Assembly (NCBI GenBank): GCA_963930775.1
Contig: OZ005702.1
Coordinates: 3,100,001 to 3,164,000 of the forward strand
Direction: 5' to 3'
Source: Cliona cf. orientalis
Lineage: Eukaryota; Porifera; Demospongiae; Clionaida; Clionaidae
Length of the DNA stretch: 64,000 nucleotides
The notes under the pieces were generated by a model. The model was not told the origin of the DNA and did not search any database. It saw only the letters and a program-made list of their open reading frames with translations. A program made the position numbers and the translations under genes. The first letter of the stretch is position 1. The number at the start of each line of letters is the position of its first letter. Shown here one piece after another: positions 1 to 64,000 of this stretch.

Positions 1-1404
1 TTTAAAATCTGGTTCTTCTCTAATTTCTCTTCCATCAATCCAATCAAATGATTCTTCAGTTATTCGATCCCATTTTTCTAATTTTACATTCTTTACATAG
101 AATGATGGATTCCAATAAGCTATTTTCTCTTCTTTCGGAGCATTTTCGACTTCTCTGTATACAAATTCTTTGTAATTAGATGATGTTTCTTCAGCAGGTT
201 CCAAAATTCCTGTTTATCGGGAAAGATTCCAACAAATTCATATCTTGTTACTTCATGTGATTTACGAGTTAATAAAAAATTCACTTTTGCTGTTATCTTT
301 GATCTGTAAACACAGTAAGAAGGATTACATTCCAACATCCATTCCAGTCTTTATTGCTAATTATGCATATGATTAGCAATTCGGCACTTCTTAGAGAATC
401 CTTTCTTAACAATCTCAAATATCACTTGAGCACCTTCTTCTCCCCAATCTGGATTGTCAAATACACTGTGGGTGACATTTTTACCAACAATATCCTCCAT
501 TGTTGAAAGAAACTGGTTATAAACTTTCATCTCATGTTGCTTTTGTTCCTGAAAATATTGTACACCTCCAGTAACTGATTGGTCTTGATGTCTGTTTGTG
601 ATCTGAAGCATTGTAATTTGAGTCTGGCACAGTGAAATCTTGTCTCAAAATAGAAGAATAATTTCATAAAAAGCTTATTTTAAATCACTTCTGTATTGTT
701 CACCATTGCCTAAAACATTTTCCAAGTTAACAACATTAAATGAATGATTCAAGTTAACAGCAGCTAAATAGTATCTGGAAAATGTATCTCTTGGATTTTG
801 CTCTGCTACTTTCTTATAAGCAGCAATGGATTCAGTGTAATTTCTTGTGTTTCCAGCATCTTTAAAATTTTCACCAATCTTGATTGCTTGTTTCATAAAA
901 TTAATGTATGCCCTAACTGCAATAAACGGCCAGAAGAAAGTGTCGCCTTATTTATTCCACAATTTAATTCTTGATCAAAAGCCCTAAGAATCTCGATCCT
1001 TTCATTTGCTGCTTCTTGAACTGATTTTTTGGGGATTGATTCAATCCTATGTGTGTAACGATCCAAAAAAATGTCCAGCAGTCCAAGCAGTGGTCTAAAA
1101 TAGGCCTTCTCATTTCAGGCTGCTTATCCTTGTATTCAGATCTTATCCTATCATACAAAGTCTTGAACATGTCAAACAGTTCTTCCTGAAAATTAATATT
1201 TAGTCTAATTCTATGTCACTAACACGATGTGCTTCACTCAAGTCCCTTTTACGAACGGCATAATTAAAGTCACCATCTTTGTCATAGAATATCATCTTGC
1301 ATGCAGCTTCCAGGATCACCACTGCGTGCTGCCCGTCCATATGCCTGTAACTCAACACGAACATTACGTAGTAAATAGGACAAACACACATGTAAACCAC
1401 CTTC
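1..1404 (-). pseudogene. C-terminal part of SecA-like gene (end of motor, TPR-like, unknown tail)
   Basis: Fragments read right to left. Positions 1282-1404 give GGLHVCLSYLLRNVRVELQ and GRAARSGDPGS, matching the segment after helicase motif VI in SecA. 964-1170 gives a helical segment. 675-896 contains one TPR-like unit (YTESIAAYKKVAEQNPRDTF). 357-611 and 120-338 are unassigned but protein-like (for example GIFPDKQEFWNLLKK). In the last 120 bases an open frame runs off the window edge (WNPSFYVKNVKLEKW, then FDWIDGREIREEPDFK), so the gene continues to the left. Several stops and frame changes separate the pieces. Confidence 0.65.
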
Positions 1405-1409
1405 ATCAA

Positions 1410-2103
1410 CTAGAACTCTGTAGAGCACATACCGCGCGCTCTGCAATACTCTGCCGCATAGCTGTTTTATGATTTGACGACCCTTTCCAACACTGAGCTT
1501 GAGCATGCGCAGTTGCATCAGCATACTAAAAGAGTGGGTGTGGTCGATAAACCACAGGCATGCTGAACAGAAAATGCACGATTTGTAGCACTAATAAGCC
1601 TTTTTGAGCAATTCAGTGAATTCGAAGCGCATACAAACCAGTTTTTCACCGACATCTACCGATTGGTTGTGCTTACAGCACGCACAGACGCCTAGAACTC
1701 GAGATCTGGCGATTTTCGTGCCGACGACAACAACAACTAGAGCTCTCGCGCGCTGCAGTGTCGACGACCTTTACCTACATATTGTGCCAGATCGTACACA
1801 TGAGCAGAAAGCACATGGTGGGTAGTGTCCATAGGCGTGGCCAACTTGCAAAATGCAGTATTTGCGATGCTTGTGGACCTTACCAAACGATTCGAAGCAT
1901 AATGAAGCCAGTTTTTCGACGATATCGACGGATATACTGTACTTACGAGTCGCTCAGATGCCTAGATCTCCAGATCCGGCGATTTTTGTGCTAACAACGG
2001 ACACAACCGATCACTTTACCCCTTGCGCATGCGCGCGGGGTAACAACGACAACGACAACGACAGACACGATTGCTTTACCCCTTGCGCATGCGCGCGGGG
2101 TAA
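1410..2103 (-). mobile_element. Helitron-like non-autonomous element, tandem dimer, inside the SecA motor
   Basis: On the minus strand it begins TTACCCCGCGCGCATGCGC and ends ...CTCTG/ACAGAG... then CTAG, and sits exactly between motif VI (IAGRGTDIKLRQEVI) and DEGGLHV. Removing it leaves GTC ATT GAT GAA in frame, so insertion was between A and T with no duplication (or a 3-bp TTR duplication). The 5' end is itself a palindrome (TTACCCC...GGGGTAA). Two such ends occur at 2022-2043 and 2074-2103, and an internal copy of the other terminus (CTAGAGCTC) lies at about 1737, so this is a tandem or partly nested dimer. Related copies: 7386-7773, 9503-10236, 10409-10967. Confidence 0.7.
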
Positions 2104-3918
2104 TGACTTCTTGTCTCAGCTTGATATCTGTACCTCTTCCAGCAATGTTTGTAGCAATTATTAGTCTTCCACCTTCGAAGTGACCTTTGTTTTCAAGTTT
2201 TTCATGATGACTACTGAAATAAAGTTCTGGTTCAGGATCACTAGATCACTACAGTTGCCCTTTAAACACTGGCATAAATATCTAGCCCCTTCCACATCTT
2301 CACTGATAAGCAATACAACTCGTTTTTGTAGTAGTTTTTCTTCAATATCCGTACATATTGCCTTTTTCCATTCATACTTTGAACTCGTAGGGTAGCAGTC
2401 AGGTAACTCTATCTTAAACTTTGACGGCTTATTTGTTGGTATCACTACAATTATTATGTCATTGTAAAGCTTGTTGAACAAAGCATGTTCTTCATTTGAG
2501 CCCAATGTGCCTGTTACTCCCTGAAATATTGAGTAAAAAAAGAAAGGTTTGACATGTACACAGCTTTTAGCGATTCTGTTGATAACCTCAAGTTGTGTTT
2601 TAGTTGCAAGAATTGATGTAATCCACTGCCCCATTCAGATGACTCTTGCTCAACTCCTGTCTCATTATCCATAATAATGATCTTAGGGTAGCGATCAGCT
2701 GCAGATTCTCTGTGGTCTATATCAACGATATATTCTTATTTGGTTGAAAGTATTTTGCATTCACGGCAGATTGAATCCACAATTTTAAACTCCTCTTGAC
2801 AAAGGAATGAAGTTTTGCAGGAAATGTTTGGATTAGAGGCTCAGTTTCAACATGCTGCTCAATAACCATCAAAACCTCTTTTTCAAGATGTTTTTCTCTA
2901 ACAAGTTCAATTTCATTGAAAGTATGAAGTATCAAAACACTGTCAGTTATAATTAGACTGTGTTGTTGATCATGGCTAATAATTCCATTGTTGACAAGAC
3001 ATTGAAATATTTCCTCTGACTCTTCAACGCTGATGCCTGAAATTGCAGTGAAAGCATTGGAAGCTATTCCACCAAAGATTTTTCGTTGTAGCAACAAAAG
3101 TAACCGTTCCTGCTCATCTGGAAAGCCAAGAAAGTCATGGGCATTAACCATGGACCAAATTTCCAGGTAGACTTGATCCGAGTGGTTCATGTCAGGTAGA
3201 GCATGAGGCAAATACAACATGTTTTCTCCTTTGTCCACAAGCATGCTATCCACTTTATCGACAAAGACACTAACTTTGTCATAATATGGTCGCTTTGTTC
3301 GAATTCCTCGGTCGTAGAAGTGTGTTCCTAAGATATCCCTCTGAAAGCTTCCAATATATTCCCATATATAGACTTATAAACTTGTACGCTTCACGTCTTT
3401 TCAAGAGGTCCTCATGACAACAATGAGACACAGATATTTTGAACGAGTTATGGAGAGGTTTTTGCTCAGTGGCATCTCGAGTGGCTAGGACTGAAGAATT
3501 TGTCACAATATCAACTTTTTCACCACACAGAACTTTAGATTGCTACCATACATAGAATCATTGTTTTGCCTTCTCCAGTTGAAATTTGCTGCATTAGTTT
3601 AGTTCCATGTGATGCACCTCCTTGTGCTGATAAATCTTGGCAGAAAAGTAAACTGGCTACCATTTGACAGTCCCTTGGAACAACTCCTTCAACATGTTTT
3701 TTGGTTTTATAAAAAATAGTTACTCCTCTTCGGATCACTGCAAATGTTTCTGTTAGTAAGGGATCATCAAAAATCAACTTAGTAGTGACTTCTTGCTTAA
3801 AAATAGTAACCCATTGTTTAATAATATGCTCTTCACTGTATCCAGAAATTGGAGTGCATTGAAAATTCTGTCTCCACTTAGCATTTGTAATTTTGTGACA
3901 AAGCTTTGAGTATTGCAT
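2104..3918 (-). pseudogene. SecA-like motor core (P-loop to motif VI)
   Basis: Order on the minus strand: 3535-3918 holds RDCQMVASLLFCQDLS then QISTGEGKTM, the SecA Q-motif region and Walker A. 3279-3506 is a linker. 2717-3290 opens with VSVFVDKVDSMLVDKGENML, the Walker B region of nucleotide-binding domain 1 with Lys where SecA has the catalytic Glu. 2161-2634 carries GVTGTLGSNEEHALF, VVIPTNKPSKF and a Rossmann-like RVVLLISEDVEGARYL (domain 2). 2104-2165 gives GGRLIIATNIAGRGTDIKL. A one-base frame change near 3900 links it to the upstream segment. Nucleotide binding could survive on paper, but the broken frame argues against an expressed ATPase. Confidence 0.8.
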
Positions 3919-4120
3919 CCACTTTCATAGTAATGCCTTCCAGTCTAGCAGTTAGATAATCATCATCAGGTGTAAGTTGTTTGATAATTGAATCAATGAT
4001 TTGTTTTGCTGTTTGTGTCCTCTCTCTTTCAGACTTCCAGTTGTAGTCCAAGAGACAATCAAAGGCTTCTTATAATGAATGGCATTGCTTTATGTGCTCA
4101 ATAACAACAGCAAATATCCA

Positions 4121-6741
4121 TTATTTGCTTGCACATTTCTCAACTGACTGGAGTAAAAGGGAACCAGACACTTTCTTATTTTTATCAGTAAGCAAGCGTA
4201 CGACACTATTCACCTCATGTTCACCGTAGTATCTTACTAGCTGGTGAATATTCATAAAAATTTGATTGTAGGTATAACTGTTGCAGTGAGTCAGATTTTG
4301 AATGGAAAGGCGAAGACAGAGTTCACTTAATTTGTGACACCAAAACCCCATCTCTTTGTCTGACAGATCATGAATATATTTTTGTATACTATAAGCAGTA
4401 TTTAGATAGTGAGCAAGTGATTCTTCCTCACCACAGTATCTTGCAATTGTGCTTTCATCTACAGTTGACAAAAAAATTCCAGTGGAATCAACTAATCCGA
4501 TATCATACATGTCGTCAAGTACCTCAGTTGCTGATATCTCTGGCCAGTTGCAAGCTTGTGCAATTCCTTGCTCAGTTATAATAGAGCATAAGCTTTCTTA
4601 TATGAAAATCAATCTCATACTTAGTCTAGTCAATACTTTCAAAAAATCAGTGTTAAAGCTGTCAATGCTTTGTAGAGTTAATTCTTGCAAAAAATTATTG
4701 TAGAAGGTGAAATAAAGTGATTTATCAAAGCAAAAAGACAGGTTAGTGATCGCCAGCCCCACATCTGCAACAAATTTGGGATCATGAGTTTGGTATTGTT
4801 TTCTTACTGTAAACAATATTAACCATTCTATATACCAATTGTGAAGGACTGCAGAATGAAAATAAAATTTAATAGTAACAATGTCTTCTACTGAACGTGC
4901 TAGTTGCAGGAGAGAAATTATTTCGTATGTATAGTCTTCTTGAGAATCGTGGGGTATGGAGAAATTTTTAACCTGTTCTTGTAGTTATTGTCACTGGGAA
5001 TGCCATCTTTTATCATTTCTCTGATTTCACTCCATAACTTTTTATGTTGACCTTACTATGAAAACAAATCGTAACAATGTCTTCTACTGAACGTGCTTGT
5101 TGCAGGAGAGAAATTATTTCGTATGTATAGTCTTCTTGAGAATCGTGGGGTATGGAGAAGTTTTTAACCTATTCTTGTAGTTATTTGTCACTGGGAATGC
5201 CATCTTTTATCATTTCTCTGATTTCACTCCATAACTTTTTATGTTGACCTTACTTATGAGCAGCGCTTCTGGGAAATCAATGTGTTTGCCATCAAGTGTC
5301 ACTTCGTCGTGCAGTATTCTCATAATATTATGATGCTTTTCAATCAGTCACTTTTGGTTCGAAGTAAAGATTTCTTAAGCAGCCTCTCAAAGACGTTTCA
5401 GAAATCCTTCGTATTAATACAGTACTCACTACTCTTCCAGAGTATGTTGCTTTCTCAATTTGGTAGCATTTTCGTTTATAATATATAAAGCCACTTCTAT
5501 AGACAGAAAGTTCATCCTTTTTTGAGAGTAACTCCTCACAAAGTAGGTCTTCTAGTTCACATTTGTCTAGCAACTGGTCAAGCTTGTCTTGAATATATGC
5601 CATTACAAACATGAGATCAGTATCACTGATAGTGGAGTAAAACGCTTCATACTCTTGCTCAACAGCTTGCAAAATGTCTGAAATATGGAACCTACCTGAG
5701 CTTGTCTCATTGGCTTCATTGATAAATACCATTAACATTTCTAGAGCTGCTACGGTGTCAGTACTAAGAGGCAAACGTGTACTACACGTTACATACTCTC
5801 AAAGTTTGACCAAGGTTTTTTGTAAGGAGAAATTGCCAATCTCCTTCCTGGTCTGAAGTATTCACTATATAATTCATCAACCTTTTTAACATACTCCTTG
5901 ATGCTAATTTCTCTTAGATTATCACTTCGAAATGCAAAAATTCTGAAACTATATGCTGGATCTGCACATGCCAAAAACTCTCTGTGAATAGTAATACATT
6001 TCTGCTGATACTCCGGGTCCTCACAGGCAATGCTTTTAAGCTTTTGGTGGGCATTGTTGAGAATACAGTGACACCATTACCAATTGGTACTTTTTCATGA
6101 GAACAGATTCAATACTGTTCATTAAGTCATCAAGCTCAAGCTGAAATTCAAGTGGGATACATTATTGGGCAATTTCCAGAAACTGAAGCACATCTTTGAT
6201 TGATTCAGTGCGGCTGAACGGTATGACTACTACAGCAGGTACGAAAATTGTGTCTAATATCTCGTACATACAGTTACAATCAGGCTCACTCAACACAAAT
6301 CTTTATGAACTTCCTGATAAACTTTGCTGCTGTTTTAGTTCGGCCAATTTTTGGTACAAGGCCCACTACTTTTCTGTATTTATCAACAGAGATCTCATCA
6401 TCTGATGTGAAAAATATGATTTCGAATTCCTCTTCAGACACCCATGAATTCTCAAGAAACACCAAATTCAATTCATCAGATTCAAACACAACTTCAGGAT
6501 CTTGTAACACAACCATTTTTGATACAGTCTTTACATCAACATCATTAATCACAGATAAACTTAATTCGGAAGTGTCCCTAAATTTTCTCACTTTCTTATA
6601 GTGTTGCTTCACATGTGTGGTTTCCATCTCCTTGATTTTCTCATGAAGAGAAATTTCTAAATCCTCCAATGATTCAATCAATGAATGGTGGTCTTCCAAT
6701 TCAAGTCTCTTAATTGCAAACTGTTTGAACTCTAACAGCAA
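4121..6741 (-). pseudogene. Helical middle region N-terminal to the SecA-like motor
   Basis: Open fragments at 6286-6741 (coiled-coil-like, rich in Glu/Lys/Leu: ESLEDLEISLHEKIKEMETTH), 5789-5974, 5340-5774 and 4121-4510 lie on one strand in roughly continuous order, and their composition is protein-like throughout. I recognise no family. They precede the motor in the same orientation and the gaps between them are mostly single frame changes plus the 196-bp duplication, so I read them as the body of the same large protein. An independent gene is possible but no good start or promoter was seen. Confidence 0.5.
4873..5255. repeat. 196-bp tandem duplication inside the SecA-like pseudogene
   Basis: The block starting aatgtcttctactgaacgtg at 4880 recurs at 5076, an offset of 196 bases, and the similarity continues to about 5255 with only a few differences. 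Since 196 is not a multiple of three, it disrupts the reading frame. High identity suggests it is recent. Confidence 0.85.
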
Positions 6742-6779
6742 AGAAGTTTTATCAATTTATTCAACTGGATCAGCTGGCA

Positions 6780-8268
6780 CTGGCTTTTTTGTTTGCTGTT
6801 TTGCCTTTCCATGTCTAGCCTGATGATTTTGTTTTGTCGGACAAACCAATATAACCATCACCGCTGTCAATGCTTGCATCACCCAAACGATATGAAACCT
6901 TTCTGATCATAATAATATTTTCCTCTCCCTAATTCACCAGTTTTACGACTACTGTTCCATAATTTAACTGCAATGAAAAACTCATGATACTCAAGTTTTT
7001 TCTTCCCTGGTGCATCAACAATTAAATGATCTTTCATGCGCTCAGCAAATTTAGGACTGCCAGCTCTTCCTGTCTTTCCTGCTTTACCTGGCAGACCTGG
7101 GTCATCAACTAATTATAATGTAATTGAATGATTGCGGTTCGGTTTAAGACCATTTTTGTGCTGAATTTTATTTGTCCCCTACTTCCTCCCCCTCCTCCGA
7201 CTCCACCTGTACCAGCATTTCCTCCATCAGCACTTTCACCATCTTGTAACTTTGAGCACAAAATCCGTAGCATTGAAGCTAGACTTTCATTAACTAATCC
7301 GAACATAATTTGAACTCCATCTGATCACTTTCCATACACATAGAAGTTGTTGTAAGAATAATTGTTCACCTTCTCAACATCTTAACTAGAGCTCTGTAGA
7401 GCACATACCCCGCGCGCTCTGCATAGTACTGCAACAATCTGATCTGTGGCATAGCTGTTTTATGATCTGACGACCCTTTCCAACACTGAGCTTGAGCATG
7501 CGCAGTCGCATCAGCAGGCATGCTAATAAAAGAGTAGGTGTGGTCGATAAACCACAGGCATGTTGAACAGAAAATGCACGATTTGTAGCACCAGTAAGCC
7601 TTATTGAGCAATTCGAAGCCCGCACAAACCAGTTTTTCACCGATATCTACCGATTGGTTGTGTTTATAGCACACACAGACGCCTAGAACTCGAGATCTGG
7701 CGACTTTCGTGCCGACGACGACAACGACGACAACAGACGATTGCTTTACCCCTTGCGCATGCGCGCGGGGTAATAATTCCTTTCTGTGTCTGGGGTTATA
7801 TTATTAACTTTAAGGCTAGATAGAGTGGTAATTCCATCACCATAAGCAAGGTCATCCTCTCTATTTTTTTTTCCTGTCCTGACCATGTCCAACAAGTTGC
7901 CCATCTCCACCATCACCCCCACAAGATCTGAGAGTCAAGTTCTTAATTAGAGTTTAGAATTTCATCAGCACATATATCAGAATGTTTCCTCCACTTATAC
8001 CAAATTATTCATCATCACCATCATCTTCATGTGCCCCTGCACCACAATCTCCTAGATATCGGTAATTTTTAGAGGCACCATCTGTAGCCCAGCCAATTAA
8101 TCGCCTTTCACAATGAGAACCAGACACATCAATTGTATGTGCACCATTCACAACAGCAATTCTAGATGCAGCAACAGCTACGTTTTTGCCAGCCCATTCT
8201 CTGCCCTTATTGAGGTGTCTATGTACAAACATTCTGCGCACAAAAACTGATGATTTGATCATAGTCAC
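6780..8268 (-). pseudogene. Glycine-rich N-terminal segment of SecA-like gene
   Basis: 7109-7306 includes DGGNAGTGGVGGGGGSRG, the next frame upstream gives DDPGLPGKAGKTGRAGSPKF, and 8005-8268 gives AASRIAVVNGAHTIDVSGS then GWATDGASKNYRYLGDCGAG. The GxxGxxG pattern resembles collagen-like or glycine-rich linkers. A Helitron-like element (7386-7773) sits in the middle. Same strand and order as the motor fragments, so assigned to that gene by context. Confidence 0.5.
7386..7773 (-). mobile_element. Helitron-like non-autonomous element, complete 388-bp copy
   Basis: Same family as 1410-2103: minus-strand start TTACCCCGCGCGCATGCGC, end GAGCTCTAG followed by TT. The terminal GCTCTACAGAGC can fold into a short hairpin just before CTAG, as in Helitron 3' ends. 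This is the cleanest single copy and interrupts the glycine-rich part of the SecA-like gene. Confidence 0.7.
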
Positions 8269-8496
8269 TGATACTATAAAATCTCAAAAAGAGAGGCTAG
8301 CTGCCTTGATTATTATTCCACAAAGATCTTCACTCGGTATCTCCTTGAATTCAATCAATCCATATCCTTTCAATAGCTTTAAAAATGAAATCAATGCCAA
8401 AGAGCTTTTTAAGCCCAGCAATTTCTGAATTAGACAACAACCTCTTTCCAGTAACTTCAAGATATCTCCTTATTTTTTCAAACCAAGTTTGCACAC

Positions 8497-9098
8497 CTAA
8501 TCATACTTAGTTAGTCTATGCTTTAAGGACTCACTGATGTCATCTATGTGACCTAGTTCATATTGAAACAGTTGTGCTAGCTCAATTAACTTCTTAAGTA
8601 CAGCCTTCTTCATACCAATTATAAGATCTTTGATGTCCAAATGTGTTGCTAAAGCAAGGTCTCTCTTAAGAACATTTGAGTCCCCTAAGTATAGGACCAA
8701 TGGTCCACAAGTAATGTTGTGCATTTTTGTAATATACACCTTCAAAAATGATACCAGATTATCCACATCCACTATTAGAAGAATATTATCTGTGCAGAGA
8801 TTGAATTTCTGAAATTTTTTCTTTGCATCACATAGTTCTACATAGTTAACAAGCATAGCTGGTAATACCTGTACAATACTTGACGATAATTCTCTGAAAA
8901 GTTTGTTATTGCCAATGACTCAAGTAATGGAGGGCTTTTTCTAGATTTATAAATAACAACAATAGCATCTAGAGATGGTTGGAGGGGGTCAAATGGCACT
9001 ACTTGCCAATCAGAGTGATAATCCATTATCTTCCCAGTAATGATAATAATAATATTATTGATGAAAGCTAGCCCCCTTTTCCGTTTGTTTTTAAACAC
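8497..9098 (-). pseudogene. N-terminal fragment of SecA-like gene
   Basis: Two frames overlap at 8838-8856. The downstream frame (8497-8856) can be extended upstream as NKLFRELSSSIVQVLPAMLV, showing a single-base break near 8900. The 8838-9098 frame has a candidate start in MDYHSDWQVVPFDPLQPSLD near 9025. No domain recognised (helical, QLFQYELGHIDDISESLKHR). Beyond 9100 no further coding is seen, so this may be the 5' end. Confidence 0.45.
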
Positions 9099-9502
9099 TG
9101 AATTTGATTAGGTAAAAAGGTCTAAAAACTTTAGTATTAATATAGAAAACTTCAAAGTGCAAGGACTATTAATTAAATTCAACTGTGAAACGCGCTACAT
9201 GATAAATTTTGCAGTATGATCATAATTAAAATAATTCTTAGAGAACTGCTATATTGACGACCTTTTACATAATAATTATGAACCATTATGCAGCTACTGG
9301 GCATGTGGTCAAGTTTTTCCATTGATTTAGTGTCCGAATAATTGATGTATCCGACAATTGATCGTTTCTCTAGCTGCCTGTACTATGGATCGAAGATAGT
9401 AGACTAAGAGGGGGCAATCCAATCCTCCCCCTCTACTATAATATTATTAGTATAAATTATACTAATAATATTATAGTAGAGGGGGAGGATTGGATTGTAT
9501 TA
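9099..9502. repeat. Non-coding; 40-bp-arm perfect hairpin at 9415-9497
   Basis: AT-rich with no coding. Left arm 9415-9454, a 3-base loop and right arm 9458-9497 are exact complements (arms begin CAATCCAATCCTCCCCCTCT). No target duplication was found around it. Confidence 0.8.
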
Positions 9503-10236
9503 TTACCCGCGTGCGCGCATGCGCAGCAGGGGGTGGTTTGTCTGTTGTCTGTTGTCTGTTGTCTGTCAGCACAAAAATCGGCAAATCTCAACATTTAGGC
9601 AAAAGTAGGATCAATAAATAGGATAAAATGATGTAAGACAGCGAAAAAACACCTTCTGTCTCATTCTTAACACTAGGCAATACCCAGGGAAGCTACAAAT
9701 CGTGCGAGTATGTCGGACACGCCCACCTAGTACCTCCTAAAGTCTATTGCGCATGCTCGAGCTGCTCTCTATTTCCAGGGAGTCTACTACGCATGCTCGA
9801 ACGGCTCTACAGCATACTTCCAGCTCAAAATTTGTGATCGTGGACCTCAGAAGGGAATGACAAAATTCATGAGTAGCAAGAGATCCAGAGAAGCTACAAA
9901 TCGCCAGCTACTAGGGTAGTAGTAGTCTCGCTAGCCACACCCTTCAATCTCCGAGAGAGGGTGTGGCTGACGAGACTAGGGTAGTAGTACCACATGAAGT
10001 CTATTGCGCATATATACTCGAGCTAATCTAGGGAGTCTACTGTGCATGCTCGATCTGCTCTACAGAATACTTCTAGCGCAAAATTAATGTCATTTGTGAT
10101 CATGGATCTCAGAAGGGAACGAAAAAGTTCATGAGTAGCAAGAGATTAAACTTCAAAGAATAGAGGTCTCTAACAAGAGGCATGGCCATGGGTGATATTG
10201 CCATGGCACGCGGGGTATGTGCTCTATGAGCTCTAG
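9503..10236 (+). mobile_element. Helitron-like element, 734 bp, with nested micro-foldback
   Basis: Starts TTACCCGCGTGCGCGCATGC after A and ends GCTCTATGAGCTCTAG before T, as in the other copies of this family. It contains duplicated internal blocks (CATGCTCGA...CTCTAC at 9735-9810 and 10010-10070) and the 56-bp foldback at 9923-9978. Confidence 0.65.
9923..9978. mobile_element. TAGTCTCG micro-foldback element, 56 bp, 9-bp TSD
   Basis: TAGTCTCG...CGAGACTA with arms pairing GCCACACCC/GGGTGTGGC around a short loop. It is flanked by the perfect duplication GGGTAGTAG at 9914-9922 and 9979-9987. Confidence 0.85.
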
Positions 10237-10408
10237 TATTATATGAGTGATGGCTCGCCCCCTCGATGATTGACATCATCCTAGTACTACTTTATTATAA
10301 TTTTTGTAATCCTGGGCTGTTACAACCCTGTAGCAGGCCTTCAGCTATGGAAGCTGTAAATAATAATATTGATTCTCTGGATCTGTCAGAAAGGTGAAAG
10401 AAATTTGA

Positions 10409-10967
10409 TTACCCCGCGCATGCGCGCGGGGTAAAGTAATCGGTTAACTGTGTCGTCGTCGTTGTGTTGTCGTTAGCAGAAAAATCGCCATATCTCGAGG
10501 TCTAGGCACTTGAGCGACTGGTAAGCACAATGTCAAAAAGGCTCTGTTTCAACTTATTTTGTGACGCTCGTGGACCATATCCCTCAATTCGAAACACACT
10601 GAAGCCCGTTTTTCGTCAAATGTGACTGATTCATTGTGTTTTTCGTCGAATGTGACTGATTCATTGTCAATGAATCAGTCACATTTGACGAAAAACGGGC
10701 TTCAGTGTGTTTCGAATTGAGGGATGTGGTCCACGAGCGTCACAAAGTAAGTTGAAATAGAGCCTTTTTGTTTGCCTTCGTAACCACGCCTATCGAAAGA
10801 GCCTACTCGCACACAGGCCTTGTGCTTTCTGCTCATGCGCATAACAATGAATATTATATAGACTGGTAAAGGTCATCAATAATGTTAATGGCACACGTAC
10901 ACAACAAACGAAAACTTCTATAGATTGCGCAATGTGCGCGCGGGGTATGTGCTCTACAGAACTCTAG
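10409..10967 (+). mobile_element. Helitron-like element, 559 bp, with internal inverted duplication
   Basis: Begins TTACCCCGCGCATGCGCGCG after A and ends GCTCTACAGAACTCTAG before T. At about 10531-10770 a block of roughly 105 bp is present twice in opposite orientation around a short spacer, which accounts for the extra length relative to the 388-bp copy. Confidence 0.7.
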
Positions 10968-11134
10968 TTGTACATTACATACATGTAGTTGTGGTCTTCA
11001 ATATCCGGTCCTGGTGGCGGTTTGTTTGTACGTGCCTGCAATCACGCTAGTGTAACTCGCGCATCACGGTCCACGTGCCTATACTCACGTGGGCGTATAA
11101 ACATCGTTCGTGGTCAGCGTAACGGGCCGCGGCC

Positions 11135-11372
11135 CAGGGGCGTTAGCGTACACAGTCGTCGACCATAGATATTCGGGGGGCGTAGGTTTCCTAGCAGTAG
11201 CCCGCAAAGCGCGCGCGAAAAATTTAACGTCCACGCCCTCTAATTAACCATCGCCATTTTCAGCTAGAGTTTGCGTGCCTGTACATTGATCTAGAAACCA
11301 AGGGGGTTTCCTGATAGCCAAATCATGGAGGGAGGGGGGAGCAAACAAAGAAACAACTAAGCTACGCCCCTG
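11135..11372. mobile_element. hAT-like MITE (CAGGGGCGT...TACGCCCCTG)
   Basis: Termini CAGGGGCGTTAGCG and CTACGCCCCTG are hAT-like. The interior (GCGCGCGAAAAATTTAACG, CCTGTACATTGA, TTTCCTGATAGCCAA) is shared with 18023-18250. No clean target duplication seen. Confidence 0.55.
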
Positions 11373-11433
11373 GATTAATATTAGCAATGGGCCTCAATCG
11401 GAACCACAGGAGACAAACTCGACATCGGCGTAA

Positions 11434-12116
11434 TATGTGACCGGCCACGAGAAAACCATGCATAATGCGCTGAAAAAAATTTTTGAGTTAAGGCCACCAT
11501 TACCAACTACAACCTTTGAACTATTGCTCCAGCAAATTTGAAGTCTCTAGCCCGTGTAGTCATGGAGATATGAGCAAAAATATACCCGGATCGCCCGTAC
11601 TCGAGTATTGCAAAAAATTGCAATGAACTTTGCTACGTACGTTGCATGCGGAAGTCCGTATACTCGCCGTTTATGGTAAATACGTGGCCCCGCCCACAAA
11701 GTCAATGAGCTAGCTGGCTGCCAAAACGCTCGAAGGAGAGCAGCAGCCAACGTTTCGATGGGAAAGAACAAGAAGACAAGCGTTTCTAAAGATCGTTAGT
11801 ACACAGAATCGGAGAAAGAAGTGGCTGGAGAGTTTTTTCTGTGCAGCTGCCGTGCTTGCCTACCTGCAACTATGGCAACGGCTCCGTACCATGGACGGTC
11901 AATGTTAGCTACACGGCCGACTTCTTCGAGCCATAACTCGGTAAGTATAGCGTTCTAGAAGCTACGAAGCAGATTTTTGTGTAGAGGAATGATTCCTCTA
12001 TCGATCTATACCAAAAAGTGAAAATCGATAGTTATCACCATAGGTAACTATTTTGGCCTGTATCTCAGATTGATATCCAGCGCATTATGCATGGTTTTCT
12101 CGTGGACGGTCACATA
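11434..12116. mobile_element. MITE with 39-bp terminal inverted repeats
   Basis: Left end TATGTGACCGGCCACGAGAA..., right end ...TTCTCGTGGACGGTCACATA. About 39 bases pair with one or two mismatches. The interior has no convincing ORF. A TA duplication is possible but unproven. Confidence 0.75.
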
Positions 12117-12497
12117 TATTATGCATACAGCTTCGTTGGTCGCGGCATGGCACACAGCGTGCGTGCTATATATAGCGCAAGGTTATCCACGGGATTACGT
12201 CAGCTAAGAGAACGTGTCAAGTTCGGCCGGCGGTACTTATAAAGTATTCGCTATATTTTAAAGACTCCACGACTGGAGCAAAACGTGAGCTAAAATAATG
12301 TTACACGCAGAAAAGAGGGAAGGCCTGGTCGATTTTGTGAATACGTACGTGCCACCATTCCTGCCACGCTATGCCGCGGGGTGGTCGCGGTCAACCCGCG
12401 GCTACCTGCCCACGCAAAACGTGGGATGGCCTGGGTACGAGGCCACACGCAGGCACTATTAGATATCGCCCTCGGGATTAATCTTCACCCCCGTATG

Positions 12498-12591
12498 CAG
12501 GGGCGTACCTTAGTTATTTCCTCGTTACTACCACTTGGCAGCATTCCCCATAATTTGGTCCAGATAGAACTCTCTCCTGCGTACGCCCCTG
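12498..12591. mobile_element. Small hAT-like MITE, 94 bp
   Basis: CAGGGGCGTACC ... GTACGCCCCTG, flanked by GTATG and GTATT, which fits a 5-bp duplication with one change. Confidence 0.5.
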
Positions 12592-12654
12592 GTATTAAGT
12601 TGCAGAACATTTGATTGAGCGGAGGCGTGTTAGAGGAACAAGGAGCAACCTTGC

Positions 12655-12830
12655 ACGATACCGTATAGCCGGGAAATTAGGTGGAGAATTAAATTTGGCG
12701 GTTTGGCGGTCTATATTACAACCACCAAAATTAAAACCCGTCAAAATTTCCGTTCGAACATTGCGCGTTCCGCAACGCGTGATGCCGTACCGAATCGCCG
12801 TACCCGCGCGCGCCAAATCATACTACACGT
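12655..12830. repeat. Decayed CCGTATAGCC-type MITE fragment
   Basis: ATACCGTATAGCCGGGAAAT and the following GGCGGTTTGGCGGTCTATA block match the complete element at 13456-13676. The right part has degenerated. Confidence 0.6.
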
Positions 12831-13247
12831 ACCTAACTTGCATGTGTACATGCACGGGTAGGTAGGGTCGGTGCTTGGTTTGCCCTTTGGACGTGCGCGT
12901 TATTCCCGAGGAACGTGATGTTAATGGAGTCCCGGGAGTCTTACCATCGTCACAGTTAGTCTCGTGACCCAGCCCCCTACACGCACGCGAAAAGGGGTCT
13001 GGTACTAGTAACATTGTGTACAACGAGCTGTCGCAGCGGAATGCAATAATTGCGTACTAGCGGTTTCGCGTTTTAAATTTCTATTTTTTGCTACCTGTTT
13101 TACGATCGCGGCTATCGTTTCTTCAGAGTTCGAGCGATCTCTCGTTTGAATTTGAAAACTACAGTCAGCGTTTTGTCGTCTTTGCCGCACACACTTCTCG
13201 AGTAGATCTTCGGTGCTGGTGGTGCTGGTGGAGTGAGAAAAGACGTA

Positions 13248-13437
13248 TACCGTAAATCGCGAATATTCCGTTGTTAAAATATTTTCGGACAGCCTGGCTT
13301 GTGCGAAAATTAAACGCACGAAAATACATACGCAATATTAACGATAATGCGGTACAGGGTCCTTTGTCCGAAAATGACTTAACATGAAATTTATCGCATG
13401 AAATATTTTAGACAAGAAATATTCGCGATTTATGGTA
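13248..13437. mobile_element. TA-flanked CCGTAAATCGCG MITE, copy 1
   Basis: TACCGTAAATCGCGAATAT at the left pairs with ATATTCGCGATTTATGGTA at the right. The interior (TTTTCGGACAGCCTGGCTTG) is repeated at 57143-57322. Confidence 0.75.
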
Positions 13438-13455
13438 TAATAATAATAATATTAT

Positions 13456-13676
13456 TACCGTATAGCCGGAAAATTTGGCGGGGAATTAAATTTGGCGGTT
13501 TGGCGGTCTATACTACAACCGCCAAATTAAAATCCGCCAAAATTTCCTACTCGCATATACTAGTATATACGTATGGCGATCCCGTACCGAACCGCCAAAT
13601 TTAAATCCGCCAATATTCTCGATTTCGGGCTCAACCGCCAAATTTAATGCCCGCCAGTATTTCCGGCTATACGGTA
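13456..13676. mobile_element. TA-flanked CCGTATAGCCGG MITE, complete
   Basis: TA, then CCGTATAGCCGGAAA...TTTCCGGCTATACGG, then TA. The interior has repeated GGCGG/CCGCC blocks. Fragments of the same family lie at 12655-12830 and 18555-18690. Confidence 0.8.
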
Positions 13677-14540
13677 CGGTATTAAGGCTTATGTTTATAA
13701 TTACTATTAATTTGTGCACTCTAGTACAGCTATTTTTCAGACTAATGGGCCTCCTGGCCTCCATTGTATATAAAAATAATAATAATAATAATAATAATAT
13801 AATACGCGAATATATAAATTATAGCGATTTGTTCGCAAATGGAGCGATCTGGTTGGTCGCATTTGGTCCCTCCAGGACAAACTCTGGAGACTAACTCTGC
13901 CATACAGACCCTGGAGTCTAACCTTGCCATACAAACCCTTGAGACTAACCCTGCTAACCATTTATACCTGAAACCCAGCCCCTAACCCCTCTCATTAATG
14001 GCAGGGGGACTATGCATAGTTGCTATGGACAGTTCAGGGTGGTAGCTACACTTTTCTGCTAAAAATGGTGCTAAAATATTGTGGGGGGGGGGGGGGGGGG
14101 CGGTATTGAGGCTATTTCAACGATATTCTGGGGATAAAATGATTGACGTCTTGGCGGTCACTGCCTCCATTTTAATTACATCTTCAAGGGGAAATTTACC
14201 TGATTATTTGTATTGTATGTAGCTATGCATATTCATTTGTTGGTAGTTGCCTAGCAACCAAAGTTTTTATAGGCGATTTGCAGGCTATGGGAAGGGGGTG
14301 GGTCATTATAAGTATGAACAGGTCAACTACATCTGACAGTAATTGGGGTGCATGAGATGTATGGTCAAATGCACCCAATTACGTATTATACATCTCATGC
14401 ACCCCAATTACGTATACTGTCAGATAACTATAATTATTATGTGTATGTATGCATGTGCATGTATTTATATGTCATATTATTGTGCTATGCATGCATGTGT
14501 ATACTAATTAAGTATGTTATACCATAGAAGGAAAAGTCTA
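13677..14540. other. No gene; microsatellites and a short inverted repeat
   Basis: Contains an (AAT)n tract near 13780, a G-run at 14083-14100 and an inverted repeat at about 14335-14425 (ATTGGGGTGCATGAGATGTA and its complement). ACTCTGGAGACTAACTCTG-like units repeat at 13880-13960. No coding seen. Confidence 0.6.
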
Positions 14541-14602
14541 TCAGTGGCAGCTGGACCTATTCTGTAAAGATTGTGAACAGCGAGAAGAAATCAGATTATA
14601 CT

Positions 14603-15021
14603 CAAGGGCGGATCTAGGATTTTTAGTATGGTGGGGTTGTAGGTATAATTGCGCGCAAAGCGCGCGAAAATTTTGGCGACCACGCCCATTTTAATGAGCC
14701 ACGCCCACTTTTAATCGTCTTCTCGCACTCCAGTGACTTATATAGTAAGGTACTATAGTATAGAGCCTAGCACCACAGCTGACTCTTGTGGTCTACAGTA
14801 GATTATTCATAGCTGAAGCCATGTTCAGGGTGTACCACTAACCACCGTGCACCACCTGTTGGTTTGAGGCCAATTATGTACTACACAGCTTGTCTGCTGC
14901 TAAGCATACAGTGGCAGCTACTGTGCCAAGCTATAGTAAGCCTTGTATATGAGTGGGAGGAGCTGCTCAAAATCGTTTGGGGGGGTTGCAACCCCAGCAA
15001 TCCCCCCTAGATCCGCCCCTG
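14603..15021. mobile_element. hAT-like MITE, 419 bp, 5-bp TSD
   Basis: CAAGGGCGGATCTAGG ... CCTAGATCCGCCCCTG, flanked by ATACT at 14598-14602 and 15022-15026. Excision with one ATACT restores the reading frame of the surrounding gene relic. A 5-bp duplication with CAGGGGC-like ends fits the hAT5 group. Confidence 0.8.
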
Positions 15022-15562
15022 ATACTGTGCGTAAGTGGAGAGATGCAGCCTATGAACAGTTTGAGATGGTTGATGACATAAACATTGGCCTAGCAAAGTG
15101 GACAAATCTCGAGCTCTCAAAGGAATTGGATCTTGTGATCGGGTATATTGAACCTGGTCATGGTACCAAAGGTAAAAAAACGATGCATGGCTCCATGGTG
15201 ACAGCGATCTCGTTGATTTGTATCAGTTGCACAAGGGAAGAAGGAGATCATGTTATGGTGCCTCACTATTGCTCATTCTGAGAGGTCTCGGTCTAGATCT
15301 CCACATAGTAGTGGTTCATCTACGTCATCTACGATGTACAGGCACCAAACCCTCATCCAAAGTAGGCCAGTCTCTCAGTCAGAGAGATCAAGTGAATGCC
15401 ATTGTTCAAAAGTTCAGGGATAAACATCAAGACAGATTTTCCCCACCTCAACTAAACACATGGGCACATTGTATTCATATGAAAGCACACTCATCTTATG
15501 ACGATAACCCCCCCCTCCCCCCGCCAGATAAACCGTTTTTCAGAGCTGGAAGGTCTAAACAT

Positions 15563-15949
15563 CAAGGGCGGAGAACAGGTAGCAAAAGTGGGGGGGGGGG
15601 GGGGGGGGGGGGGCTCAGACCTTTGACTCTGTACTGTGACAACAGTTAGGCTGTGGGCATATGCCCACAGCCCACCTAGGGGGGTCTGGGGGCATGCTCC
15701 CCCAGAAAATCTTGGAAATTTCGACTCTGAGAGTGTTTCTGATGCATTCTGGCAGCAGTTTTGGGAGTGAGTTAGTAGCAATTTTTATTCAAGCACTCTT
15801 TGCAAACATCTAGAATTATGACAGAACTATGTTGCTATATTTATATAGTATGGGCATGTGATAAAATGGGGGGGGAGGGGGGTCAGCCCCCCTTATTTCC
15901 AAAGGGGGGGGCTGAAGCCCCCCCTGCCCCCCCTATTTCTCCGCCCCTG
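15563..15949. mobile_element. hAT-like MITE, 387 bp, 5-bp TSD
   Basis: CAAGGGCGGAGAA ... TTCTCCGCCCCTG, flanked by AACAT at 15558-15562 and 15950-15954. It contains a long G-run (15591-15613). Removal restores the host frame. Same class as 14603-15021. Confidence 0.8.
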
Positions 15950-16841
15950 AACATACAAAATCCTTCGATAAGCAGGATTTACCATCTACAGCTGCGCATG
16001 CTAGTGATCCAATATCCCCTGGCAAGCATATTAATCTGCGATTTAAGTGCATGGATCAAATTGAAAAATGGCATCAGCTTTTTATGAAAGGAATCATAAT
16101 ATAATCGGAAAAGCAACACAAGGAGCTGGTTGACAAGGTATGGAATGACATCAAAAAGTTTTTAACAAACATGCAAGACTGTACGTATGTATACTCGGCA
16201 AAGTTTAGCAAACGAAATTAATAAGTAACTGTAGTACATTTTAGCGAATAAACAATCAGAATTTATTAAATATGCATTGTCAGTAAAATGATTATTATTA
16301 CATAAAACTAACAATATCCTGAATGTGATATCCATCCATTGCAATGTTTTGTTATTTGGTCAAAGGCTGCCTGAATAATTGGTACAGGATCAATAGATGT
16401 GAGCTGCAAGATGTCATGGTGCCGCTTCAAGTATAACTGAATGCCTCTTCTAGATCTGGGCTATATGGTGGATGCCAAATCAAGAGGACACCAGCATCAC
16501 TGAAAAGGTCTTCAACAATTGGAACATGATGAATAGCACAGTTATCCATTACTGCTATGCATTTTGATGATGATCCATCAAATGGATTCATATTAGGTAT
16601 TAGCTCTCCCAGCACAAAATCGTAGAAAATATCGGCATTTATAGTACGTATCAATAGTGCTTGTTAGAGCCAATACTCTATCACTGCATATTAAACTTTG
16701 TGCATCGCATCCAGATTCATCGATCCAGACAAACTGATCACGCCTATACAAACGCACTTCAGCCATAAACATCGCCCTTAAGTACTCACTTCTTTGTAGA
16801 GCTATCATCCTAACCTTTCTTGTAAAGCCGTGGCTCCTTAA

Positions 16842-17837
16842 GGTACCATTTAATTGCGTGGGCGTGAGCGTCAGGAATGGCTAATTCAATTAGCGAATCG
16901 TGAAGGGGCGTGGCCGAAGAGGCCATACGAGTGCTTTTGGTCGAAGGTGGGCGTGTCCAGAATCGGCCAGGGATGATTATGCGCGTGTAATTAGCGACCG
17001 GAAGTGGCCCCTGAAGAAAAGGCCGGTAATTGCCCACATCAAAGCAAGATCAAAGCATTCTTGCTTAACTATTAACCGCAACGACAAAAAAAAAAAGCCA
17101 ATTAGGCCTAATTAAGCATGTGGGCGTGTTCCTGGCACTGTGTGGAGTGTGTGCGTATGCGTTAATGCAGGTTTTATTGCTTCCGATTGGGCGTGGCTTC
17201 ACAGGCCAGTGCTTGGACATCGGGGCCGGGGACGTGGCTGCGGCGATAGGTGGGCGTGTCCCGGATGCGGTGGTGACCTTTGAACCCGTCCAGGAGGCTT
17301 TGGGGGCGTGGCAGGAGGTCAAAGGTGAGGCCATGTCTGTTAATGAGGCACTGTACGGCGGTGCGATCGAGGGGCCTGTACGGCTGGACGGAAGCTGACG
17401 ATGGTTTGAAGCGGATGTGGTTGCGATGACGTGTTGTTACTCCGCCCACACAGGAAATGAGGTGAGCTCTTGTGTGGGCGGTGTGGCAGAACGGCCTCCA
17501 AGTGTTTGTGTGTGTTTTGGCCTTGAGGAAGCTGTGTTTTAATTGGGATTGATTGTGGGCTTCCGGTGGACATCCGGTGGTTAGTAGGCACTTGATTGAG
17601 AATGGTGGTCCTTGGGGAACAGGGTGGGGCTGTTTTGGGCGTGGCCTGGCCCCTCCCTTCCGGCTCAGCTTCCGGTCCATGGAGGATATTAAATGAACAC
17701 TTCCGGCTCTAGCAGCCACACCCCTGAGACCTGTGCAATTAAAAGGGCGTGGTTACACAACATGCACCTCACTAATGACTTTGATGTTGTTTAGGTGTCA
17801 TATCCCCCACCTCACGCCCACGCAATTTAATGGTACC
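16842..17837. mobile_element. TTAA-flanked element, copy A (996 bp), with conserved small ORF
   Basis: TTAA at 16838-16841 and 17838-17841 flank inverted ends GGTACCATTTAATTGCGTGG / CCACGCAATTTAATGGTACC. Pre-insertion sequence CGCCAGTTAAGGAGCC is restored as R-Q-L-R-S-H in the transposase. TTAA plus GG-termini points to Kolobok rather than piggyBac. Copy B is 23516-24521 in the opposite orientation. A 92-codon ORF (17120-17398, plus) starting MGVFLALCGVCAYALM is open in both copies. Confidence 0.85.
17120..17398 (+). CDS. Small ORF of the TTAA element (92 aa), unknown
   Basis: Begins with a hydrophobic stretch (MGVFLALCGVCAYALMQVLL) like a signal peptide or membrane anchor, then a mixed tail ending EGPVRLDGS. 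The same ORF with identical start, stop and length occurs in copy B (23947-24225, minus) with about 11 substitutions, while an overlapping antisense frame (17174-17719) is broken in copy B. That favours this frame slightly, but conserved GC-rich repeat sequence could leave it open by chance. No family recognised. Confidence 0.3.
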   Translation: MGVFLALCGVCAYALMQVLLLPIGRGFTGQCLDIGAGDVAAAIGGRVPDAVVTFEPVQEALGAWQEVKGEAMSVNEALYGGAIEGPVRLDGS

Positions 17838-18022
17838 TTAACTGGCGACAAATCGTTGATTCTGAAACCAATTTTCCAGTGATTTTTTGGATTTCTTTGC
17901 ATATTTCATATAAGTAGTATTGGGCTCTCCGTGATAAGCGAAATTATGAGGCGCTCCTCAGATTCAGATAGCTTGTGTAAGGATAGTCGTCTAGGCTAAC
18001 CTGATGGCTGCATGTACATCAC

Positions 18023-18250
18023 CAGGGGGTTTTCTAACAGTTGCGCGCGGAGCGAGCGCGAAACATTTAACGACCATGCCCATTTTTGGCAGAGAAAAGC
18101 ACAAAAGGAGGAGATCTAAGCTAAGTTTCAGGAGATTTTAGTGCCTGTACATTGAATCTGGAAACCAAGGGGATTTCCTGATAGCCAATACTGAATCCGA
18201 CTGCCAGGGGGGTTTCTGGGTAACAAAGAAACAACTAAGCTACGCCCCTG
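18023..18250. mobile_element. hAT-like MITE, second copy of 11135-11372 family
   Basis: CAGGGGG... and ...CTACGCCCCTG, sharing GAAACATTTAACG, CCTGTACATTGAATC and TTTCCTGATAGCCAA with the first copy. Confidence 0.55.
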
Positions 18251-18784
18251 CTCTTAAAATTTCCACACGCTGTACTCGGAGCTATGCAGAGTCGAACGGC
18301 TATTTCTCTAAAGAGAGCTCCATACCCAACCTCTGCCAAACAACTAAGGTCCGCGGAATAGCTAGGGTGTCTTTCTCCCTGGATCTGCAGACGTCGACAT
18401 CATTATTCAGTGATTTGAAAGTTGCGGGCAGAATGATGAGCGCATGCGCATAATTTGTGCACATCACGCGAAAATCAAACTACGCGCGTACGCTATAGCG
18501 CTACGGAATGTTTGTGTTCGAACGGAACTGAAATCTGCTGTACTTAACTTCCATATATATATATATATACATGGCGATCCCGTACCGAACCACCAAATTT
18601 AAATCCGCCAATATTCTTGCAATAGCGATTTTGGGCTCAACCGCCAAATTTAATTCCGCCAATGTTTCCAGCTATACGTACAATATCAGCGATAGTCCAC
18701 GATCTCTTCTACGCCAGGTTCGAATTCTAGGTCCAAACAACCTTTCATGCGCGCTTAACATTTGATTCGTTTCAATTCATCATC
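18251..18784. other. No gene; fragment of CCGTATAGCC-type MITE at 18555-18690
   Basis: GGCGATCCCGTACCGAACCACC and CCGCCAATGTTTCCAGCTA match the right half of 13456-13676. A TA-microsatellite precedes it. The rest is unassigned. Confidence 0.5.
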
Positions 18785-19040
18785 ATAATATATGAAAACT
18801 TGACCATGTACTCAGTAGCGGCATAGTTGAAATGGTGTATGTGGTAAAGGTACTCAATATAGTGGGTTCACTTCACTGTAGTGTACAGTATACGATACTG
18901 GCGCCTCAGTCGCAGACTAGCCTCGGATCATCAGGAATCTGAGAGTGTCTCGATAGTGAAATTTCAAAGCTAATTAAGAAGAACTCAACAGCGCAGTACA
19001 GCTAGATTGGCCCGGCGGCACGCTGCTCATGGTGCGTGCT
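18785..19040 (+). repeat. Dispersed repeat copy (family also at 32790 and 47865)
   Basis: Shares AACTTGACCA..., a GTGTATGTGGTAAAGG-like block, CTCAGTCGCAGA and GAACTCAACAGCGCAGTACAG with 32790-32995 and 47865-48140. Possible SINE or MITE, ends not defined. A shorter related piece is at 12165-12240. Confidence 0.5.
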
Positions 19041-19148
19041 AGAAAATGCGTGAAGTTCGGCCGTCGCTGCTCGTCAAAGAAGGCAACACGCTGTTTGTAA
19101 GGTATTCGCTGGATACACGCGCAAGATAATATAATTATTACTCTACAT

Positions 19149-20270
19149 ATAGAGGGATTCCGCAAATCGATTATCCCGCGGCGCTAATTAGCTAAGCGGC
19201 CTGTAACGAGTTAACTGGTCCCCCTACACAAGTGGTCCCCCAGGACCACTTGTGTCATAAATGGTCCCCCAGGACCACTTGTGTCATAAATGGTCCCCCC
19301 GGACATCCTGTGTGCGCCATAAATGGTCCCCCGTTGCAGTAAGTGGTCCCCCATATCTATGGGGTGCTGTTTGTCTCAAAACTACCTACACATTAATGTT
19401 TAGCACAGGGATTGATGTTTAGCAAAGGAGTCAATATTTAACCTTCCCGTAAAATATGAAGATACAATAGAATGCAAGGGGTAAAACAATTGGTTTGTCT
19501 GTCATCTGTTATCTTGTCATCGTCAGCAAGAAAACCCGAGAAAACCGCCAGATCTAGGCATCAGAGCAACTCCTAAGCACAATGAAAAACTTGCTATATT
19601 ATGCTATGATTATGCTTTGAATAGGCCCACGAGTGTCGTAAACACCGCATTTTATTGGCCACGCCTATCAATTGCACCCTGGCTATATAGCACAATATGC
19701 AGGTAAAGATCGTCAACAGCGCAAGCTACGCTGCTGCAGCAGGACGCAGCACGCAAGATATTTGCTCTATAGAATTCTAATGCATTATTATGAATGACAC
19801 TGACGTTGACACTTATCATTTGAAGTGTTGCGCAGCTAGTTCCACTGCTAAATGTGGGAGGACCACTTATGCTTGAGGGGGACCACTTACCACGTCCTAG
19901 GGGGATGACTTATGGCAACACAACTAGTCCTGGGGGACTACCTATGGCAACATATGTGGTCCGGGGGGACCACCTGTAGGGGGGACCATTAGTTGCATGA
20001 CAGGCCGAAGTCGACGTTTTACGCCTACTGCCGTTCTCAGGTTTGTTAAGGATCGTCTTGGATACCAAGACCGACTGCCTGAAGCTTCTCTTTGTATCGA
20101 TTCTTCGCTTTATTGCTCAGACCTTCGAAAAAAACTTGACAGATTTCAATACAACAACACGCAGCAGTTGGCCTTTTCCCCATAAAGGGTGTGGCAGTAG
20201 GCGTGGTACGTCGCCTTCTACCGCTTAGCTAATTAGCGCCGCGGGATAATCGATTTGCGGAATCCCTCTA
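19149..20270. mobile_element. TA-type MITE (GGATTCCGCAAATCGATTATC), interrupted
   Basis: Inverted ends AGAGGGATTCCGCAAATCG...CGATTTGCGGAATCCCTCT, with GCGGCGCTAATTAGCTAAGC inside. An uninterrupted 335-bp copy is at 27992-28326. This copy is split by the 801-bp element at 19202-20002. Confidence 0.8.
19202..20002. mobile_element. Ginger-like non-autonomous element, 801 bp, 4-bp TSD
   Basis: Ends TGTAACGAGTTAACTGGTCC and GGACCATTAGTTGCATGACA form imperfect inverted repeats beginning TGT, flanked by GGCC at 19198-19201 and 20003-20006. The empty site AAGCGGCCGAAG is seen in the copy at 27992-28326. GTGGTCCCCC blocks repeat at both ends. TGT ends plus a 4-bp duplication suggest Ginger. A degenerate Helitron-like copy (about 19470-19783) lies inside. 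Confidence 0.75.
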
Positions 20271-20870
20271 TTTCACTGAATTTCAAGTCCCAGAAGGGCT
20301 CCATCGAGGCCCTGAATTATTTTCTCATAATTAGCTACCTCATAGAATACACCATAGGTTTCTAATAACCGCAAAAAAGTAAATTATTATGTTATGCACT
20401 CAGTAACAATTTCATCATTGGGGCGAGCCCCACATAAACGGTACATCCATGCGCGAATTGTATATATGTATAATATTATTATTATGGTACGCCGGTCACC
20501 CAGGCTATAACAGCTAGCTATGGACATAAACGCGAAATAGTCTATTGCGCATTCTCATGCCTGACACTACGGGCCGTATATATGTTGCTCCAATTTAGCG
20601 AATTGCAAATTTACCCTCGTGATTTTTACATCGCGCAGATCCAGATCGCGTATCGAAAATAAGGCTCCAAAGCAGGAGAGAGAGACAAACTCATCGTCAG
20701 CTCAACAGCGCGAGGAGCAGCTAAGAACGTGATAAAGATAGGCGTGCTGCTCATTGAGCCTGTGACAATAGAGGCAGCTACGCTATAATTTTATGGTGAC
20801 TATTGACATAGGCCGGGTAGATACTACGTGGAGGGAACTATCATGCAGCTACACTGTCGGCACTATAAGT
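20271..20870. other. No gene recognised
   Basis: AT-rich single-copy-looking sequence with many stops in all frames; no repeat partner identified in the window. Confidence 0.5.
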
Positions 20871-20873
20871 TCT

Positions 20874-21140
20874 AGGGGCGTGTCCAGCGGGGGGCTCAGG
20901 GGGCTCGAGCACCCCCCTAAGGTCTGGCACAACAGCCAACTTAGTAGCTGTGTGACAATTATTGTTACTGATAAGCAACAACTGGTAGCTAAAGCCAACA
21001 ATAAACTTACTGGACTCGCTCTAAGCGGAAGTTTCTCGCAGCTACTAGGCCTAAAACAGCCTTCTTTGTCATCAAGCGGTCTTCAAGAACGAGGGGGCGT
21101 GCTCAGCACCTCCCTTCCTCAAATCCTGGATACGCCCCTG
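20874..21140. mobile_element. hAT-like MITE (AGGGGCGTGTCCAG)
   Basis: AGGGGCGTGTCCAG at the left pairs with CTGGATACGCCCCT at the right (one mismatch). The ORF through it (20793-21308) is not protein-like and is not called. Confidence 0.6.
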
Positions 21141-21320
21141 ATAACCATAGATAATGAAGACTGTGCTATAACTGTCATTGTCAGCTTGAATCTACACGTA
21201 TGTCAGTTCATGGTCCTCAGGATCCATCGTGCTATGGCTTTAAAGTCTTCGACTACTCCAGTCCGACAGAGGCTCAGCTCAGGCTCGCCCCAAACAGGCC
21301 CTGCATGACACTAGAGTAAT

Positions 21321-21696
21321 TACCGTATTTCCTCGATCAAACGCCGCACTCGAATAGTCGCCGCTAGCTACAAATGCCCGATCTTTACTGTAGCCCGCCC
21401 TCGAATTATCGCCGCACTCTCTATTTAGAGCCACTTGCCACGCCCTTAAACGGTGTCCACGTGCTTGCGAGCGGTGCTACTGTACGCGAGAAAGCCATCA
21501 AGAGACTAGTAAAGCTTCTGACGAAGGCAGACGGTGAAAAGCAGCTAGGTATTGAATTTAGAACAAACCTTTTCATTATTCTTGTATGCAGTTCTACTAC
21601 TATGAAAGTTTTTGTCGCCGCCCTCGAATAGTCGCCGCTAGTTTCAGCAGAGGGAAAAAATTAGTCGCCGCGGCGCCTACTCGAGGAAATACGGTA
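21321..21696. mobile_element. TA-flanked CCGTATTTCCTCGA MITE, 376 bp
   Basis: TACCGTATTTCCTCGA ... TCGAGGAAATACGGTA. The interior repeats CGAATAGTCGCCGC on both sides. Palindromic ends and TA flanks fit Tc1/mariner-type mobilisation. Confidence 0.8.
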
Positions 21697-21716
21697 CCTC
21701 ATCTGTAGCTGTGAGC

Positions 21717-22271
21717 TAGCCTCGTCCCCAGGCGCCCCGATCTTTTCAACTGCACGCGAGAAAAGAGGGGGAGCCTGGTAAAACTTATCACGTGCGTGAC
21801 GTCAGGTGGAACCAACTTCCATATATGGCACAACAGCAAGTTGGCCGGCTTGAGGCACAGAATTTCTCACCGTAAGTTCGAGCTTTTCGATCTGAACGGC
21901 TATGAATCAGCAAGCCAGGGCCCTTCAGTCCCTTCGCTGGGTATCAAAAGCCGCGATTTGCATGGTAAACTCGATCGTGCCAACGTCCAAGTCGGTTCCA
22001 CCTGAGCGTGGACACGATTGAGTTACCATGCAAATCGCAGTTTTTTTTACACATAGCGAAGATGCTGAAGCGTCTCCTCTTGCTGATTCATAGCCGATTG
22101 TAACGTACTAATTGTAGAACTCGAACTCTCGGCTTGATCTTGGCCAACTTGCTGTTGTGCCATATATGGAAGTTGGTTCCACCTGACGTCACGCACGTGA
22201 TAAGTTTTACCAGGCTCCCCCTCTTTTCTCGCGTGCAGTTGAAAAGATCGGGGCGCCTGGGGACGAGGCTA
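21717..22271. mobile_element. TAGCCTCG foldback element, 555 bp, 9-bp TSD
   Basis: TAGCCTCGTCCCCAGGCGCC ... GGCGCCTGGGGACGAGGCTA, flanked by GCTGTGAGC at 21708-21716 and 22272-22280. The arms extend inward about 140-200 bp (CTTATCACGTGCGTGACGTC, ACCAACTTCCATATATGGCA), with further pairing at ATTTGCATGGTAA. Largest member of the foldback family. Confidence 0.9.
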
Positions 22272-22574
22272 GCTGTGAGCGAGTCAAATGAACATCACGT
22301 GAACTGGTCTGCGGCCGCCGGTACGGGGGTTGGTGTAAAACCTGGACTGTGGACTCTGGACTGGACTGTGGACTGGACTATGGACTGAGATTTGGACTGG
22401 ATTTTGGACTGACGCGTTAGATTTTGACGACCATTTCCAATCAACCTCACTAGGATCGACTGAACGAAGGGTCGTAAATCTATCACTTCTGCTGGAGCAT
22501 AGGGTTGGAGAGGTGCCTTGGCTAATAGAAATGGAAAACAATAGGCTTACTTTCTCATAAAGTCACGGTGGGAT

Positions 22575-22918
22575 CAAGAAATCAGCATGCTGTGTTATCA
22601 GTAAGCCTGAATTAGTGTTTGTCAGTGCTTCATGAGCCAGACTGCTTGTGTTCAGGCTGCATGCATTTCCCTTCTTTAAGCTATTCTCCGGGATATCATA
22701 ACCTCCTTGACAGCAACACAGAATATCTGCAGCTTGTTTGGTACACAAAAACCAAACAAGCTGCAGATATTCTGTGTTGCTGTCAAGGAGGTTATGATAT
22801 CCCGGAGAATAGCTTAAAGAAGGGAAATGCATGCAGCCTGAACACAAGCAGTCTGGCTCATGAAGCACTGACAAACACTAATTCAGGCTTACTGATAACA
22901 CAGCATGCTGATTTCTTG
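22575..22918. repeat. Perfect hairpin, 168-bp arms, 8-base loop
   Basis: Left arm 22575-22742 and right arm 22751-22918 are reverse complements, with ACACAAAA as loop. Both strands therefore encode the same accidental ORF from each arm. No mismatch was found on reading through. Confidence 0.9.
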
Positions 22919-23279
22919 GTCGTACATAATTTAGCATAAAATTGAAGAAGTTTTCTTGCTGTACTAAGGGAAATTTTTATGCCAATCCCTGCTTGCTGCA
23001 TCAAGGGAAACTTTTATGCCAAGTCTGCCTTGCTGTACAGCAAGGGAGGCCTTTATGCCAGTGATTTTGGCATAAATTACCTCATGTATATGATTTAGCT
23101 TATTCTATTAAAGGGGAAATTTTATGCCAAGGTAACAAGTGTCATAATTAAAGGAGTATCCTCAACCTGGATGTAGGTATGTAGCTATTTGGCATAGTGT
23201 TACTTCGCAATGAAAATGCTTTATGCCAAACCAGCAAGGTCCTTAGGACCCTGGTCCCATGCATAGCTATATAGCTAGT

Positions 23280-23325
23280 ATTGTAGACCCATCCTTCAAT
23301 ATATTGAAGGATGGGTCTACAATAT
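23280..23325. repeat. Short perfect hairpin
   Basis: TTGTAGACCCATCCTTCAAT and its exact complement meet almost without a loop. Confidence 0.8.
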
Positions 23326-23515
23326 ATATATATTATAGCCTTATCAAGTTAGACGTGTTCCCTGCCCCTCCTTTGAGGCAGTAGCTAGCTAGAAGGTGCA
23401 TCCCTCGTACCCAAGCAGCTCTAGCTAGCTATTTCTGATTCAGGGTATATCAGGCGGGCACAGGCGGGGGAGAGATAGCTATTGGGTGAGAGATATTGAT
23501 ATTAAGGTACCATTA

Positions 23516-24521
23516 AATTGCGTGGGCGTGAGGTGGGGGATATGACACCTAAACCACATCAAAGTCATTAGTGAGGTGCATGTTGTGTAACCACGCCCTT
23601 TTAATTGCACAGGTCTCAGGGGTGTGGCTGCTAGAGCCGGAAGTGTTCATTTAATATCCTCCATGGACCGGAAGCCGAGCCGGAAGGGAGGGGCCAGGCC
23701 ACGCCCAAAACAGCCCCACCCTGTTCCCCAAGGACCACCATTCTCAATCAAGTGCCTACTAACCACCGGATGTCCACCGGAAGCCCACAATCAATCCCAA
23801 TTAAAACACAAAGCTTCCTCAAGGCCAAAACACACACAAACACTTGGAGGCCGTTCTGCCACACCGCCCACACAAGAGCTCACCTCATTTCCTGTGTGGG
23901 CGGAGTAACAACACGTCATCGCAACCACATCCGCTTCAAACCATCGTCAGCTTCCGTCCAGCCGTACGGTCCCCTCCATCGCACCGGCGTACAGTGCCTC
24001 ATTAACAGACATGGCCTCACCTTTGACCTCCTGCCACGCCCCCAAAGCCTCCTCGCGGGGTTCAAAGGTCACCACAGCTTCCGGGACACGCCCACCTATC
24101 GCCGAGGCCAAGTCCCAGGCGCCGATATCCAAGCACTGGCCCGTGAAGCCACGCCCAATCGGAAGCAATAAAACCTGCATTAACGCACACGCACACACTC
24201 CACACAGTGCCAGGAACACGCCCACATGCTTAATTAGGCCTAATAAGGGTTTTTTTTTCTTTTTTTTTTTTTTTTTTGTCGTTGCGGTTAATAGTTAAGA
24301 AAGAATGCTTTGATCTTGCTTTGAAGTGGGCAATTACCGGCGTTTTCTTCAGGGGCCACTTCCGGTCGCTAATTACACGCGCATAATCATCCCTGGCCGA
24401 TTCTAGACACGCCCACCTTCGACCAAAAGCACTCGTATGGCCTCTTCGGCCACGCCCCTTCACGATTCGCTAATTGAATTAGCCAATCCTGACGCTCACG
24501 CCCACGCACTTTAATGCTACC
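23516..24521. mobile_element. TTAA-flanked element, copy B (1006 bp)
   Basis: TTAA at 23512-23515 and 24522-24525. Ends GGTACCATTAAATTGCGTGG / CCCACGCACTTTAATGCTACC. Inverted relative to copy A (16842-17837) and similar over its whole length. A long poly-T at 24248-24279 replaces a shorter A-run in copy A. The 92-codon ORF is at 23947-24225 (minus). Confidence 0.85.
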
Positions 24522-25193
24522 TTAATTTCATAGTTGCCAACCGTCCCGATTCTGGCGGGACAGTCCCGACATTTTAACCTCTGTCCCGATGAGTCCCGAC
24601 TTGTAGTTAGATTGTACAGCTGTCCCGCCTTTTTCCTGGAAAGCTGCACTCCTATACTAGACTATATATGTGTAGAAAATCAATTATGTGGCTTTGTTCT
24701 TCCCTTATGGAGTCAGGTGGTTATGTACAGTGATGATAATCAAGGATGTGGCCATGTAGTACATATACCAGCTTAGACATTAGGTCTCAGTACTAACCTA
24801 ATATTGGTTCCCAGGTGCATCACCATTAAGCATAGTATTTTTAGCTGTCCAAAATGAAAGGAAGCTGCCTGAATGGCAGTTTGCAAACATGGATATTTAA
24901 CGAAGTAATTATTGAGTCTTTATTGTGTTCTGTACATAAGAAGGAATAGAAATTTCCTCAAAGTTTACAATCATAGCTGGTAACAAAAAGTCCATATGCT
25001 GACCTATGCTACTGATCATGCTTGAACAGTTTAAGAATAATGCCATGGTAGCAGCCAATCCACCTTCCCTATAAAAAAGCTTTCCACATAAGCATGGCTC
25101 ATTTCAAAGTAAGAATCAAGATTCAACAACATTCAAGTTCTAAGGACCAAGTTATCATTATTCCGATTGTGACAAGCACTTTGCAAGACCACT

Positions 25194-27029
25194 ATGCTCC
25201 GGACTGCTGATGAGGGGGATTCTTCATCTGAGGAGGATACGTACCGAGGATGCTTCTGAACATTCAGAAATTCCCGGTGCTCCTGCAACTAAGAAAGCAA
25301 AAAGGGAATGCCATTTTGACAAGAGTTGGACTAAACAATTTCCAGGGATATCAGCAAGTTCAAAGGGTACGTGCACGTCATAAAACATGATACACATGCT
25401 GTAATAATTTATTTACCTGACTATAGGAAACAAACATGCTCGTTGTATTATCTGTGGAACTGACTTCAGCATTGCTCACGGTGGTCGCAACGATGTTCTC
25501 AAACATGTTAGCAGAAAGAGTCACCAAGAATGGTCTAAGGCAGCTAGTTCATCAAGTAAAGTTACTCATTTCTTTAGACCGCAAGTTCAAAAGAGTACGA
25601 TTGAAGCAGAAACTCGGTGGGCTATGTTTGTTTCAAAGCACAATCTAGCTTTCCTCACCAGTGATCATGCCACCAAACTGTTTCCAAAAATGTTTCCTGA
25701 TTCTGAAATAGCCAAGCAGTTTGCCTGTGCAAGGACGAAGACGACAGCCATTGTAAAGGAAGCTCTCTCTCCTTATTATCTTAAGACCACAACAGAGAGT
25801 ATGTGCAATCCATTCTCAGTCCTAATAGACGAGTCCAATGACAAAACTGACAAGTCATGTATCATTTTGGTTAGAGTTTTAGATTCTACAGTCGGTGACG
25901 TCAGAACACGATTCCTTGACATGCCCGTCGTAAACATTGGAACAGCACAGAATCTGTACCTGCACTGAAATCGTCACTCAGTGGTAAAGGATTCGATTTC
26001 TCCAATATAGTAGCATTCATGTCTGACACAACAAATGTGATGAAGGGTGCTAGGTCAGGTGTGCAAAAGTTAATCAAAAATGACAATCCTCAACTATATG
26101 ATGTGGGGTGCATCTGTCATTTAGCAGATCTAACGGTAAAAGCAGGAATGCAGACTCTCCCCATTGACATTGATCAGCTCTTCATTGATGTCTTCTATTT
26201 CTTTTGTCATAGTAGCAAAAGATCACAACAGTTTACCGACTTATGGTGTTCACTTTTCACAACCGAGCCAGAAGCCATCCTCAAGCACTGTCCCACACGC
26301 TGGCTAAGTCTCCTCAGATGTGTCGGCCGCTACTTGGATCAGCTTGAAGGGTTGAAGTCTTTCTTTCTGTCAAGTGATGAGGAAACGGATAAAGTGGAAA
26401 GCATATCTACAAGGCTTCAAAACCCCCTCCTCAAGCCAATTCTGCTGTTTCTGTCTTTCATCTTGCCATCAATGGATAGATTTAACAGAATGTTCCAGAA
26501 ATCCGACGAGAACACAACGAGTCAACTCTATGATGAAATGAGCCGACTAACAAGGTTGTATGCTTCAAACTTTCTCAAGCGTGTTGTCATATCTGCCGTA
26601 CATGATGATATTAGTCGTCTTGGAGAGTCTCTTGGTCCAGATAAACAAGTTTCAGACGAAAATCTTGGAATTGGAGATAACACTTGGGCAGCTGTTGCAG
26701 AGCTTGAACTAGAACATGACACCAAGCCTTTCTTTTCTGCTGTGAGAAAGTTTTATGTAGCGTCTTTGAAGAAGATGCTCAAGAAGTTTCCCTTTAATGA
26801 CACTCTTCTCAAAGATTTGGGAGTACTTCAGCCTGACAAAACAGCTACGTATGAAGTCAGCACCATTACTAGACTTGCTAAGCGGTTTCCTCAAGTAGGT
26901 GTGAACAGTTCAGACGATCTTGATGCCCTGAGTCAAGAGTTTATGGACTTCAGTCTGTCACAAACGGATCTTCCCACTCCAAAGGAATATAGTGCCATAA
27001 AGTGTTTGGGGGGGGGGGGTGGTTCTTGA
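25194..27029 (+). pseudogene. hAT transposase relic with BED-like zinc finger
   Basis: Starts MLRTADEGDSSSEED at 25194, then a frame change near 25240 leads to KKAKRECHFDKSWTKQFPGI. A 60-bp intron with GTACGT...TATAG ends lies at 25367-25426. The next exon encodes a zinc finger CIICGTDFSIAHGGRND...HVSRKSH (C-x2-C...H-x5-H), then VLIDESNDKTDKS (first catalytic Asp region), a second frame change near 25960, IVAFMSDTTNVMKGARSG, CICHLADLTVK and HCPTRWLSL, all typical of the hAT catalytic domain. The frame ends at a G-run (27007-27018) before the C-terminal dimerisation domain, so the enzyme is truncated and broken. It lies inside the 6.2-kb element and is presumably its former transposase. Confidence 0.85.
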
Positions 27030-27856
27030 GCATTTTGTTTGCCTCAGTGTGTGCACGCATAATAATATTATTATTGTGTAGCATCAATATTAAATTTGGA
27101 GATAATTATCTGAATACCAAGGAGAAGGCCGAGTCATAAGAATAAATGCTCATACCTGATTATTACACGCCCGAGTACTATAGCTAGCTACAAATTTGGA
27201 TATTGGCATAAAGCATTTTCATCGTGAAGTAACACTATGATAAAATTTTATGCCAAATAGCTACATACCTATATCCAGGTTGAGGATACTCCTTTAATTA
27301 TGACGGTTATTACCTTGGCATAAAATTTCCCCTTTAATAGAATAAGCTAAATCATATACATGAGGTAATTTTATGCCAATATCACTGGCATAAAGGCCTC
27401 CCTTGCTGTACAGCAAGGCAGACTTGGCATGAATTTTTCCCTTGATGCAGCAAGCAGGGATTGGCATAAAAATCTCCCTTAGTACAGTAAGACAAAAATT
27501 CCTATTTTATGCCATTGTCTGCATGACCCTTTTTTTTGTTTTTTTTATGCAATCTAATAGCAGTGTTTTGATTCATGATTACCAGTGTTGCAACTTCAGT
27601 GTGAATATTTACCATGTGGAATCAAGGTGACAAGATTGAAACGCACTCTGTGTTGTGATACATGTATGTGCTAGTAAGATCCAAAATTTCTGCTCAGGTG
27701 CCACAGCTATAGGCTAGTATGTACGTATGATCAACATGTCAAATGATTTGAGCCCAATATCATTTTAACTAATTCAACAGTCATTTGCATCACAAACTTA
27801 TATTTGAAGACTATAAACATTAGCTGAGGCAGCCCAGAGGTTTGATACTAGTGAAT
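27030..27856. repeat. Inner inverted-repeat arm of the hAT-type element
   Basis: 27190-27515 is the reverse complement (diverged) of 22920-23245: repeated GGCATAAA/TTTATGCC motifs, CTTGCTGTACAGCAAGG and AGGATACTCCTTTAATTATG. No gene. Confidence 0.75.
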
Positions 27857-27905
27857 TAGCCTCGAACCCAGGCTCCCCCCGAAAGTGAGCCTGGGTTCGA
27901 GGCTA
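27857..27905. mobile_element. TAGCCTCG micro-foldback, 49 bp, 9-bp TSD
   Basis: TAGCCTCGAACCCAGGCTC ... GAGCCTGGGTTCGAGGCTA with an 11-base loop, flanked by CTAGTGAAT at 27848-27856 and 27906-27914. Smallest member of the family. Confidence 0.9.
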
Positions 27906-27991
27906 CTAGTGAATCAGATGTATGCTTAATGACAAATACACTGCATGCTTAGTTCTTGATCCCACCGTGACTTCATAAGAAAGTAAGCCTA

Positions 27992-28326
27992 TAGATGGAT
28001 TCCGCAAATCGATTATCCCGCGGCGCTAATTAGCTAAGCGGCCGAAGTCGACGTTTTACGCCTACTGCCGTTCTCAGGCTTGTAAGAATCGTCTTGGATA
28101 CCAAGACCGACTGCTTGGAGCTTCTCTTTGTATCGATTCTTCGCTTTATTGCTCAGACCTTCGAAATAGTCGCTCGTTTTCGAAAAAAAACTTGACACGT
28201 TTCAATACAACAATATGCAGCATTGGCCTTTTTGCCCACAAAGGGTGTGGCAGTAGGCGTGGTACGTCGACTTCTGCCGCTTAGCTAATTAGCACCGCGG
28301 GATAATCGATTTGCGGAATCCCTCTA
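27992..28326. mobile_element. TA-type MITE, uninterrupted copy of 19149-20270 family
   Basis: GGATTCCGCAAATCGATTAT...ATAATCGATTTGCGGAATCC. Comparison with the left arm of the surrounding element (AAGCCTATTGTTTTCC) shows insertion at a TA. Its uninterrupted middle GCGGCCGAAGTCG defines the empty site for the Ginger-like insertion elsewhere. Confidence 0.85.
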
Positions 28327-28549
28327 TTGTTTTCCATTTCTGTTACCCCAGACACCACTCCAACCCTATGCTCCAACAGAAGTGATAGATTTACTGCCCT
28401 TCGTTCAGTCGATCCTAGTAAGGTTGATTGGAAATGGTCGTCAAAATCTAACGCGCCGGTCCAAAATCCAGTCCAAATCTCAGTCCATAGTCCAGTCCAC
28501 AGTCCAGTCCAGAGTCCACAGTCCAGGTTTTACACCAACGCCCGGTACG

Positions 28550-30587
28550 GTACGGGTGTACACGTTCCACTGTCACCTGCCATCGGCCTCCTTGCAGCTT
28601 GTCGTTTGCTCCCTCGTCACGTCAGCACTCTCGTCAACCGTCATCTTTTCAGTAAGTGCACATACCCAGCGCGCACATTGCTCAATCTATATAATATTTA
28701 TGGATGAACTTTGTGTGTATCAGCTGATGTGTATGGTTGGAAATTCTGGTGGGTTGCAGGAGAATTTCAAATTTGGGCGTACTTTATGGGGTCAAAGGTC
28801 ATTATTGCCCGCTTTAACCCTAAACCTACGCGATTTTGAACTTCGCTGCCAGCACAGCCCTCTGCTGCTGCAGAGCACAGCCAGTCACAGCGCAGAGCAG
28901 ATCTAGCGAGGAGAGTTATCAAATTGCTGTCAATCATCTACAGTGCAGAATGCATTTCACTTCAGTTTGAGTAAAATAAAACTAAGCAATTTCGTAGTAG
29001 CTACCGCTCTTGAGTCACAGCCATCTACAGTCTGAACAGCTCAGCTACTCTTGGGACGGTCATATAATTATTTTCAAATCTTCATTAGCAGATAGCTACA
29101 TGATAATTATTGCTCAAGTTCTCATAGATAGAAAATAAATTAACAGCACAATTTGAACTGACACGTAAACACAGACAGAATGACACTCATGAGCTTTTTT
29201 CTGTTGCTGTAACTTCTCGTCTCCTGGATAAAGTTAAGATGGGTAACACAATGATTATTATTATTGCCATACAAATAATATGGTGTGGTATTGTATCATA
29301 ACTAAATTACTGACTTGCATGCAATGTATAGCACATTTTGAGTCAATACGAGTGTTAATACAGGCAAATGACATTGTATAAATTATTCTCACTGTACCCT
29401 CCACACCATGAGGTGGACTCTAGAATGGACGGGTGCTCATTTGAGCAATGTATTAATGCATGAGTGTGGTACCAGGTCTGGTGGACGCAGTAGTATAGTC
29501 TCGCGGGCCAGTCCCTCCTACTCAAGAGAGAAAGGATCTGGCAAATAACGTACGATCCACTTGCCCCATGGAATGCACATGATATCGTCAAACGTGATGT
29601 CACAAACCACAAACGCGTACATACTCCCTTGTTGTGCATTTTATTTTGTGCTTCGACTGTGGTAAAATGTCCGCTTCTGTCTCGTGTGTGGACAAGCCAT
29701 TGCAGTGAATGATCATACACAATAAAGTGTTCTAGCTCTATGCACGAAAATTAATTTCAGAAAGAGTTTTGCACGTACAACTAATCAGCTAATTCGTGTC
29801 ATAGATGGTCATGTGACTACATACTGCCATTTCATTGGTAGACAGGCGGATGGTACGTTATTACACCCTTTCAGCCGCTCTTCTTGACTAGATTTAGTAC
29901 GATCTAAAATTAATACGCAGTGTCTAGAGTGCCGGCAAATTATGTACAAATTTATATTGCCATATGCAGGAGGGGGAGGGGACTAGGGCTACGTAAGAGT
30001 ACAGTATTTTATATGGACTTACCGGCACTATAACGCTTAAATTGCGGTGCCCGGTACCGGCACTGTAGACACAGCGAAATTAATAACAGTAGTTTAAACT
30101 CACCCTACAGTTATCACAGGTTAAAGGATAATATCATATTATGGATGACACTGGCGATGATGATTAAATGGACCTACCAAGAGAGATATTAAATTATTAA
30201 ATTATATATATAGCTACGTAGATACGACAAACAAACCTTGATAAAATTAGCCATCGGTGATCCAGCGATGATATTGATTCACCTACTGATCTTTTATAAC
30301 ACCTTGCCATTGAGATAGTTATGGCCCCCACCTGTACCTCCACTTCAGACCCGCTAAGTTCAAAATGTTGTTGGTACAGGGTTAAAAATTGGCACATATT
30401 GACCTTTGACCCCATAAAGTACGCCCAAATTTGAAATTCGCGGGTTGCAGAGGTCCCAGTCGGATCCGTGGTCAGCCAAAATACCACTGATTCTCTCTCT
30501 GCACCAGATCTAGACTAGGAAGATATAGACTGCTTCTACCTACATAATTTTGTTAATAGCTATCTTACATTCCAGTTCCAGAGGGCT
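28550..30587. other. No gene; diverged inverted repeat pair
   Basis: About 28750-28880 and 30330-30455 are inverted copies (shared AATTTCAAATTTGGGCGTAC, TTTATGGGGTCAAAGGTCA). This could mark the arms of a 1.7-kb element. A solitary TAGTCTCGCGGGCC end is at about 29496. No coding recognised. Confidence 0.5.
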
Positions 30588-30617
30588 TCACATTTCAGTC
30601 TGTGGATAGCTACATGT

Positions 30618-30957
30618 AGAGTATGTCACGAACATTTCGACGATTTTTATCAGTTCATTCTCGGTACTTCGTCGTGCACATGAGCAGAAAGTATATGCAC
30701 TGAGAGGGCACCGTTGATAGGTGTGGCTACGATGGCTAACGAAAGGGCACTGTTTATGACGCTCATGGATCGTGTCCCTCAATTTGAAACACTGAGGCCA
30801 ATTTTTCGCCAAGTTTGTGATTCATTGTCCTTACGAGTCGCTCGCATGCCTAGGTCTCAAGATAGGCGATTTTTGTGCTCACAACGACAATGACAATGAC
30901 GACATGATAGATTACATGTACATTACTTTACCCTCTTGCACATGCACGCGAGGTAAT
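30618..30957 (-). mobile_element. Degenerate Helitron-like copy
   Basis: Contains the decayed 5' palindrome (TACCCTCTTGCACATGCACG) at about 30927-30955 and internal blocks (CACATGAGCAGAAAG, ATAGGTGTGGCTACG, CGCTCATGGA) shared with 1410-2103 and 10409-10967. The CTAG end is not preserved. Confidence 0.6.
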
Positions 30958-31802
30958 TATTATTCACTGTGATAGAGTCCATACACTTTGTAACTACTGT
31001 TAGGCCTTCAACTAAGAAATGATGTGGGGGGGGGGGTGGCTTTTTCTGGGGCATGGTCCATCACTAAACACGCCCATTTACCAACGACCTCATGCAAAAA
31101 ATGGTACATTTTGCATCAATGACTTGTTCTGCTAGGTCAAAGAGTAGCTCTAACAAAGTGGGTGTGAACATAAATTCAGAAGTGATAATTAAATAGACAG
31201 GGCTTGACGGGGGGGGGGGGGGGGGTCAAGTTTGAAATGGCTACTACATTCTTTTATGAATGCAATCTGCAGGCTCAGTCAAGAGCAGAAACACTCGCTA
31301 GCTACTATTCTTTTCCACTGAACGCTAAGACCAGGCCCACGCTGACAGTACAGCTAGTCTCGTATTTCCGGCGGGCTAGGTAGAGTACAGTCTACATGGC
31401 TATTTTAATACAAGATATGGAACTTCTAGACGAAGTGCTTGACTCTCAAAATGTACCTGAGAGAAGCATATAGCTTGTCAGCTATTCAGTCTGGCAAAAA
31501 GCACTGATGGCCGAATCCATGCCTATGGACGAGTCGATCGACTTTCCTATCCATTATATCTAGCTAGCTGCACTCGAATGATTGGTATGGGTATGCCCAT
31601 GGATTACACGCACTTACGCAAGTATACATGTACATGTACATCACAATACGTATGAATGACGCTTTACCACTCAATTGTCGCCCCACGGTACCTGTGGGGT
31701 GTGAAGAACAAGTCAGTAATGCGTAGTGTACCAGACCCTAGCTTCCTCTCTCTTGTGATGGGGCTGGCACCCAGACTAGAAAAGTGACTGGTCTATAATA
31801 GT
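30958..31802. other. No gene; G-runs and repeat scraps
   Basis: G-runs at about 31024-31036 and 31209-31226, a solitary CTAGTCTCG at about 31353, and a decayed CTAG...GGGGCTGGCACCCAGACTAG hairpin at 31728-31780. Confidence 0.5.
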
Positions 31803-32211
31803 TACCGTATTGTCTCTAATTTAACGGATATCTCTAATTATCCAGACACCATTTCGAATAATTTTTTACCTCTAATTACACCGGACAGTCAATGAAGTTT
31901 GAATTTTTGTTGTTCTAATCATCCGGACATCGTTGTTCTAATGCGGACATCTCGGCTAGCGCGCTACCTATACCCATATCAGTGTGTGAAGGAGGCGAGT
32001 CGTTCTCTTTCCCACCATGAAGAGGGAGCTCCCTCATTTACTCAATCTCTGCAGCTGCTCGATCGCACGTCCATTTAACCGAATGCATGAAAGCGTGTTC
32101 TAATTCATCAGACACTTCGAACGCCAACTATTTTCGTGTGCTCCAATTATAGCAGACATTGGCCAAAATAATTATTTTTCTGGTGTCCGTTAAATTAGAG
32201 GTAATACGGTA
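31803..32211. mobile_element. TA-flanked CCGTATTGTCTCTAA MITE, 409 bp
   Basis: TACCGTATTGTCTCTAATTT ... AAATTAGAGGTAATACGGTA. Interior CTCTAATTATCCAGACACC pairs with GGTGTCCG. Confidence 0.75.
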
Positions 32212-33650
32212 ATCTATAGTGTCCTGTAGCTTAGCCACCAAAGAAGCGGTTTTGAGAGATCAGATGTCTGGCAAGGCTGATGCTCAAACACAGCCACTTA
32301 ATTAAAGAAAAGGGCCCAGCAGCCAAAAACTGATGCAGGTGGGGCCTGAGAAACTAATTTTTGTTTTACCTGGCCTTATATCCCTTTTATACAGCTTATT
32401 TGGGACAATTATTCATAATATTATTGCACTGCTAAGTGAACTAGAGCTCATTAGAGCCCAAAACCCTTGGCGTGTTGTATGGCACTAGACTCACAAGAAT
32501 ACAATATTAGGTGATCACGATGCAATGATTTCCTAGGTTAGCATGAGTAGTAACTGTTGCATAATTATGTATTTAATAATCCTACTTTAACATCTTGATG
32601 ACATTGAAGGGGCGTGGCAGCAATTATGTCGAGTATGTTATCTAATTCAATTTATTTTCATATTTAATAATAATAATATTATGCAGTGATGATGGAAAAG
32701 CCTTTTGTTAAAAATAGAAATTATATATTTTGTGAGTGATTCAATAATTATTATGCAATGATGATGAAAATTGTGATAATAATTAAACTTGACCACATCC
32801 CCAGTAGCTACATAGTTGTAATGGTGGGTGTGGTAAAAGGTCGTCAGTATACACATCGACGCTGGCACGTCAATCGCAGAGATGGAGTCTAAGATTGACT
32901 CTCGACTTCGAGTTTTGGTGCTTCAATCACAAGAGATGAACTCGACAGCATAATACAGCTTCTGAACTTCAGATTGGTTGTGGTTGTGATGATAATGATC
33001 TTGTTATGAGCATAAAGTAATAAAAATGATGGAAGAGTAGGATATTAATTTTAATGGTGGTGGTGAAGAGCTGCATTGATGTGATGACAATAATTAAACA
33101 TGATTACTGTGGTGAGAGTTAACTGTACAGGTGTACATGTATAATTCTGTGGTGCTTGTACATACTAATGGTTTCAAGTGTACAACTTAATAGAAAGATG
33201 ACACAGTCAGTACTGAGATATTATTTTAAACTGCATGATATCATACATGCAGTTAAGTGTACAATAATATTATGTGAAATGAAAGATGATACAGATAAAA
33301 ATAATAGATGATTGTGAGGTGGTACAGTTTAAAGATGTGTATATTGACGTGTAATGTAACATGTATAAAAATAAGACATGTAAATGAGACGATATTACGT
33401 GTAACAGAACAAGTAGAGTAAAAATAAAAAAAATTGTTTTTAAATAGGAAGTTATGTTTATGATTTTGGCATGTAAGGATTTGGAATTTGTTGGATTTTC
33501 CAGGTTTTTCGACGTTCTTATGGTTCTCAAGATTCACAGTTCTCATTGTTTTCACGATTCTCACGATTCTCATAGATTCAGATTTCAAGTGTAAAGAATG
33601 CTTGTAAATTGATTGTCAATGCATTGAGCTAGTATAGGCTGTTGTAGAAG
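32212..33650. other. No gene; AT-rich, dispersed-repeat copy at 32790-32995
   Basis: 32790-32995 matches 47865-48140 (GAGATGGAGTCTAAGA, GAGATGAACTCGACAGCA). A TTCTCA-type microsatellite lies at 33510-33570. No coding recognised. Confidence 0.5.
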
Positions 33651-33664
33651 CTGCAGTCTAAGAG

Positions 33665-34683
33665 ATGCAAGTTAGCATCAACTAAGCTGCTATAGAGCAG
33701 TACACTGTGTCATGATCGCTATAATATGTATCTCGTACTTGTACTATTGTATTACTAGGTCAGCTGGCATTGCAATATACATGATCGATGAGTGTGCCTC
33801 TGTTTGTTGTTGGCGAGTTCACTATCTGTGTGTAGCCATGGCTAGACATAAAGCTTGTAATTCTACAATCAGTATGCAGAACATCTTCGTTAAAGTCACC
33901 TAAAACAATAGATGGTAAGCTTGATATAGAGATATGATTTAATACTCTGGACAGTAAGCTGGTCAATGTTTGCAATGGTACGCTAGGTGACCTGTACAAT
34001 AGTGCTATCTGGATTGGTCTGTTATTTGCTAATAGTATCGTAATACTAATTGCTTCTATGCCATTGGATGCATATCTGCGAGTATTAGTCAGTTGCATAC
34101 ATTCAGGAACACTAATCATAACTCCACCTTTGTTGTCCCCTGATGCTCTGTCACATCGGACAGCTATTTGATTTTTTTGCACTACAGGGGAAGGCTGAGG
34201 TGGAGTTAGCCAGGTTTCACAAAAGCATAGTATACTAGCGTGTTTGAGGTTATCATCACATGCTATGTCAGGCAGTTTAGCAACAATAGATCTTATATTC
34301 AACAATGCAATCATAACATGGTTGTCATGACATTGTAGTTTATGCACAGTCGGTAGCAACTTCGTGTTCAATCTGATCATTTCACTATGCACATCATTAC
34401 TTTTTTTAATGGCAGAGGCACTGAAATTCAAAATATGTAGTCCTTGCAGTGTTTTTACTCGACTGAATGCTACATAAGCTTGCCCAGCATTGAATCTGCC
34501 ACCTTTCATGTCTACAGCTATTTTATCTAGTGTGAGGCCCTGCACATTTTATGTATAGTGGTTGCCCAAGCTAGTGTCAGTGGAAACTGTAATCGTGTAA
34601 TTTCAGAGCCACGTTTGCGCTTTGCACGAAACACCACTTCATGTTTACTCAAAGGCACTGCATCGGGAAAGTTAGCTTGGTAT
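33665..34683 (-). pseudogene. Helentron: end of Pif1 helicase and AP-endonuclease-like domain
   Basis: Upstream segment reads NFPDAVPLSKHEVVFRAKRK and TLAWATTIHKM, then a 2-base shift, then QGLTLDKIAVDMKGGRFNAG and AYVAFSRVKTLQGL, the helicase motif V/VI end. After a linker the endonuclease-like domain follows: VMIALLNIRSIVAKL, ILCFCETWL, RCDRASGDNKGGVMI, SLPSIVLGDFNED and TLIDHVYCNAS. An in-frame TGA comes next, then QVRDTYYSDHDTVYC with the conserved SDH. The domain resembles those of non-LTR retrotransposons and is a hallmark of Helentrons. Its precise role in transposition is not established. Confidence 0.85.
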
Positions 34684-34966
34684 CATAAGGATGCAATATT
34701 GGCAGATTAGACACATTATACGATAATTATAGACTGTAGACTGTCTAAAGTGAATTGTAGATGCTTCTCCAATACTAGACACTTTGTATACATACATTAG
34801 ATGATGTCACATAATATTGTATAAATTCAGTCTTTTAACTATCTGAAGTGTCTACAGTGTCTAAAGTGTCTACAGTTTCCACATTATATGCGCTATATAC
34901 ACACTCTATACAGATAATATATTATGTGCAACATTATACTGTATGTGTATAATGTATATAAAGTGC

Positions 34967-35395
34967 CACAACCCCCTTGCCAAACTATTTAATGTTTAAA
35001 TACCACGACCCCCTGCCAAACCATTTAATGTTTAAACACCACGACCCCCCTGCCAAACATATTTAACGCCATGATCCCCTGCCAAACTATTAATTTTAAT
35101 GTTTAAATGCCATGACCCCCCTGCCAAACATATTTAACGCCATGACCCCCCTGCCAAACTATTTAATGTTTAAACGCCACAATCCCCCTGCCAAACGTAT
35201 ATTTCAATGTTTAAACGCCACGACCCCCCTGCCAAACGTATTTCAATGTTTAAATGCCACGACCCCCGCCGAGTGTATTAAATGTAATGTTTAAATATCT
35301 CGATCCCCTGCCAAACGTAATGTTTGAATATACTACCCCTTGGTTTAAATGCCCTGCCAAATATATGTTTAAGCACTCGACGACTCTGCCAAACG
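34967..35395. repeat. Minisatellite of CCCCCTGCCAAAC units
   Basis: About ten units of roughly 35-45 bp, each with GCCA(C/T)GACCCCCCTGCCAAAC followed by TTTAATGTTTAAA-like sequence. Wholly inside the nested transposon. Confidence 0.85.
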
Positions 35396-35508
35396 TTATA
35401 ATGATAATGAGACCAGTCATTTTCCCTCTAATAATTTTATATGTCATTAAAACGAAAACACTCAACCATTGACACTTTTGGCATTCTATTCAGTAATTGT
35501 ACGTAGTC

Positions 35509-36062
35509 TATACACACCAACTCTATACAGTCTATTGTGAACTGCAGTCTAATGTGTGTATATAGTGAGTCTAATCAATGCAATATTGACACTTTAGACA
35601 CTTTAGACATGGCCTTGCATTACAGATCTAATAATTAAAGTCACCATATTATATCTAGTTTATACACACCAACTTTATACAGTCTATTGTGAACTGCAGT
35701 CTAATGTGTGTATATAGTTAGTCTAATCAATGCAATATTGACATTTTAGACACTTTAGACATGGCCTTATTATAGATCTAATAATTAAAGTCACCATATT
35801 ATATCTAGTTTATACACACCAACTTTATACAGTCTATTGTGAACTGCAGTCTAATGTGTGTATATAGTTAGTCTAATCAATGCAATATTGACATTTTAGA
35901 CACTTTAGACATGGCCTTATTATAGATCTAATAATTAAAGTCACCATATTATATCTAGTTTATACACACCAACTTTATACAGTATATTGTGAACTGCAGT
36001 CTAATGTGTGTATATAGTGAGTCTAATCAGTGCAATATTGACACATTAGACACTTTAGACAT
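35509..36062. repeat. 150-bp tandem repeat, about 3.7 copies
   Basis: TATACACACCAACT starts at 35509, 35661, 35811 and 35961, so the period is 150-152. Units two and three are nearly identical. Each contains GACACTTTAGACATGGCC-like sequence, echoing the GTCTAAA motifs at the element's own ends. Confidence 0.95.
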
Positions 36063-36262
36063 TCTCTGGTAATAACTAATGTTAAGGCCATAATAATATT
36101 GTGTATTGCTTGATAAAAATGTAGTGGTACTTTTGATACTTTACACTTTAGACAATTACACTTTATAGTCTACACTTAATACTAAATAATACCATACTAT
36201 ACACTTACATATAATAGGTATAAAGTATAATATGTCTAAATAGCCAATATTGCACCTTTCTC

Positions 36263-38596
36263 CTTGGTATGGGCTTGTTTGGATTGCTTTAATGCCAACC
36301 TGTTGGTTATCAAACTTGACGAGCATATTGATTACCATACTGTTAGCATTAGTCACAATATGAACAACTTCTCCTCTTGCTCCGTTAACAAGGCCATCTG
36401 ACACATCAATATTAGCTACAAGCATAACACGTGCACCAATAGCTAGCTTGAGGGTCCCATGAAGGCCACCAGTTTCATTTCTATTCTCAGATAGACTTTG
36501 CAGATCAATGTGTGTGGTTTGCCCAGCTATAGCATCACTAGCCTTGATGGTATACTGTTCACATTGTGGGGCCAAGCTGTTCAACATCACTCTGTTTCGG
36601 TCATTAGCATAGTCATTCAATCGGTACACATGCAAAACATGGGTGGATAATTAGCACTATCAGCTGTTATTATCCTCGATTTGAGAACATCAAGGTCCTC
36701 AGGTGTGCAATCATTTGTTCTCACTCGACACAACAGCTCAGCAAAAGTACTATCACCTCTTTGCCTCATGATTTCATCTAGTTCAACCAGTTGGAATTCA
36801 TCTATCCACAGAGAACCTGAACGATACAACTGGGCATAACAGTCACCTACTGTGCTGAATAATGGTGCTTGGGCAACTGGAGGTAACTGATACAAGTCTC
36901 CCACTGCTAATATGCTTACACCACCAAATGTTACATCATCAGACACACCTTTGATTTGCTGTAGCCGTTTGTGGATTTCAAGCAACATATTAGACCCAAC
37001 CATGCTTACTTCATCAATGATAACTAGTGTTAGCTTGGATAGTTTGCTTCTCAAGGTGTTAAGTCTGTCATGGCTAAGGGGTTGAAAGCCAGTGTACTTG
37101 CCACCTCCTAACAGAAATACAGAATGCAAGGTCATACCATTGATATTGAATGCTGCTACACCAGTGGGGGCAGTTAGTAATACAATTACATCATCTGGCT
37201 CTATAGCACCTGATAATCTTAGAAACTTGAGTGTATCAGAATAGATCAATTTAATGACATGGGATTTGCCAACACCACCTGGACCACTGAGGAAGATACG
37301 ATATGGCTCAATTGGTTTGCCTTCTTTTAAAGCTATGATTACTTTTTTGCACCAATTGCGATGAAACGTGACTATTTCTCGCTGCTTGGCATTTAGCCCT
37401 CTGAGTAGTTGCCTATACTGCTCAGGGGAGATCTCTTGCCTGTTAGTAGCACTTTCAAACCGCACATGTAAACTAGCTGTTGTGGTTGATGTCATAAGGT
37501 TAGCATTGTCTCTCAAGTCTTCCTGGGAAACCTCAGTTAGTAGCTCGCTACCTTCTGCTAAAGACTGTGATCTGCTTTCTTCTGTGGAGGGTGCAATGTA
37601 ATTCCATAAATGCTCAGGTGGACCATCTTCATCAATATCTACATCATCAACATCTGTTTGGCTATATTTGCTTTCATTAGCTACCACAGTGGAATGCACA
37701 TGTCTATAATGCTCTTCATAGGTTGAATAGCTACCTTTCAAGTCAGCTTGTTCATTGTACCATGGGTAGTACAGCATTAACTTGGCTCTATACCAGTTAC
37801 TAGGCTCAGCATCTTTGTTATACCGTCTAAACCTTATCACAGCTTCTCGTTTGCGCTTGTTCATTTTACCAAAACCATCAGTCAATTTGATTTGAGTGGA
37901 CGTAGTATCACTTTCTGAGGCTGGTAAAGCATCACATTCACTGTCCTCACTGTGTTGGTAGTTAGTCACATAGGTAGCAGCAAACTCTGCTAAGCACATG
38001 GATTGAATCTGTCTCGGTCTATGCTGATATCTATCAATGAGGCTCTTTTGAAATACATTTGTGTCCTCGTCATCAAGTTGTTCAAGTGAGGTTTTGTCTT
38101 TCAAAACAGCTATTCTCTCACTCTTAGGGTTAGTATTAACAAAGACTACAGATCTGCTCAGCTGTTTCATGGGTAAGGACAATAGCCTATACACTGCCTC
38201 TTGTGCACTCACTTCTCTGTGTGTTAGAAAGGCTGAACCAACTTTTTTGATTTGGCTCTTTAGTTCCTCAGTCCTAGCTTCCGATGCTACATGCTTTAGC
38301 AACACACCCATGGCCCCGTCTGTTTTCATGATATAGGAGGCAACATACATAATGCAGGCATAAGCATTCAGTACATACTGTAAGTCCATATTGGCTTGCC
38401 ATGCTAGCATTACTGGGCCATTGTAGTTGTTTACCATGCATTCACTGGGTTTATGCTTGAGTAGTACAACATTTCCCTTATTGGACACCTCTAAAGCTTC
38501 TGTGTACTCATCAAGTGTAACACTGGCAAGCACTAAGATCTCATCAAGGCTCTTATCAGTGTGACCATCAGCTATAACCTTGTGCACTTTAGCCAA
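36263..38596 (-). pseudogene. Helentron: Pif1-type helicase domain
   Basis: The 659-residue frame at 36617-38596 begins within the Rep region (YVASYIMKTDGAMGVLLKH, Rep motif 3 with two Tyr) and continues into the helicase: EIVTFHRNW, GPGGVGKSHVIKL (motif I), LLTAPTGVAAFNI (Ia), LTLVIIDEVSMVGS (II), SILAVGDLYQLPPV (III) and LDEIMRQRGD. A second frame (36263-36635) carries NDYANDRNRVMLNSL and LHGTLKLAIGARVMLVANID, then GLVNGARGEVVHIV, up to SPYQ where the nested element enters. The two frames join near 36630 with a one-base shift. Motifs needed for ATP hydrolysis are intact. Confidence 0.9.
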
Positions 38597-39151
38597 AACA
38601 GTTTGTGCTTATTTAACCAGATCAGGGTCAGACTGGGGCTCTGCTATCAATGTGTTGGGTGTTGGAGGCTTAGGGAAGCTGAACCTGCAGTGGTTGTGCC
38701 TTTTGCAATAGGAAGAATGTTTGTGCTGTTGCATGAGCTGGACTAATTGTTTCAGTTTGCCTTCTTCACTAGGGATAGCACATGATATGTATTGGTCAAT
38801 AAAAGCACACACATTATCACAATCATCAACATCATACTTTGGAGCATCTTTGACCCATATTACAGTGTGCATGTGGGGAACCTCTGGCCTGAAATTCAAT
38901 TCTTAGCCCATAGTCCACTATTTCTCCCAATGGGTGTGTATTTGATTTCAAAAAGTCATGGAAGAAGGTATTTAGCCTATATTGGAAATGCCTGGCTGCA
39001 GTGACTGGATTACGCTTTAGCCAATTGGACCTGTCTTCAAATGACAGTGCAGCTACCTCCTCATCTGTGTAATGGACACCATATTGCTTAGCTATTGTTT
39101 GGATCATATCTGGCCATTTCAAGTCAGCGGCTGACAAAGTAAAAACTCAGG
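38597..39151 (-). pseudogene. Helentron: HUH Rep domain
   Basis: 38832-39137 reads SAADLKWPDMIQTIAKQYG, then RHFQYRLNTFFHDFLKS and FQARGSPHAH, the two-His nickase motif. Immediately after HAH the frame breaks: the following CACTG has one fewer AC unit than needed, and the next frame (38609-38899) supplies TVIWVKDAPKYDVDDCDNVC and SYCKRHNHCRFSFPKPP. Loss from a short AC run is a simple slippage event. The break falls in the catalytic domain, so this copy cannot make full-length Rep without frameshifting. Confidence 0.85.
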
Positions 39152-39834
39152 GGTATTAAGGCACGGGTGGCCCATAGAAATGCTGATGTTTCATATCTTC
39201 ATAACGCCAAGATGATAAACCTTCACATTTAAGATCTGATAAGAACTCATGGTCCTTAGTGACCATACCCACTTTTAGGGTCATGTGACCTTGTATGGCA
39301 GCTGCAGGGTGAATAATGTCCCTTAAAAAAGACTGCAAAATGAGGATTTGTTCCCATGGAGATCAAGACATGATACTTGCATAGAAATATAGACCTACTT
39401 ACCTACTAATTGTAACTTGCTGTGGAAGTTTAATCATGCTGTCATTAATAAGTTATGGCCAATAATGTTATCGAGTGTGGTGTGCATTAATTAGAAAAAG
39501 TCCCTCTTTCCTTAATTAAACATAATTAATTGATCCACAGCCAGATACAATAATTAGGTGTTAAAGTACATGTGCTCACAAAATTTCATGTCTTGATCTC
39601 TATGGGAACAAATCCTTTTCTTGCAGTCCATACTTTGGCTTCGTTATTGGCCATACAAGGTCACATGACCTCACAAGTGAGTACGGTCATCAAGGATCAT
39701 GAGTTATTACTAAATCTTAAATTTGGCAGATTTATGTTAAGGCGTTTGGAAGATATAATTTTTTTGTATTTTGCTACATTGATTATGGCCAGCCATGCCT
39801 TAATGTTGCTGAGAAACCATGTGGGTGTACCTAA
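39152..39834. mobile_element. hAT-like MITE nested in Helentron Rep, about 683 bp
   Basis: Left end CAGGGGTATTAAGGCACGGG and right end (reverse) CAGCAACATTAAGGCATGGC are inverted repeats, with further pairing at GGTCATGTGACCTTGTATGG and GAACAAATCC. It separates LGTPTWFLS from TLSAADLKWP in the Rep reading frame. The flanking duplication is not preserved perfectly, so the edges are accurate to a few bases. Confidence 0.8.
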
Positions 39835-42321
39835 CTGACGGATCATAGCTAGTAAATCATAAAAAGTATGCTGGTAGTATGGTGGGGAGCCACGAATGTT
39901 TTTCATGAAACGGTAAGCTTTGTCTTTGCGTACACATTGGTTCAATACTGCTTGGTCTTTAGCTTGGGAAGCAGTAAGGTGCCTAGTTGGTTTTTGTCGC
40001 CATACAAAATTATTCCCATCATCCAACGCTTGCTTAGCCTCAACAATATACTGAGCAACAAAGAGGTAGTCTAGATCACAAGCAAATCTGCCATCAACAT
40101 CTAATAGCCTTTGGTTGAAATACTTTCTGTAAGTTAGTTTTCTAGGTCTCTCAGAGCTGAATGTTCCACTACCAAAGCAAAACTTGTCAGGGTTAAACAT
40201 GGCTTCAAAGTTGGGATCTGTCATGATAAACAATGGTCTCTGTCCTTCAGCTGATGCTACAGAAATGATAGCTTCAGGATGCTCTAGGGACATCATGCTG
40301 GCTGTTGGGCCTCCAGTGATTTGTATGGTGTGCTCATCACCTTGCTCAATGGTTGCATCATCTAGGGGATTTTCATTTGTGCTAGCATGGCCTTGTTCTG
40401 GGGGATTACATATGGCTGTATCTTCAGTTGCCACTACAGTACTGTCAATATCCATGCTCATCTGGTCAAGTCCTACATAGTGGTATTGGAGCACAAGGCC
40501 CACATAAACTTCACCTTCACTGTCATACTTTATATAGCTTCTGGGTAGAATGGGAGTCATGGTGAGATTCTGACTACTCAACACATTTATAGTCACATTG
40601 AACATATCACAGATGCCTTGGATTGCTATGTGGTCACCCCAGGCACCATCTTTCAGTCTTTGAACGTACTTTGCCCAGCGTAGCTCCACTTGAAGCTCAT
40701 GGTCAGCTATTGTCTCAATTCGTTCATCTTGGGCGGTGGGAGGCTCTGTGTCAGCATTGTAGGGATCATTTGAGACTACAGGTTGGGATACAAATCTTTT
40801 ATACAAGTTACTGTTGTTTTGTAAGTGGTCTACTACCATTTGCCTCAGTGTGTTTTTGTTGACACTGCATGCTGTAATAGGCTCCAGCTGGTTTGCTATG
40901 CTGCTAAACAGGCAATCACCATCGTAAGGTACTTTATGAATTGCAAACCCATTTCCCTGGCTACTTGTTCAAGCAGATTAAATGCAATAGTGAATACATC
41001 ATCGTCAATGGACAGGCTATAAGGGTGACATTCCATGCCCTGATTATCCTCTTTATCCACAACTTGATTTGAGCTACTGTCACCATTGTCAATACCAGGC
41101 TCATTGTGGGGCTGCTGTGTAGCTAATACAGACTTACTATTCACATTATCAATATCACTATCAAGGTCATTTGTGTCACATTGTTCTACTAAACCACCAA
41201 ATAGGTCTTCATCATTGGATACAGCCTGCTCTAGCCACTGCTCATTAATGTCAATGTCAGCATACAATGGGTTGTTTTGTTTTAGCCACCTTAGTGCAGT
41301 CAAGACTTTCTCAGGGGATATATAGTCATACATGTAGTGTCCTCTGTATGCCAATTTACGCTTCAACTTGAGTGGGATTAGTTCAGTCTCTGAAGGCAAA
41401 CGGGGAAGTACAGTACAAATAGTATCGACCTTGGATGGAACATTCACTGCTGGGCCATGTATGCACCTTTGTTTGCCAGAGGGCAGGGCAACCATTTTCA
41501 TAAAGGGAACACGCAAACATATCAATCGTAGTTCAAGCATGTTCAAGCCAGATAGTTGATTAGGTATTGGACACAGCTGTAACCCATTAGCTTTGGCTTG
41601 TAGTGGCATGTTACCCCTTTTCAATGCTGCATCACATGTTTTGCAGATCCACTGTTTACCATCTGAGCTAATGTAGTTATGTTCAGCACTAAAGACTTGC
41701 ATCAGCAATTCATTGCTAGCTTTGGTGTACTTACTTCCAGTACAAGGAATAACTGTTTGCTTGTACATGAGGCGGTGACAGCATATGCACACAAATTCGG
41801 GACCTTGCTTTACCTTGGAATGAAAATTTCTAATGCATTTCTCAACGGGAACAATTAGTGCTCTTCTTGTGGCCATGCATGCTCGGTTCTGCTCTTGTCT
41901 TTGTGCAGTTTCCATCACTGTTTCTGATTCTCTGGTTTTGGCTTTACATGCACGATTACGCTGTCGTCTTTGTGCAGTTTCTACCATAGTTTCTGATTCT
42001 CTCCTTTTGGTTTTACATGCTCGATCCTGCTGTCGTCTTTGTGCAGTTTCTACCACTGTTTCAGTTTCTCTCCTTTTGGCTTTACATGCTCTATCCTGCT
42101 CTTGCCTAGACAAAGTTTCATCACTGGTTTCCAAGGCTCGCTTTTGTGCTTTTCTAGTGCTATCTTTCACTAGCCTCAGTGCAATTTCATCTGCCGATTC
42201 TCTTGCTTCTCCTAGTGGAATAAACTGGGGGCTTTGTCTTAAATGAATGACCACACTCACATACAGATTTTCTAATAGGTACCCTGGCACCGCACCCTGG
42301 ACACTGCTTGATTGGAGGCAT
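39835..42321 (-). pseudogene. Helentron: zinc ribbon, repeats, conserved N-terminus and OTU-like protease
   Basis: Start MPPIKQCPGCGARVPIRKSV at 42321 gives a CxxC...CxC zinc ribbon. A frame change near 42200 leads into ADEIALRLVKDSTRK and three to four copies of a 25-residue unit (DRACKAKRRETETVVETAQR, 41890-42130). Then comes FVCICCHRLMYKQTVIPC with WICKTCDAAL (Cys-rich pair) and LRLICLRVPFMKMVALPSGK, a conserved Helitron/Helentron N-terminal region. After 40896 the next frame (39835-40839) has GDHIAIQGICDMFNVTINVL and YVGLVLQYHYVGLD, an OTU-like cysteine-protease domain (catalytic His in the last motif), then RKLTYRKYFNQRLLDVDGRF leading to Rep. A small frame problem lies near 40860. Confidence 0.8.
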
Positions 42322-42396
42322 GATTTGATTTTTCAACAGACACTGAAACAAAATCAATTATAAAAAGTATAATGTACTGGTCACGAACAAATTATA

Positions 42397-44007
42397 TCAG
42401 ACAAAAAAAAAACAAAAACACTTACAGTATAACTCTTGTAGGGTTAGGACACTGTTCTCACCCATCTTTTCAAGGTACTCTGTAACCTGAGCGACGTCCC
42501 ACGTAGTCTCGTATCGAGGTCGTGGGGGGCGTTGATTGAACACTCCTTTGAGCAATCTTGCAACCAACGGATGTTCGCCTACGCTGTGACCATCCACTTT
42601 AGTGTGTACCGAAGAGATGGCCGATCTGTAGGAGTTCAAGGAGCGATACTGGTATCCTTCATCATATACATGAGCGAGAAAGTTAACCACATCGCTTATA
42701 GGTCCATCAATGGGATCTGCACCCCTCTGATGACACCAGCATACCCATTTCCCAAAGAGGGAGTCATAAGATTTTGAGGACTTTGTCCTCCATGATGCCA
42801 ATAGTAATTCTGTGCCTGTGTCCGAAATTTGCTCGTCTTCGTAGTGACGCCTGAGATAGGCCACGCGGCTAGTTGAGGTTCCACTTCTGGTGCCGCTATT
42901 GGTGTTGTTGGCTGTATCAGCCCGCCGGGATGTTTGAGTGTCACAAGGAAGTCTACCAACATCTCCAGGAGAGTTGCGTACCACGCCTGTGTCTTCCACA
43001 CTGGAGCGATCAACACTATGGTTGCTCCTTGAGCTCGTACCTGGGACAGGGTTTTTCCCACCAGGCTCCACGGAGGGTTGGCGTATCCCTTCCCCCCTAG
43101 CTTGTCCCATTGTTGGGAGAACGCATTCAGGGCTTCTGCCTCTGGGTCTGGCCTCCAACTGAAGAAGCGTGGTAGCTGAGTTGTCAGGCGAGATGCGAAC
43201 AGATCCACTGTTAGAGGACCCAATCGCCTGTTTATCTGCCTGAACACCTCTGGGTTCAGTTTCCAGTCTGTTCTGTCCTTCATTATGCGCGATTCCTCGT
43301 CTGCAATCGTGTTCTGTACTCCCGGTAGGTGTTCCGCTATGAGAGATATATCTCTCTGCAGGCACCAGAGCCATAGATTCTTGGTTATGGCTGTCAAGTT
43401 CTGTGACACTGTGCCTCCAAGCTTGTTCACATATGTGACGGCACTCATGTTGTCCATTCTGAGCAGGATCGTCACACTTCTGCGATCCCAAGCAAAACAC
43501 TTGATGGCTGCCAGCGCTTCCAGGCAGTTGATGTGCATGCTGGACTCCGATCTCGACCAAGGTCCCCCCGTCCGGACCCCTTGGGAGGTTGCTCCCCAAC
43601 CCTTTTTTGACGCATCGGTCTCTATGACCACTGAGGGTTTCTCTGTTACTAGAGTCCCGCCATTCCATTGTGAGAGGTGCTCCTCCCACCACTGAAGCTC
43701 CTCCCTCATGTTGGGGGTGACTTCTACTGGCACAGAGTAGTCCTGGGCTCCCGCAGTTAGGGCTCTGCCCAGAGCGGCTTGGAGGCTGCGGTAGAACAGT
43801 GGTGCCACTGGCACTGCCCGTGTGGCTGCATTCAATTTCCCTAGGAATTGGGACAGCTTCCTCGTTGTTATTGAGGCGGAAGTACTCAGCTTTCGGGCCT
43901 CTGCCCTGATTTTTTTCATTTTCTCCGCTGGTAGGCGGAGTTCCTGCTTCGTTGAGTCTACCATGAAACCCAGAAAGTCGATTGATTGTGTCGGCTCTAG
44001 CACACAT
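42397..44007 (-). pseudogene. DIRS tyrosine recombinase, catalytic domain missing
   Basis: A 536-residue open frame whose first half overlaps the RT/RNase H frame and may not be translated. The recombinase-like part begins near residue 400: SWRTKSSKSYDSLFGKWVCW (core-binding domain), DVVNFLAHVYDEGYQYRSLN, SYRSAISSVH, HPLVARLLKGVFNQRPPRPR. It ends NSVLTLQELYCK followed by a T-rich run. The catalytic R...HxxR...Y domain is not present. The last codons coincide with GTAAGTG, a good splice donor, so a missing or spliced second exon is conceivable, but the sequence beyond matches the Helentron rather than a recombinase. Confidence 0.75.
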
Positions 44008-45058
44008 TTCTTATAGCCAATAATGAACCCCAAGTTCTCCAAGAGATAGATTAGGCCCATAGTGTGATCCCTCAGGAGTTCGGGTGTCTCGGCTATGATC
44101 AGCATGTCGTCTATATAGACAATCATTCTCACACCTAGCTCTCTGAGCTGAGCTGCTACTGGCTTCAGAACCTTGGTGAAAACCCAAGGGGCACACGCCA
44201 GGCCAAACGGTAGGCAGTTGAACTTGTAGCATTTGTCCCTGCATATGAACTTGAGGAAATCTCTTCCTCTCTGTGTATCGGAACCATGAAGTAAGCATCC
44301 TTCAGGTCCACTTTCGTCATCCAGTCTCCTTTTCTTAGGAGATCTTTCAATAGATGGATTCCTTCCATCTTGAAGTGCTCTGTATGCACAAACTCGTTGA
44401 GCTTCTTCAAGTTTATCACGGGCCTCTGACCCCCGTCCTTCTTGGGCACTAGAAAGACTTTGGATACGAAGCCCCTCCCCTTCGTCTGACTTTCTTGAAT
44501 CGCGCCCTTTTCCAACATCTCTTGGATTTCTACCTCCAGAAGCGCTTCTGCCTCTTTCGAGAGACATAACTGTCTTGGCTGCTGCCTCTGGCGCGGATCG
44601 GATACAAAGGGGATGCGAAAGCCCCGAACTGTTTCCAAGACCCATTGGTCTTGCGTTATCCGTCTCCAGTTTTCCATGCAGTGCGTTAGTCTGCCTGCTG
44701 GTAAAACCGCTCGCTCCGCGAGTTTCTGAGCCATGGGGACTATACCCCTGGTCTGCAAGTGAGCGACAATCGCCGACGGGCGAGAATATTGGGGCATGAC
44801 TGATATTACTGGATTATTTGCATATGCATACAAGATATTTACAGCAGGTACATCTATCTCTACCGGTACTAGCTCTACTCTGAGAGTCTTTGGCTTCTTT
44901 AGGATTGGCTGTTCTGAGGTTTCTTTCTTGAGAAGTTTTCTTTTCCCCCGCTGTGGCCCCGGTAGTACGGGTGGTATCGCCCGCGGCCTCTGTGACTGTT
45001 GCCGCCCCCGCGGTGATGGCCGTTGCCATAGTATTGACCCGAGGGGCGGCCCTTCCAA
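42696..45058 (-). pseudogene. DIRS reverse transcriptase, RNase H and methyltransferase-like region
   Basis: First frame (44165-45058): FVSKVFLVPKKDGGQRPVIN, KLNEFVHTEHFKMEGI, WMTKVDLKDAYFMVPIHRE, then a one-base break near 44270. Second frame (42696-44645): YKFNCLPFGLACAPWVFTKV, VRMIVYIDDMLI (YIDD catalytic box), FIIGYKKCVLEPTQSIDFLG. RNase H follows with SVVIETDASKKGWGA, INCLEALAAIKCF, LLRMDNMSAVTYVNKLGG and HLPGVQNTIADEESR. Next come LTVDLFASRLTTQLPRFFSW and KGYANPPWSLVGK, the methyltransferase-like region typical of DIRS. Copies RNA to DNA in a tyrosine-recombinase-dependent cycle. The frame break makes it non-functional unless bypassed. Confidence 0.9.
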
Positions 45059-46116
45059 AAAAACGGCTCAGCCGATTTGCTGTTGTTTGATGACTTCCTG
45101 ATGCATCTCATTGCCTCCACGTGCTCCTTCATGGTTTTCTCAAAACCGTCCCCAAACAGCATGGGTGCAACGTTTGCAAATCTCTCTTCGTCCTCCACCA
45201 GAGTAAGGAGATCTTTGTTGAGGTCTTTCAGGGCATTCTTGCGCCTTTCCTTGGCGATGTGCGCCGAGGCGTTAGCGAGCAGGCGGAGTGCTAACTTTGA
45301 CGCCTTCTCAGAGGTGTCATTAGTGAGTTTGCCATTCTTAGCAGACTCTAGAATGTGCACTAGAGGTGCCACCGCGTCCAAAACCAGGGTTTGCATCTTG
45401 GCTAGGGTGGTATCGGCATCCTTCGTCTCTTTCGAGACGCTCCCTTTCACCACGCAGTCCATCTTAGGGCATTTTGTGGCATCCACTTTGGGGACACCCA
45501 CTGTCTTGCGGAGCCCTTGCCTGGCGGAGTTGTTCAACGGTTTGCCAAAGCAAGACTGCAGGAACGACGACGTCTCCGGAGAGACCTCTACTAAGTTGCT
45601 GGCAGTCTCTGACTCCTCGTCATCAGGCCAATGAACGGGTGGCAGATTCAAAGGCTCATCAAGGCGACGATCAGCCCAGTGTTTCGGCACCTGGCTAGAG
45701 TTATCAGTACGACTAGTACTGGCCGAAGAAGAGTTATCAGTACTACTAGTACCGGCAGAGGAAGAGGTATCAGTACGACTAGTACTGGCAGAGGAGGGTG
45801 TGGGTACAGGCGGTACCTCGGTGGAGGTCCCGCTGCCTGTGGCTCCGTCGGTTGACTCAACCTTGGATGCCAACTCGTTTAGCTTCTGGCTAAAGCCCTC
45901 CATCATCGCCATCATCCTCATTTCGAAGGAGGCTCTGCTCGCTTCATCGCTGCCCGAGTTCTCCTCGGTGCGGACGGGATTGTCGTTGTACTGCACAGGT
46001 ACTATGCCGAGTATCTGCTCGGCGGCAGCACGGTCGATCCCAGCGCCGACAAGGATGTCTAGGGCGCCTGCTGAGGATGGTTGAAGGTCAAGATCGATGA
46101 TATCTTCGCTTGCCAT
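44899..46116 (-). CDS. DIRS gag-like protein (405 aa)
   Basis: Intact ORF from MASEDIIDLDLQPSSAGALD. Residues 90-140 form a Ser/Thr-rich segment with repeated SASTSRTDNSSS-type units (a 30-bp minisatellite at 45700-45790). The central region is helical (LALRLLANASAHIAKERRKN, ERFANVAPMLFGDGF). The C-terminus is Gly/Arg/His-rich (GNGHHRGGGNSHRGRGRYH), as in nucleic-acid-binding gag ends. It overlaps the start of the RT frame by about 160 bases. Assigned by position and composition; sequence identity to a named gag was not tested. Confidence 0.75.
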   Translation of the reverse strand: MASEDIIDLDLQPSSAGALDILVGAGIDRAAAEQILGIVPVQYNDNPVRTEENSGSDEASRASFEMRMMAMMEGFSQKLNELASKVESTDGATGSGTSTEVPPVPTPSSASTSRTDTSSSAGTSSTDNSSSASTSRTDNSSQVPKHWADRRLDEPLNLPPVHWPDDEESETASNLVEVSPETSSFLQSCFGKPLNNSARQGLRKTVGVPKVDATKCPKMDCVVKGSVSKETKDADTTLAKMQTLVLDAVAPLVHILESAKNGKLTNDTSEKASKLALRLLANASAHIAKERRKNALKDLNKDLLTLVEDEERFANVAPMLFGDGFEKTMKEHVEAMRCIRKSSNNSKSAEPFFWKGRPSGQYYGNGHHRGGGNSHRGRGRYHPYYRGHSGGKENFSRKKPQNSQS

Positions 46117-46740
46117 TTCAACGTAGCTGTCTTGAATTTCACGAAAAATTTAAGCTGGAAAAAAGGCCGAATAGGGCTAAGTGAAGGCGAGCTTTATAGA
46201 GTTTCAAGTGTGAAAAAAGCACGTGATGTTAGCGCACGTAACGCCTGACATCTACTTCCGGGTAAAATCCTACAAATTAGCTGTCATAGTTGGAAATGAG
46301 GGCCAATACCATAGTTGATATGTGAGACGGAGCCTTCTGAAATATAATAGGGGTTTAAACTTCGTTACACAACAACAAAACTATACAGGGTATGAAACTG
46401 AGAAATGTTTTGTATCTTCATGGGGTCCAGTAGTCTTTATCTGTCCTGTGTTGGAGCTCCAAGCCTCTGTTTAGCAAGAGTAGCGTGGCCACGAAATATC
46501 GCCGATTTTTCGGTGCTTATCTCCCTATCTGTAAGAAGTCAAGGTTATTCAGTCATGCACACACTTCTTTACATGCTTAACTAATATTGCATCCAGCTAA
46601 AACGGCTTCAGCTACCTTTGCCTAAAAATGAGCAAAAAATCCAAGTTGGCCAAATTGCTAGTTCAGCATTTCCCGTGAAAAAATTAAAATTTACAGAATA
46701 TCATACGAAAATATAATCTACTTCTTACCTCGAAACACTG
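46117..46740. other. No gene; probable DIRS 5' flank
   Basis: The 5' end of the DIRS element should lie here, but no inverted terminal repeat partner was found because the 3' end is lost. Confidence 0.4.
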
Positions 46741-47710
46741 AATCAGATTCACCCTTCTAAGCTGTTTTTGTAAAGAAAAAGCATGCTGATACTGTAGCTA
46801 CTCCATTTCTTGCACACTCGCATGGTCAATTTGTGATGATGTAATCGGGTAAAGAAATATTGACCCCTGCATGCAGACTGCATGTATATCCTCACTGGTT
46901 CCTGTGCCCACATCTGCATTGCTTTCTGTGCTATCTTGTGGTTCCTCAGTAGATGATGACGCCTCCAATTCCACATACTCTGAGTCGATTTCATGGAACC
47001 AGACTTCTTCTCAAGCCCAAATTCCATCTCGTTGAACTTGACATCTCGACTGTAGATCACCTTGATAAGGATCATACAGATGATAACCTTTGACCTCTGT
47101 ACCGTAGCCTACTAGTACACACTGGATCAAGCTTTTTCTTCTCAATTAAAGGGTAGCTAGCACACCCAAAGGCTTTTAGATACTTCACATTAGGCTTCTT
47201 CTAATACAGAGTCTCAAACGTTCCACAGCCTTGGTAGGGCTTCTATTTGTAAGGCAGACTGCCATGGAGAGTGCCTCTCCTCAAAACCTCTGATCCAAGT
47301 TGCTCTCTACTGAGAATGCACTACATGCAATAATACTGGTATACTATGAAATTCTACATACCATGGAGACTCAGATGATCTGTACCCAGCTTGAGAATAA
47401 TCATCTTGCAAAGGTACTCAGAGTATGTTTCCATTAAGAGCACTCTTATTTGTGCTAAACACCTAATGAATGTAACCAGCTGGCTTTGCGGTGAATTGGG
47501 CTGCATCATACCGTCATTGACGCCTGCATAAATATCATGACAATGGTTGGTAGAGGTAGCTCAAAACATGGGGCGACTCCCCGATATATCCTCTGTGACA
47601 GTCTGACTGACAGTATGTCTAGTGTCAGTGCAAGAATGATGATTTTCATGAAGGTATTAATGTCGAGTTCCGATAGTAGGTACCTGTCGGTAATTGGTAC
47701 ATTACGCTAT
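46741..47710 (-). pseudogene. Ty1/copia polyprotein fragment (integrase C-terminus), decayed
   Basis: Minus-strand segments read NVKYLKAFGCASYPLIEKKK (47150-47200), GYGTEVKGYHLYDP (47075-47115), a frame change, then VIYSRDVKFNEMEFGLEKKS (about 47005-47060). This is the classic copia integrase C-terminal stretch. A further open stretch near 47540-47710 (minus: RYLLSELDINTFMKI) may belong to it or not. Stops and shifts are frequent and no RT was identified. Confidence 0.7.
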
Positions 47711-47864
47711 AAGTGGACTTATAGTAACAAATAGACTACCATACATGATATTATACTACTAGCTTATACTGCCAGTTTTTTTTACAGCTAGTGCGTGCAT
47801 GCATTTGTCAATCTTCCTTTTTCTTTCATTTCCAGGACTGTCTTGACCTACCATCTTAGTTTGA

Positions 47865-48140
47865 GTATGAAAAAAACTTGACCACACCCCCAGTTCTAAT
47901 GGTGCATGTAGTAACTTGAAAGTGCACATTGATGCCAGCACCTCAATTGCAGAGATGGAGTCTAAGAGCAACTCTTGAACTCGGCAGTGACAAGTTTTGA
48001 TGCTTTATTCACAGGAGATGAACTCGACAGCACAGTACAGGTTGCGAACTTCAGATCGATCGTGGCATGTGCCATGATGCGTGCAACATGTACAATATAG
48101 CACAGGATTACATCAGCTGAGAGAACGCGTCAAGTTTGGC
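47865..48140 (+). repeat. Dispersed repeat copy (see 18785, 32790)
   Basis: AACTTGACCACACCCCCAGT, GAGATGGAGTCTAAGA, GAGATGAACTCGACAGCACA and AGAGAACGCGTCAAGTTTGG are shared with the other copies. This copy is the longest. Confidence 0.6.
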
Positions 48141-48374
48141 CAGCATAACTTATCAGAGAAACTAGCACTTAGCTTTTAATGTGTTCATTGGATTTGTATG
48201 TAACTTTGTCTATGATTCTGTGGAGTTTCATGTCTCAGAAGTGTTCTGCAAAGGCTCTGAATTTAGCATTATGACAATACACATGTAGGTTACATCATAG
48301 TTACCTAATAAAGTAAATTGCTACTGGGGATGTAATGAATCCACTCTATTTTGTAGCGTGCAGGTCCATGACAA

Positions 48375-48625
48375 ACTACAGTAACCAAGGGCTTATAGAC
48401 TCCTAAAGGAGAAGAGGGCATGTAACTAGGCACCTGGCAAAATTCACATGTAAGCTAAAAATAGCAAAACTCCTCGATATGCATAGTGAAAGCCAGACTG
48501 CAGCTGTTACTATAATTAGTTACAAACCACCGTCTGATCTGAATTTTGCTAGGTACACAGGACACTATGGCAGTTACATGCCCTCTACCCCTTTGGGGAC
48601 TATAAGCCCTTGAGTAACGTACGTG
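48375..48625. mobile_element. Palindromic MITE, about 250 bp
   Basis: GTAACCAAGGGCTTATAG and CTATAAGCCCTTGAGTAAC at the ends. Inner blocks AGAGGGCATGTAACT / AGTTACATGCCCTCT and GCAAAATTCA / TGAATTTTGC also pair. Confidence 0.75.
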
Positions 48626-49672
48626 GGTGTGTACGATGCATTAAGTCAAGAACACTCCAAGGATAGCATACCTTGAACAAGTCGACATCAATAGGTGTAT
48701 AATAATCAAGAAAAGCAAGCATAGGGATGTATAGTGGTTGTGATTATCTGTTATCCCTACAGATCTTGTTCATGTACTTTTTGGCATTGCCATTCCTACT
48801 TATCCTTCAATTTTATTCACTTGTATGCATTAACTTAAGACAGGTTATGGGCTCTGTTCTGCTTTCTTAATATCACTAGTATGACTGACACAACTGCATA
48901 CACACATACTTAAATATATAAATCACATATATACTTGCATACTGTCTAACTTGCACAAATTACAAATATCACGATTTATATCTGTCATACAGCGCTTCAC
49001 GTATCAGAGTTGGTATCATAACAATATAGCGTACAGATTAGAGATGGCTCTGTGATACTCATATATGGCATTCCAACACTGACAAAATTGGCAAGCTCAA
49101 ATATATGGTCAAACTTGAGTCAGATATATGGTCAAACTCAAATATGTGGTCAAATTGTTGCCTATATATGCTCAAAGCCAAATATATGGTCAAATTTTTA
49201 TATGATCAAACTCAAATACATGATCAAATGAAAGTTATGGTCATTTTTCCATATATGGTCAAACATGCAGCAAATATATGGTCAAAATTTAAGAAAATCC
49301 CCTTACATAATAGTCACGGATATGACGTATCTATTAGTTAATTGGACCGACGTGACGTCAACAGAATCCGCGTTCGCGAATAAAATTCGCGATCGCGCGC
49401 ACAAACGTACACTCACGATCCTTACCTTATGTAGTCTCGTTCACGGACCGGTGTCATGCCGTATAGCGTCCCCCGTAGAATCGCGTCCGGGGGACGTAAA
49501 ATATACGTCCGGGGGGACGCCATCAATTAACGATATCCGTCCCACGCGACGGAATAACGTCCGCCCGCCGCCGCGAGTGCCCTAATGAAAAAGGCGCCAA
49601 AGGGATAGGCACTAATGGAGAGGAAGATGGTGGAGAGAATTAAGACAGGCACTGATGGGAAGTAGTCTGGGT

Positions 49673-49718
49673 GCCCAGCCCCTTCCTCCCTCTTATGAAG
49701 GGGCTGGCACCCAGACTA
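49673..49718. repeat. Small hairpin TAGTCTGGGTGCC...GGCACCCAGACTA
   Basis: Arms pair over about 20 bases around a short loop. It resembles the TAGTCTCG foldbacks, but the 9 bases on each side (GATGGGAAG, TAGATGGAA) are not a clean duplication. Confidence 0.55.
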
Positions 49719-50412
49719 TAGATGGAAGCAAACTGCTGCAATGTGGAGGTATAGCAAAGGCAGATCTATATTCATTTTATTGATAATAAGCAGAGCTCAA
49801 GCACTTTACTGAGAGTTGGAGCCAGAGCTATAGGTCTATAATTATTGTCCGAGTTAGAAGGGTCCTTGCCAGGCTTAGGAATAGGCTGAAGAATGCAATC
49901 TCTAACTAAGAGTCTAAGAGAATTAGGCACATAGCCATGTCTCAGCATAGCAGTGAAGAAATTCCTTTAGCACAGGAGATGCACAGATGAAATGATCAGA
50001 CAAAAGATTTGTGCCCTCTGATTTGCCGTAGCTAGCTACTGTCAAGACCATGCACACTCTTGTTACGAGTCCGGCAGCCGCGAGCTGCGAAGGGGACGAC
50101 ATTCTACGCTGTGGGACGCAGTTCAATGGTGAATCGCGTCCCACCGGACAATATTCGATGGCGACATGCGTCCCCCCGGACGTAATTTGGATGGGACGTT
50201 TACCGTTAGGACACCGGCCCCCTTTAGGGCGGAGTCTGGGGACTTGATCATTTCGCTCCGCTCCTACGTGGGAGGGCTGGTGCGCGAGACTAGGTACGTA
50301 CAATCGGACATTGTATTGTATGGTATTAAAGCAGTATGGTAAGCATGAATGAAACTACTAGGTAGCTATTCATGTACTAAATATATCCTTCTGCACCTGG
50401 TGTGTCTTACCT

Positions 50413-50524
50413 TAGTCTCGAAACCAGACCGCTCCCACCGCAGCGTTCAGTTCTTTCAGGATGAACGCGCGTTCATCCAGAAAGAACTGAACGCTGCGGT
50501 GGGAGCGATCTGGTTTCGAGACTA
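50413..50524. mobile_element. TAGTCTCG foldback, 112 bp, 9-bp TSD
   Basis: TAGTCTCGAAACCAGACCGC ... near-perfect complement ... CGAGACTA, centred on CGCGCG. Flanked by GTCTTACCT at 50404-50412 and 50525-50533. Only about one mismatch between arms. Confidence 0.9.
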
Positions 50525-50537
50525 GTCTTACCTGGGC

Positions 50538-50630
50538 TAGCTTTATCCCCAGGCCCTCTCTCGATCTCCCAGTATTTATTTAATATGAAAGATAGAGAGA
50601 GGGCCTGGGGACACGGCTAGCTCAGCTGAA
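50538..50630. repeat. Foldback with CCCCAGGCCCTCTCT arms
   Basis: GCTAGCTTTATCCCCAGGCC ... GGCCTGGGGACACGGCTAGC around a short AT-rich loop. Related to the TAGCCTCGTCCCCAGGC elements but without a clear duplication. Confidence 0.6.
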
Positions 50631-51149
50631 TTTCATTCATACTTACCTTACAATGTCCGATTGTACCTAGTCCCGCGCGCCAGCCCTACGATGGAGGATG
50701 GAGGGATTGTAGCGCGGAGCGAGATGGCCAAGTCCCCAGACTCCGCCCCAGAGGGGGCGGGTCCGTCCGTGAACGAGACTACATAGCGGGTAAAGGATCG
50801 TTTGTGCGCGCGATCGCTAATTTTATTCGCGAACGTGGATTCTGTTGACGTCACGTCGGTCCAATTAACTAATAGATACGTCATATCCGTGACTATTATG
50901 TAAGGGGATTTTCTTAAATTTTGACCATATATTTGCTGCATGTTTGACCATATATGGGGGAAATGACCATAACTTTCGTTTGACCATTTATTTGAGTTTG
51001 AACATATAAAATTTGACCATATATTTGGCTTTGAGCATATATAGGCAACAATTTGACCACATATTTGAGTTTGACCATATATCTGACTCAAGTTTGACCA
51101 TATATTTGAGCTTGCCAATTTTGTCAGTGTTGGAATGCCATACTCATAT

Positions 51150-51635
51150 GTATATTATTGGTATACAGATGACAATATTGTCACTCAGATTATTGCTATT
51201 AGCTACCAGTTTGTATGTGTGGCTTTCAAGGGTGGTTTGTTATTTTAAAACTAATGTAGTCAGTATTTGCTGTAGCCTAGCCTCCCTCTATTTGACTGAC
51301 TCGGTAGCTAGTTGTGTAGCTCCAGCTCTGAGGACTCTAACACTGTATTAATCCCTGGATTCAAATAATATCATCTCAGAGTCTCTCTTTTCGAGAATAG
51401 ATAACCCTATAATAATATTATTATGTATATTATGATATCTGTATCGTGAGTGAGTGTAATGATTAGTTGTTCATTTACTGAGTACCTTTGTAATAATCCC
51501 AAATATGTATACACGTATGTACACTGTATGAAACGGCATGAGCTTGATAAAGTATTAAGGGTTTTAAAATGTTCTCCTGGTCCACACAGAATTTCAATTA
51601 CCTACAGGATATTCTTCCCTGGCATCGTAATCATT
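51150..51635. other. No gene; upstream region of the 406-aa gene
   Basis: AT-rich, no repeat partner found. A CAG acceptor-like site (TACCTACAG at 51600-51606) precedes the first exon, so an untranslated upstream exon is possible. Confidence 0.4.
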
Positions 51636-52973
51636 ATGGTTGAATCCAAATCTGAACCAGTTTATCCCTGTAAGTGTTTGCTTAAATTGGTTCAACAAGT
51701 CCCAATTCCTACCCTCTTCTCTGCATTTAGATGTTGGCTCAAGTGATCTGTTGAGTGAGCCTCAGGCCAAGAAAATCAAGATGGGAGTGATTAATGTCGA
51801 CTCTGACGACGTACACCAAGCTCTGAACACGGCCCTAGACTACCCCATATTTCCACTCACACTTGGGGTGAAAAAAGGATCACTAAAGGAAACACTGTTC
51901 ACCAATAGCATTGGATTTTCTTCAGTAAAAAAAAGTCTAAGAGTGCATGGTAGAGAGCTGGCATAATATGTATGAGTATCATATATATAATTAAATTTTG
52001 TTCAGATCAATTGACAGTGACTATGCACGACAAGTGGTTCAGTTTGAGATATCTTTTCAACGACATAGAGGATGACGACATCAAGCAATTTTCTACTATG
52101 GTATGCAGGGACATCAAGAATGCCATTATAGTATTCTATGATGTTGAAACAACAGTTAAAATACCAGGATCATCAACAGAAAATCACAAGGAACCTGAAG
52201 ACAAAGCTGCAATCAAGAAGATCATGTGCATACTTGCAGACAACAAAGCTGGTCCTGTAGTGTACTCGGATGAGGTTGAGTTCATTCCTCAAGGTCACGT
52301 TGCAGGACCACATGGAGTATTGGATCTCCTTGTAGGAATAAAAAAGAAGTCTCATGATGATATGCAACCCTTTATTGTTATAAAATACGATCTTGCGGAC
52401 ACCGTAAATATGGCTGAGACCAAAGAAGCTCACAAAAAATTGGCCGCTCAAACGGTAATGAATAACCCTGAAGAACCAAATGTAGATGATCTGCAAATTG
52501 TTGCCGAGCCGGTAATACAGCTTCTAGCAATATCATATCTATTTCCATTGGATCAACCAGTCGTTCTTTTTCTTGCTAACAGATGCATAGTGAGGCCGTT
52601 TGTTTATTTTCGTAGTCATGACATTATGTTGACAACAAAAATTGCACATGAGTGGCACAATGTGGAACACCGCCGGCTTATAGTGGAAGGAGTAGTATTG
52701 ATGGCTCTATTTATGCAGATGACAAACATCGGGTTTTATCCTAAAGTCAGTGGAATCCTTCACAAAAGACTTGGTTATCCTCCAACAGGATTTGGTGCAG
52801 CAATTGCTGAAGCTAAACTAGTTTCAGCATATGCAAATGCACTACTGCGTTCTCAAATGTTTTCTGATAAAAAGAATGAACATTATAATTTACCTTTAGT
52901 ACTTCATGAAGACTCATCAAAGTGTTGTAACCATGATATACTCAAAGAGCGTGAAAAGAGAAAGCAGCAGTAG
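51636..52973 (+). CDS. Three-exon gene, 406 aa, possible PD-(D/E)XK-like protein
   Basis: Exon 1 51636-51669 (MVESKSEPVYP), intron 51670-51730 (GTAAGT...TTTAG, 61 bp), exon 2 51731-51949, intron 51950-52005 (GTAGAG...TTCAG, 56 bp), exon 3 52006-52973. Phases match at both junctions and the joined frame is open to TAG. Residues about 180-250 include GPHGVLDLLVGIKKKSHDDM then PFIVIKYDLA, a helix AHKKLAAQTVM, and PVVLFLANRCIVRPFVYF. This spacing resembles PD-(D/E)XK nuclease-like folds of the Crinkler type (GxxD, then beta-strand xExK), but the E-x-K is I-K-Y, so activity is doubtful. Fold call is inference; I recognise no named family. No membrane segment. This is one of the few undisturbed genes here and is probably expressed. 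The start could lie further upstream. Confidence 0.7.
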
Positions 52974-53014
52974 CAACTGGGTCAGCTTCTATGAAGTCGT
53001 TTAATACTATATAT

Positions 53015-54060
53015 AGTGGTGATTAAAATCGTCTGTGCGGGGCGAGCCTTTGTGAGTCAGAATTTCTCTGAAAGCATGCAGACATGACCAAACTAGAACA
53101 ATATGAGTCAGTCAGTTGCACGCCGGGTAGCTAGGCCTGAGAAGCTACTGCAAGAGTACGTCCCTTAGCTTGCTAGTAGATAATAATAGTGTCAGAGTGA
53201 ATAATGTAGTCTATACATTCTAGCTATGACTATCATGAGTCCAAATACCTGTATATATCTGAGCAAAGGGGACATGCAGTGAGTCACCTTCATGCTAAGC
53301 TTAGTGAAGTATATCTAGTACCAGTGATGTTAATTGTGGACGTGTATTTGGGCCTTACTCAAGCTCGCCCCAAATTAATTGTATGATACAGATACAGCGT
53401 AATTTGAACGCCCATTGCCGCTTATTTTATTGCTGCATGGATTTATTATATCAAAATCTACTGTCATCTGTGTAGGCTTGTACATATTGCTTCTAACTTT
53501 CAACATTGATCATGATATTGCTCTATATAATATTATTGTTGATATTATTGCAGAGTTATAATTTGGATGCCTTTGAATACATGTAGATATAGCCTTGGCA
53601 TGCATGCATCCACGAGGGTTACAGTAGTTGCTCTTAGTCTGTCCGTTGATGTCTCGGTCCTAATGTAAAAGAGGTTTTCAAACTTAGAATTTAGTCTAGA
53701 GACAATAATACTAGTGGCGATGAAAATCATCTGTGCGAGGCGAGCCTTCACAAAAATCTTAAGATTTCTTTGAAAGCACAACAGTATGTGGCTACAGTGG
53801 TACCCAAAACTACAACATCATAATATCTGTCAGTTGCATTAGTAGTAGCCTTAGACTACTATAGCATAGGAGCTATCACGAGAGTGCAAATATCACTGCT
53901 TAGCCTAGTAGTCCAATGACAGCACAGTGTATATACTCAGCTACATGTCAGCCATCAGATAGGACAAGCCTACACCCAGTCATCTTCATGCTCAGGGAAG
54001 TAGATCTACGTACCAGTGATGTTAATAATGGACCTAAGCCTTGTCACAGTGGTCCAGCAC
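53015..54060 (+). repeat. Diverged direct repeat, two copies about 690 bp apart
   Basis: Copy 1 about 53015-53370 and copy 2 about 53706-54060 share AGTGGTGAT(T/G)AAAATC(G/A)TCTGTGCG, GCGAGCCTT, TTTCTNTGAAAGCA and GTACCAGTGATGTTAAT in the same order. No coding recognised. It lies just downstream of the 406-aa gene. Confidence 0.65.
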
Positions 54061-56100
54061 TCATCTTTCCAGTTTCATGGCTTTGCCTACGCTGTACAGG
54101 CATAGATCATATGGGAATATCTATGGTAATAGTGATAAATTGCATTTCAAACAACTGTTTTTTGTACAACACATCAAACCTTTGCTGTAGCATAGGATAG
54201 AATCTGATTAGCGCTGAGCACCGACTGTAATTGCTGAACTACCTGCATATTTTATGGCCGACTCAATTTAATATGAAACTACTAGTACTAGACATGTGAA
54301 GCATGTCAGAATAAATTTTCATGATGCTAAATGACAAACATGGGCCACCAATGTACTTTTTTACACTATGAACGTAGTACATGCTATCGAATATCATCTG
54401 TACCATCCTCATATGCGCGAGTCGTGGTGGAAGAGGTATTCAAAATCAAAATCATTATGTACAGAGATCCTAATTAGATTATTGGTACGTGGTTAACGTA
54501 ATCATGCACATGTATAATGTATAATATTATATGCGATATGGATGGGAGGGGCTGGGTGGTTTGGGGATGGGTTGCCAATGGTAGCAGAATAAGTCTCTAG
54601 GATTTGTCCATGAAAGAATGTAGCGGGTTCAGATCTCGCTATATACTTTGATTTTTTTAAAGAAATTCTCGCAGGATCTCTGTACATAACGAGATCCATT
54701 CAAAATGCATGCTATGGAGTGCCATATCGGAATTGCCCCATCAGCAGATTTTCGACCGGGGCGACCATTTCCATCTTCTACAACGAAGAGCTGCATATTC
54801 AGCAACAAGTGTTGGGCCGTGATGGACAGTGAGTGATTACTGTATCCTACAGCATAGGCATCGTGGGTGCTGTCCATTTATGGGAGGCAGCAGACCCAAA
54901 AAATAAAAAAAATGTATCGGAATTGTCCCGCTTTACCTTACCTCGAGAGTGAAACATCATAAACTGCTCATGGTCCAATGAGGTTGATCATCTAGTGTAC
55001 TCCAATCTACATGCCATGACCATCATGTGTCCAAGTACCTGTAGCCAAGGCCCTGAGAGGATGTAAGGATTTTAGAATTCTATTCCAAATCAATTAGTCT
55101 CTGAGTTTAGCAGACAGATAGCTACTAAATGCTGGATCCTAAAGGATACCGACACAGTGTCACATGCTCTTACTGCACTTGTTCACAAATTTTGATGCAT
55201 GAGTATGATTACGTGATAATCACATGATAACAAGTAAAGATCACATCCTACTATATTGAGCAGTATAGTCTCTGATATCCTCCCCCGTTGACCAGAGGTC
55301 AACTGTGAAGCTTGAAGGCTCAAATACTAAATTATAAATAAAATACAAGTTTCTGTTCATAATCAGAGTATACGGTAATATAGTTTAGTTAATCAACTTT
55401 CAGTAGCTGTAGCTACTGCTACCTCAAGGTTAAGAAATTTGGCTCCCTATTATATAAGAGCTGAGCGAGGATGTACCTACACGTATAAAGTTTAGATCCT
55501 AGTGGTACTGAAATCTGATTGGAACAAGCAGGTGGTATAATTATATCTCATATAATGCCCTTGATAATTGTATAAATTGCAGCCTAGCAACAATGAGATG
55601 TTAATCACAGAAACCTGAACTGTTACAGTGTCTAACAGTTACGTATAACTAGACAGTATACTGCTTGTGGTCCCCACCCCCACCCCATTTATGCAAGTTG
55701 GCTGGATTCTGCGTGCAAGATTGAAAATGTGGGAGGGGTCTGGGCTAGGATATTGCTACCAAAAATCAGGCAATCCAGGACACAATCAAAACACTTGGCA
55801 ACTAGCTATGTTTTTATTGAGCAAATGTTATGGAATAGCTATAGAGGGTAATATAAGACTCCCTCCACAGTAGTGCATGTGCTTGCAGGGAACTCCCTTG
55901 CAGTATAGTACCATAATGGTAAACAAATCTTGTGATACATAGCTTGGTGCAACAAAAGTGCCTATTAAATGGCATTTGCATAGAAGATCTATAAAACTAG
56001 GAATCAGTTATATTGTAGGTAAGGTAGTTTACTATGACATTGTATGATTGTTGGTGAAAGTGCCAGCAGCCACGTTTCAATAATGAGCAACCATTTTTTG
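54061..56100. other. No firm gene; possible MULE/SWIM-like transposase scrap at 54629-54877 (minus)
   Basis: The minus-strand frame contains HDAYAVGYSNHSLSITAQHL and LLLNMQLFVVEDGNGRPGR; the hydrophobic strand followed by EDGNG recalls the RNase H-like core of MULE/ZSWIM-type transposases. It is short, broken, and may be chance. The rest of the interval shows no coding or repeat partner. Confidence 0.25.
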
Positions 56101-56834
56101 TGGGCTGTACATTATAGCCATGGAGGGAGTGCAGCTTGTTACAACTGGTACAGTAGCTGGTATCCAGTTTTCAGAGAATAGATATCCATGTTTGACATGT
56201 TTCAACAGAACAAAATTTTATAGGCGGCAAGGGATGATCAGGAAGATGGTTGATGATTTAAAGCTGATGCGAAATTCCGGTATATCTGCTGGTTCCCGCA
56301 ATATGGAGGATCACTGTACATGCACAAAGTGACCGCATACTTTGACCCTGTATCTCGAGTTCGGATAGCTAGATTGAGGTTGGACTGAATAAAATCAGTT
56401 GATGGTAGCTGCAGCCAAGGTTTATGTTTAGCGGCAACAAGTTTTTATGAGTGTTAATTATACAGAATTTTCAGTGGTAGCTATATATGAAATACATGCG
56501 TGTATTATACCATCTGCTTGAAATTTCAGTGCTTGTTACAACCAAGATATAATATATATATGGGCCCGGACATGTTTATACATGTAATATGTAAACGAAT
56601 GTATAGCCCTTTTTGGCTTGTTGCATAATATAGGAGGGTACTACCGTAGCATCCCAGGCAAGCGCCCATTCCTGATGTACCGCATTTCAAACTGTCAACG
56701 TAGCAACTTATCTGGGACACTATATATGGTATTACACACTGGATCAAACTTTTACTATAATGACATTATGTTTGTTTGTATAACATACATGCAGTTGATC
56801 CCAGAATTGTGAATATCCCAGACATCATGATGCT
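56101..56834. other. Unassigned; short Cys-containing ORF 56120-56332 (plus)
   Basis: MEGVQLVTTGTVAGIQFSEN, then NRYPCLTCFNRTKF and HCTCTK. Not recognised. It lies on the opposite strand just downstream of the membrane-protein gene. Could be a chance ORF. Confidence 0.2.
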
Positions 56835-59800
56835 TTATATGCTGTCAATCTCTTTCTCATGTGTGCTGCAGCTGGGCTGTATCGGTCTTTCCAAATATAT
56901 ATTGTTCTCATTCAGGAATTTGATCAGTTGGTCCTTATAGTCTGGTGAGACATTTTCAAAGGGAAGTAGATACATACCACTAGAAGCCTGAAGCCAAATA
57001 TCACTGCATTCACCAGTTTTGTCAACATACACTTTCTTCACGTGACCAAACATCACTTGGAGCTCTTTGTGCTGGAATTGTGAAGGTATATAGAGTACCA
57101 GGAGTACAGTACTCAACATGTGAGTTAGGATAACTTTATACATACAGTAAATTACGAATATTTTGTTGTCAAAATATTTTCGGACAGCCTGGCTTGTGCA
57201 AAAACTAAATGCACAAAAATACATGTCCAGTATTAACAATAATGCGGTAGGGTCGTTTGTCCGAAAATTATTTCATACAAAAAAATATTTTTTAGATACG
57301 AAACATTCGCAATTGATGGTAGCTTACAAAATGCTGTGATGGTATTATGCAATAATCATTATTACATGTATATATAAGGTACAGACTACGATAGTGTAGT
57401 GGGTAAGTATCCACGGACACTCTACCTTAGCTCTTACCCTGCATGGATGCTTTCTCGGTGTCTATATAGGGACGTACCATAATATTATGCCAAACTGCAT
57501 GCAAAGTTAGTGGGAGGAGTCAACATAAAAACATAATTGAGATGGCACCTCAATCTCAATAATTTTTACCACTAGCTACTAGCTAGTGCACTTTAGACAC
57601 AATTAAGGTTCTCAATTAACTGCACTCTTGGTAGTAGCTATAGCACGGTGTTCAGTAGCCTCGTCCCCAGGCCCTTTGAGGAGGAGGAGAAAGGGCCTGG
57701 TACACATGACTGTTTGCGCATGCTCCAGATACTATAGTTACTGTATACTTCCTAGTATACTTGCCCTTTGACCATTATTCCTCGCGAGGAGAGAATGGCA
57801 GGATTAGACGGATTGATTTTCAAGCGAGATTTCGAGACAGCTGTTGCCATGTTGATTGGTGGTGGGATTTGTACTTGGAACAGTGATGGTTCGCATTTAG
57901 CACGCGTGCTATTGCAAAGGTCAGGAGGTCATTCCGTATTCTTTACATGTGTTGGACCGTTTCACTATTATACACGTGGTAAGGATTCATGTATAAATTT
58001 TACGTTGTTTTTACGGAAATTTGACGCATGCGTAAACAGTGTGTACCAGGCCCTTTCTCCTCCTCCTCCTCAAAGGGCCTGGAGACAAGGCTAGGTGTTC
58101 AGTGGAACATGTCCCTCAATATGAGTGCTCTTAGGAGTGCATGCAAAAATTACTTGGGCACTTGCCATACAATGTACATGCCTGTAAGGATCCGTGCTTA
58201 CCTGCCAGACCATACCAATACTTCTTGGCATAACATGATGATCAATCTCCAATTGAAGGACTCAGATCTAGCTAAAAGATCTGGCAAACACTAGAGAATC
58301 AGGAGTACTGAATGGCGAAACCCAAGTGGGCTGAAGGCCACAATCTTGAAGCATGTGGCCTCTACTATCAAGGATTTGTCAGCAACAGTTACTAAGAAGA
58401 AGTGCTAACACAACATCGTTCGTATACGCAGATCAAGAATAACTGCCATTGATTCAATCTGTTTTATGAGGTCCTCATGAACCACAAGATGGCTACATGT
58501 ATACATCTGAAAAGGGACTATTTTCTAGATTGGCCCGAAGTGCTAGATTTATTTCTTGAAGATATAGCCTTTCACTCATGGAGCCAAATTGCAATATGCT
58601 CGTTAATCAACCTCTGTATGGTCTAGTCAACATTAGCTACAATCCACATGCTGATGATATAATACACCCACTAAGGAAGTGATCTAGTTTTCGAGACTAC
58701 ACTCTTCCCTTAAGCCGTACAGCTCTCTTGACATAATACATATGTAAGTGGGAAAATGAGCAATTAGGTTAATATACATTTGTCCATGTATACAGTTGTA
58801 TTTCCCATCATATTCTATACTTACGAACTTAGAAATCTAATTATTCTTCGTACATGTCTTATAATTGATGGCAATGCACCATACATTCACATTACAGTGG
58901 TTCCCCAGACGGTCACCAAAATTGCCGTTGGCGGTTATCTAGTCATGTTGATACTGTAGCCAAATTGGCGAAAATGGGAGGAGTGTAGCTAGTACTAGTG
59001 CTCATTAACTTGTTCATACTAGGGGGTCTGGGGGCATGCTCCCCTAACTGCAAAGACTGCTTCTCGTGGCTTCTGAGACCGGTCTTATCAGTGATATTTA
59101 CCCTTTTAATACACTATGTTTCCTCCCATGCAGAGCGCGAAGCTGAGAATATTTTGTGTTAAAAAGGAACTAAAAAGTGCCTATTTGGACAGTTTCACCA
59201 TTCAAACTTCTTACATGTATATGCACATGTATTGCGTATATGGTTTGTGGCTATTCTCAAGGGGGGCAGCCAGCTTCGAAGGGGGGGGCGAGTGCCCCCT
59301 CCCGCCCCCCTAAATGAACCCTGCAACTGCTGGCATATAATCTGTAATGTGGTGGCGGCCAGCGCAAGGATATCTTTTATCATAGACTTGACAATACATA
59401 CAGACTGACAAAACGACACGAAACGCAGCGCTTAAAAACAAATGCTCAGAATCCACACAAAACACAATACATACTGCACATGTGCACACAAATCACATGA
59501 TTAACGTAAGATACTACACAATCAACCCTTATAGCTTTGCCCCTTTGAATAGCTAATCCAATATTGTATACCTTATACTTGAGAGTTCCAGCAATTTTGA
59601 GGTTCTTGAGTTGAGATGTGTTGAGTGGCTCAGTAGACTTGAAGTTATGTAGGACAAAGTGAGCCTCAACATGTTCATCTCCAGGCACAAGGTAAACCTG
59701 AGGATTATCCCAGTACTCAATATCTGCGCTTTCAGCTGTATGGATTATAAAATGATTAAAATTTCTAGCCCACGTACACTAAATATCCATTACAAGTGGA

Positions 59801-62272
59801 AATAAACTCTACAAAGCATGTACCCTACATGCACACACAACACAACAGTTACAGTATTAGTGTAATCTTGATGTTGCCTTGTGAAGGAGTTGGCTTGTGA
59901 GAATAGCACTGGAGCATACATTCATACACAATAGTATTTACCGTAGTTAATCGAATACAACGCATGATCCAAATTAGCATTTTACGAATTCTCGTAACGT
60001 TTATATACATGTATGGAGCGATTGACGACCTTTACCATAAAATACGCGTTTTTCAAAATTGAAATTATTATTTTTTCCATGCGTTATATTTGATTAAGTA
60101 CGGTAATAGTACTATGATAGGATATAGGTATCCATTTAATTATTGCTGCATAGTATGCATGTACCTTTCTGTAGATCGGCTTTTAAAGCCTGAAGTGTTC
60201 CTATAGTATTGAAGTGATAATCATTACATACCATGCGTCATAAGAATAAGTTTAACATGTACATACCCTTTTTGGGAAGCTCATTCCGATAGATAAACTG
60301 TACATTCAACAAAGATACATTTTATAAGATATTGGGAAGTAACCTAAATACTCATACCAGTATTCCATGAGTCAGAGCAGTAGTAGCTATCAGTACTATG
60401 GTTGTCACCAGACACAAAATAAGGGAAAGCATGACTCCATTTGACTGTGAACCATATAGTGGAATAAGAGATGCAAATGGTCCAGATTTAGTCCTCTCAA
60501 TAACTGCAATTTGAATGTCAACAGATCAATTATCAAAGGAGTAGCGAAGCTTGCATAAAATTTATTGTACAGTGTAAAGCCCCTTTACGTCCGGTGACCT
60601 TCACCTACTCCCATGCAAGCAACGCAACGCTTAAAGTGATGCTGAACATAAATTAATTTAGGAGGATATATTATAGTCTTGCTCTATATATGACATTGTA
60701 CCTTCAGTATCCAGCTGAATCAATGGTACATAAAGTTTCTTAAGCAGCTCCTCCCTCTCAGCACAATACCAGTTTGGCCTCAAAACTTTCAATTCAATCG
60801 AACAATCAGTAGGTTCCTCACTTGCATCCCATTCACTGCATGTATACACAATCAAGTACATAAATCTTATCAAAATACTAATTTCACACCAGAATGCTGT
60901 ATGAAACTAGAGCTCTCTAGAGCACAAACCCCTCAGCACGTTGCATGGCATTAGCTACACAAGCAGGCAATGACAATACAATGTTATAATGGCGTCCCTT
61001 TACCTACTTTCAATATTGCGCATAGAAGAGGGTAGCTAAAGGATTAGCTAACTGCATGAGTGCTAGGGGCAAGGCTAATGCTATAGCGCAGCAGTGTTGT
61101 TCAAGGTTTAACGGCTCACAGCAACAACAACCTTGGTGTGTTGTATCAAACTCCACACTGAGACTCACGGTAGTGCCTACATCAACTCAGCATCCAGCCT
61201 CCTTGGGTACAATGACTATCATGCTGGCCAAGTCAGCACTGTCACATAGCTCCCGATCACTGATGAGCTAGTCTTCTTGTTGGATCTATAGCTAACCATA
61301 CATACCTTTCGAGTTGAAAAGAAGCCGCTATCCGCTTCATCCGTCAAAAGCTGCAAGCGAGGAAGGCATTATACCAGCATCAACGATTATTGTAACCGTG
61401 TCTATTGCACATGCATTAATACGTAGATACTGTATAATATAGTGTGATACACAACGTTCTATTTATACGTAAAGTCATGCTATCACTATCCTGGAAAGGT
61501 CAAGAAGCTTAGAATCAGCAAATGATGCCAAAACTGGCGAACGAAGTGTTTTCGGTGAAATCCACACAAATAGTGCATTTGGAACGCCATAAGGAACCTT
61601 ATAACACTGCAAATTGGACTCGCAAACGAGGTATATAGCAGCTAGCGTCACACAGACAGATAGAGCAACTGCCGTAACCCTTGTGCATGCGCCGAGGATT
61701 AATTATACACAAACCAATGTAGGATAAGCAGAGGTATACCCTTTAGCAAGAAAAATAATCTTTCTCTTCTTGGTGAAGTCACTGTGATAAACAACTGATT
61801 TTTTTATAATATCGTGGTCTGGATTTTCGATGGACAGCATTCCTTCATAAGAAAGTTGCTCCTCGGCTAGGGTAAGGATATTAGCACTGCCACAATCAAC
61901 AGATACCTCACTCAATGACTGAGCCTGCAGAATAAAGTTTAGTCCAGGATTTAATATAGTGGAGAAAAAGGTGTAAGCTTATATTGAGCACACTGAAATT
62001 TCAGCAGCGAATGAAATACATTAACTGCCACTCTGATTTCTCAATATACTGGCTATCATTTCAAATATTCTTGGTCCAAGCAATGCTAGCCGATATTGTG
62101 GTGCCTACCAGTAATTCCTCTCCTCTTGGAACTTCAACTGAGAGGGTGATGACCCTAATTAACTGCAGCCCGTTTGTCCCAGCAGAGCTGTTTAGACTCT
62201 CCATGAAAGCCAAACTAGACAATTCAGACTCAGGCAACACATAGTAGACCAGGTCAACAACAGGAAGAGCAG
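56835..62272 (-). CDS. Multi-exon gene for a single-pass membrane protein (3' part resolved)
   Basis: Minus-strand exons: 62109-62272, 61715-61924, 61487-61606, 61306-61350, (unresolved), 60702-60835, 60358-60503, 60267-60297, 60165-60200, 59572-59735, 56835-57071. All have AG/GT ends and, apart from the unresolved join, matching phases. Products include VVDLVYYVLPESELSSLAFM, ILTLAEEQLSYEGMLSIENP, VPYGVPNALFVWISPKTLRS, Cys-containing WDASEEPTDCSIELKVLRPN, a membrane helix VMLSLILCLVTTIVLIATTA, and a tail ending GMYLLPFENVSPDYKDQLIK...HEKEIDSI-stop. Likely an extracellular N-terminal part and about 150 cytosolic residues. The 61350-60835 join needs an extra exon; the best candidate (61140-61270) has an in-frame TGA. 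The family is not recognised and the 5' end is not found. Confidence 0.65.
57143..57322. mobile_element. CCGTAAATCGCG-type MITE, copy 2, in the last intron
   Basis: TACAGTAAATTACGAATATT and TTCGCAATTGATGGTA ends, with TTTTCGGACAGCCTGGCTTG inside. About 80% similar by eye to 13248-13437. It lies just upstream of the last exon acceptor. Confidence 0.7.
57656..58093. mobile_element. TAGCCTCG foldback carrying an exon-like ORF, 438 bp, 9-bp TSD
   Basis: TAGCCTCGTCCCCAGGCCCT ... GGGCCTGGAGACAAGGCTA, flanked by GGTGTTCAG at 57647-57655 and 58094-58102. Arms of about 60 bp include GGAGGAGGAG/CTCCTCCTCC. The central part is single-copy and contains an ORF (57795-57978). It sits within the long intron of the minus-strand membrane-protein gene. 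Confidence 0.9.
57795..57978 (+). CDS. Exon-like ORF inside foldback element
   Basis: MAGLDGLIFKRDFETAVAML, GGGICTWNSDGSHLARVLLQ, SVFFTCVGPFHYYTR, then GTAAGGATT, a usable splice donor in phase 1. The composition is protein-like with balanced hydrophobic and charged residues. Family not recognised. It may be a captured host exon (as Pack-type elements carry) or a remnant of the element's own gene. It is expressed only if read on the plus strand, opposite to the surrounding gene. Confidence 0.35.
58103..59560. other. Intron of membrane-protein gene; repeat scraps
   Basis: GGGGGTCTGGGGGCATGCTC at about 59025 and a GGGGGGGCGAGTGCCCCCTCC stretch at 59280 match the GC-rich tails of hAT-like MITEs (15690, 15880). 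A solitary TTCGAGACTA is at about 58690. No exon recognised. Confidence 0.45.
60908..61702. other. Helitron-like termini around exons of the membrane-protein gene
   Basis: A CTAGAGCTCTCTAGAGCACA terminus at 60908 and a decayed TTAATCCTCGGCGCATGCAC palindrome near 61680-61702 face each other like element ends about 795 bp apart, with exons 61306-61350 and 61487-61606 between. Another palindrome end is at 62305-62340 (TTAACCCTCGGCGCATGCGT). Either separate truncated insertions in introns, or an element that has engulfed exons. Confidence 0.4.
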
Positions 62273-63356
62273 CTGGATGGAGAGAGGGGACACAACACTG
62301 AACAGTTTAGTAATTAACCCTCGGCGCATGCGTGAGGGGTATGGTAGTCGTTCTGTGTGTGTGTGCAAGGGGTGGTCTCTCCTATACCTACTGTGGTTAG
62401 ATCTGCGACCGGGGTCACGGGGTGGTGACTGGGTCACCGAGGTTTTTCATAAGTGGTCACCAGGTCATGGCGCTAAAATTACTATTCCGCGGTCACAGAG
62501 CTCAAACATGGACGAGGTTGTCAGACATATCAGAGAAGTCAAATACTAGCTAAATAATACGTAGGTACATATTCAGAGATGATATACTCGCCCTTTAAAC
62601 GTTCCATATCCACATGACATGTTCTGGTTCGACGTTCTACAGCTAGCTAGCTACGCTACTAATAATATTATCATTTAATAATTATGTTCACGTGAGCACG
62701 CATGGCCCGCGGCTACTACTAGTATACTAGACTATACATACTATAGTACTAATAGCCGATGATTTTTAAGCGTGGTCACTAGGTCACAGCTGAATTTTAA
62801 GCACGGTCACGAGGTCACAGTCGAATTTTGGCGGTCACAAATTGTGACCCCGGTCGCAGATCTAACCACAGTGGGTATAGGAGAGACCACCCCTGCGTGT
62901 GTGTCTGTTACTGCGCCAGCCCGGGAGAAAAGGAACGCGTGCGCGCGCGGTTTATTGTTGAAAATACGCGGTTTTTACGCCAAATTTCGTGCGTATTACC
63001 GCACGGTACCGCCCCAAACCGTTCACTTCCGGAGCGATCGAAAACAAAGTTAAGCTTCGATTGTGTGCGCGTTCGAACCTTCGGCTACTAAGCTTCAACG
63101 ACCCTGAGTATCGCCCGCTACAAGCTTGCTTGAACGTCGAAACGCTATCGTCGTTAATTTTTGAACCGCTTGCACCCGCGCGTTTGGGCGTGACTGGACG
63201 TTGAACGGTCAACATTTCACGTATTTCCGCGGATATCCGCGTTGTACCCACCAACGCTCGTGCTAACCACGTATTTACGCGGTCCTTTTCACCCGGGAAT
63301 TCTGCTACATACCTGTTTTATACGTCGAAAACAAGGTACCATTAGGCTTTTCGTGG
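62273..63356. other. No gene fixed; GGTCAC-type repeat block
   Basis: 62370-62500 and 62765-62885 carry inverted GATCTGCGACCGGGGTCAC / GTGACCCCGGTCGCAGATC and repeated GGTCAC(A/G)AGGTCAC units: a probable 500-bp MITE from about 62340 to 62890, ends GGGGTGGTCTCTCCTATACC / GGTATAGGAGAGACCACCCC. The rest is GC-rich and unassigned. The 5' exons of the membrane-protein gene may lie here. Confidence 0.55.
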
Positions 63357-63827
63357 TACCGTATAGCGGGAAATTTTCGTTGGTGCTAATTTTCGTATGA
63401 TTGGCCAAAACACCCTTAGAATAAATTTTCGTATTTTTTAATTTCGTATGCTTGCTGTGGAAGATTGCGCGCATGCGCAGCTGGTAGCGCTCGCACTTAC
63501 ATGCGGTACACGGTAACGCTAGCATCACTGGCTTCCTTGATCGTAATCGACGCCGATAGCGGTCCACTGGGATCAGAAGGGTCACTTCGTTTCAACGCCT
63601 TGGTAAAGAATCGATAAAGAGACATCGTTCAGTGAGTTAGCCTTGCATTTAGCACCTGCCGCTAGCGACAGCTTGTGGTTGTGGTAGGCGTATAGGTCAA
63701 AGGTCACGCACGAAAGGAAAAAAATTTCGTGCGTTCAAATTTTCGCAGTTTTTATTTTCGTATAAGGGATGGAGCATACGAAATATACGAAAATTAGCAC
63801 CATATGAAAATTTCCCGCTATACGGTA
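63357..63827. mobile_element. TA-flanked CCGTATAGCGGG MITE enclosing an exon
   Basis: TA-CCGTATAGCGGGAAATTTTC ... GAAAATTTCCCGCTATACGG-TA, with a second inverted block GTGCTAATTTTCGTA / TACGAAAATTAGCAC. The terminal-repeat sequence is related to 13456-13676. The middle holds a minus-strand exon (63501-63625). Confidence 0.8.
63501..63625 (-). CDS. First-exon-like ORF (41 codons plus splice donor) inside a MITE
   Basis: ATG at 63625, MSLYRFFTKALKRSDPSDPS, ASITIKEASDASVTVYR, then GTAAGTG at 63500. A stop-free frame with a consensus donor in phase 2. It does not fit the phase of the next downstream exon (62272), so it is probably not part of the membrane-protein gene. It may be the leftover first exon of the element's own transposase. 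Confidence 0.4.
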
Positions 63828-64000
63828 GTTACAAGATCTGAATTGTGTGGATTTCGTTGAAAACTCTTTTTCAAAAGTTCTGGCGACATTTGCTGACCAC
63901 CGCTGCCTTCTTCGCTTCTTGTCGAGCTCTCGATCAACGAAAGTGACAGCAACCGCTTCATTTCAAGAAGATTAGTGTGTAGGTCTAGCGATAGTTCTTA
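63828..64000. other. Window end, unassigned
   Basis: No gene or repeat recognised in the last 170 bases. Confidence 0.5.

Follow-up and report, generated by a model that had tools for sequence, protein, structure and literature searches.

The five short hairpins studied here are very likely non-autonomous miniatures, of the MITE or foldback type, of a family of large helicase-encoding transposons of the AcademH kind. They lie in a stretch of 64,000 nucleotides of the Cliona cf. orientalis genome (assembly GCA_963930775.1, contig OZ005702.1, positions 3,100,001 to 3,164,000; hereafter the window). A sequence-only reading had reported TAG(T/C)CTCG-type termini and 9-bp direct repeats at five sites, and all five were exact when read again:

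E1, 9923..9978, no strand: hairpin of 56 bp with the termini TAGTCTCG and CGAGACTA.
E1 target duplication, 9 bp, GGGTAGTAG, no strand: left copy 9914..9922, right copy 9979..9987.
E2, 21717..22271, no strand: foldback element of 555 bp.
E2 target duplication, 9 bp, GCTGTGAGC, no strand: left copy 21708..21716, right copy 22272..22280.
E3, 27857..27905, no strand: hairpin of 49 bp.
E3 target duplication, 9 bp, CTAGTGAAT, no strand: left copy 27848..27856, right copy 27906..27914.
E4, 50413..50524, no strand: near-perfect palindrome of 112 bp.
E4 target duplication, 9 bp, GTCTTACCT, no strand: left copy 50404..50412, right copy 50525..50533.
E5, 57656..58093, no strand: element of 438 bp whose right terminus, CAAGGCTA, is a one-base variant.
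E5 target duplication, 9 bp, GGTGTTCAG, no strand: left copy 57647..57655, right copy 58094..58102.

The arms of E4 (2 x 56 nt) are 96% complementary and meet without a spacer, and folding of the single-stranded DNA gave z-scores of -7.0 for E1, -9.2 for E3 and -21 for E4. When the window was scanned for pairs of ends that match TAGYCTCG with up to two mismatches, are separated by less than 12 kb and have an exact 9-bp repeat on their flanks, E1 to E5 and one weak pair of 7.7 kb were recovered; the same scan returned nothing in 18 of 20 second-order Markov simulations, and one and two hits in the remaining two. No Rfam families were found in the window.

The family extends far beyond the window. 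Throughout the assembly of 216.8 Mb, TAGYCTCG...CGAGRCTA pairs spanning 36-66 bp occur 912 times as compared to 5 times for the reversed pattern, and those spanning 16-35 bp occur 216 times as compared to once. Among the sampled pairs of 16-66 bases, about three in five carry the mark of insertion. We scored the flanks of 102 elements: 54 have an exact 9-bp duplication, nine a 9-bp duplication with one mismatch and three an exact 10-bp duplication (66 with some target duplication in total, with 53 different exact 9-mers), and 36, including the 413-bp element L092, have no recognisable one. The genome search and flank scoring proposed in the sequence-only reading yielded more than 1000 short pairs and exact 9-bp duplications at 54 of 102 elements. 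Its idea of one mobile family with common ends, 9-bp target duplications, a foldback form and extremely small members is supported. The range of 49 to 555 bp that it gave is correct for the five window elements; genome-wide, the range runs from 26 bp, the smallest size seen with a duplication, to 18.4 kb.

Several of the window elements have many relatives. E2 has at least 26 near-full copies including itself (87-100% identity; 40 of 142 candidates scored), E5 at least 30 including itself (72-100% identity; 40 of 808 candidates scored), and the 49-bp form of E3 is present in eight dispersed copies, again counting E3, that differ by at most three mismatches and share a closely similar asymmetric loop. 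In the 555-bp family, all eight copies fetched have exact 9-bp duplications. Elements of 362 and 416 bp retain the 112-bp arms around a different interior and are flanked by 9-bp duplications, and a 1049-bp element, also with a 9-bp duplication, is the 555-bp form plus an insertion. The palindromic interiors had been described as unrelated; this does not hold for E2 and E5, which have their first 17 bp in common.

The link to a large transposon comes from the outer 112 bp of E2, since this inverted repeat is also present on a coding element:

18.4-kb element, G000:C1:35884435-35902889: bounded by the same ends, with the 112-bp inverted repeats of E2.

This element encodes a DEAD helicase (8.3e-10) and a DUF6589 protein (2e-10) in convergent orientation, and further exons match Helicase_C (2.1e-6) and DUF6589 (2e-15). 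Its flanks share 8 identical bp only, or 9 if the left junction has lost one T of a TT. It also contains a Transposase_21-like exon (1.6e-6) that narrowly misses the Pfam cut-off; this exon could represent a nested insertion or a further transposase candidate. The position of a terminus could be predicted and then read in one further module of this kind, in which the helicase is 66% identical: the family terminus was found at the place predicted before reading, as an exact TAGCCTCG 555 bp outside the helicase match. This terminus, the one read for the module, is 88% identical to the end of the 18.4-kb element over the first 66 bp (pairwise E = 3e-19).

The helicase lies within 6 kb at 56 of 102 DUF6589 places (0.6 expected), and the orientation is convergent in all 56 pairs; none of the DUF6589 matches listed falls inside the window; the helicase exon of the 18.4-kb element has at least 108 matches in the genome (150 of 178 candidates scored). 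Because DUF6589 is paired with a helicase and with defined transposon ends, it is a candidate transposase. Pfam labels the domain "of unknown function", no relatives were found in the PDB at E <= 1, and searches by name, by Pfam number or in combination with transposons retrieved no relevant publication. Among eight relatives, 20 residues are near-invariant, including E242, D281, E285 and H286 (L101 numbering). Within 1.5 kb on either side of the ten best DUF6589 loci, neither an exact TAGYCTCG end nor an end pair was found. The same ten loci have a few one-base-variant octamers, all unpaired, and the ends of the 18.4-kb element lie beyond 1.5 kb from its DUF6589.

AcademH elements are helicase-encoding DNA transposons (Kojima 2020, Mob DNA 11:15, as described in PMC10045372 and PMC10799480) with target duplications of 9-10 bp (PMC10045372). 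The family described here resembles them in both respects: helicases are encoded by the 18.4-kb element and in the 56 convergent pairs, and 66 of 102 elements have 9-10-bp duplications, with 8 identical bp at the 18.4-kb element itself. The helicase and the duplications agree with AcademH as PMC10045372 describes it. In contrast to the present family, the accounts of AcademH in PMC10045372 and PMC10799480, where they treat these elements, make no mention of a swarm of 16-66-bp derivatives. No published description of the TAGYCTCG family was found, and four terminal inverted repeat strings were unmatched in the literature searched. As in other MITEs, the miniatures are short, non-autonomous, non-coding as far as is evident, bounded by inverted repeats, present in many copies and flanked by target duplications. 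Ordinary MITEs measure about 100-800 bp, whereas members of this family go down to 26-50 bp and consist of little beyond two abutting ends.

We propose the following origin for such a series. The DUF6589 protein would be the transposase and, together with the helicase, would recognise some 16 bp at the outside of each end; it would then join the ends to target DNA whose strands are cut 9 bp apart. Internal deletion would remove the centres of long hairpins, leaving the same ends around different and often palindromic centres. Some of the deleted forms may then have been mobile as such, with the 49-bp E3 form as the best case, and others probably shrank in situ. The sequence-only reading had raised the possibility that new palindromes are built on shared ends. 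In one sense this fits, as the elements keep their outer 15-17 bp and vary in the centre; a new mechanism is not needed, since internal deletion of longer hairpins would produce this pattern.

How the smallest members came about can be answered in different ways. Elements of 26-35 bp with target duplications do exist. Given that insertion is real, we see about an even chance that nearly all members below 70 bp are dead remnants of longer palindromes, which would have inserted with a 9-bp duplication and then had their centres deleted on the spot through hairpins or microhomology. In favour of such shrinkage, a unique centre is seen in most of the 52 short elements that were compared, and several centres resemble short-homology joins, although the overlaps at the joins are inflated by a manually entered arm library and a tolerance of one mismatch. 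Moreover, the exact 26-mer has only three copies, the three copies of a 32-bp palindrome have common flanks and thus represent one insertion that was copied with its host repeat, and a 27-bp form likewise lies in common surroundings at L113 and L071. Other observations speak against remnants: the eight dispersed copies of the 49-bp form with their similar loop, a 64-bp form found at two places with different duplications, and the 26-mer itself, whose copies are flanked by one duplication at the first place (8/9), by a different one at the second (10/10) and by no clear one at the third. In addition, numbers rise steeply from about 43 elements of 26-30 bp to about 138 of 31-35 bp (genome-wide estimates scaled from 10 and 32 of the 50 elements of 16-35 bp listed), as a functional lower limit might give. 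An origin as dead remnants is compatible with AcademH-like ancestry.

The 49-bp form is probably mobile, to judge from its eight dispersed copies. We tentatively consider it possible that machinery of the AcademH type moves two abutting ends of about 16 bp, with a fair case at 49 bp and possibly at 26-35 bp; these would then be the smallest mobile DNA known, and the drop below 31 bp would reflect the physical limit of two transposase binding sites. The recurrence of the perfect 32-bp palindrome was considered as proof of mobility and rejected, as the copies share their flanks.

Upon excision of the P element, repair leaves stubs of the ends between the duplications. By analogy, the members of 32-33 bp might be excision footprints, left when the transposase cut about 16 nt inside each end. 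In agreement with this idea, elements of 32-33 bp form a peak (21 of the 50 elements of 16-35 bp listed, with only two at 28-31 bp) and several are perfect 16+16 palindromes, but we judge it unlikely: other elements of 31-35 bp are lopsided, e.g. about 22+10, pairs of 36-66 bp are equally frequent per base pair (about 29 as compared to about 28 for 31-35 bp), and the copies of the exact 32-bp palindrome go back to one event.

The sequence-only reading had favoured mobilisation by Mutator-like elements. Target duplications of MULEs measure 9-11 bp, so that those found here fit without being specific for MULEs, and the Mutator-type foldback element Tm1 reportedly has 9-bp duplications as well. 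The genome contains 58 MULE-domain matches, and 9-bp duplications and foldback form are also met in MULEs. However, no inward-facing exact TAGYCTCG pair brackets the MULE match at any of the 30 loci fetched with 1.5 kb per side, a distance at which longer elements are missed, and the termini turned up instead on two elements of the helicase/DUF6589 type, in one case at a place predicted in advance. In spite of the foldback form and the 9-bp duplications shared with elements of the Tm1 type, the Mutator assignment is not supported, and we regard cross-mobilisation of the hairpins by MULEs as very improbable.

Formation of the hairpins in place as chance palindromes, which the strong palindromy of the elements and the ability of template switching to generate palindromes might suggest, has a negligible probability in view of the duplications of 9 or 10 bp at 66 of 102 elements, the same ends throughout the genome and, as the refuting evidence, empty sites. 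Paralogous empty sites with a single copy of the target were found for elements of 40, 49, 58 and 416 bp, and the hairpins are therefore genuine insertions. The empty site L041, a paralogue of the E3 site, carries a single copy of CTAGTGAAT, the target 9-mer of E3. Nineteen other copies of the repeat that hosts E3 extend across both sides of the insertion; 17 of them match an empty site in length to within 10 bases, and one of these was read.

Taken as descendants of the helicase-encoding family, the hairpins form a series of derivatives of one transposon, from 18.4 kb to about 26 bp with duplications, that makes the minimum movable size testable. The same series addresses whether the centres of palindromes vanish before or after insertion. 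Finally, our work connects DUF6589 with a helicase as its partner and with transposon ends that are defined, and such ends could mark these elements elsewhere.

The sequence-only reading described five hairpin elements (E1-E5) in the window, and a direct check together with a window scan found their positions, ends and duplications to be exact: the ends read TAGTCTCG or TAGCCTCG with its reverse complement, with a single change at the right end of E5, and all five elements are flanked by perfect 9-bp direct repeats. The scan, which allowed up to two mismatches per end and up to 12 kb between the ends and required a 9-bp repeat, returned a single weak long pair besides E1-E5. Of 20 simulated windows, 18 contained no pair, one contained one pair and another contained two. 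The hairpin elements and other repeats of the window are:

9923-9978: E1, 56 bp
21717-22271: E2, 555 bp
22572-22921: separate 350-bp foldback, 171-nt arms 99% complementary, without TAGYCTCG ends
27857-27905: E3, 49 bp
about 33760-42290, minus strand: Helitron-like element with PIF1 helicase, Helitron_like_N, DUF6570 and an endonuclease domain
about 42397-46116, minus strand: retroelement carrying a reverse transcriptase together with a Dam-methylase match, which we take to be DIRS-like
49249-50957: 1709-bp inverted repeat with different ends, enclosing the next three entries
49432-50781: degraded element, 1350 bp long, that has TAGTCTCGTTCACGGAC ends, lacks matching 9-bp flanks and itself encloses the next two entries
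50413-50524: E4, 112 bp
50538-50619: worn 82-bp relative
57656-58093: E5, 438 bp

The phenomenon is much larger than the sequence-only reading reported. In the assembly, the window occupies C14:3100001-3164000. The whole-assembly search (216.8 Mb) that it had proposed yielded 912 pairs of the end TAGYCTCG and its reverse complement CGAGRCTA separated by 20-50 bases and 216 separated by 0-19 bases, as compared to 5 and 1 for the reversed control; a few of these pairs of ends overlap, e.g. C1:6158131 is present in both sets. Exact flanking 9-mers, scored as had also been suggested, lie far above shuffled flanks: Among the first 50 elements listed for the longer spacing, nine of nine bases agreed in 22, eight in 5 and seven in 3, as compared to 0.50, 0.10 and 0.07 per 50 for shuffled flanks, in which on average one element keeps its own flank. 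For the shorter spacing, the 29 tested of 50 listed gave 13, 2 and 1 (shuffled: 0.48, 0.07 and 0.17), and another two had exact 10-bp repeats. Thus, 48 of these 79 short elements carry the insertion mark. Elements of all sizes (n = 102) had an exact 9-bp repeat in 54 cases, one mismatch in 9, an exact 10-bp repeat in 3 and none in 36; this set includes three elements chosen for having a repeat (L016:1691, L004:2911, L019:2149), a single 32-bp insertion represented by three copies, and pairs that were duplicated along with the surrounding sequence (L059/L060, the two in L073). The 54 exact duplications represent 53 distinct 9-mers, in which G is mildly favoured as the first base and, by symmetry, C as the last.

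Longer members form families. E2 has at least 26 near-full copies (87-100% identity, 40 candidates scored) and E5 at least 30 (72-100%, 40 scored), each counting itself. All eight fetched copies of the E2 family (L001-L008) have exact 9-bp repeats, as do a 1049-bp element that consists of the 555-bp form plus an insertion and two elements of 362 and 416 bp that keep the 112-bp arms of E2 around a different interior; a 413-bp element (L092) has none.

Paralogous empty sites were found by matching modelled empty sites against the fetched DNA and the window. The target is present once in the sites for E3 (in L041), the 58-bp element L080 (window 48143-48304), the 40-bp element L014 (L058) and the 416-bp element L090 (L020); agreement is less exact for the 36-bp L081 and the 53-bp L068, and the candidates are ambiguous for L006 and for the 27-bp L129. 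One 27-bp form occurs in both L113 and L071, with shared surroundings. E3 sits within a repeat, and among the places listed for this repeat 19 others span both sides of E3. Judged by coordinates, with sequence read for L041 only, 17 of the 19 have, within 10 bases, the length expected without 58 bp (element plus duplication), once the 10-bp insertion that L041 shows is also taken into account.

The outer 15-17 bp of the elements are constant and their centres variable, which fits internal deletion of hairpins with the ends kept. The miniatures might have shrunk in place after insertion, as suggested by a comparison of 52 short elements, most of which have unique centres, and by the paucity of repeated tiny forms (a 26-mer has three copies, two with different clear duplications). 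Two facts argue for mobility of some deleted forms: Eight copies of the 49-bp form are scattered over five contigs, with at most three mismatches and a closely similar asymmetric loop, and the other seven are absent from the host-repeat places listed (40 of 390 candidates scored); moreover, a 64-bp form occurs at two places with different duplications. In the size class of 16-35 bp, the 50 elements listed include 12 of 25-27 bp, 2 of 28-31 bp and 31 of 32-35 bp; scaled from these 50 to the genome, about 43 elements fall at 26-30 bp and about 138 at 31-35 bp. Such a step would follow from a minimum of two binding sites, and in-place deletion might also cause it.

The 555-bp query also matches two places 18.4 kb apart, one with its left and one with its right end. 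This 18.4-kb element (C1:35884435-35902889, in L054) has inverted repeats of 112 bp at its ends and is flanked by 8 identical bp, or 9 if the left TT lost one T. Its exons match a DEAD helicase (8e-10), Helicase_C (2e-6) and DUF6589 (2e-10 and 2e-15). A Transposase_21 (CACTA-like) exon just under the cut-off (1.6e-6; L054 element coordinates about 3621-6399, minus strand) is either a nested insertion or part of the element, and a weak RFX-like DNA-binding match near the left end (432-809, plus strand; E = 0.05) possibly marks an end-binding protein. DUF6589 occurs at at least 102 places (122 matches; 102 of 338 candidates scored) and the helicase at at least 107 (108 matches; 150 of 178 scored). 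With helicase matches down to E = 8e-4, a helicase lies within 6 kb at 56 of the 102 DUF6589 places (expected: 0.6), and all 56 pairs are convergent, with match starts 1.5-3.8 kb apart. For one second module (C4, helicase 66% identical), the end was predicted from the 18.4-kb element before 551 bases were read: the bases read contain an exact TAGCCTCG end, located 555 bp outward from the helicase match and over its first 66 bp 88% identical to the end of the 18.4-kb element (pairwise E = 3e-19). No exact TAGYCTCG end was found within 1.5 kb of the ten best DUF6589 loci, which is expected only if the ends lie further out.

The Mutator-like mobilisation proposed by the sequence-only reading, for which a MULE gene carrying the same ends was to be sought, gives way to an AcademH-like attribution. 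None of 30 fetched MULE loci had a TAGYCTCG pair around the match within 1.5 kb on each side. The literature gives duplications of 9 or 10 bp for AcademH and 3 or 4 bp for AcademX and links this difference to the helicase and nuclease (PMC10045372); helicase domains are also said to come from AcademH (PMC10799480). On the basis of the duplication length and the helicase link, we class the hairpins with an AcademH-like family, as its non-autonomous members, "like" because they are set beside AcademH by description and not by transposase or published ends. The sub-50-bp members, with their putative mobility, are the unusual part of this family.
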